A stretch of 33,244 nt of DNA, from NCBI GenBank assembly GCA_905235135.1, contig CAJOKR010000059.1, positions 1 through 33,244 on the forward strand, read 5' to 3'. The position numbers and the translations under genes were made by a program. Source of the DNA: an uncultured Bacteroidales bacterium. GTDB taxonomy: Bacteria > Bacteroidota > Bacteroidia > Bacteroidales > WCHB1-69. Below the pieces are notes generated by a model. It was not told the DNA's origin and ran no database searches. It saw only the letters and a list, made by a program, of their open reading frames with translations. Shown piece after piece: positions 1 through 33,244 of this stretch (positions within the stretch are counted from its first letter, which is position 1; each line of letters starts with the position of its first letter).

Positions 1-1
1 A

Positions 2-463
2 GAATTGGAGAAGTTCAAGAAGATTGTCCGCAAAGAGTTTGATGACGATATATCACGCGATCCACAATGCCGTTTCAGCGTGTGTCGCAAAGCGCTGTCG
101 GATTTCAAGAAACTTGCCCCATCGACTGACACGCTGGCAGAGGCGATGGTCTATTATGTGGAACGTGTCTGCGAGTTTTCGTTTTATGCCGGTGACCTGT
201 GGGAGCAGTACTATGATTCGGCTGTCAGCAACTTCCGTTCCATGTTGAAATTCCTTGTAAAGAACAATATGCTGGAAGCGATGATGCCGCGTGTGGTGCA
301 GATAATGGCGTGGTGCTGGCCTTGCGGATACGGTTTCCACGACGAAATCGGAGATTCCTTCTGCGAACTTGTTCCGCCACAATACCACAGCAAGGTTGAC
401 GAGGCGGATGCGTTGGGCGAAGCACAATACCACGCCATACATCCAGACCTCAAACATTGGTAG
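2..463 (+). CDS. DUF6155-like protein, 3' part only
   Basis: The reading frame is open from the first bases of the window and stops with TAG at 461-463. The first possible start codon is a TTG at base 5, but the segment beginning LEKFKKIVRKEF looks internal, so the gene very probably begins outside the window. The visible 153 residues are helical and rich in aromatic residues, with segments such as MVYYVERVCEF and FLVKNN. They recall the C-terminal part of DUF6155 proteins of Bacteroidota, whose function is unknown. This assignment is from memory of the family and is moderate. There is no signal peptide or membrane segment, so the product is probably cytoplasmic. A palindromic element follows 15 bp after the stop, and a terminator lies beyond it. 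Confidence 0.6.
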   Translation, partial: ELEKFKKIVRKEFDDDISRDPQCRFSVCRKALSDFKKLAPSTDTLAEAMVYYVERVCEFSFYAGDLWEQYYDSAVSNFRSMLKFLVKNNMLEAMMPRVVQIMAWCWPCGYGFHDEIGDSFCELVPPQYHSKVDEADALGEAQYHAIHPDLKHW

Positions 464-478
464 ATGTGTACGGAACCC

Positions 479-586
479 CCGTAGAGGGTGTGTCAAAAGT
501 CCAAAAATCGTCATTTTTTGACTCGTAACTATTTGATAATCAAATAGCTTTTTTTGAAAAAGTGACTTATGACACACCCTCTACAA
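479..586. mobile_element. MITE-like palindromic element with TA flanks
   Basis: A segment of about 104 bp is bounded by imperfect inverted repeats of 20 bp. The left arm at 481-500 begins GTAGAGGGTGTGTCA; the right arm at 565-584 ends TGACACACCCTCTAC. One of the 20 positions differs. Inside is a second near-perfect hairpin around 529-547 (CTATTTGAT/ATCAAATAG). No ORF fits inside. If the terminal repeat is read from GAGGGTG, each end is flanked by TA, as expected for a Tc1/mariner or IS630-type target duplication. It could instead simply be a long hairpin of another origin. No transposase of this type is in the window. Confidence 0.55.
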
Positions 587-594
587 TCCCCAAA

Positions 595-632
595 CGGGTG
601 CGATCGACAATCGGTCGCGCCCGGTTTTTTAT
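595..632 (+). terminator. Rho-independent terminator
   Basis: A 13-bp stem (CGGGTGCGATCGA pairing with TCGGTCGCGCCCG, with G-U pairs) closes a loop of three bases and is followed by six T residues. It is a strong intrinsic terminator for the DUF6155-like transcript, although the palindromic element now lies between that gene and this site. Confidence 0.8.
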
Positions 633-854
633 TCCACCATGAAAAACCTCACCGCCGATGCCCGTTCTTCCATCATATATGTACGCATGAACGCAAAATG
701 TTACGTGCCCGAAATTTTCCTCAAAAAAAATTTGTGAGGCAAATTTTCCGTGTTTTCCATACTTATTAACTGGATAATAGACGATTGCTGGTCTCTTTAT
801 TCGCTTTTTCCAGTTATGTATAATTTACGAACTGTAATGAAAGTGAAAAAATTA

Positions 855-862
855 TATCTTTG
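855..862 (+). promoter_or_regulatory. Bacteroidota -7 box (TATCTTTG)
   Basis: TATCTTTG fits the TAnnTTTG -7 consensus of the Bacteroidota primary sigma factor. It lies 77 bp before the four-helix gene, which would give a leader of roughly 70 nt. No convincing -33 TTTG is visible. The rest of the 633-939 spacer holds only weak AT-rich inverted repeats (712-746, and TAACTGG/CCAGTTA at 767-816). Confidence 0.6.
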
Positions 863-939
863 CCATGTTAAAAGAATTGTTGCAAAATAGTCTATTTGAC
901 TGAATACAAATTATTTATAAAATAATAAAACGAAAACCT

Positions 940-1497
940 ATGATGGCAGAAACAGGATTTATCCCGTCTCACGGCAACTACACGGAGTTGCTCTCTTACA
1001 AGAAATCGCTCATCGTCTATTCCGGTACGGTGCTTTTCTGCAGCCGCTTTTTGAACAAGCGCGACCGCACTGTTGACCAGATGGTGCAGGCGGCACGTTC
1101 CGGCAAACAAAACATCATTGAAGGCTCGATGGCATCGGCCACGTCCAAAGAAACCGAAATCAAACTGACCAACGTGGCAAGGGCCAGTCAAGAAGAGCTG
1201 CTGGAAGATTACAAGGACTACATTCGCAACAACCGAGGGGTTATTTGGGAAAAAGACAGCAAAGAGGCCTTGTTCGTCCGACGCTTGGCCTACCGAAAGG
1301 ACGAGTCGTTTGAAACCTACCGCGAGTTCTTGGAAACGCGGGATGGCATCGTCTGCGCCAACATTATGATTTGTCTGGTAAACCAGTGCAACTTTCTCTT
1401 GGACAGGCAAATCAGGCGGTTGGAGCAGGACTTCGTCAAAAATGGCGGGCTGCGCGAGAGGATGAGCCAAGCGAGGAGGAAATATCGGAAGTATTAG
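940..1497 (+). CDS. Four-helix-bundle suffix domain protein
   Basis: The 185-residue protein matches the four-helix-bundle suffix family, related to the proteins encoded in 23S rRNA intervening sequences. Its signature is clear: HGNYTELLSYKKS near residue 10, the RTVDQMVQAARSGKQNI block around 46-62, EGSMASATSKETEIKL just after it, and NVARASQEELLEDY near 85. The last third keeps ANIMICLVNQCNFLLDRQIRRLE. No enzymatic function is established; the fold suggests RNA or protein binding in the cytoplasm. The start is 940 or the adjacent ATG at 943, both downstream of a clear -7 box. No rRNA gene is nearby, so this is not an rRNA insertion. A 9-bp tandem repeat begins 22 bp after the stop. Confidence 0.88.
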   Translation: MMAETGFIPSHGNYTELLSYKKSLIVYSGTVLFCSRFLNKRDRTVDQMVQAARSGKQNIIEGSMASATSKETEIKLTNVARASQEELLEDYKDYIRNNRGVIWEKDSKEALFVRRLAYRKDESFETYREFLETRDGIVCANIMICLVNQCNFLLDRQIRRLEQDFVKNGGLRERMSQARRKYRKY

Positions 1498-1519
1498 GGT
1501 TAAGAGAGGGTGGGTGGCC

Positions 1520-1572
1520 TATAGGCCCTATAAGACGTATAAGACCGATAAGACTGATAGGACTGATAGGCC
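1520..1572. repeat. 9-bp tandem repeat, six copies
   Basis: Six diverged units with an exact 9-bp period and consensus KATARGACY (for example TATAAGACC, GATAAGACT, GATAGGACT). The array lies in the spacer after the four-helix gene. Because nine is a multiple of three it keeps frames open, which creates a spurious proline/isoleucine-rich ORF. The rest of the spacer up to dgkA shows nothing else clear except the dgkA promoter. Confidence 0.8.
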
Positions 1573-1764
1573 AATCAAACGACCACTCACTCTGCAGCGG
1601 CCTTACGGTTCACAAAGGCTGTTGAAATTTTCCGCACCGCCAGCAAAAGAGCCTCACGATGATTTTTCATCACAAGGAAAAAATTTGATTAGAGCTTTTT
1701 AGAAAGATTAAAACTGGATTATAGGCGGCTTTTGGCCGTCCGTTTTTCATGTCCGATTATTTTC

Positions 1765-1772
1765 TATTTTTG
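1765..1772 (+). promoter_or_regulatory. -7 box (TATTTTTG) of dgkA
   Basis: A TAnnTTTG match lies 17 bp before the dgkA ATG, predicting a very short leader of about 10 nt. Confidence 0.6.
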
Positions 1773-1789
1773 CCGCCAAAACAGGGATT

Positions 1790-2167
1790 ATGAAACAGGA
1801 AAAGTTTTCCATTGCCAAGCGGCTGAAAAGCTTCACTTATGCCTTCAACGGGCTGCGGATTCTCTTCAGGGAAGAGCACAACTCCCGAATCCATCTCTTC
1901 ACCACGGTATGCGTGATTGTGGTGGGTGCCCTTTTTCGCATCTCCCTGCTCGAATGGGTGGCCGTCGCCTTTGCCATCGGGATGGTGTTCGCGGGTGAGA
2001 TTTTCAACTCCGCCATCGAAGACCTTTCCGATGTTGTCTGCCCCGAGCGGGATGATCGCATCAAAAAGGTCAAGGATATGTCGGCGGCAGGGGTGCTGGT
2101 GAACGCTATCGCGGCGCTGGCTATCGGGCTGATCATCTTCCTCCCCAAAATCATCGCCCTGTTCTGA
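1790..2167 (+). CDS. dgkA: Diacylglycerol kinase family protein
   Basis: This small integral membrane kinase uses ATP to phosphorylate diacylglycerol or, in some bacteria, undecaprenol, recycling lipid intermediates of envelope synthesis. The 125-residue length is typical. Family residues are present: Glu29 in FREEH, the block EIFNSAIEDLSD at 70-81 with Glu70, Asn73 and Glu77, and KDMSAAGVL at 96-103. Three hydrophobic segments at about 36-52, 55-69 and 98-120 agree with the trimeric membrane enzyme. ATG at 1790 follows a good -7 box. It is followed by its own spacer and the ctpA promoter, so the two genes seem to be separate units. The exact lipid substrate cannot be told from sequence. Confidence 0.93.
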   Translation: MKQEKFSIAKRLKSFTYAFNGLRILFREEHNSRIHLFTTVCVIVVGALFRISLLEWVAVAFAIGMVFAGEIFNSAIEDLSDVVCPERDDRIKKVKDMSAAGVLVNAIAALAIGLIIFLPKIIALF

Positions 2168-2209
2168 CGGAGACTATTTCCCTGTAATAATATGTATTCG
2201 TTTTTTGTG

Positions 2210-2217
2210 TACTTTTG
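2210..2217 (+). promoter_or_regulatory. -7 box (TACTTTTG) of ctpA
   Basis: TAnnTTTG match about 105 bp before the protease start. The hairpin at 2226-2281 would therefore lie in the 5' leader of the mRNA. Confidence 0.55.
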
Positions 2218-2225
2218 CCGCGTCT

Positions 2226-2281
2226 TAGGAGCTGCGGCATTCCTGCCGCAAAAAAAGTCGCCAGGAATGGCGATGCTCCTA
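2226..2281. repeat. REP-like inverted repeat in the ctpA leader
   Basis: Two arms of about 25 bp, imperfectly complementary (left begins TAGGAGCTGCGGCATTCCTG, right ends GATGCTCCTA), surround a run of seven A. The mismatched positions look like drift between formerly identical arms, as in bacterial REP elements. It sits between the promoter and the start codon. No second copy of this family is in the window. Confidence 0.7.
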
Positions 2282-2318
2282 CAATGGCAATGTTATTAGA
2301 AGCCTTTAAGATTTGAAG

Positions 2319-3911
2319 ATGATGAATGAGAATAGACGTAGCGGTTGCCTTCTGTTTTTGTGGATTCTGGTCGCGTTTCTGGCCGGATTCTCCCTCGCGC
2401 TGCATATCAACCCGAACAAGCTGAGCAAGCGGGGCAACGAGCAGCTCAACAAAATGAGCGAAGTGATGGGGTACATCGACCGATACTACGTCGATTCTGT
2501 CAACGTGGACTCGATTTACGGGTTAGCTATCAACGCGATGTTGCAAGGGCTGGATCCGCATTCCACCTATTCCACCGCCGAGGACAACAAAACGATGATG
2601 GAGACGCTGGAAGGCTCGTTCGAGGGCATCGGCATCCAATTTAACATCATGAACGACACGCTGATGGTCGTTTCCGTGATTTCTGGCGGCCCGTCGGAGA
2701 AAGCTGGGCTGATGGCGGGCGACCGCATGATTGAAGTCGATGGGAAATCCATCATCGGAATCAAGAACGAGCAGGCTTTCAAACTGTTACGGGGCAAGAA
2801 GGGCTCCAAGGTGAAAGTCGGCATCTTGCGACCTGGGTTCAAGGAAAAATATACCTACGAAATCACTCGCGGCGTGATTCCAACCTACACGGTGGATGTG
2901 GCCTACATGATGGACGCGAAAATCGGCTATATCAAGCTCAATGAGTTTGGCAGCACTACCGCAAAAGAGTTCAACGATGCCATCCTGAAGCTGAAACGGC
3001 AGGGCATGACCTCCCTGATTGTCGATCTGCGCTCCAATACCGGCGGATTTTTGGATGCCGCCATCAGTGTCTGCGACGAATTCCTTCCCAAGAACCGAGA
3101 AATCGTCTCTATTGAAGGTTCCAAAGTGCGTCCCGAGGTGATTTACGCCTCGAAGAAGGGCGATTTTGAGGAAGGCAAGGTGGTGATACTGATTGATGAC
3201 TTCAGTGCTTCGGCAAGCGAGATTGTGGCCGGAGCTATCCAAGATAACGATCGCGGTATCATCGTGGGTCGTCGCTCGTTCGGTAAGGGCTTGGTGCAAC
3301 GGCAGTTCGATCTTTCCGACCAATCCTCCATCCGGCTGACCACCTCGCGCTACCACACCCCCAGCGGACGCTGCATCCAGCGCGAATATACCCACGGCAC
3401 GGATGCCTACTACGAAGACCTCTACAAACGGCTGCTCAACGGCGAGATGGAGAGTGCCGACAGCATCCATCTCGATTCCACGAAGGTGTATCACACGCTG
3501 AAAGGTCGCACGGTCTATGGCGGCGGTGGCATTATGCCCGACTATTTTGTGCCGATTGATCGTGGTGAGGATATGGATGCCTATTACGACATCGCCAACA
3601 CCTCGGCACTCATCCAATATGCCTTCCATTACGCCAATGACCACAAAGCTGAGTTGAAGAAGCAGTTCCCGGATGCCAAATCCTACGTTTCGGGAATGAC
3701 CGTCACGGACGCGATGCTGCAGCAGCTAGTCCAGTATTACGAAAAGCACAACAACAAGAAAGTTTCGAATATGACCGCCAACTCCTCCAAGGAGCTGAAA
3801 GCCTGGCTGAAAGCGCTCATCGGACGCAACTTATACGGCGACGAGGCCTTCTATCCGGTCATCAATAAGACGGATAAGGTGATTTTGAAGGCGAGAGAGG
3901 TGATTAATTAG
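2319..3911 (+). CDS. ctpA: S41 family C-terminal processing peptidase
   Basis: A membrane-anchored serine protease of the CtpA/Prc family that trims or degrades periplasmic proteins from exposed C-termini. From the ATG at 2319 it has 530 residues: a positively charged N-terminus and a hydrophobic anchor at about 10-28, an N-terminal helical domain to about 90, a PDZ domain at about 100-185 containing GGPSEKAGLMAGDRMIEVDG, and the S41 catalytic domain at about 195-375. The catalytic pair is visible: Ser298 in DFSASASEIVAGA and Lys323 in SFGKGLVQ, 25 residues apart as in the family. A TTG lies two codons upstream, but ATG 2319 (or 2322) is preferred. The stop codon TAG opens a short run of 7-bp repeats. 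The neighbouring aro gene is convergent, with its stop 31 bp away. Confidence 0.93.
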   Translation: MMNENRRSGCLLFLWILVAFLAGFSLALHINPNKLSKRGNEQLNKMSEVMGYIDRYYVDSVNVDSIYGLAINAMLQGLDPHSTYSTAEDNKTMMETLEGSFEGIGIQFNIMNDTLMVVSVISGGPSEKAGLMAGDRMIEVDGKSIIGIKNEQAFKLLRGKKGSKVKVGILRPGFKEKYTYEITRGVIPTYTVDVAYMMDAKIGYIKLNEFGSTTAKEFNDAILKLKRQGMTSLIVDLRSNTGGFLDAAISVCDEFLPKNREIVSIEGSKVRPEVIYASKKGDFEEGKVVILIDDFSASASEIVAGAIQDNDRGIIVGRRSFGKGLVQRQFDLSDQSSIRLTTSRYHTPSGRCIQREYTHGTDAYYEDLYKRLLNGEMESADSIHLDSTKVYHTLKGRTVYGGGGIMPDYFVPIDRGEDMDAYYDIANTSALIQYAFHYANDHKAELKKQFPDAKSYVSGMTVTDAMLQQLVQYYEKHNNKKVSNMTANSSKELKAWLKALIGRNLYGDEAFYPVINKTDKVILKAREVIN

Positions 3912-3943
3912 GTCGTAGGCAGTAGGCAAAAGCCGTAGGGAGT
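3909..3943. repeat. Short heptamer run starting at the ctpA stop codon
   Basis: The stop TAG begins TAGGTCG, followed in exact 7-bp register by TAGGCAG and TAGGCAA, then by decayed units up to the stop codon of the convergent aro gene. It fills the whole 31-bp spacer. The TAGGCA core also appears in the array after porV. Confidence 0.6.
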
Positions 3944-4962
3944 TACTGTTGGCGTTTGATGGATGTCTGGTGCAGCAGTTCTAAAAATTTGTCTATAAAT
4001 TCCTGGTAGGCAGAGTCTTCTGGATGCTTCAGGTATCGTTTCACCACTTGCTGCCACTGTTGAGGTTGCACTACGGCGATATGGTTCTTCCGTTTGATGT
4101 CTGCAATCTCATCCGAAATCAGCATTCGTTGGTAGAGAAGCTCACTGAGCTGATTGTCAATGTTTTCCAATTTTGCCCGCTGTTTGACGAGGGAGAGGTC
4201 GGGGGTGTCGTTGCGCAAATCCAGACCGGTAATCATCTCCGCCCATTGCATAGGAGTCATCTGCTGTTCCGCGTCCGACAATGCCTGTTGAGGTGTGCAG
4301 TGGCATTCCGTCATCAACCCGTCAAAGCCGTAGTTCATCGCGATTTGCGCCACCTCAGGAATCCAGCGTACCTGTCCGCATAGGTGCGACGGGTCGCAAA
4401 GGATGGGCAGTTCAGGCATCCGCACTTTCAGATCGATGGGAATCTGCCACACGGGCGCATTGCGATAGACGTTCTCCTGCGCATCGGGAAAACCTCTATG
4501 GACGGCCATCACCTGCCGCGCATCCGCTTTCAAAAACCGCTCGATATTGCCTATCCAGAGCTTCAGGTCGGGGATAACCGGGTTTTTGACGATGACGGTG
4601 AACCCGGAATGGCGCACCGCATCGGCAATCTGCTGGACCTCCGTGGGGTTTACGGCCGTTCGGGCACCTACCCATACCGTATGGATGTCGTGTTTCGCAC
4701 ACAGTTCCACCTGCCGGGCATTCATCACCTCCACACAGACGGGCACCTGCCACGTTTCCTGCACCTCTTCCAGCCAGGGCAGCGCATTCTCCCCCGCACC
4801 TGTGAAACTGTCAGGGGTGCTGCGAACTTTCCAAGCTCCCGCCCGGTAATAATCCAGCTTGATGGAGGCAAGTCGCGACTGTTCAACGAGTTGTCTCGCT
4901 GTTTCTAACACTTGCTCCCGTGTCTCTGCCGCACATGGCCCCGCAATCCAAATCCGTTTCAT
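3943..4962 (-). CDS. Bifunctional DAHP synthase / chorismate mutase (type II)
   Basis: The 339-residue fusion combines the first step of the shikimate pathway (phosphoenolpyruvate plus erythrose 4-phosphate to DAHP) with chorismate mutase, which sends chorismate to prephenate for Phe and Tyr. Residues 1-250 are a type I-beta DAHP synthase barrel: AGPCAAE at 7-13, YRAGAWKVRSTPDSFTG at 39-55, and DPSH at 190-193. Residues 258-339 are an AroQ-type helical mutase domain (IDNQLSELLYQRMLISDEIA, then KRKNH). The fusion is well known in Bacteroidota and probably gives allosteric control by prephenate. Its ATG overlaps the TAA of the preceding gene by one base (TAATG), so translation is probably coupled to that large exported protein of unrelated type. 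Confidence 0.93.
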   Translation of the reverse strand: MKRIWIAGPCAAETREQVLETARQLVEQSRLASIKLDYYRAGAWKVRSTPDSFTGAGENALPWLEEVQETWQVPVCVEVMNARQVELCAKHDIHTVWVGARTAVNPTEVQQIADAVRHSGFTVIVKNPVIPDLKLWIGNIERFLKADARQVMAVHRGFPDAQENVYRNAPVWQIPIDLKVRMPELPILCDPSHLCGQVRWIPEVAQIAMNYGFDGLMTECHCTPQQALSDAEQQMTPMQWAEMITGLDLRNDTPDLSLVKQRAKLENIDNQLSELLYQRMLISDEIADIKRKNHIAVVQPQQWQQVVKRYLKHPEDSAYQEFIDKFLELLHQTSIKRQQ

Positions 4963-7900
4963 TATTCTTCCTCCGTTTCGGGTTCTTCCTCAATGTCAGT
5001 GAAGTAGTTCTTCACAAACTTGTTCTTCAAACTCCTGTTACCCAGCTTGTAAGAGAACGACGGCAGTCCCTTGGCCTTGTCGGGCTCTTGGAAGCGGTTC
5101 TTCGGTTTTACGCTGGTGATAGCATCGTTAAATGCCTTGTCGGACGAGAACGCCGAAACCGCATTGTTGTCGAACTGGAAGTAGTAGAACTGGCTGTCGA
5201 ATTCGAAATAGAGATACAGCCGGTTTCTGGAACCGCGTTTCTCAATCACGATACGTCCGGGCACTGTTTTATAGACCTGTTTCGCACCGCAAACAATCAA
5301 TGGCAGAGAGGTTTGCGACTTGAAGGTGGAATGTTCCTTGTCCCACTCGAAGTCAATGTTAGAGAAAAGGAACTTCACCTGCAGGGCATCGGGCAGACGG
5401 CGGTTCTGACCCATCGCTGTACTGCGCACATAGCGGTCGTATTCAGCTTTCCCAAGGATGTTGTACAGGGCCAGATCGAAAGCCTCATCGCCCGAAACAT
5501 CCACAAAATCCAACGATGCTTTCTCTAACGCCTTGTTCATCAAGTCCATAGATTTATCGTTGAAGAAGAAATCGATGGAGGTGGTAAGGTGCATTTCGGC
5601 AGAATCGGCCATCATGAAGTTGACAATCGTACCGTTTGTGACAAAATCAACACGGCCGAGTTTCGCGCCCATATCGATGGTGCCGCTACCGTGTGCCTCG
5701 CAATTGTTGGTGTTGAGGATGATGATATTGCCGGGCACCGATGGATCCATCAGCTTTTCCTTGGAGGCAGCCTTGAACTCGCGGGTTTCCTTGTCGTAAG
5801 TGATGTAACCAAATACGTTGATGTATTCCGCATCGTTAAATTCGTCCTTTGCCACGCCGAACGCGGTGTAAATACGTCCGGTCTTGTTGCTGGAGGCAAT
5901 GGCCACCACCACTTTTCGCTCGTCCATATCCTTGGTGCGGTCGTGAACCTGAATCATGATGTTGTTGGGGTCAACTTGTTGCAGGATTTTCATACGGGCG
6001 TGCTTGAGGGTGTCGCAGCCGTGAATGATTTCCACCCCGCCGAAGTAGGACAGGAACGGGTTGGTGCTGTGCAGTTCGGCACGACCGTCAAAGGCGAACT
6101 GGTCGCTGAAATGGAAGTCCTTCTCCAACGGGATTTTCGCCTCGCCGAAGGTCTCCTTCATGAAATAGACGGTGTCGAAATAGATGGTCTGCACACGTTC
6201 TTCCGCGTCAATATAGTCGTAATAACCATTGGCATAGAACCTTGTGGCGCTTTGCACGCGGGTGGTGCAGTTGTAAAGTTCGTGGTATTTGTTCTCGCGC
6301 CCGGCGAGGATCCGTGATTTCTCCAGAACATCCATCGCCGCCTTCTTGCGAATGGTCACGTCTCCATGCAGGGGCGTGATGGCCGCATCCCCGACGTTGA
6401 TATAACGCACCCCGTGGGCGGTGATGATGTTCTTGGCGAAATCAAACTCAGCATTCACGGCGGTGAATTGGTAATTGACCTCCGGCACCACGGCATACAG
6501 CTCATTGCCAGTACTTTGCATATCCACCAGCTCCTTGATGGGCGTGTTGTCGATGTCGGTGTTCTTGTACGGGTCGTCCCACTTGAACCGCAGCATGGTG
6601 GAGTCGATAGGATCCCATTCGAACTCGGAGGACTTGGCTTTGACCTCGTTTTGCACGAAATAGACCACAGAAGCTTCACCATTGGCTAAGAAATGTCCTT
6701 TTCGGGTCTTGAAGTCGATGTGGGAGTTGTAGTTGTCGGTGGAAAAAGCCACATCTTTCCCGCCGCTGATGTCATATATCCGCAGGTCGGCAGTGTCAGC
6801 CAGAATCTCGTGATGTTTGAACTGGAACAGCCGCGAGGAGATGTCAGCGCGGTTAAATTTCACGATACCAGTGCCGTACATGCCGTGTGGGGTAATCTTG
6901 GAATTGCCGGTCAAAGTGGCCTCGGTGAAGAGGTCCATCGGATTCTCCAAGGTGTGTATAAACATCTGATCCTGATAGGGCTCCCAGTGCAGGTAAGCCT
7001 CTTCAACCGATGCCGGTGGGAATTCCGTGCCCGCCATCTGCTCATCCACGATGTGACGATTGGCCGATCCGTTTGTGGAATCGATGTAGAAGACCAAACT
7101 GTCGGAAAGGGTGTGCGAGGTGATGTAGTCGATGGTGCCCTTGCCGCGCAGACCTCTGTTGCTCAAACTGATACGGCCTTGATAGCCGCCACGGGTGCCA
7201 TACATCGGCAGTCCGGCGGTGTTGTGCACGAAACCCAACGAGAAGTCGGATTGTACCTTCAAAGGCTCGGCAATGTCGGGGAAAATTCCGCCGGATATCA
7301 GCGCGCCGGAGAACTTCATGGAATCGATAACAAAGTTGTCCAAATTCACGATACGGAACTGGTTGACAGCGTAATAGAATTTGTTCCGGTCGTAAACCCC
7401 GCCCAAGACGTAGGGCTGGTCGTAGAAGACCTTGCCGCCCTTGCGCGCTTCGAAGATGGGATAATCGGGATAGTCGGTCATGCCGCATTTGTTGCCCGGC
7501 ATATCGATGTAGAGCACACCGGAAAGCTCCTCAATCTGGCTGCGGACGCGCTGCAGTTTGTAGTCGCCGTACATATCCATCGGGCCGTTTTTGTCCTCCA
7601 CGTACATGATCAGCGTGTCGATGATGTCCATATCGATGAGGAAACGGTCGTAGTCGAAGGCACAGTTATGGGTCACGAAATCGAACAGACCGCCGATTAC
7701 GCGGCCCGAAAAGACCATGTTGCGGTTCTTCTTCACTGTGACTATCTCGTCCATGGGATAGACGTTGACGATTTGCGGGTCGCTGAGCACGAAGAATTCG
7801 CAGCCGGTGATTTTCAGGTCGTTGGTGGCCAAATCGAGGGAAGCGTAGTGCGTTTTCGATTGCAGCTTGATGTAGTCGTAGTCTTTCCTTTTGACCTGAT

Positions 7901-8297
7901 TGTTAAGGTATTGCGCAATCTTACTACGGTAGTGGATGCGGTTGTTGTTAATGTCATATTCGATAAAACCGCGGGCCGCAAAGTCAATCATCATCGCCTT
8001 GATATCCAAAGGCGGTTTGTTGAACCAGCGGATGACATCTTCAATTGTAAGATCTTCATATTCAGCACTGTTGAAGAGTTGCCAGAGGGTGTAGAGCGGG
8101 TTCTGTGTGTTAAAACCGGCAATTTCGTGCATCACCGATTCTTCGTAGTAGTTTTGTGACTCGAAGTAGGCTTCCTGAACGCTGGTATTGCCCACAATCG
8201 GCTTAAGCTCAATGCGTTTCTCGGTGGTTACCCATTGCACGGATTCCACATACATATCGAGTTTATGGTAGGAGTCGAAGAAGGGGGAACGGCCCAC
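4962..8297 (-). CDS. Large exported protein of unknown function, C-terminal piece after frameshift
   Basis: I do not recognise this protein. The frame is open upstream of the GTG at 8297 to at least 8411, where it joins the N-terminal piece through a frameshift, so the GTG is not a real start. The 1111 residues visible lack membrane segments and consist of many alternating hydrophobic/polar stretches with repeated Gly and Asp turns, suggesting a long beta-rich periplasmic or outer-membrane-associated protein. A helical stretch near residues 85-115 (LTIEDVIRWFNKPPLDIKAM) looks like a small winged-helix-like unit. The C-terminus is acidic and rich in Glu. There is no T9SS C-terminal domain. The stop overlaps the aro start by one base. 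Similar proteins of about 1500 residues probably exist in Bacteroidales, but I cannot name a family. Confidence 0.7.
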   Translation of the reverse strand: MGRSPFFDSYHKLDMYVESVQWVTTEKRIELKPIVGNTSVQEAYFESQNYYEESVMHEIAGFNTQNPLYTLWQLFNSAEYEDLTIEDVIRWFNKPPLDIKAMMIDFAARGFIEYDINNNRIHYRSKIAQYLNNQVKRKDYDYIKLQSKTHYASLDLATNDLKITGCEFFVLSDPQIVNVYPMDEIVTVKKNRNMVFSGRVIGGLFDFVTHNCAFDYDRFLIDMDIIDTLIMYVEDKNGPMDMYGDYKLQRVRSQIEELSGVLYIDMPGNKCGMTDYPDYPIFEARKGGKVFYDQPYVLGGVYDRNKFYYAVNQFRIVNLDNFVIDSMKFSGALISGGIFPDIAEPLKVQSDFSLGFVHNTAGLPMYGTRGGYQGRISLSNRGLRGKGTIDYITSHTLSDSLVFYIDSTNGSANRHIVDEQMAGTEFPPASVEEAYLHWEPYQDQMFIHTLENPMDLFTEATLTGNSKITPHGMYGTGIVKFNRADISSRLFQFKHHEILADTADLRIYDISGGKDVAFSTDNYNSHIDFKTRKGHFLANGEASVVYFVQNEVKAKSSEFEWDPIDSTMLRFKWDDPYKNTDIDNTPIKELVDMQSTGNELYAVVPEVNYQFTAVNAEFDFAKNIITAHGVRYINVGDAAITPLHGDVTIRKKAAMDVLEKSRILAGRENKYHELYNCTTRVQSATRFYANGYYDYIDAEERVQTIYFDTVYFMKETFGEAKIPLEKDFHFSDQFAFDGRAELHSTNPFLSYFGGVEIIHGCDTLKHARMKILQQVDPNNIMIQVHDRTKDMDERKVVVAIASSNKTGRIYTAFGVAKDEFNDAEYINVFGYITYDKETREFKAASKEKLMDPSVPGNIIILNTNNCEAHGSGTIDMGAKLGRVDFVTNGTIVNFMMADSAEMHLTTSIDFFFNDKSMDLMNKALEKASLDFVDVSGDEAFDLALYNILGKAEYDRYVRSTAMGQNRRLPDALQVKFLFSNIDFEWDKEHSTFKSQTSLPLIVCGAKQVYKTVPGRIVIEKRGSRNRLYLYFEFDSQFYYFQFDNNAVSAFSSDKAFNDAITSVKPKNRFQEPDKAKGLPSFSYKLGNRSLKNKFVKNYFTDIEEEPETEEE

Positions 8298-9435
8298 GCC
8301 CTGCTTCGGACGCGAGATGAGCAGGCTCTTTTTCTCGTTGTCGTACTTGAAGTTGGCGGCGGGGTGGTAGATGGAGTCGGTTTCGATGTAGAGGGCGACT
8401 TTGGCGTCCTCTCAGCAGGTTGGTAGGACGGATGAGGAAGCTTAGCGATTGGGCTTTGATAATGACTTCGCCCTCATTGTAGATGGTCACTGTTGCCAGC
8501 GTGTCGCCATGGCCCGTCCCGAAAATGGATGCGCCGTGCATCTCAAAACCGCCCACATAGTCCACATCCTTGTAGAGATTCTTGACCGGTAGGGTGGCCT
8601 CCAGGCTGGTGAAACGCGGGTAGGTGGCCTTCTCTTCGGAGGTGGGCAGCATGGCCTTCTCCTCCACGCGGCCGATGATGGGCTGTGAGAACAGCTTCGG
8701 ATAGTAGAAAAGGGCATCGTCGGCCACCACACGCGGGAAACGCAAGTCGATGTCGTAGGTTTTCAGCTCGGCCCGCACGTTGGCCTCCAAGCCCGCACGG
8801 TCCCAGGAGATAGTGCCGCCGTTGGCCTTGAACAGCAGCTTGTCGGGGTAATAACGGCCGTCCACACCGCTGACAATCAGGCTGTCCTTGGCGGAATAGC
8901 CCCACAGGTCGATGCCCTTGAAGTCGAAATAAGGTTCCTGGTCGAAGCCCAGATGGTCGGAAAACCCCATAGCAATCCACTTCACGTTGTCCCCTTGGTT
9001 CATGATATTGTCTCGGAAGAAACCGGCGTAGAGGTCCATCTTTTCTTGGAAAAACGTGGAACTCTTCCCGATATGGTAGTCCAGAATTTTCTGCCAGGTT
9101 TCCGTCTCGCTGGCATACTGGCTCTGCAGGAAGACGTCGTAGGTGCGGATAAAACTCTGGAAATGAGGAATCGGACGGTGTTTTTTCTTCACCATCTTGT
9201 TGGCTTCCGCAATGAAGACCTCTTGGTTGTCGAGATCCATGCGGGTGGTCCACATCAGTTCGAACTCCTCCAAAATCTCCTTGGACTCCTTTTGGCGGTC
9301 TTTGGGTACGGAAGAATAGAATTCCTTCATTTCCTCAACCGTTTTGGAGGGGTCGTTGGAGAACGAAGTGAACCGCTGTGCATTTGCTAAAACGCTAATA
9401 CACAGCAGAATGCTGAATATCAGAATCTTTTTCAT
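8263..9435 (-). CDS. Large exported protein of unknown function, N-terminal piece before frameshift
   Basis: The start at 9435 gives a clear signal peptide (MKKILIFSILLCISVLANA, then QRFT). A helical region of about 150 residues follows, then beta-rich sequence. The authentic frame ends near 8412, after the codons for PTNLL. The remaining residues to the stop at 8263 are out of frame and arginine/proline-rich. Reading on in the frame of the downstream piece from 8411 gives EDAKVALYIETDS and continues smoothly to RPKQGVGRSPFF. The total from 9435 to 4962 is 4474 nt, which is 1491 codons plus one base, as expected for a one-base insertion or a two-base loss. The intact protein would have about 1490 residues. 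A -7 box lies just upstream. Confidence 0.75.
   Translation of the reverse strand: MKKILIFSILLCISVLANAQRFTSFSNDPSKTVEEMKEFYSSVPKDRQKESKEILEEFELMWTTRMDLDNQEVFIAEANKMVKKKHRPIPHFQSFIRTYDVFLQSQYASETETWQKILDYHIGKSSTFFQEKMDLYAGFFRDNIMNQGDNVKWIAMGFSDHLGFDQEPYFDFKGIDLWGYSAKDSLIVSGVDGRYYPDKLLFKANGGTISWDRAGLEANVRAELKTYDIDLRFPRVVADDALFYYPKLFSQPIIGRVEEKAMLPTSEEKATYPRFTSLEATLPVKNLYKDVDYVGGFEMHGASIFGTGHGDTLATVTIYNEGEVIIKAQSLSFLIRPTNLLRGRQSRPLHRNRLHLPPRRQLQVRQREKEPAHLASEAGRGPFPLLRLLP
8409..8416 (-). other. Frameshift site in the large exported protein gene
   Basis: On the coding strand CTGCTGAGAGGACGCC passes from one frame to the next with one surplus base at or near 8412. There is no long homopolymer and no slippery heptamer. 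The extra base could be an A within GAGAG, or two bases of a serine codon may be missing. Sequencing or assembly error and true inactivation are both possible. Confidence 0.8.
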
Positions 9436-9455
9436 TATCTTACAAAAATGGTCTG

Positions 9456-9463
9456 CAAATCTA
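9456..9463 (-). promoter_or_regulatory. -7 box (TAGATTTG) of the large exported protein gene
   Basis: TAnnTTTG match on the minus strand, 20 bp before the ATG at 9435. This also supports that start over the longer ORF reaching 9534. Confidence 0.6.
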
Positions 9464-9502
9464 CATAAATTCCGAATACGCACCGACGGTAGATGTGGCC
9501 GT

Positions 9503-9551
9503 TGTAGAGACGCCACAATGTGACGTCTCCACACAATGTAACGTCTCTACA
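9503..9551. repeat. REP family A element with a duplicated arm
   Basis: The sequence starts TGTAGAGACGCCACAATGTG and ends ACGTCTCTACA. The right arm is present twice as an 18-bp tandem repeat (ACAATGTGACGTCTCCAC, then ACAATGTAACGTCTCTAC). The helicase stop codon TAG at 9549-9547 lies inside the distal arm. Related elements occur at 12112-12141 and 30575-30599. Confidence 0.8.
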
Positions 9552-12024
9552 CCCGTTGCATTTCCGCGAGCACGGTCCGCAATTCCCAAAAATCGTAATC
9601 CTCGCCCAAGACCTCGCGGGCTCTCCCCAACGACAGGTCGCCCGTGGATTCGAAATAGTCGCGGATGGTGTCGCATTTTTCGGAATCGATAAACTGGTCG
9701 GCGTTGAAGTCGCCATCTCCGACCAGCCGTGTGATGTGGCCGTAGATGGTGGAAAGCGCAAGACCCCGTTCTTTGGAGATTTCTTCTGCCGTCATACCTT
9801 TGTTGAGCATCTCTTTGGTGATGAGGAAGGTGTTGCCAGAGTTCTTTTTCAGAAGCCGTTCCTCCCAATCGTCCTTTTCACCGCTCCCGTCAGGGGTTCG
9901 GTCGCTGTATTGCCGCACGATGGTGATGATTTCCTCGCCGTATTGCGCCATGCGCTTAGGTCCCATGCCGTCAACCCCTTTTAACTCGCGCAGCGTGATA
10001 GGCTCGGCACTGGCGATGCTCTTGAGGATTTTGTTGGGGATTATGTTGTAAGTTATTTCGTCATCCTCGTCGGCCTTATCGTCGCGCCATGCCTTCAATG
10101 CCTCATACAGCGAGCCCTTCTCCATCATGGCATCCCTGATGGCCGGCGGGCGGTTCTCCTTCTTCTCGGCCTTCATCGTGGCGGCGGATTTGGCCCGCAG
10201 GTAGGCTACCGCGCTGAAGCCTTCTGTACATGCCTCTAAACAGCCCCGCTTGACCGTCACATCCGCGTAGAGTATCGTGAGGGTGTCTGTAAGTTGCTCG
10301 TTCACAGCCTTGTTGTCGGTTTTGTACGGAAGCTCGAAAAGCCCGTTGGTGATATTGTCGAGATGCTCCTTAAAATAGGCGGCGGCATTTTTCAGCCGTT
10401 CCTGCAGTGGTTTGTTGCTCTCGCAGACCGGGTTTTCCTGCTGCTGGCTTTTCAGCTGCCGGGCGAATTTCGTGCCCACATCGCACAGCTCGTGCTGAAC
10501 CCGTTCCATTCGGCTCATCAGGTCCTGAATCAGGGCGGGCTCAAAGAGTTTTTTGTAGGCGAGTAGGAGGCCGCCTAATTTTCCAATGTTTCGGTAAATC
10601 TTTTGGAAATCAATCAGTTCGAGAAGATTCTCCAGCTCGTAGCACTGTCTCAGCTGATCCACTTTCTCTCTCGACGGCTCCCTTTCCGGCATCTCATCCA
10701 CAAAGTGGTTCACCTTGTAATCGTTGACCAGCGTTTGCGGGGTCAGTCGGGTTTTCAGCACCAGCCCTTGCAGCGATGTGCAGCGGCTGAGCGCGACATA
10801 CACCTGCCCGTGCGCGAAAGCGTGACCCGCATCCACAATCAGCTTGTCGAAGGTCAGCCCTTGACTTTTGTGGATGGTCACGGCCCACGCTAACCGCAGA
10901 GGGATTTGTGTGAAGGTGCCGATGATGGTCTCCTCCACCTGCTGGGTCTCTTCGTTGAGGGCGTAATCGCGGTTCGCCCACTCGATTTTGGAGACGGAGA
11001 TGTGCTCATCGCCGCATTGCACTACCAGCACACCGTTATCTTTGTTGTATTCGACTAACCACCCGATTTTTCCGTTGAAATAGGCTTTTTCGGGGTTCGG
11101 GTCGTTCTTGATGAACATTACCTGCGCTCCGACTTTGAGTTCGAGGGTTTCCCGCGTGGGATACATGCTTTCGGGGAAGATACCCTTGATGTCGGCGGTG
11201 AAGGTCAGTTTTTCGGTCTTGAGCTCGTCGAGTTTCCGGCTGTTGATATCGTCCGCTTGGTAGTTGTGGGTGGTGAGGGTGATGTAACCGTCGTCATCTT
11301 TTGGGGTGAAATCGGGCAGGTAGCGGGAGTTCAGCAGTTGTACGCACGAAGCATCCATCTCGTTGTGTCTCACCTTGTTGAGTAAGTCGATGAAGCTCTG
11401 GTCGTGCTGCCGGTAGATGTGGTCGAGTTCGACGCAGAGGTAGGGAGTGCTGCGGAGGACGTGACTGCCGAAGAAGTAGGTGGTGTCGTAGTAGGGGGCG
11501 AGGATTTCCCAATCTTCGGGTTTGGCCACGGGTGCAAGCTGGTGTACGTCACCGATCATCAGCACTTGTACGCCGCCGAAGGGCCTGGAGGAGCGTCTGG
11601 CGCGACGTAGCACGGCATCTATGCCGTCTAATACGTCGGCCCGCACCATACTGATCTCATCGATGATGAGCAGGTCGAGGGCGCGCATGAGCTGCAGTTT
11701 CGGTTTGCGGATTTTCTGGAACTGGGTGGCCATCGCCTGCGACCGGAAGTTGCCCCGGCTCGCGATGTTCTGCGCATCTTCGGGGATCTGCGCCCCGAAG
11801 GGCAGCTGGAAGAACGAGTGGATGGTTTGACCGCCGGCGTTGATGGCTGCGACGCCCGTGGGCGCGACCACCGCCATGCGTTTCGCGGTCTTCATGGGCA
11901 GACTTTTCAGGAATGTGGTCTTCCCCGTGCCCGCCTTCCCCGTCAGGAAGATGTGCGCATCGGTGTGGAGGACGATTTCTTCCACGAATTGAAGTTTCTG
12001 GTTGACAATGTTTTGAACGGTCAT
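9547..12024 (-). CDS. PIF1-like helicase with HRDC and C-terminal helix-turn-helix domains
   Basis: A superfamily 1B DNA helicase of 825 residues, probably acting in replication fork or recombination maintenance. The N-terminal helicase core shows GKAGTGKT (Walker A, 29-36), APTGVAAINAGGQTIHSFF at 55-73, DEIS (Walker B, 123-126), IGDVHQLAPV near 158-167, and late motifs AVTIHKSQGLTFD and VYVALSRC. After a helical linker, the segment around 640-705 has an HRDC-like pattern ending LKGVDGMGPKRMAQYGEEII. The C-terminus has a helix-turn-helix (MTAEEISKERGLALSTIYGHI), as in RecQ-type tails. This architecture is common in Bacteroidota. The ATG at 12024 follows a good -7 box. The stop codon is part of a REP element. 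Confidence 0.92.
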   Translation of the reverse strand: MTVQNIVNQKLQFVEEIVLHTDAHIFLTGKAGTGKTTFLKSLPMKTAKRMAVVAPTGVAAINAGGQTIHSFFQLPFGAQIPEDAQNIASRGNFRSQAMATQFQKIRKPKLQLMRALDLLIIDEISMVRADVLDGIDAVLRRARRSSRPFGGVQVLMIGDVHQLAPVAKPEDWEILAPYYDTTYFFGSHVLRSTPYLCVELDHIYRQHDQSFIDLLNKVRHNEMDASCVQLLNSRYLPDFTPKDDDGYITLTTHNYQADDINSRKLDELKTEKLTFTADIKGIFPESMYPTRETLELKVGAQVMFIKNDPNPEKAYFNGKIGWLVEYNKDNGVLVVQCGDEHISVSKIEWANRDYALNEETQQVEETIIGTFTQIPLRLAWAVTIHKSQGLTFDKLIVDAGHAFAHGQVYVALSRCTSLQGLVLKTRLTPQTLVNDYKVNHFVDEMPEREPSREKVDQLRQCYELENLLELIDFQKIYRNIGKLGGLLLAYKKLFEPALIQDLMSRMERVQHELCDVGTKFARQLKSQQQENPVCESNKPLQERLKNAAAYFKEHLDNITNGLFELPYKTDNKAVNEQLTDTLTILYADVTVKRGCLEACTEGFSAVAYLRAKSAATMKAEKKENRPPAIRDAMMEKGSLYEALKAWRDDKADEDDEITYNIIPNKILKSIASAEPITLRELKGVDGMGPKRMAQYGEEIITIVRQYSDRTPDGSGEKDDWEERLLKKNSGNTFLITKEMLNKGMTAEEISKERGLALSTIYGHITRLVGDGDFNADQFIDSEKCDTIRDYFESTGDLSLGRAREVLGEDYDFWELRTVLAEMQRV

Positions 12025-12070
12025 GGTTCTTGGTTTTGGTGATAAACTATTCTTTTTTCCAAATGGTTTG

Positions 12071-12078
12071 CAAAAATA
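12071..12078 (-). promoter_or_regulatory. -7 box (TATTTTTG) of the helicase gene
   Basis: TAnnTTTG match on the minus strand about 47 bp before the helicase ATG, just downstream (in the minus direction) of the terminator hairpin of the S46 gene. Confidence 0.6.
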
Positions 12079-12105
12079 CGAAAAATTTCATACGGCGGGA
12101 TAAAT

Positions 12106-12141
12106 AAAAAAGTAGAGACGCCACACGTGTGGCGTCTCTAC
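12106..12141 (-). terminator. Perfect REP family A palindrome acting as terminator of the S46 gene
   Basis: GTAGAGACGCCACAC is followed directly by its exact reverse complement at 12112-12141. On the minus strand the hairpin is followed by six T residues (12111-12106), giving a typical intrinsic terminator 31 bp after the S46 stop. On the plus strand it has no T tract. It belongs to the same family as the elements at 9503-9551 and 30575-30599. Confidence 0.75.
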
Positions 12142-12172
12142 AACAAATATCGTCAATCGTCCGAGGGACGGA

Positions 12173-14332
12173 TTATTTCCGGATGTCCATTTCCTTCAGC
12201 AGGTAGCCGGCGCCACCGAACTTGTCGATGACGAAGAGGACGTAACGCACATCCACGTTGATACAACGCTGCAGTTCGGTGTTGAACACGATGTCGCTGC
12301 TCAAAGCCTCCCAGTTGCCATCGAAGGCCAGACCGATAAGCTCGCCGTTGCCGTTCATGATCGGGCTGCCGGAGTTACCTCCCGTAATGTCATTGTTGGA
12401 GAGGAAGCAGACGTGCATGGTGCCGTCTTTGTCCAAATATTGGCCGAAATCCTTGTCGAGAATCAGCTTCTTCAGTTTGGCGGGCACGTCAAACTCGAAA
12501 TCGCCGGGCACCTCTTTCTCCAAAATACCCTTCGTGGTGGTGTAGTAATTATAATGTACACCGTCGGCAGGATAGTAATCGCAAATGGTGCCGAAAGTGG
12601 TACGCATCGTGCTGTTGGCGTCCGGATACATCGGCGTAGAAGCGTTCATCTCCTTCAGCGCAGCGATGTAAGTACGGCGCGGAACCTCCAGCTTCTCTTC
12701 CACATTCATGGCGGCAGAGGCTGTCATCACATATTGGAGCAACGCCTGGAAGTACTGGTAGGAAGGATCGCTCTCAAGCACCTTGTTGGACGGTTTCTTC
12801 AAGAATTTCTCAAAGTTCTCCTTGCTGATGAAGATAGAGTTCAGCATAGCCTTCTCAAAAGCTTCGTAGTTGCCCTTGTAGTTCTTGGTGAAGAACGAAA
12901 GGTCGGGACGGTTCTCTTTGGAGAAATTGTTCCACGTTTTGAGGCAGGCCGCCACAATCTTGGCCTCGGTAGCAGGATCCGTATCGTCGTTATACTTGTC
13001 GAAAGCCTTCAACAGTTTCTCAACCTTGCTGTCGTCGAATTTCTTTTCGCCCTTGTCGAGCTTCACTTGGCCTTGCAGACGCAGGGTGGCGAGCAGGGTG
13101 GGGGAGGCGGAGAACTGCAGATTGCCGTTAATGGCGGATTTGTACTTGGCACCATCCACTTCCTTGCAGATCTTCTCAATTTCAGACAGACAGTTGCCGT
13201 ATTTCGCCTTGCGGTTCTTGTCAGCATTGATCCATTGGGTCAGCTCGGCCTCCTGTTTCGCCTTGGATTCCACCACTTTGAGGGCTTTCAAGCTCTGCAC
13301 TTCACCGTGCTGGTTCTTCCAATAGTTGGCCAGACCAGCGTGCTTGTCGGCATATTGCAGGTTCACCTTGTTGTCGGCCTCCATGGCATCGTGCATCACG
13401 GGCAGGATGATATCTAACGGCTCATAAATAGCCGGGGCGTTGATGTCAATCTCGTTCTGAACCTCGTAGGAGGTCATGAAGCGGTTGGTGGTGCCGGGAT
13501 AACCCCAAATCATGGTGTAATCGCCAGGTTGATAACCCTTTAAGCTGATGGGTAGATAGTGTTTCGGTTTCATCGGCACGTTGTCCTTGGAGTACTTGGC
13601 CGGGGAGCCGTCGGGGGCGGTGTAAATGCGGAAGACCGTGAAGTCGCCCGTATGACGGGGCCACATCCAGTTGTCGGTGTCGCCGCCGAACTTGCCGATG
13701 GCGCTCGGGGGAGCCACCACGAGGCGCACATCCTCATACATGGTGTAAATGAACATGTAGTACTCGTTGCCCTCGTAGAAGGGTTTCACGATCACTTTGT
13801 AGCGGCCGTCCTGCGAGTTGTCCTTGCGCAGTTTCTTGATAGCCTCTTCCACGAATTTCGCACGGTCAGCCTCAGAGGTGTTCTCATCGACCTTGGCCAG
13901 CACGATGCTGGTCACATCTTCCATTCTCTCAAGGAAATGCACGTGGAAATTGACGGGAAGTTCCTCTTCTTTGCTCATGGCGAAGAAGCCATTGTTGAGG
14001 TAGTCATGTTCCACCGAGGAAAGCTCCACCACGGAAGAGTAGCCGCAGTGGTGGTTGGTGAACATCAGACCGTCTTTGGAGACGATTTCGCCGGTGCAGA
14101 AACCGTCACCCAATTGCACGATGGCGTCCTTCAGTGAGGAATGGTTGATGTCGTACAGCTGTTCAGCCGTCAGCTTCAGACCCATCTTCTGCATGGTCGC
14201 GTAGTTGTAGTTCTTGATGAACATCGGCAGCCACATGCCCTCATCCGGCGGATTGATGGCGAACACCGGGGCGGCAATCGCCAAAACTGCCACTAACAGC
14301 AGTTGCTTTTTCAAAAATGCTAATACTTTCAT
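12173..14332 (-). CDS. S46 family dipeptidyl-peptidase (DPP7-like)
   Basis: A periplasmic serine exopeptidase releasing dipeptides from oligopeptide N-termini, a step in protein use by asaccharolytic Bacteroidota. It has 719 residues, the usual length. A signal peptide spans about 1-25 (ending APVFA), followed by INPPDEGMW, the typical mature start. The triad is visible: His in TNHHCGY (94/95), Asp in PRHTGDF (about 230), and Ser654 in GNSGSP. Gly672 in LAFDGNWE matches, from family knowledge, the Gly that gives DPP7 its preference for hydrophobic residues; DPP11 has Arg there. The gene lies downstream of lspA on the same strand, and the 206-bp spacer is almost wholly a 7-bp repeat with no visible TAnnTTTG box, so it may be read from the lspA promoter. 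Confidence 0.93.
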   Translation of the reverse strand: MKVLAFLKKQLLLVAVLAIAAPVFAINPPDEGMWLPMFIKNYNYATMQKMGLKLTAEQLYDINHSSLKDAIVQLGDGFCTGEIVSKDGLMFTNHHCGYSSVVELSSVEHDYLNNGFFAMSKEEELPVNFHVHFLERMEDVTSIVLAKVDENTSEADRAKFVEEAIKKLRKDNSQDGRYKVIVKPFYEGNEYYMFIYTMYEDVRLVVAPPSAIGKFGGDTDNWMWPRHTGDFTVFRIYTAPDGSPAKYSKDNVPMKPKHYLPISLKGYQPGDYTMIWGYPGTTNRFMTSYEVQNEIDINAPAIYEPLDIILPVMHDAMEADNKVNLQYADKHAGLANYWKNQHGEVQSLKALKVVESKAKQEAELTQWINADKNRKAKYGNCLSEIEKICKEVDGAKYKSAINGNLQFSASPTLLATLRLQGQVKLDKGEKKFDDSKVEKLLKAFDKYNDDTDPATEAKIVAACLKTWNNFSKENRPDLSFFTKNYKGNYEAFEKAMLNSIFISKENFEKFLKKPSNKVLESDPSYQYFQALLQYVMTASAAMNVEEKLEVPRRTYIAALKEMNASTPMYPDANSTMRTTFGTICDYYPADGVHYNYYTTTKGILEKEVPGDFEFDVPAKLKKLILDKDFGQYLDKDGTMHVCFLSNNDITGGNSGSPIMNGNGELIGLAFDGNWEALSSDIVFNTELQRCINVDVRYVLFVIDKFGGAGYLLKEMDIRK

Positions 14333-14340
14333 TTCTTTTG

Positions 14341-14549
14341 ATGTTTATTGTTTGATGTTTACTGTTTACAGTTTAAGGTTTAGGGTTTAAGGTTTAGGGT
14401 TTAAGGTTTAGGGTTTAAGGTTTAGGGTTTAAGGTTTAGGGTTTAAGGTTTAGGGTTTAAGGTTTAGGGTTAAGGTTTAGGGTTTAAGGTTTAGGGTTTA
14501 AGGTTTAGGGTTTAAGGTTTAGGGTTTAAGGTTTAGGGTTTAAGGTTTA
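14341..14549. repeat. Heptamer array filling the lspA-S46 spacer (30 units)
   Basis: Read on the minus (coding) strand, the array begins with the TAA stop of lspA. Units TAAACCT and TAAACCC then alternate for 25 heptamers (13 and 12), followed by five diverged units of type TAAACNN or CAAACAA. One unit has lost a base near 14470, so the length is 30 x 7 minus 1. Only eight bases separate it from the S46 ATG. The 25 regular units contain no G on the coding strand. Stop triplets occur in all six frames. Confidence 0.95.
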
Positions 14550-15218
14550 AATGCCCGCTTCATCATTCATAGACGCTCCGTCCTCCTCTTTTGCTACATT
14601 TTCCTCCTGTTTTTCTTCCAAATCGCTGAATATCCGTTTGTTGAAGATAATTGCCATAAAGATTCCAACAGTGATGCAGGAGTCGGCGAAATTGAAGACG
14701 GCGGGGAAGAACCACGAGCCGCCCCAGAGCGGGAATCCTTCGGGGATGGGGAAGAGTTTGAAGTAGAACATGTCGACCACTTTGCCGAAGAAAAACGGCG
14801 CATAGCCATGCCCGGGCGACCATTGCGCCACCTGCAGGAAGTTGCTCTCGGTGAAGAGGATGCCGTAGAACATGCTGTCGATGATGTTTCCGATGGCGCC
14901 GGCGATGACGAGGCAGAGGATAGTCAACACTAACCCGTCCATCTTCTCGCGGCGGATGCGGTTGGCGGTGTACCAGCAAAGCACACACACCAGCAGGATG
15001 CGTACGAGCGACAGGATGAACTTCCCGACCTGCTGTCCGAAGCTGATGCCGAAAGCCATGCCCTCGTTCTCCACAAAGTGCAGGTTGCACCACTCCCCAA
15101 TCAACGGAATCGTTTGGCCTAAAGCAAGATGCGTCTTCACCCAAAACTTGATGACCTGGTCAATGACGATGAGCAGAAGCACAACGGCAGCGGCAATCCA
15201 AGCGTATTTCTTTTTCAA
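14547..15218 (-). CDS. lspA: Lipoprotein signal peptidase (signal peptidase II)
   Basis: An inner-membrane aspartyl protease that removes signal peptides from prolipoproteins after lipid attachment to Cys. The catalytic dyad is Asp114 in GAIGNIIDS and Asp179 in VFNFADS, with the upstream FVENEGMAFG motif at 48-57. Four membrane segments are evident at about 7-23, 66-82, 96-112 and 181-193. The 223-residue length exceeds the roughly 165 of E. coli because of an insertion between the catalytic motifs (about 118-170) and a charged tail. The only plausible start is TTG at 15218-15216, giving MKKKYAW; no in-frame ATG lies between it and the -7 box at 15265-15272. Its substrates here would include the GldJ-like protein and two small lipoproteins. 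Its stop codon is the first triplet of the heptamer array. Confidence 0.93.
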   Translation of the reverse strand: MKKKYAWIAAAVVLLLIVIDQVIKFWVKTHLALGQTIPLIGEWCNLHFVENEGMAFGISFGQQVGKFILSLVRILLVCVLCWYTANRIRREKMDGLVLTILCLVIAGAIGNIIDSMFYGILFTESNFLQVAQWSPGHGYAPFFFGKVVDMFYFKLFPIPEGFPLWGGSWFFPAVFNFADSCITVGIFMAIIFNKRIFSDLEEKQEENVAKEEDGASMNDEAGI

Positions 15219-15264
15219 TTTGTCAGTTTTTATATGTTCGTGAGTATCTTTTTTAATGAAACGG

Positions 15265-15272
15265 CAAAGATA
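15265..15272 (-). promoter_or_regulatory. -7 box (TATCTTTG) of lspA
   Basis: TAnnTTTG match on the minus strand about 47 bp before the TTG start. It limits how far upstream the lspA start can lie and so supports the TTG. Confidence 0.65.
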
Positions 15273-15397
15273 TAAAAATATCGAATAGGACCCGTAAGCC
15301 CCGTCGCTTTTTCCCGAATATTAAAAGGGCTGCCTCTGGCTAAAACATTTTTTTGCAAGATAATAAAAGCAATCTCCCGACGTTACGAAATATTTTA

Positions 15398-15405
15398 TAT
15401 TTTTG
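15398..15405 (+). promoter_or_regulatory. -7 box (TATTTTTG) of the small lipoprotein gene
   Basis: TAnnTTTG match 28 bp before the ATG at 15433, divergent from the lspA promoter. It probably drives lipoprotein, mltF-like and purD together. Confidence 0.6.
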
Positions 15406-15432
15406 CCACTTCTTTTATAAACCAAATTGAAT

Positions 15433-15840
15433 ATGAAAAAATTAAGAATCATCCTGCCGATAATGATCGCCGTTTTGAGTGTCGCGCTCTTCACCCAGTG
15501 CAAGAAAGACCACTCTTGCAAGATGCGGCTCACCTGCTACTATTCGTCCAACGGTATGGACGCCGATTCCGTGGTGCCGTTCGCGCTCATCTCCTTCGAC
15601 ACGGTGAAATACAACTCCGGTCTGGCCGTCCTCCCCGAGATTTCTGCGGTTGACAGCATGATGACGGATTATGCCGGCGTGTTTACCTACGCGCTCCGGT
15701 ATCCCGCCCTGCTGATTGTCAATGCTGTGAAGATTGACTCCGTGAATGGTCTCGCCAAGAAATACACCGGCACCACCCAGGTGCAGGTCAACGAGGGTGA
15801 GACCACCGAGAAGACCATCTTGATGGTCGAGACGAACTAA
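15433..15840 (+). CDS. Small putative lipoprotein of unknown function
   Basis: The 135-residue product begins MKKLRIILPIMIAVLS and has a lipobox-like end, ALFTQC, so the mature lipoprotein would start at the Cys followed by KKDHSC. The remaining sequence is beta-rich, with CKMRLTCYYSS (two further Cys) and a C-terminal half resembling a small Ig-like or transthyretin-like fold (VQVNEGETTEKTILMVET). I do not recognise a family. The ATG at 15433 is used; an upstream TTG at 15427 is less likely. The next gene starts only 10 bp after its stop, so the two probably share a transcript and may act together at the envelope. Confidence 0.75.
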   Translation: MKKLRIILPIMIAVLSVALFTQCKKDHSCKMRLTCYYSSNGMDADSVVPFALISFDTVKYNSGLAVLPEISAVDSMMTDYAGVFTYALRYPALLIVNAVKIDSVNGLAKKYTGTTQVQVNEGETTEKTILMVETN

Positions 15841-15850
15841 CGCCCGCGTT

Positions 15851-17218
15851 TTGAGAAGAAAACACTCAAGTCTCCTTTTCCTTGTCATCGCGTCCCTGAT
15901 TCTCGCCGCGGTTATCATTTTGCGCGGCCATACTTCGGGTGTTCCGAAGCTCCATATCGCCAAGCTGGAGAAGAAAAAACAACGCCCCCACAGCGATACT
16001 ATCTCGGTGTGCCTCTTCTATCACGCCGCCGACTATTTCGTCTATCAGGGCTCCGTTATCGGGTTCCAGCATGACATTTTCAAGCAGATGGAGAAGGATT
16101 TCGGGCGGCCGGTGGAGATTACCATCGAGGCCGATCCCGAGAAGATGTTCCTCACCGCACTCTCCAATCAGTACGACATTGTCAGTTTTGACTTCGACAA
16201 GTCCAACTATGTGCCCTTCTACATCGATGTTTCCGAGCCAGTGGCCTACACCTACCCGGTAATCATCATGCGCAAGAAGGATCCCGCCTACGATTCGCTT
16301 CCGCATATCGTCAATACGTCGGCCAAGTATTACAACGACTTGGACTTCAGTTCGTTGAAAGATCCTTCATCTTGGAAGATTCAGCATAATCCCGATCTCG
16401 CCATCGAGGATTTGATGGATATGTTGGTGGACAAGCAAATCGACTATGCGGTTTGCAACTACAATGTGGCCATCACGCTGATGCCCTTCTACACCCAGCT
16501 GACCATCGGGCCGCGTGTGGGCAAAAATTTCCCCCGGACTTGGATTTTGAACCAGCATAACACCCAGCTGAATGATTCTATAAATCGTTGGCTTTCCGAT
16601 TTTAAGGAGACCAACAAATACCAGTCGATTTGCGAGAAGTATCTGTCGCCGCACTCCTACGTCATTTCGCGCTCGTTCGGCAAACGCCGGGCCAGTACCT
16701 CCCAATACGATGCGGTGCTTAAAAAAGCCTCCTCTCGCTACGGTTTCGACTGGCGGCTGATTTCGGCCATCATCTACCAAGAGTCGCAGTTTATCCCTGA
16801 TTTGATGGGCTTTGGCGGCAGCTACGGCATCATGCAGATGATGCCCGTCACCTGCGAGCGTTATGGTATTACCGATTCTTCCACCGTGGAGGAACAGATT
16901 TGGGCCGGCGCGAAATACCTCTCCTTCCTGTGCAACATCTTCCGCAACAAGGTCGATACCGCTGACCTGTACTATTTCGTGGCTGGGGCCTACAATTCCG
17001 GTCCCGGGCACATTCTCGACGCGATGGCGCTGTGCGAGAAATATGGCGACGACCCGACCAAATGGACCACCACGGCGGAGTACTTGATTAAGAAGTCCCA
17101 CAAGGAATACTATCGGGATGAGGTGGTGAAATGCGGTTATTATCCTGGAAAGCACACGGTGAACTATGTTGGCCAGGTGATGACCCGATACAATGGATTT
17201 ACCTTAACAAAAGAATAA
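15851..17218 (+). CDS. mltF: MltF-type membrane-bound lytic transglycosylase
   Basis: A two-domain murein enzyme of 455 residues. After a hydrophobic anchor at about 8-24, residues 50-265 resemble a periplasmic solute-binding domain (SBP_bac_3 type), which in MltF is regulatory. Residues 283-440 form the SLT lysozyme-like domain that cleaves the MurNAc-GlcNAc bond with anhydro-sugar formation. Catalytic Glu311 sits in YQESQF, followed by GSYGIMQMMP and AGAYNSGPGH. The start must be TTG at 15851: the same frame has a TGA just upstream and no ATG or GTG in between. The stop overlaps the purD ATG by one base. The bipartite organisation matches MltF; the symbol is by homology to the E. coli enzyme. 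Confidence 0.88.
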   Translation: MRRKHSSLLFLVIASLILAAVIILRGHTSGVPKLHIAKLEKKKQRPHSDTISVCLFYHAADYFVYQGSVIGFQHDIFKQMEKDFGRPVEITIEADPEKMFLTALSNQYDIVSFDFDKSNYVPFYIDVSEPVAYTYPVIIMRKKDPAYDSLPHIVNTSAKYYNDLDFSSLKDPSSWKIQHNPDLAIEDLMDMLVDKQIDYAVCNYNVAITLMPFYTQLTIGPRVGKNFPRTWILNQHNTQLNDSINRWLSDFKETNKYQSICEKYLSPHSYVISRSFGKRRASTSQYDAVLKKASSRYGFDWRLISAIIYQESQFIPDLMGFGGSYGIMQMMPVTCERYGITDSSTVEEQIWAGAKYLSFLCNIFRNKVDTADLYYFVAGAYNSGPGHILDAMALCEKYGDDPTKWTTTAEYLIKKSHKEYYRDEVVKCGYYPGKHTVNYVGQVMTRYNGFTLTKE

Positions 17219-18480
17219 TGAGAATATTGATTATCGGACGCGGTGGTCGTGAGCACGCCATCGCTTGGAAAATGGCGCAATCCGCTTTGAAACCTGAACT
17301 TTTCATCGCTCCCGGGAATGTCGGGATGAACACTATCACGGCTCAGACGGGCGCTCCTGTCACGTTGGTCTCTATCAGCGAAAATGAGACTGAAGCCCTG
17401 CGCGATTTCGCCCTTACGGAGCACATTGACCTGACCGTTGTGGGTCCTGAGGCCGCATTGGCCAACGATATTGCCACGGTGTTTACCGCCGCCGGGCTGC
17501 GCATTTTCGCCCCGACTGCCGCCGCCGCCCGTATCGAGACGAGCAAGGAATTTGCGAAAGATCTCATGCGCAAGTACCAGATTCCCACTGCCAGCTACCG
17601 CACCTTTGAGGATTACGACAGCGCGAAACGCTATTTGGACGAGCAGGGTGCGCCCATCGTCATCAAGTACGACGGTTTGGCTGCCGGTAAGGGCGTGGTG
17701 GTCGCCATGACCGCTGAAGAAGCCGATAATGCCTTGAAAGACATGCTCTTGGATAACCGTTTCGGCGAAGGCAAGGTGGTGATGGAAGAGTTCCTGCAAG
17801 GACCGGAATTCTCATTGCTCGCCTTGGTGAACGGCGAACAGGTGGTGCCGCTCGTCATCGCGCAGGATCACAAGCGCGCATACGATGGCGACAAGGGTCC
17901 GAATACCGGCGGTGTGGGTGCCTACTCGCCCGTGCCCGTCATCCCGCAGGCGCAGATTGACTGGGCGGTGGAACATATCATGAAACCCACGGCAAAGGCT
18001 TTGATAGCAGAGGGTTGCCCGTTCTGCGGCGTGCTTTACGGAGGTCTGATGCTGACCAAGGACGGCCCGAAAGTCATCGAATTTAACGCCCGTTTTGGCG
18101 ATCCCGAAACCGAGGTGGTGCTTCCCAAACTGAAGAGCGACCTTACCCAAATGATGTTGGATGTTCTTGATCATAAGGAAGTTAACCCTGAGTTTTACGA
18201 AGATGCATTCCTCGGGGTGGTGTTGGCAGCCAAAGGCTATCCCGGCAGTTACACGAAAAATATCCCGCTGAATGACCCCACCGGGCTTTCACAGCAGGTT
18301 TTCTGCATGGGTGTGAAGGAAGAGGAAGGGAAGTTGCTCTCCAATGGTGGCCGAGTGCTCATCGTGGTGGGACGAGGAAAGACCCTGAAGGAAGCGCAAC
18401 AGGATGCCTATCAAGGTGTTGAGAAGATGGCGCATCCCGATTTGTTCTATCGCCAAGACATCGGCTGGCAGGCCGTGTAG
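17218..18480 (+). CDS. purD: Phosphoribosylamine--glycine ligase (GARS)
   Basis: The second enzyme of de novo purine synthesis: it joins glycine to 5-phosphoribosylamine with ATP. The 420 residues form an ATP-grasp protein. The N-terminus is MRILIIGRGGREHAIAWKM. The ATP-grasp core contains IVIKYDGLAAGKGVVVA, then DHKRAYDGDKGPNTGGVGAY and PKVIEFNARFGDPETEVVLP. The ATG at 17218 overlaps the TAA of mltF (TAATG), so it is chosen over a longer ORF starting at 17131. Placement behind a peptidoglycan enzyme is not a metabolic grouping and suggests only shared transcription. The stop at 18478-18480 is followed by an 11-bp repeat region shared with the convergent pnuC. Confidence 0.95.
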   Translation: MRILIIGRGGREHAIAWKMAQSALKPELFIAPGNVGMNTITAQTGAPVTLVSISENETEALRDFALTEHIDLTVVGPEAALANDIATVFTAAGLRIFAPTAAAARIETSKEFAKDLMRKYQIPTASYRTFEDYDSAKRYLDEQGAPIVIKYDGLAAGKGVVVAMTAEEADNALKDMLLDNRFGEGKVVMEEFLQGPEFSLLALVNGEQVVPLVIAQDHKRAYDGDKGPNTGGVGAYSPVPVIPQAQIDWAVEHIMKPTAKALIAEGCPFCGVLYGGLMLTKDGPKVIEFNARFGDPETEVVLPKLKSDLTQMMLDVLDHKEVNPEFYEDAFLGVVLAAKGYPGSYTKNIPLNDPTGLSQQVFCMGVKEEEGKLLSNGGRVLIVVGRGKTLKEAQQDAYQGVEKMAHPDLFYRQDIGWQAV

Positions 18481-18501
18481 CCCCAGGACGCGGCACACAG
18501 G

Positions 18502-18627
18502 CAAGTACTTGCTATGGGGATGGCAAGTATCAGGCATAGTGCAGGCATACTGCAGGCATACTCTACCAAGTCGAAAGTACTTGCTTGGACTTGCCTACTA
18601 CTTGCCTACTACTTGCCTACTACTTGG
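18502..18627. repeat. 11-bp tandem repeats between purD and pnuC
   Basis: Two arrays with the same 11-bp period lie here. At 18529-18561 three units occur, the last two being exact copies of TGCAGGCATAC. At 18591-18623 there are three exact copies of TTGCCTACTAC (CAAGTAGTAGG on the minus strand, extended by GTAGTAGGCAAG contexts). The palindrome CAAGTACTTG is at 18502-18511 and a related AAGTACTTGC at 18575-18584. The second array overlaps the 3' end of pnuC and supplies its stop codon. Confidence 0.85.
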
Positions 18628-19215
18628 GTAGAGCATTTCATTCCGCCAACGAAAATATCCGAGAACAGCAACAATCACATAGACGATGAACAGGATTGCG
18701 GTGGGGTAGAGCCCTTTCCAGAAATAGAGGGCGGTGGAAACGACATTCACGATAATCCAAAGCAGCCACTGTTCGAGGTACTTCTGCGCGAGCATCCACA
18801 TCGCCACGATGCTGAGGGCGGTGGTGAAGGCATCGCCGAGGGGGATGGGACTGTCGGTGAAGGTGCTCAGAATCCAGTAAAGAAGCCCCCACAGGGCGAT
18901 GGCGGTCGCGGCAATCGGCAGGATTTTTTTGGATGGTACGTGCGTGATGGTCAGCTCGTTAGCTTCGGTGCCGTCTGCTGTCAGGCCTTGTCGCCGCGAC
19001 TGTGTCCATTTCAGCAGCCCGTAGGTGTTCGCCCCGATGTAGTAAAGATAGACAGCTGCGTCGGCGTAGAATTTCCCGTGGAAGAAAATGACCACGTAGA
19101 ACAGCGACATCACAATGCCGGCTGGCCACAGCCAGACGTTGGCCTTGTATTCCAAAAACAAGTATATCAGCCCGATAGCGGCGCCGATGATTTCTATAAT
19201 CAGATCTGTGGACAT
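18598..19215 (-). CDS. pnuC: PnuC-type nicotinamide riboside transporter
   Basis: A membrane facilitator for uptake of nicotinamide riboside or a related vitamin, feeding NAD synthesis. From the ATG at 19215 it has 205 residues starting MSTDLIIEIIGAAIGLIYLF, as PnuC proteins do; the -7 box at 19243-19250 rules out the longer ORF to 19323. Hydrophobic segments occur throughout, with family-like LEYKANVWLWPAGIVMS and FYADAAVYLYYIGANTYGLLKW near the first half and ALYFWKGLYPTAILFIVYV near the end. Substrate cannot be fixed from sequence; related transporters take thiamine or riboflavin. The final residues (PSSRQVVGK) and the double stop TAG TAG are encoded by copies of the 11-bp repeat, so the tail is not conserved family sequence. 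Confidence 0.88.
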   Translation of the reverse strand: MSTDLIIEIIGAAIGLIYLFLEYKANVWLWPAGIVMSLFYVVIFFHGKFYADAAVYLYYIGANTYGLLKWTQSRRQGLTADGTEANELTITHVPSKKILPIAATAIALWGLLYWILSTFTDSPIPLGDAFTTALSIVAMWMLAQKYLEQWLLWIIVNVVSTALYFWKGLYPTAILFIVYVIVAVLGYFRWRNEMLYPSSRQVVGK

Positions 19216-19242
19216 ATCATCATTTTTCTGAAAACGAAGTGG

Positions 19243-19250
19243 CAAAAGTA
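19243..19250 (-). promoter_or_regulatory. -7 box (TACTTTTG) of pnuC
   Basis: TAnnTTTG match on the minus strand 27 bp before the pnuC ATG, divergent from the envC-like promoter about 90 bp away. Confidence 0.6.
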
Positions 19251-19333
19251 TATAAAATCCGAACCCGAATACCATTAACGTTGCGTTGTTCATAAAAAAT
19301 GCAGTTATGGATGGAAATAGCACAATAAACTGT

Positions 19334-19341
19334 TACTTTTG
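19334..19341 (+). promoter_or_regulatory. -7 box (TACTTTTG) of the envC-like gene
   Basis: TAnnTTTG match 15 bp before the ATG at 19357, implying a leader of under 10 nt and supporting that start, or the in-frame ATG at 19372. Confidence 0.6.
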
Positions 19342-19356
19342 CAAGTTTGAATAAAT

Positions 19357-20664
19357 ATGCGTTTTTTCCGGATGATACATACAAAAAGATATTGGATTCT
19401 CTGCCTGATCTGCCTCCTGATGGCGGGTGCCACTGCGTTTGCGCAGAGCGGGAAAAGCAGCACCCAGCTCAAAAAGGACAAGCAGAAACTCGAAAATGAG
19501 ATTGCCAACACCCAAAAACTGCTGAAGAAAAACGAGTCCAACCAGAAGGCGGCGGTTCAGCAGGCCGCGCTTCTCCGCCAGCAGATCCGCAACCATGAGA
19601 AGATGATCACCAACCTCAACTCGCAAATCATCCAGATGGAGGATGAGCAGGAACAGAACCAGCAGGAGATCAAACAGTTGGAGAAGAGGCTGGCCTACAT
19701 GAAAGCCGACTATGCCCAGGTGGTCTATAACGCCTACCGCAACCGTAGGCTTCTCGACAAAGTGACCTTCATCCTTGCGGCGGACGATTTTTCACAGATG
19801 TTCCGCCGCATGCGATACTACGCCATTTTCTCCCGCAACGTGCGCCAGCAGTCGGAGCAAATCCAGAAAACCACTGAGGAGCTGACCAAAAAGAACGAGC
19901 AGTTGGTGGAGCTGAAAAACGACAAACTGAATACGTTATCGTCCAAAGAACAGGAAATCAAGAGCTTGGAGAACGACCGTAAGAAGAAGACCCAGAATGC
20001 TGAAAAGCTGAAGAAGGAGTCGCAGAAACTGCAGGCTGACCTGAAAAAGAAACAGCAGCAGCGTAAGGAGATTGATGCGGCCATCCAACGGGTGGTCAAG
20101 GCGGAAATTGCGAAAGCCAACGCCGAACGGAGCAAGAGCAGCAAATCCTCGTCGGGAAAATCCTCGTCCGGAACTTCTACTGCCGCTGCCTCCTCCACGT
20201 CCCCAAAATCTTCTGCCTCCATTGCTCTCACCCCCGAGGAGAAGACCCTGAATGCCTCTTTTGTTAGCAACAAGGGCAAGCTGCCGTGGCCGGTGGCGAA
20301 GGGTGCCAAGGTGAGCGACTTCGGCAACTATCCCCATCCTGACGTGCCTTCCGTGATGGTGGACAATCACGGTATCGATATCATGGTAGAATCCGGAACG
20401 CCTGTCCGGGCGGTGTTCGAAGGGGTGGTGACCGGTGTGATGAACATCATGGGCACGACCGTGGTGATGGTACGACATGGCGAATATCTTACGGTGTATC
20501 AGAACCTTGCCTCGACGAGCGTGAAGAAGGGCGACAAGGTTTCCACCAAGCAGACCATCGGCACGGTGGCCAAGAGTGCGACTTCGAATACTTACGAGCT
20601 GCACTTCGAAATTTGGAAGAACGACCGCTACGTGAACCCCAACGAGTGGCTTGCCCGAAAATAA
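19357..20664 (+). CDS. EnvC-like murein hydrolase activator (degenerate M23)
   Basis: A 435-residue exported protein: signal peptide to about residue 30 (ending ATAFAQ), long coiled coil at about 35-115 and 160-255, a Ser/Thr-rich linker (SKSSKSSSGKSSSGTS region), and a LytM/M23-like domain from about 310 to the end. The M23 zinc and catalytic positions are incomplete: the usual HxH is ELHFEIW here, and the other half reads VDNHGIDIMV. As in E. coli EnvC, this suggests an amidase activator rather than a protease, acting during cell separation. The coiled coil would contact the division machinery (FtsEX in E. coli; not seen here). engB follows 6 bp after the stop, so they are probably cotranscribed. 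Confidence 0.87.
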   Translation: MRFFRMIHTKRYWILCLICLLMAGATAFAQSGKSSTQLKKDKQKLENEIANTQKLLKKNESNQKAAVQQAALLRQQIRNHEKMITNLNSQIIQMEDEQEQNQQEIKQLEKRLAYMKADYAQVVYNAYRNRRLLDKVTFILAADDFSQMFRRMRYYAIFSRNVRQQSEQIQKTTEELTKKNEQLVELKNDKLNTLSSKEQEIKSLENDRKKKTQNAEKLKKESQKLQADLKKKQQQRKEIDAAIQRVVKAEIAKANAERSKSSKSSSGKSSSGTSTAAASSTSPKSSASIALTPEEKTLNASFVSNKGKLPWPVAKGAKVSDFGNYPHPDVPSVMVDNHGIDIMVESGTPVRAVFEGVVTGVMNIMGTTVVMVRHGEYLTVYQNLASTSVKKGDKVSTKQTIGTVAKSATSNTYELHFEIWKNDRYVNPNEWLARK

Positions 20665-20670
20665 CCGACT

Positions 20671-21273
20671 ATGATCATCAAGACCGCCGAATACCTGCAA
20701 AGCGAGGCCGACTGGCGCAAATGCCCGCCGCCCAATCTGCCCGAGTATGCCTTCATCGGCCGTTCCAATGTGGGCAAATCCTCGCTCATCAACATGCTGA
20801 CGGGTCGCAACAGTTTGGCCAAGACCTCTTCGAAGCCCGGCAAAACCCAGACAATCAATCATTTCCTGATTAACAAGAATTGGTATCTGGTCGATCTGCC
20901 TGGTTACGGATATGCCAAAACGTCGAAGACCAACCGTGCGAAATGGGGCAAGATGATCTCCGACTACCTGCTTTTTAGGGAAAACCTCCAGCTCGTTTTC
21001 GTGCTGGCGGACGCTCGCCTCGAACCCCAGCAGATCGACATCGATTTTATCAACAACCTGGGTGAAAGCGGCATCCCGTTCGCCATCATCTTCACCAAAA
21101 CGGACAAAAACTCATCGGGCAAGACAATGAGCAACGTGCAGAAGATGAAAAATGTGCTGGCGGAGACCTGGGAGGAGCTGCCCCCGATGTTCACCTCATC
21201 ATCGGTATCGGGCCTCGGCAAAGACAAAATCCTCGATTTCATCGAAGAAATCAACAAAGACTTCGACTATTGA
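20671..21273 (+). CDS. engB: Ribosome biogenesis GTPase EngB (YihA/YsxC)
   Basis: An essential small GTPase needed for assembly of the large ribosomal subunit. It has 200 residues, the normal size, with all G motifs: GRSNVGKSS at 30-38 (G1), KPGKTQT in the switch region (G2), DLPGYGYA at 75-82 (G3), TKTD at 142-145 (G4), and SSVSGLGK near 177 (G5). ATG at 20671 follows the envC-like stop by six bases. The TGA stop begins a degenerate run of 7-8 bp units that extends to the next gene. Confidence 0.96.
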
Positions 21274-21331
21274 ACCTTTGACCTTTAACTCTCTAACCGT
21301 GTAACCGTCTAACCTTTAAACCCCTAATAAT
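21271..21331. repeat. Degenerate 7-8 bp repeat between engB and the META lipoprotein gene
   Basis: Starting with the engB stop, units TGAACCT, TTGACCT, TTAACTC and TCTAACC run in 7-bp register. They are followed by 8-bp units ending TAACC or AAACC, then CCTAATAAT before the ATG. The whole spacer is C/T/A-rich on the coding strand and resembles a decayed form of the arrays after lspA and porV. Confidence 0.5.
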
Positions 21332-21778
21332 ATGAAACACTATGTTATAACCCTTTTGGCAGCAACCTTGGTTTTAGTCGGTTGCGGCTGCAAAACCTCC
21401 AAGAAAAGCGTGAAAGCCGTAGAGTACCCCCTCGTCGGAACGCAGTGGAACTTGGTGGCCATTGACGGAGAGAAAATCAGCAACGAGTTTGCCTTGCGTC
21501 CCTTCATTACGTTCGATACCGTCGGTGGGGTGCAGGGAAATCTCGGCTGTAACTCTTTCTTTGGAGAATATACCGTCAACAAAAAGCACAAAATGACCTT
21601 GGGCTATCAGGGTTCCACGAAACGCCTCTGTTCGCAGATGGATGTTGAGAAACAATTTATGCAGGCGTTGAAACGCGACATCACCCGTTACGAAATCAAG
21701 GGCGAAGAGCTGATTCTTTTCGCTGGCAACAAAGAGGTGATGCGTTTCACCGGCGTCGATTTGAGCAAGGTCGAGTAG
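21332..21778 (+). CDS. META domain lipoprotein (HslJ-like)
   Basis: The 148-residue product starts MKHYVITLLAATLVLVGC; LVGC is a good lipobox with Cys18. After a short linker with KTSKKS, residues 33-145 form a META/HslJ domain: GTQWNLVAIDG, then VQGNLGCNSFFGEY, then STKRLCSQMDVEKQFMQAL and a final strand pair ending EVMRFTG. HslJ-type proteins are small envelope proteins linked in E. coli to novobiocin tolerance; the molecular role is unclear. No clear TAnnTTTG box precedes it (AACCTTTG at 21273-21280 is one base off), so it may be read through from engB. A bidirectional terminator follows its stop by about 35 bp. Confidence 0.88.
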   Translation: MKHYVITLLAATLVLVGCGCKTSKKSVKAVEYPLVGTQWNLVAIDGEKISNEFALRPFITFDTVGGVQGNLGCNSFFGEYTVNKKHKMTLGYQGSTKRLCSQMDVEKQFMQALKRDITRYEIKGEELILFAGNKEVMRFTGVDLSKVE

Positions 21779-21811
21779 CGTCAAGCTGACCTTGTGATTC
21801 CAGCGTAAAAT

Positions 21812-21849
21812 AAAAGACCTCGTTCAACAAGTGAGCGAGGTCTTTTTTT
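21812..21849. terminator. Bidirectional terminator between META lipoprotein gene and gldJ-like gene
   Basis: A stem of about 15 bp (AAAAGACCTCGTTCA with TGAGCGAGGTCTTTT, one G-U pair) has a five-base loop and a T run on the plus side. A-rich sequence on the left gives U-rich RNA in the minus direction. It serves two convergent genes. Confidence 0.9.
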
Positions 21850-21866
21850 AGATCTAAGACTTAACC

Positions 21867-23375
21867 TTATCTGCGTTTGCTGGTTTTAGCGCCTTGCGTT
21901 TGGGCGCCCACACGGGCCATAGCGCAGCGGAAGCCGATATAGTCGGTAGCCTCATCCTCGTCGAGGTAACGTCTTGCGCCGGGGGAGGACCAGTAAGGAA
22001 TGTCCTTCCAGGAACCGCCTTTATAAACTCTGGCGTGGTCGCTCACGAGGGAGAAGTCATAGTTATTGGTGGTCTTGGCATACATCCGGTCGGTGGCCTC
22101 CTCGTTGGTGGTGGCGTTCTTCCAGTCTTCCATATCTTTGAGGGACTGCCAGTCACCATCGAGATAGTTCTTGTTATCGGCAGCGCGATAGTTGCGACGT
22201 CTGTCGTTCTTGAAGTCGGAGACGGGAACCATGGGAATCTTACCCACGCTGTCACGTTCGGCAACGGTACCATCTTCTAACAGCTTCTTGGTTTCGAAGT
22301 AGTTACCACGGAACGGGTTGTATTCGGTCACGTCGTCGTGGGAAGTCTGACGATAGACATCCATCACCCATTCGGAGACGTTACCGCCCATTTGGTAGAG
22401 GCCGTAGTCGTTCGGCCAGTCGGATTTGACTTCCTTGGTGTAGAAACCGCCGTCATTAAGGGCGCTTGCGACACCCATGTAGTCACCGCGGCCACGACGG
22501 ACGTCAGCCATAAAGTCGCCGTAGTATTTCTTGTCTTCGGTACGCAGCTGGGAGCCGTTCCACGGATAGACCTTACGCTCGAGCACGCGCTCGTTGAGGG
22601 TGTTGCCCACGGTGCTGTAAGCGGCATATTCCCATTCTGCCTCTGTTGGCAGGCGGTATTTCGGCAGCAGGATGCCGTCTTCCATCTTCACGTTGCGGTA
22701 TTCGCCGCTGGAGATGTAGCGGAGACGTTTCTGACCTTCAGCTTCGTAAGATTCGTAGGTCAGGTAGGCGTCGGTGTTGAAGTAGCCTTCTGCGGACGGG
22801 GTCTCGGCGAATTCGATATAGCCGCGGTCCACGAGAATCTGCTCATTGACACGGTCGGTACGCCATGCGGCATAGTTGGTGGCCTGCAGCCAGCTGACAC
22901 CCACGACCGGGTAGAATCTGAAAGCCGGGTGGCGGAAGTAGTATTCCACCTGGGGCTCGTTATAGCCAAGACGGTCGCGCCAAACAGCCTCATCGGGCAC
23001 GGCGTTGTCATAGACCACCTTCAGGTCCTGCGGGATGAAGACGCGCTCGAGCCAGTAGAGGTATTCGAGGTAGTCAACATTGGCGATTTCACATTCGTCC
23101 ATGTAGAAAGAAGCGACGGAAACGCGGCGGGGGGTGTTGTTCCAGTCCTTCATCACATCTTCTTCCATCTGGCCCATCACGAAGGAGCCGCCCTCGATGA
23201 ACACGAGACCGGGGCCGGTGGCCTGCTCCTCAAACGGCGCCACCTCAAAGCCGCCGTTCTTGGCGTCGTTGTAGTTCCAGCCGGTGGTGGCGGATTTCTG
23301 TTTCTTACAGGCGGACATGCCCAGCAGCAGCGCTGCGATGGTGAACAATCCGAATAATTTCTTTGCTGTATTCAT
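21867..23375 (-). CDS. gldJ: GldJ-like T9SS/gliding lipoprotein (SUMF1 fold)
   Basis: A 502-residue outer-membrane lipoprotein of the T9SS group. The signal peptide ends LLGMSAC, with Cys23 as the lipidation site. Most of the chain is a formylglycine-generating-enzyme (SUMF1) fold: GLVFIEGGSFVMGQ near 56, DWNNTPRRVSVASFYMDE near 81, YPVVGVSWLQATNYAAWRTD in the middle, RLPTEAEWEYAAY, then GGNVSEWVMDVYR and a C-terminal YKGGSWKDIPYWSSPGARRYL. The DWNNTPRR and WRDRLGYNEP segments fit GldJ better than the paralogue GldK/PorK, which is inferred from memory of the families. It follows porP on the same strand by 45 bp, so an operon is likely. From memory, gldJ is also close to porU and porV in Flavobacterium. 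It is not expected to be an enzyme. Confidence 0.82.
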   Translation of the reverse strand: MNTAKKLFGLFTIAALLLGMSACKKQKSATTGWNYNDAKNGGFEVAPFEEQATGPGLVFIEGGSFVMGQMEEDVMKDWNNTPRRVSVASFYMDECEIANVDYLEYLYWLERVFIPQDLKVVYDNAVPDEAVWRDRLGYNEPQVEYYFRHPAFRFYPVVGVSWLQATNYAAWRTDRVNEQILVDRGYIEFAETPSAEGYFNTDAYLTYESYEAEGQKRLRYISSGEYRNVKMEDGILLPKYRLPTEAEWEYAAYSTVGNTLNERVLERKVYPWNGSQLRTEDKKYYGDFMADVRRGRGDYMGVASALNDGGFYTKEVKSDWPNDYGLYQMGGNVSEWVMDVYRQTSHDDVTEYNPFRGNYFETKKLLEDGTVAERDSVGKIPMVPVSDFKNDRRRNYRAADNKNYLDGDWQSLKDMEDWKNATTNEEATDRMYAKTTNNYDFSLVSDHARVYKGGSWKDIPYWSSPGARRYLDEDEATDYIGFRCAMARVGAQTQGAKTSKRR

Positions 23376-23420
23376 TTCTTATTTACTGTTTTTCTGTTTG
23401 AATTTTGTCTTGACGGGATG

Positions 23421-24500
23421 TTAGAAAGACGGACAGTTGAGGTCTTTCAGAGCTTTGCGCTTGTTGGGGCAGGGCAGGAGGAACTGCAGTGAGACCTCGT
23501 GCGCGCCGCCGGAGTAGTTGGCCAGTTTGCTGATGGTGGCGTCATACGAGTAGGCGACTTTGAACCATTCGTACTCCACGCCGAACATCACGATGAAAGC
23601 GTCGAAGTTGTGGTAGGAAATCGGAACGGTGATGGGGTTTCCAAGCGTATCTACGCCTTGGAACTGCTCGCCGTGGTAGGTCAGACCGTGACGCAGCCAC
23701 AAACCGAGGGTGAAGGGGTAGAAGTTGAGATAGAAACCCTCGCTGAAGTAGTTGAAGTTCTGCTGATGTTGGTAGATGAAGTTCGGACTGATGGAGATGT
23801 CGCCGAAGGAGGTCTCTTTCTTACTCTTACGTTTCAGATCGAAGTAGGCACCGATGTGGGCGGTCCACTTAACAGGACGGTAGTCGTAAGCACCCAAACC
23901 GTTGGAGATGAAGCCTCTGGCACCGATGATGGGCACGATGTGGTGAGCAGCCACGCCGAAGTATAGGTGCGGGGTATAACCGAGGAAGCCCGCTGCCATG
24001 TCAAACGAATGGATAGTCAGCTGGTTAGGCTGAATCTCGGCGGTCTGGTAGATGACACCGTACTTGGGGTCGATCATGTCGCCGAAAACGAGCTGGTCCC
24101 AGTTAAGGCCGCGGTTCTCGTAGGTGGCCTGCAAGGCGAAGCGCATGTTGAAATTCTTGGCCACCTTCAGTTTGAAGGAGTACATGGCGCTGGCCGTGTA
24201 GGTGTTGATGATGCCGCCTTCACCAGCCCGGTCACCGAACAGCAGCACGCCCACGCCGCCTTGGATCTTGTCGAAGTGCTCGTCGTAGGAGGCTGTGTAG
24301 GTCATGAACGTTCCCGGAGCCGAAGGCCACTGGTCGCGGAAGTTGAATGACAGTCGCGGACAGACGTTGGTACCCGCAAATGCCGGATTCAAGTACAGCG
24401 GATTGGCGTAATACTGCGAAAACAAAGCGTCCTGCGCCGTTGCGCGCATTCCTGCAAAGGCCAGTACGACAGTGATTATGGCAACTATTCGTTTATTCAT
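23421..24500 (-). CDS. PorP/SprF family T9SS outer-membrane protein
   Basis: A 359-residue outer-membrane beta-barrel of the PorP/SprF family. After a signal peptide (ending GMRATAQ) the mature protein starts DALFSQYYANPLYLNPAFAGT, the hallmark of this family, followed by LSFNFRDQWPS. Alternating strands continue to the end (VEYEWFKVAYSYDATISKLANYSGGAHEVSL). PorP/SprF proteins accompany PorK/GldK-type lipoproteins or surface adhesins. The C-terminus carries NCPSF with a short Lys/Arg stretch before it. ATG at 24500 is preceded by a good -7 box. It leads the minus-strand pair with gldJ, divergent from porU. Confidence 0.92.
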   Translation of the reverse strand: MNKRIVAIITVVLAFAGMRATAQDALFSQYYANPLYLNPAFAGTNVCPRLSFNFRDQWPSAPGTFMTYTASYDEHFDKIQGGVGVLLFGDRAGEGGIINTYTASAMYSFKLKVAKNFNMRFALQATYENRGLNWDQLVFGDMIDPKYGVIYQTAEIQPNQLTIHSFDMAAGFLGYTPHLYFGVAAHHIVPIIGARGFISNGLGAYDYRPVKWTAHIGAYFDLKRKSKKETSFGDISISPNFIYQHQQNFNYFSEGFYLNFYPFTLGLWLRHGLTYHGEQFQGVDTLGNPITVPISYHNFDAFIVMFGVEYEWFKVAYSYDATISKLANYSGGAHEVSLQFLLPCPNKRKALKDLNCPSF

Positions 24501-24522
24501 ATTCGTTTTTATTTATAGCGGG

Positions 24523-24530
24523 CAAAGATA
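24523..24530 (-). promoter_or_regulatory. -7 box (TATCTTTG) of the porP-gldJ unit
   Basis: TAnnTTTG match on the minus strand 22 bp before the porP ATG. No equally good box was found on the plus strand for the divergent porU. Confidence 0.65.
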
Positions 24531-24637
24531 CAAAATTATTAAACGCTTTGACCTCTTTTTTGTTACATTTTTTTCTGCAATAATTCTAACGACATTTCGT
24601 TTGCAATTATTGTGTTTTTCTTATTAATAAACGAGCA

Positions 24638-25795
24638 ATGGGTAAAAAATCTTGGGTACAATTTTTATTTTTTCTTCTGATATGCTTTCAAGTCGCTGAA
24701 ACTCAGGCACAAAAGGTGCAAAAAAATTTTACTTTACAGTGGAGGGAACCGGTGGAACAGACCTTCACGAATGGGTTCCAGCAGACTTTTTTGACCTTCG
24801 ATGATGCCTTTTACGGATCCGATTTTCCCGATTTGCCCACTTTTTATCAAATCCTCCCTGTTGATATTTTTTACTCCCGATACGAGGTCAGGGCCACTGA
24901 TGAGCAGTTTGCCGACATGACCGATGCGGAGGTCCGACTCATCCCCGTGGATTTCCACCAGAAAACCATTGACTATCACGTGAATTCCGCTTACGATCGT
25001 AAGACCGTCTATGCACAGCTGACATTCCTCCCCATTGTGGAGACTTCGCCCGGCCACTACCGCAAGTTGGTTTCCGTGACCCTGGAGATTGAAGGGAAAG
25101 ATGCCGTCACCCGCAAGTCTTTGCGTGGCAACGTTTCGCAATCTGTGCTCGCCAGCGGACAATGGTACCAGTTTTCCCTCGCGAAGACGGGTATCTACAA
25201 GGTTACTTATCAGGATTTGACGGCCATGGGGATGGCGACGCCCATAACTTCTTCGCAGATAGCAGTTTTCGGTAACGGTGGGATGATGCTTTCGGAAGAG
25301 AATTCCGACCCGCGCATCGATGATCTGCGGGAACTGCCCTTGGAGATGCACGACGGCGGCGACGGTACTTTTGACAATGGCGACTATTTCCTCTTTTATG
25401 GGCAATCGCCGCATGATGTTAGCTATGATTCTGCCAACCAGCATTTTACCCACGCTTACAATATCTATTCTGACTTCTCCTACTATTTCGTGACCCAGAC
25501 TCCGGGCGTTGGGGAGAAAAAGCGCGTGCAAACCGTTAACAACGAGAATCTTACGGAGAATTTGACCGTACAGGATTTTACCTATTTCGACTTTTTTGAG
25601 GAGGATGTGACGAACCTTTGCGAGTCGGGAAGGACCTGGCTTGGCGACCGTTATGAACGCACAGCTACTCGTTCCAGACGCCGGGCTATCCGACGGGTGC
25701 GGGCCGGATTTCCGTTCGCGGTGCGGCTGCTGCCTCCACGATGTCAAATTTCCAGGTTTCCGTCAACCAAAGCCAGGTCGGCAACCTTACCCTGA
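24638..25795 (+). CDS. porU: PorU, N-terminal piece before frameshift
   Basis: PorU is the T9SS signal peptidase/sortase of the outer membrane that removes the C-terminal signal of cargo and attaches them to A-LPS. This piece has a signal peptide (MGKKSWVQFLFFLLICFQVAETQAQ) and an N-terminal beta-domain resembling the PorU prodomain. The genuine frame runs to about residue 339 (GRTWLGDRYE) and then changes at about 25656. The remaining residues to 25795 (RTATRSRRRAIRR and on) are out of frame. The frame used downstream continues HSYSFQTPGYPTGAG, which fits the family. ATG at 24638 is preceded by ACGAGCA, as in porV, but no clear TAnnTTTG box. Confidence 0.82.
   Translation: MGKKSWVQFLFFLLICFQVAETQAQKVQKNFTLQWREPVEQTFTNGFQQTFLTFDDAFYGSDFPDLPTFYQILPVDIFYSRYEVRATDEQFADMTDAEVRLIPVDFHQKTIDYHVNSAYDRKTVYAQLTFLPIVETSPGHYRKLVSVTLEIEGKDAVTRKSLRGNVSQSVLASGQWYQFSLAKTGIYKVTYQDLTAMGMATPITSSQIAVFGNGGMMLSEENSDPRIDDLRELPLEMHDGGDGTFDNGDYFLFYGQSPHDVSYDSANQHFTHAYNIYSDFSYYFVTQTPGVGEKKRVQTVNNENLTENLTVQDFTYFDFFEEDVTNLCESGRTWLGDRYERTATRSRRRAIRRVRAGFPFAVRLLPPRCQISRFPSTKARSATLP
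25654..25659 (+). other. Frameshift site in porU (one base missing)
   Basis: TATGAACGCACAGC would restore one frame as TATGAAACGCACAGC, reading YETHSY. This implies loss of one A from a run of three. 24638-28512 is 3875 nt, one short of 1292 codons, which agrees. No slippery sequence or long homopolymer is present, so programmed shifting is unlikely. Confidence 0.85.
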
Positions 25796-28512
25796 GGTCT
25801 GCGACGGGCACCCAGTTAATCTGCCTTTCCATCGGAGATTTCACCTTCAATACTTCGTCTGCAAGTTTGAATGTGTCCATAACGTACAACAAACCAACCA
25901 CTTCCGCTGTCGGCTATTTGGATTGGATTGAGGTGGAAGTGCCGTGTGCGCTGACAATCCGGAATGGGCAGACCGCCTTCCGGAATCCAGCCACCGTGGG
26001 TGCGGGCAACGTTACCCGATTTAATCTGCAAAGCGTTTCGGCTTCTGCTTCCGTTTGGGATGTCACCGACCCAGGCCAGACTGTGCGTATCGCGCTGAAT
26101 TCGGATAACCAAGGCACCCATTTTAAGGCGGCCACTTCCGACCTGCGGGAATTTATCGCATTTGATGGCTCTAACTTCTTGTCGGTTACGCCGTTGTCTT
26201 TCGTCGCCAACCAAAATCTGCACGCCACGGGTAACGTCGATATGGTGATTGTGGCGCATCCCGATTTTCTCTCACAGGCCAACAGATTGGCGCAGTTTCG
26301 TGCTGAAAATGACGGCCTTAGCGTGAAGGTGGTGACCCCGCAGCAGGTTTACAACGAGTTTTCAAGCGGCTCGCAGGATCCTATCGCTATCCGCGACTAC
26401 ATGAAGATGATTTACGATCGCACTAACAAGCAATACCCCAAATATTTGCTGCTGTTCGGTCGTCCCAGCTACGATTTCCGTGGTCGCGCCCAAGGGACCG
26501 CCCTCTATGTGCCCAATTTTGCCTACAATATTGAATATAGGGACAACGCCAACCCGCAGTATTACTACATTTCGGAAATCCGAGGTCAGTACACGGGCGA
26601 CGATGCCTTGGGACTTTTAGACGATGGAGAGGGTTTCAACGGAAATGGGCTGTACGACCTGGGTGTTGGCCGTTTTCCGTGTACGTCGGCTTCGCAAGCG
26701 GCCGTGGCGGTCGATAAGAGCATCCGTTACACCGAGAAACGGAATCTGGTGGGTGAGAATTCCACGCAGGTTTCCAATTTCGGCGATTGGCGCAATATGA
26801 TGGCGTTTGTGGCGGATGATGAGGAAAGTAACGATTTTGTCTATAATGCCGACCTTTTCACAAAATATGTGGAATCCGACAACCCGAACATCAATTTTGA
26901 CAAGATCTATCTGGATGCTTACCAGCAGGTCTCCAACGCCGGCGGGCAGCGCTATCCGGATGTGGTGACGGACATCAACAACCGGATGGATCGAGGGGCG
27001 TTGTTTTTCACCTACATTGGGCACAGCGGCAAGGATGGCTGGGCGGCGGAGCGGGTGCTCGAAAACTCTGACATTAGCAAATGGAACAACAAGTACAACC
27101 TGACGGCCATGATTTCGCTGTCGTGTACCTTTGCCTATTACGACCGTTTGATTTCCTCGCCCGCGGACCTCATCTTCTTCAACAACGAGGGCGGTGCCGT
27201 GGCGGTGATTGCTGCCGCACGCGAGGCTTGGTCGCTGCCAAACAACGTTTTCGGAAAACATTTCTTCAATCTGATGTTCGAAAAAGATGAAGAAGGCAAC
27301 TATTTGTCAGTAAGTGATTTGCAACGGAAAGCGAAGAATCTCTACGGTCCGGTTACTGGCGGCAAGGGCAACGACCTCTGCATGTTTGTCACTTTCGGCG
27401 ACCCGTCCATCAAGTTGGCAGTGCCTAAATATAATATAGTAACAGATTCCATCAACGCCGTGGCGGTGGGCACCTCAACAGACACAGTTCGCGCCCTTTC
27501 GAAAGTGACGGTCAGCGGGCGTGTCACCGACGATAACCTGCAGACACTGAGCAGTTTCAACGGCACCGTCTTCCCGTCGGTTTACGACAAGAAGGTGATT
27601 GCCAGCACGTTGGTGAACGATCCTGCCCCCAATTATTCTCCGTTCGAGTTCGAGGTGCAGAAAAGTCTGCTCTTCAAGGGCAACGTGACGGTGAAAGACG
27701 GCCGATTCCGTTTCTCGTTCTATGTTCCCAAGGACATCGACTACACTTTCGGAAACGGCAAAATCAGCTATTACGCCCGCTCCGAGCATGAGGATGCGGC
27801 CGGTGTGTTCACGGATTTTATCATCGGCGGCATGGACACAGCCGGCATTCAGGATGACGAGTGTCCGGTTATTGAGCTGTACATGAACGACGAAAATTTC
27901 GTCAATGGTGGCATCACGGGCACGAGCCCCACGCTGATTGCCAAGATTTCCGACAATTTCGGCATCAACACCACGGGTAACGGTATCGGCCACGACATGA
28001 CCGGCGTGCTGGATCGTAACACGGGCAACAAAATCATCCTCAACGACTACTACCAGACCGAAAAGGACAGCTTCAGCTGCGGCACCGTGCGGTATCAGCT
28101 GCAGGATCTGACGCCCGGAGACCATACGATTTCCGTGCGGGCGTGGGATGTCAACAACAACAGTGCGGAGCGGGAGCTGACGTTCCGGGTGATGAGTGAG
28201 GACAAGTTCGAGCTGAAGCATGTGCTGAACTATCCTAACCCCTTCACCACGCACACCGAATTCTATTTCGAACACAACCAGCCAGGCGGCACTTTCGACA
28301 TCCAGGTGAACATTTACACCATCTCCGGCAAACTGGTTAAAACCCTGTACGACAGTCAGTACATGGAGGGCAACCGCTGTCGCGCCATCTCCTGGGACGG
28401 TCTCGATGATTTCGGCGACAAGTTAGCGAAAGGCACCTACCTCTACCGCGTCCGCGTGAAAACTGAGGACGGCCGGACTGCCGAGGCGGTGGAAAAGTTG
28501 GTGATTCTATAG
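25741..28512 (+). CDS. porU: PorU, C-terminal piece with C25 peptidase domain
   Basis: The frame is open upstream of the ATG at 25741 back to about 25658, so this ATG (MSNFQVSVNQS) is an internal Met, not a start. The piece contains the C25 (gingipain-like) caspase-fold domain: AQFRAENDGLSVKVVTPQQV, KYLLLFGRPSYDFRG, LGVGRFPCTS, and the catalytic His (codon at 27022) in YIGHSGKDGW and Cys (codon at 27124) in ISLSCTFAYYD. These would be about residues 796 and 830 of the intact 1291-residue protein. The last 95 residues (VLNYPNPFTTHTEFYFEHNQ onwards) are a T9SS C-terminal-type/FlgD-like beta domain. Three heptamers of TGANGAA type follow the TAG stop. porV lies 161 bp downstream on the same strand, as usual for this pair. 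Confidence 0.88.
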   Translation: MSNFQVSVNQSQVGNLTLRSATGTQLICLSIGDFTFNTSSASLNVSITYNKPTTSAVGYLDWIEVEVPCALTIRNGQTAFRNPATVGAGNVTRFNLQSVSASASVWDVTDPGQTVRIALNSDNQGTHFKAATSDLREFIAFDGSNFLSVTPLSFVANQNLHATGNVDMVIVAHPDFLSQANRLAQFRAENDGLSVKVVTPQQVYNEFSSGSQDPIAIRDYMKMIYDRTNKQYPKYLLLFGRPSYDFRGRAQGTALYVPNFAYNIEYRDNANPQYYYISEIRGQYTGDDALGLLDDGEGFNGNGLYDLGVGRFPCTSASQAAVAVDKSIRYTEKRNLVGENSTQVSNFGDWRNMMAFVADDEESNDFVYNADLFTKYVESDNPNINFDKIYLDAYQQVSNAGGQRYPDVVTDINNRMDRGALFFTYIGHSGKDGWAAERVLENSDISKWNNKYNLTAMISLSCTFAYYDRLISSPADLIFFNNEGGAVAVIAAAREAWSLPNNVFGKHFFNLMFEKDEEGNYLSVSDLQRKAKNLYGPVTGGKGNDLCMFVTFGDPSIKLAVPKYNIVTDSINAVAVGTSTDTVRALSKVTVSGRVTDDNLQTLSSFNGTVFPSVYDKKVIASTLVNDPAPNYSPFEFEVQKSLLFKGNVTVKDGRFRFSFYVPKDIDYTFGNGKISYYARSEHEDAAGVFTDFIIGGMDTAGIQDDECPVIELYMNDENFVNGGITGTSPTLIAKISDNFGINTTGNGIGHDMTGVLDRNTGNKIILNDYYQTEKDSFSCGTVRYQLQDLTPGDHTISVRAWDVNNNSAERELTFRVMSEDKFELKHVLNYPNPFTTHTEFYFEHNQPGGTFDIQVNIYTISGKLVKTLYDSQYMEGNRCRAISWDGLDDFGDKLAKGTYLYRVRVKTEDGRTAEAVEKLVIL

Positions 28513-28540
28513 TGATGAATGACGAATGTTGAAAATCAAT
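28513..28540. repeat. Three heptamers after the porU stop
   Basis: Immediately after the TAG come TGATGAA, TGACGAA and TGTTGAA in 7-bp register, then a diverged unit. The spacer to porV otherwise holds AT-rich sequence without a canonical -7 box. Confidence 0.45.
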
Positions 28541-28673
28541 GGATTATGAGCATAATCAAAAAAAGAAAAATTTTTTTCGTTTGGATATAATAAAAGCAGG
28601 AAATGTCCGTTAACGGGTAGATTTTTTTTGAAATAAGTATAATAAATAACAATAAAAAAACGAGCAACTATCA

Positions 28674-29924
28674 ATGAATAAGCAAGTTATGAAAAAAGCA
28701 GCGACTATTTTATCCTGTATTCTACTTTTCATTACAGTGCGTGTCAGTGCCCAGCTTACCCCGGACCAGTTGAGCGGTAAGTATCTGAACTCCATTACTA
28801 CGGCGGTGCCGTTCCTCACCATTGCCCCCGACTCCCGTGCAGGAGCTATGGGTGATATCGGTTGTGCCACTTCCGCCGACGCAAACTCCCAGAGCTACAA
28901 CCCCGCCAAGTACATTTTTAACGAGAACCGTTTCGGTTTCAGCGTCTCCTACAGCCCGTGGTTGCGCCAGCTGGTGAACGACATCAACCTGGCTTACCTC
29001 GCCGGATACTGGAGAATCACGGATATGGACGCTATCGCTGCGTCGTTGCGCTATTTCTCTTTGGGCGACATTGAGTTTATGGATGAGAACGGTAATCCCG
29101 TCAGCACCCAGAACCCCAATGAGTTCGCCATCGACTTCACCTATTCGCGTAAGCTGATTGATCAGCTTTCTATCGCTATCACGCCGCGCTTCATCTACTC
29201 CAACCTGACAGCTGGACAGTATGTCGGTAGCGAAGAGACGAAAGCGGGTCTGGCTGGTGCAGCCGACATCTCCTTGTTCTATCAACAGGATTTTGATGTT
29301 AAAGGCCTTGAGAACAGTACGTTGCGTGCTGGTTTGTGTATTTCGAACATGGGTAACAAGATGTCCTACTCTTTCGGAACATTGCGCCGTGACTTCCTGC
29401 CCACCAACCTGAAGTTGGGTATCGGTTACGAGATGGATTTCGATGGCTATAACAAGCTGGCTGTCAACGGTGAAATCAACAAACTGTTGGTGCCTACCAA
29501 CCCGATTTATGCAACGGACGATGATGGTGTTATCATTTACGATGCCGCCGGCAATCCGGTCATCGAAGCTGGCAGGAATCCCGATGTTTCCGTGCCGCAG
29601 GGTATGATTCAGTCGTTCTACGATGCTCCGGGCGGTTTCATGGAGGAGATGCGCGAGATCATGTGGGCCTTAGGTGCTGAGTACAGCTACCGTAACCTCT
29701 TCTTCGTGCGCCTCGGCTACTTCCACGAGAGCCAGTACAAGGGCAACCGCCAGTTCCTTTCTGTCGGTGCCGGTATCAAGTACAGCATCTTCGGCATTGA
29801 TGTCTCCTACCTCATTGCTACCAAACAATACCACCCGCTGGCCAACACCCTGCGCTTCACCCTCAACTTCGACTTCGTCTCCGCCAACAAGAACGAAATC
29901 AAGCAACAAGGTCGTTTGAAATAA
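28674..29924 (+). CDS. porV: PorV, T9SS outer-membrane shuttle protein
   Basis: PorV (LptO in Porphyromonas) is a FadL-like outer-membrane barrel that collects cargo from the T9SS translocon and brings it to the PorU-containing attachment complex. The 416 residues start with a signal peptide (MKKAATILSCILLFITVRVSAQ from the in-frame ATG at 28689; 28674 is also possible). The mature start has the family motif VPFLTIAPDSRAGAMGDIGC, followed by SYNPAKYIF. A long loop with the segment IYATDDDGVIIYDAAG, and beta-strands throughout, are as expected. A C-terminal run of Lys/Arg follows the last strand. ACGAGCAA lies 14 bp before the start, as before porU. The gene ends in TAA that begins the heptamer array reaching ispF. 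Confidence 0.93.
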   Translation: MNKQVMKKAATILSCILLFITVRVSAQLTPDQLSGKYLNSITTAVPFLTIAPDSRAGAMGDIGCATSADANSQSYNPAKYIFNENRFGFSVSYSPWLRQLVNDINLAYLAGYWRITDMDAIAASLRYFSLGDIEFMDENGNPVSTQNPNEFAIDFTYSRKLIDQLSIAITPRFIYSNLTAGQYVGSEETKAGLAGAADISLFYQQDFDVKGLENSTLRAGLCISNMGNKMSYSFGTLRRDFLPTNLKLGIGYEMDFDGYNKLAVNGEINKLLVPTNPIYATDDDGVIIYDAAGNPVIEAGRNPDVSVPQGMIQSFYDAPGGFMEEMREIMWALGAEYSYRNLFFVRLGYFHESQYKGNRQFLSVGAGIKYSIFGIDVSYLIATKQYHPLANTLRFTLNFDFVSANKNEIKQQGRLK

Positions 29925-30098
29925 GGCATTAGGCATTAGGCAGAAGGCAACAGGCATTAGGCAGAAGGCAACAGGATCCTTAAACCCTAAACCCTAAACC
30001 TTAAACCTTAAACCCTAAACCCTAAACCTTAAACCCTAAACCCTAAACCCTAAACCTTAAACCCTAAACCTTAAACCTTAAACCTTAAACTTTGAACC
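29922..30098. repeat. Heptamer array filling the porV-ispF spacer
   Basis: From the porV stop the sequence stays in exact 7-bp register to the base before the ispF ATG. The first part has eight units of AGGCANN type (from 29924: AGGCATT twice, AGGCAGA, AGGCAAC, then the last three repeated and AGGATCC). Next come 17 units (29980-30098) of TTAAACC or CTAAACC in irregular order, the last two diverged to TTAAACT and TTGAACC. The total is 25 heptamers, 175 bp. The stretch 29978-30093 has no G on the coding strand. The array after lspA has the same core and orientation relative to transcription. Confidence 0.95.
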
Positions 30099-30578
30099 AT
30101 GGACTTTCGCGTAGGTTTCGGATACGATTCCCATAGATTTGCCCCCGGCAGGCCGCTGGTCATCGGGGGCATTGTCATACCTTACGAGTTGGGTTTGGCG
30201 GCGCATTCCGACGGTGATGTACTGATACATGCTGTGTGCGATGCGTTGCTTGGGGCGGCCGGTCTCAAGGACATCGGTACCTATTTCCCGGATACGGACC
30301 CCGCTTACAAAAACGCCGACAGCACCCTCCTTTTGAGCAAAGTCGTGGATCTTGTATCGGAGAAAGGTTTTGTAGTCAATAATTTGGACTGCACCCTTGT
30401 GTTGGAAAAGCCCAAGATGAAACCACACATTGACGCTATCGTGGCTCGCTTGTCAGAGCTGCTGCGTTGCGACTCCGAACGTGTGGCCGTGAAGGCCAAG
30501 ACCAACGAAAAGATGGGATTCACGGGTGCGGGCGAGGGCATTGCCGCCGTGGCCGCTGTGACGTTGCGGACCCTGTAG
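30099..30578 (+). CDS. ispF: 2-C-methyl-D-erythritol 2,4-cyclodiphosphate synthase
   Basis: The MEP-pathway enzyme that cyclises CDP-ME 2-phosphate to MEcPP with release of CMP, in isoprenoid synthesis. The 159-residue length is normal. Zinc ligands fit Asp10, His12 (GYDSHRF) and His44 (SDGDVLIHA), with further conserved [12 protein letters not shown]-like sequence (here [19 protein letters not shown]) and the C-terminal [17 protein letters not shown] that binds the nucleotide. ATG at 30099 directly follows the heptamer array, so its ribosome-binding region is composed of repeat units; no promoter box is visible between porV and ispF. The TAG stop (30576-30578) lies in a REP element. Confidence 0.96.
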
Positions 30579-30599
30579 AGACGCAATGCTTTGCGTCTT
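30575..30599. repeat. REP family A element at the ispF stop
   Basis: GTAGAGACGCAATGC followed by TTTGCGTCTT forms a hairpin of about 9 bp; the ispF TAG is bases 2-4 of the element. A partial further copy (GAGCGTCTCACAACGC) follows at about 30613-30628. No T tract is present, so it is a weak terminator candidate at best. Confidence 0.7.
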
Positions 30600-30662
30600 G
30601 TGATGAACGGTCGAGCGTCTCACAACGCAAATTTCGACTTCCGTTTGTATTCAAAAAATATG

Positions 30663-30670
30663 TACCTTTG
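30663..30670 (+). promoter_or_regulatory. -7 box (TACCTTTG) of the alkaline phosphatase gene
   Basis: TAnnTTTG match 23 bp before the ATG, with TTTG at 30644-30647 as a possible -33 element, although the spacing of 15 bp is short. Confidence 0.6.
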
Positions 30671-30692
30671 CCCGTTTTAAAACGAGTAAAAT

Positions 30693-32339
30693 ATGAGACG
30701 TTTTGTTCTTTCTACTTTATTGGTTATCACGGTGTTATGCATGATGGCGCAACCTAAGCCCATCAAAAACGTGATCGTGATGATTCCTGACGGCACCTCC
30801 ACAAGTTTGCTGTCATGTGCCCGCTGGTACCAGACCTATCTGGATTCCACCCAGACGACGCTGAACATCGACCCTTATCTTTGCGGTTTGGTGCGCACTC
30901 ATTCTTCGGATGCGCCGATTGGGGATTCCGCCCCGACGAGTTCCTGCTATATGTCGGGAATGCCCTCGCAGACGGGCTTTGTCTCCACCTATCCCGTAGC
31001 TACCGACCACGACTTGGTGCCGGTTGATGCCGCCCGCGCCTATCAGCCGTTGTCCACGCTGTTGGAGGCTGCCAAAATCCTGCAGAACAAGGCTACCGGT
31101 CTGGTTTTCACCTGCGAGTTTCCGCACGCCACCCCCGCCGACTGCTCCGCACACTCTTACAAGCGCGGTCGTTACAGCGTGATTGCCCCGCAAATGGTTC
31201 ACAATCACATTGATGTGGTCATGGGCGGCGGTGTCAAATATCTCAATGAAACGTACCAAAACGATTTGAAAGAGGCTGGCTACAACGTCTATCTTGACGA
31301 TATCCAAGGTTTCCGGAGTTGCACGAAAGCCCCTGTTTGGGCGTTGTTTGCAGAAACTTCTATGCCTTACTGGTTAGAGGCGGACAAACAACAGACCCCT
31401 TCGTTGGCTGAGATGACTCGCAAGGCCATCGACCTTCTTTCGAAGAACGAGAACGGCTTTTTCCTGATGGTCGAAGGCAGCAAGGTGGATTGGGCGGCCC
31501 ACGATAACGATGCCAAAAACGCCATCATCGAGTTCCTCGAATTTGACAAGGCTTGTGGCGAGGCGCTCCGTTTTGCCGAAAAGGATGGGCAAACCGTCGT
31601 CCTCATCGTGCCTGACCACGGTACGGGAGCTGTCACCCTCGGCAATATCAAAGCCTGCAATGATGGATACGACAAGCTGTCGCTGAAACAGCTCATGAGC
31701 CCCATCGACAACTACAAACTTTCGAACTGGTCCATGGGCGAGAAGCTGAAAAAGGCCGATACCACCGAGTGGCCGCAGCTTTTCGAGACCTACTTCGGCT
31801 TCACCCCGCAACCGGCGGAACTCACCTATCTGACTACGGGTAGCGACTATAGCAACTCCCCGATTCCCTACGAGCAGCGCAAGCACAACCTTTCGATGTG
31901 CAAGATGCTCAGCCAGATTCTCTACGGTCGCACCTACTTTGGCTTCACCACATTCGGACACACCATCGAGAATGTCTTTTTGGCTGTTTATCACCCACAA
32001 AACGATAGACTTACGGGAGTTCCTACCAATATTGACGTTCATAAGTACCTCGCCCGCCAGATGGGTCTGACGGATAAGATGAACGAGCTGACGGAGGAAA
32101 TCTACGCCGACCATCACAAGGTGTTTGAAGGCTATGACATCAAAATCGACAGCGTTGACAAGTACAACCGCCGTCTGACTGTCAAGAACAAGCGCAACGT
32201 GCTGATTGCCGACAGTTACGCTAACTATGTGATGGTGAACAACAAGCGCGTGGATCTCAATTCCGTGATTGTGTATGTGGACAAGAACAACACGTTCTAT
32301 CTGCCGAAATCATTACGGTTTTATATTGAATTAAAATAA
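30693..32339 (+). CDS. Alkaline phosphatase family protein
   Basis: A periplasmic metal-dependent phosphomonoesterase of 548 residues. A signal peptide spans about 1-19, and the mature part starts near QPKPIKNVIVMIPDG, whose Asp33 is a metal ligand. The nucleophile is Ser79 in GDSAPTSS, matching the DSA motif of PhoA. Other metal or active-site regions include FTCEFPHATPADCSAHS, FFLMVEGSKVDWAAHDND with Glu, Asp and His, VLIVPDHGTGA, and a late FGHTIENVFLAVY. The C-terminal roughly 80 residues (VDKYNRRLTVKNKRN on) add a small beta domain not in E. coli PhoA. A putative own promoter precedes it. I see no phosphate regulatory site. The physiological substrate cannot be inferred. Confidence 0.9.
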   Translation: MRRFVLSTLLVITVLCMMAQPKPIKNVIVMIPDGTSTSLLSCARWYQTYLDSTQTTLNIDPYLCGLVRTHSSDAPIGDSAPTSSCYMSGMPSQTGFVSTYPVATDHDLVPVDAARAYQPLSTLLEAAKILQNKATGLVFTCEFPHATPADCSAHSYKRGRYSVIAPQMVHNHIDVVMGGGVKYLNETYQNDLKEAGYNVYLDDIQGFRSCTKAPVWALFAETSMPYWLEADKQQTPSLAEMTRKAIDLLSKNENGFFLMVEGSKVDWAAHDNDAKNAIIEFLEFDKACGEALRFAEKDGQTVVLIVPDHGTGAVTLGNIKACNDGYDKLSLKQLMSPIDNYKLSNWSMGEKLKKADTTEWPQLFETYFGFTPQPAELTYLTTGSDYSNSPIPYEQRKHNLSMCKMLSQILYGRTYFGFTTFGHTIENVFLAVYHPQNDRLTGVPTNIDVHKYLARQMGLTDKMNELTEEIYADHHKVFEGYDIKIDSVDKYNRRLTVKNKRNVLIADSYANYVMVNNKRVDLNSVIVYVDKNNTFYLPKSLRFYIELK

Positions 32340-32407
32340 CACACAGATATAATTTTTGAGAGAAGTTATCGTTATCCTGCTTCGAAAAAGTAAAAAAAGA
32401 AAATAGT

Positions 32408-33244
32408 ATGGAAACTACGAGTTCAATGAATTATGCAGGGCAGAATCAAAATGCCAATCAGGAGAATCCCTTGAAGAAATGGGTGATTATTTTGGGTGCG
32501 TTAGCGGGATTGTTCCTGTGCACCACTCTCTATCTTGCGTTTTTCGCCAAACCGGCCATGAATCCGGTCTATAAGGAGGTGGAGAGCCAGAATATGGAGC
32601 TGCAGAGCGAGCTTGATTCGCTGTTGGCGGAACACAACCGCATCAAAGAGCAATACGGCGAACTTTCCGATCAGCTCAGCGAGAAGGACAGCATCATTCA
32701 GGCCAGTGCCGCCGAGATTGAGAAGCTGATTAATTCGCAGGCTGACTACAACCGCATCAAGAAGCAGCTGGCGCGTCTGCAAAATATCTCCCAGGAGTAC
32801 GTGAAGGAGATGGACCAGCTCTATCAAGAAAACAAGGCCCTGAAGGAGGAGAACCAGCAGGTGCGTGCCGACTTGGAGCAGGAACGCGAGGTGACCCGCA
32901 ATATGCAGAAATCCAACGATGACTTGTCGCAGCGGATCAGCAATGCTGCGGTTTACAAGGCATACAACATCAAGAGTGCCGGTTACCTGGTCCGCAACAA
33001 GGGCACGGAAGAACAGACCGACAAGGCCAACAAGGTGAAACGTATCAAAACGACGCTGATGCTGGGCGAGAACTCCCTGATTGAGCCCGGTCCGGTGAAC
33101 GTCTATTGCCGTATCGCCATCCCTGAGACCGGCAAGGTGCTCACGATGGGTTCCGGCGACACCTATTCGTTCGTGCACAACGGCCAGCGGCTGCAGTATT
33201 CCTGCAAAACCGTGATCAATTACAACAACAAGGCGGAGAACGTC
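32408..33244 (+). CDS. Membrane-anchored coiled-coil protein of unknown function, 3' end missing
   Basis: An open frame begins at ATG 32408 and runs to the last base with no stop, so only the first 279 residues are visible. After a polar N-terminus with several Asn and Gln, a single membrane segment at about 25-46 (WVIILGALAGLFLCTTLYLAFF) is followed by a coiled coil at about 53-175 rich in Glu, Gln and Leu. A beta-rich domain follows, beginning AVYKAYNIKSAGYLVRNKG and continuing IKTTLMLGENSLIEPGPVNVYCR. Similar proteins with this order occur in Bacteroidales, but I know no function. No -7 box was found in the 68 bp after the phosphatase stop, so cotranscription with it is possible. Confidence 0.8.
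   Translation, partial: METTSSMNYAGQNQNANQENPLKKWVIILGALAGLFLCTTLYLAFFAKPAMNPVYKEVESQNMELQSELDSLLAEHNRIKEQYGELSDQLSEKDSIIQASAAEIEKLINSQADYNRIKKQLARLQNISQEYVKEMDQLYQENKALKEENQQVRADLEQEREVTRNMQKSNDDLSQRISNAAVYKAYNIKSAGYLVRNKGTEEQTDKANKVKRIKTTLMLGENSLIEPGPVNVYCRIAIPETGKVLTMGSGDTYSFVHNGQRLQYSCKTVINYNNKAENV

Follow-up and report, generated by a model that had tools for sequence, protein, structure and literature searches.

Heptamer arrays of varying sequence at gene junctions of an uncultured Bacteroidales bacterium are often anchored on stop codons and share one G-over-C polarity near gene ends

Gene junctions of an uncultured gut Bacteroidales bacterium carry tandem arrays of short units that lie preferentially on stop codons and hold more G than C on the strand that reads away from the nearest gene. 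The units differ by locus, yet position and orientation follow one rule. We consider it fairly probable that these heptamer arrays arise at gene junctions by slippage, turn over fast, and are filtered by selection. Our survey covers 1.16 Mb of this genome together with close relatives, and includes the window, a stretch of 33,244 nucleotides whose gene names are consistent with Pfam. Genes were called with our own dicodon caller rather than Prodigal (930 genes, or 941 under slightly different training), so that called starts are approximate and stops are exact provided the frame is right. Runs of period 1–3 were filtered out before arrays were counted, and spacers shorter than 10 bp or longer than 1499 bp as well as stretch ends were omitted from the spacer analyses. 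All assemblies are drafts, which makes the copy numbers of long arrays uncertain; some breaks in the assembly of this genome are explained by arrays.

At period 7 we found 108 intergenic and only 9 coding arrays, where shuffled sequences yield 0.4, ruling out chance or low complexity as their origin and agreeing with the earlier expectation that arrays do not lie equally inside genes. Of 892 gene ends, 77 mark the beginning of a period-7 run, compared to 0–2 for each of the periods 5, 6, and 9–12. With a score of at least 6, the same 892 ends include 109 of period 7 and 23 of period 8, and 5–10 for each of those other periods. The gene-end arrays are a period-7, less often period-8, phenomenon. 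A preliminary description of the window had noted that the period is not a multiple of three; this is not confirmed as a general rule, as periods 9 and 12 (three and two intergenic arrays) are of similar rarity to periods 10, 11, and 13 (one, five, and two). Tandem Repeats Finder (TRF) gives 10 and 12 intergenic calls for periods 9 and 12 versus 15, 14, and 17 for periods 8, 10, and 11. The window itself contains a counter-example, a 9-bp array (1518..1568, plus strand) located 20 nt past a stop at 1497. One relative, G020, has seven intergenic 6-bp arrays, none of which touches a neighboring gene (closest edge, 7 bp); five of its six 12-bp arrays are 6-bp arrays counted again.

The most extensive array in the window, 25.9 copies of TAAACCT/TAAACCC by TRF (14371..14550, minus strand), runs from the lspA stop towards the next gene, a peptidase of family S46 (12173–14332), and the lspA stop TAA (14547–14549) lies inside its first unit. 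A stretch of TAAACAG/TAAACAT/CAAACAA-type heptamers (14337..14375, minus strand) adjoins the start of the peptidase gene, and units of the similar AAACAGT type are found at the lspA stop itself in the relatives L214 and L215. A GGCANNA array (29924..29970, plus strand) begins within the porV stop (29922–29924) and shares its spacer with 15.7 copies of TAAACCC/TAAACCT (29981..30090, plus strand), ending 8 bases short of the ispF start (30099). At pnuC, the stop (18598–18600) is contained in an 11-bp array with the sense unit AGTAGGCAAGT (18589..18626, minus strand), and the same convergent spacer harbors a second 11-bp array, CAGGCATACTG (18531..18562), which by eye is partly inverted relative to the first. 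Of the stop-anchored repeats described previously, those at lspA, porV, and pnuC are strongly confirmed. The one in the spacer between engB and position 21332 (21281..21327, plus strand) is real but a degenerate 7/8-bp mixture of TAACCGT type with a period-7 score of only 6. Those at ctpA, where the stop and a 31-bp spacer include two GTAGGCA units (3909..3942, plus strand; score 7), and at porU, where the stop is followed by TGATGAA TGACGAA TGTTGAA (28510..28535, plus strand; score 6), are weak, and TRF makes no call at either. Given the excess of period 7 among gene ends at scores of at least 6, the repeats at engB, ctpA, and porU are probably decayed arrays. Supporting the suggested separation of neighboring genes, genes that are packed in relatives lie further apart here: the engB spacer measures 58 bp versus −4 to 18 bp in 29 relatives, and the porV-ispF spacer 174 bp versus no more than 22 bp at 21 of the 25 related loci that could be measured. 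Some junctions that are compact in relatives have been opened by arrays.

Among 100 arrays in spacers between genes of the same direction, 34 have an edge at −7 to +1 of the stop, whereas a uniform null gives 11.7 with a maximum of 26 in 2000 placements. Edges at starts, which are approximate, number 8 versus 11.8. The prediction that array edges coincide with stops therefore stands, at about three times the uniform rate, and has no counterpart at starts. In five relatives of the same genus the stop-edge counts are 11/26, 9/27, 1/12, 1/3, and 2/4 (nulls 3.3, 2.3, 0.7, 0.2, and 0.2), a signal that stems mostly from two genomes; the third, G031, shows no clear anchoring. We also asked how often the entire stop codon fits the register of the array, counting arrays with an edge from −30 to +1 of the stop and, by choice, those crossing it. 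This holds for 20 of the 51 such arrays of this genome (10.5 with gene ends exchanged) and for 18 of 43 in the relatives (6.1). With 20 nt set aside for a leader, only 55 of 100 arrays lie nearer to the stop side, indicating that part of the stop preference is leader avoidance.

Polarity is a stronger rule than either the period or the all-frame-stop claim. Among arrays no further than 15 nt from a stop, G exceeds C on the sense strand in 47 of 65 in this genome and 47 of 55 in relatives; for arrays equally close to a start, C exceeds G there (18/20 and 7/7). Further than 15 nt from a stop the polarity is gone (8:9 and 8:10). Six of the 17 exceptions at stops in this genome are octamers of the TAACCGTG kind and four are AAACCTT/AAACCCT. 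Even units without GG or CC follow the rule at stops (23:4 here, 27:3 in relatives), whereas at starts such units are too few in this genome, splitting 2:2. A background skew of spacers can be rejected as the cause in this genome, since array-free spacers show little of it: G and C fractions are 0.225 and 0.214 after stops (166 spacers with G>C, 135 with C>G, of 326) and 0.182 and 0.189 before starts (184 versus 192, of 416). The background spacers of G031 tend towards C on either side, which runs counter to the rule at stops. Protection against Rho polarity is a misfit as the reason because convergent spacers obey the rule too (8/8 here, 8/9 in relatives). None of the ideas that we tried explains the polarity fully.

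The 108 arrays comprise 38 distinct units, compared to about 100 expected at random, and the most used, AAACCTT, accounts for 36 arrays. Grouping units into families by single linkage is uninformative because random heptamers chain together as well. Arrays are present at the lspA stop in 7 of 30 genomes, with four kinds of unit. Over-threshold arrays occur at the engB stop in 1 of 30 genomes and at the porV stop in 1 of 26, so lspA is not typical in its recurrence. In 64 comparisons of orthologous junctions with five relatives, an over-threshold array was present in at least one species in 14 and in both in 4; in three of these four the units differ by eye. In line with the earlier proposal of a process acting on gene ends, units vary between loci and, at the same stop, between species, and this variety together with the lspA comparison rules out a single mobile repeat as sole cause.

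In the reading we favor, the arrays would belong with the intergenic simple sequence repeats, of heptamers or less often octamers, known from Xanthomonas, Nostoc, and Beggiatoaceae. They would arise and be renewed through slippage during replication or through unequal recombination, with fast turnover and with units changing through mutation and re-amplification. Purifying selection would exclude arrays from reading frames, making the stop codon itself the first place open to them: a 7-bp duplication that retains the first stop would leave the protein intact, and the repeat would often come to supply the stop. A second filter may set orientation, with more G than C reading away from the nearest gene, so that the sense strand is poor in G just before starts and has G over C just after stops. 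Stops in three frames would be mainly a by-product of A+T-rich units at period 7.

The small number of units, 38 in 108 arrays with one of them in 36, means that dispersal, conversion, or sequence preference must act besides slippage. That a transposase or gene conversion copies arrays or their seeds between loci as the main process is nevertheless improbable in our view. AAACCTT/AAACCCT is the top variant pair in 19 of the 35 arrays of that group, four matches to Y1_Tnp were found, and a dispersed element of ~95 bp occurs in 12 of 112 array spacers versus 21 of 587 array-free ones, about a threefold difference. However, the same stop carries different units in different species. Flanks are a more equivocal sign: with heptamers masked, those of only 38 of 129 arrays are similar to another (96 pairs), and all of the 12 longest pairs are linked to the ~95-bp element. 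A reverse-transcriptase source was dismissed, as RVT_1 gave no match over the cut-off and one below it in a genome that is 88% complete.

About as improbable, or slightly more so, is that an array on the stop side and a complementary one on the start side form a long transcript stem, with selection keeping complementarity while the unit changes. Inverted partners do exceed those of permuted units (18 of 118 arrays versus 5.9, maximum 12 in 200 permutations; in relatives 13 of 88 versus 2.5, maximum 8), and the arms of one orthologous junction, read by eye, are GACTTNA/AAGTC in this genome and GGTTACAC/GTGTAACC in G012. But only ~15% of arrays have such a partner, direct partners also exceed the permuted mean (10 versus 5.4 here, 11 versus 2.9 in relatives), and polarity at stops holds without any partner (31:13 and 39:2). 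Among spacers of 50–300 bp, fold z-scores of array spacers (median −0.91, n=71) are no different from those of a random 40% of array-free tandem spacers (median −0.84, n=112), and terminator-like T-runs are not enriched (14/87 array versus 95/437 array-free tandem spacers). The arrays as a class are therefore not intrinsic terminators of stem and T-run. Single cases may differ; the L022 spacer, for one, has a stem with a T-run.

We find it unlikely, more so than either of these, that the arrays are maintained as spacers to terminate translation in every frame and insulate neighboring genes, as the preliminary description had it. Besides the anchoring on stops in this genome and its relatives, and the distance of the G020 6-bp arrays from any gene end, this proposal draws on three-frame closure, which occurs in 36 of 55 arrays here versus 28.3 expected (reached by 3 of 1000 position permutations). 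The excess was not replicated in five relatives (24/45 versus 21.2; 178 of 1000 permutations), so that the all-frame claim is not supported as a general rule. Stop triplets beyond the stop codon have a higher density on the sense strand (0.114; relatives 0.106) than on the antisense strand (0.071; 0.061) or in shuffled units (0.093; 0.082). The sense-over-antisense excess, however, is expected from the G-over-C polarity, as two of the three stops contain G and none contains C, and an excess of stops in the units over what their composition yields is not confirmed. Moreover, periods 9 and 12 are about as rare as their neighbors, and arrays also occur in convergent spacers (11/75), where there is no start downstream that could be insulated.

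The earlier statement that no such system had been described does not hold, since two papers report intergenic heptamer arrays. In the passages concerned, Rehm et al. 2015 (PMC4692102) describe GGGAATC and GGGGA(C/T)T repeats in Xanthomonas and Nostoc that, like ours, have period 7, are intergenic, rare between divergent genes, and near or overlapping stops, point their G-rich strand outward from the nearest gene, and include inverted pairs (70 and 75 cases there) and heterogeneous units. There, function is left open, shorter and mutated repeats are distributed likewise, and three different tandem heptanucleotides are cited for Calothrix PCC7601, so that several heptamers in one genome have already been reported. 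Intergenic heptamers, stop proximity, an outward G strand, and, in a minority of arrays, inverted pairs are all found here, without the quadruplex-forming unit GGGNATC. Where those passages treat one G-rich, quadruplex-forming unit type per genome, we see dozens of units in Bacteroidales, almost none capable of a three-tier quadruplex, and the present arrays are a variant of the Rehm-type repeats rather than a member of their G4 class. That they are quadruplex repeats is highly improbable despite the same location and polarity: four tracts of GGG or CCC, spaced by loops of 1–7, are present in none of the 84 arrays here and in 3 of the 62 from relatives, which rejects the three-tier quadruplex as general cause, and the polarity persists at stops among units that lack GG and CC.

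How bacterial heptamers are placed and oriented thus becomes separable from the repeat sequence, and the quadruplex property of the published cases cannot cause the identical geometry here. By the published data (PMC4692102), Xanthomonas and Nostoc share this geometry. As it is found in three phyla, its cause could be a state of DNA or RNA at the end of translation rather than sequence or quadruplex; a ribosome-free transcript, an R-loop, or an encounter of replication and transcription could be such a state. Only tentatively do we propose a unit-independent process at gene ends, by which arrays of any heptamer would form on the stop, their G-over-C strand directed outward from the gene. The genus provides dozens of units across 40 genomes for testing the cause.

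The second paper, MacGregor 2015 (PMC4679880), reports in the relevant passages TAACTGA direct repeats in marine Beggiatoaceae, cyanobacteria, and five Bacteroidetes; some of those Bacteroidetes spacers hold other heptamers as well. These repeats are likewise intergenic heptamers, some sets overlap the upstream stop, and in forward orientation they yield stops in all three frames. They differ in being a single unit, mostly just before starts, with a proposed binding of a translational regulator; the TAACTGA necklace AACTGAT is not among our 38 units, and placement directly before starts is not seen here, as the count of (approximate) start edges given above indicates. As cited in both papers, the survey of Mrazek 2007 names heptamers as the most abundant class of long simple sequence repeats, proposes polymerase slippage, and finds multiples of three commoner in coding sequence; the citing passages mention neither anchoring nor polarity. 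Degenerate heptanucleotide repeats whose arms pair as a hairpin and vary in copy number are described for the P6b stem of the Nostoc tRNA-Leu intron (PMC3488679), there, unlike here, inside an intron and at one site. A reversed-pattern control for two copies of TAAACCC gave 0 occurrences in this genome and was positive in 6 of 60 genomes (G019, G022, G026, G028, G031, and G047), where the reversed pattern is itself one of the heptamer repeats.

The window corresponds to contig C59 of a draft genome of 3.26 Mb (118 contigs, 88% complete). Sampling covered 60 stretches of this genome plus the window, which makes 1,159,601 bases (35.5% of the total) and 930 called genes. Tandem arrays noted between genes of the window in the preliminary description were called by TRF at lspA, porV and pnuC; the engB array was also called but is degenerate, and those at ctpA and porU both lie under the TRF threshold. 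Pfam backs the gene names (peptidase S41, signal peptidase II, NMN transporter, GTPase, peptidase C25 and PorV) and assigns the gene 3′ of porV to YgbB (IspF).

Our match-run detector found 108 intergenic arrays of period 7, compared with 9 in coding and 0.4 in shuffled intergenic sequence. The corresponding counts were 9, 1 and 0 for period 8; 3, 2 and 0 for period 9; 1, 1 and 0 for period 10; 5, 2 and 0.2 for period 11; 2, 1 and 0 for period 12; 2, 0 and 0.4 for period 13; and 9, 1 and 0 for period 14. At a minimum TRF score of 36, period 7 made up 164 of 275 intergenic arrays, and periods 8 to 12 accounted for 15, 10, 14, 17 and 12, respectively. Coding arrays (n = 162) favored multiples of three, as expected (59 of period 12, 27 of period 9 and 15 of period 15), with 13 of period 7. 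Thus, the phenomenon is heptameric, and the proposed location between rather than within genes is borne out. A depletion of periods divisible by three was not seen, as intergenic periods 9 and 12 are about as common as 10 and 11. A further repeat class exists alongside the heptamers in G020, a relative of the same genus, where none of seven intergenic 6-bp arrays (related AGTCTA/ATAGTC units at loci L145, L149, L150 and L152) contacts a gene, the closest edge being 7 bp away; this leaves a small opening for the idea that the period matters. Period-7 arrays also break assembly, since 6 of 55 stretches beginning at base 1 of a contig (L018, L020, L022, L048, L050 and L052) open inside one, compared with 4 of 2000 random internal positions.

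Array starts coincide with stop codons beyond chance, as had been suggested. In same-direction spacers, 34 of 100 period-7 or period-8 arrays have an edge at −7 to +1 of the stop (11.7 expected if placement were uniform; at most 26 in any of 2000 trials), and 8 have one at the start (11.8 expected). This preference is partly leader avoidance, because with 20 nt set aside next to the start, the stop is the nearer side in only 55 of the 100 arrays (69 otherwise). In five relatives, arrays lie at the stop in 11/26 (G012; null 3.3), 9/27 (G020; 2.3), 1/12 (G031; 0.7), 1/3 (G023; 0.2) and 2/4 (G013; 0.2) cases; these relatives hold 94 arrays in 670 kb, compared with 3 in 266 kb from four genomes of other families. 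A scan of gene ends (n = 892; run score 9 or more, starting between 10 nt ahead of and 8 nt past the stop end) detected period 7 at 77, period 8 at 11 and periods 5, 6 and 9–12 at 0–2. In 20 of 51 arrays at stops, all three bases of the stop codon fit the repeat register, compared with 10.5 after swapping of gene ends; the relatives give 18 of 43 (6.1). The stop is therefore often provided by the repeat, as first seen at pnuC. Neither the closing of all three frames nor the period logic attached to it holds as a general rule. TAG stops mark 19/43 array-bearing ends versus 92/380 of all gene ends in the relatives, with no such difference in the own genome (11/51 versus 171/674).

The arrays also show strand polarity. 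Within 15 nt of a stop, G exceeds C on the sense strand in 47 of 65 arrays (17 C over G, one tie), and C exceeds G in 18 of 20 arrays equally close to a start; the relatives give 47/55 and 7/7. Farther after stops the polarity fades (8:9; relatives 8:10), and farther before starts it persists (21/27; 11/14), with little G/C skew in array-free spacers of the own genome. Units without GG or CC follow it at stops by 23:4 (relatives 27:3); the few such units at starts split 2:2 (relatives 2:0). When each distinct unit is counted once, the own genome has 22 in agreement, 8 against and 3 ties, and the relatives have 32 in agreement and 3 against. Convergent spacers obey it as well (8/8; 8/9), as do arrays without an inverted partner (31:13; 39:2). 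The 17 own exceptions at stops include six octamers of the TAACCGTG kind and four AAACCTT/AAACCCT arrays. As read from the sequence, the window's lspA and engB arrays run against the rule, being C-rich at the stop, and the porV and pnuC arrays (G over C) and the C-rich TAAACCC array before ispF follow it.

After merging rotations and strands, the 108 arrays represent 38 distinct units, compared with ~100 for random intergenic heptamers, and AAACCTT alone accounts for 36 arrays. Given this limited vocabulary, slippage acting on random seeds is at most part of the explanation. Two TAAACCC copies in tandem occur in 13 of 36 genus genomes (own included) and in 0 of 24 from other families. Individual junctions differ between genomes: the engB spacer measures 58 bp with its array and −4 to 18 bp in 29 relatives, among them 6 bp in G012, with an EngB that is 94% identical. 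The porV-ispF spacer is 174 bp long in the own genome and at most 22 bp in 21 of 25 measurable related loci (28 in total, 8 with ruminant gut in their record titles and 10 with RUG-type names, which we take to denote rumen genomes). By eye, the four longer spacers contain heptamer-like repeats at L096, L097 and L115 and none at L116. Period-7 runs above the threshold reach the lspA stop in 7 of 30 genomes, counting the own one (four unit kinds; a run of another period was seen once). The corresponding figures are 1 of 30 for the engB stop, where the own array falls below the threshold, and 1 of 26 for the porV stop, in a set without the own genome. In 64 comparisons of orthologous junctions with five relatives, an array passes the threshold in one or both species in 14 and in both in 4, with different units, by eye, in three of these four.

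Complementary arrays share a spacer in 18 of 118 cases versus 5.9 with permuted units (relatives 13/88 versus 2.5), and direct partners are likewise raised (10 versus 5.4; 11 versus 2.9). A hairpin function may apply to a minority of arrays; array spacers do not stand out from others by folding energy and contain no excess of T-runs (14/87 versus 95/437 array-free spacers).

The preliminary description knew of no such system, but arrays of this kind have been reported. Rehm et al. (2015, PMC4692102) describe a quadruplex-forming heptamer of Xanthomonas and Nostoc which shares placement, polarity and inverted pairing with the arrays here; shorter and mutated repeats are identically distributed there, and the function was left open. 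TAACTGA (MacGregor 2015, PMC4679880) provides stops in all three frames and lies mostly before starts. Further heptamer reports concern Haemophilus phase-variation tracts, a Nostoc intron stem (PMC3488679) and a survey of repeat classes. Our search of literature outside subscription found no description of dozens of heptamers that follow a single rule of placement and polarity within one genome; the novelty is this unit diversity under one geometric rule. Such diversity also means that three-tier quadruplexes cannot be the general cause.

Other repeats also lie between genes. A ~95-bp dispersed element (CCTTGAGCAG...AATTAACCCCACA...TGTGGGG; e.g., L038:19573-19682) is present at 35 places in the sample: array spacers account for 12 (of 112), array-free spacers for 21 (of 587), and 2 copies lie elsewhere; by eye, the same kind adjoins the lspA array of the relative L218. 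Sequences of the GTAGAGACGC...GCGTCTCTAC type, palindromic or nearly so, turn up repeatedly (window 9514-9552 and 30578-30600; porV-ispF spacer of L097), at 43 places with one probe; at two orthologous junctions, by eye, such a palindrome of the own genome occupies the position that heptamer arrays hold in G012. The window further contains an inverted repeat (agagggtgtgtca...tgacacaccctct) between two genes at 480-590. The minus-strand ORFs 4962-8297 and 8263-9534, which share 35 bases (8263-8297), may be a single interrupted gene.
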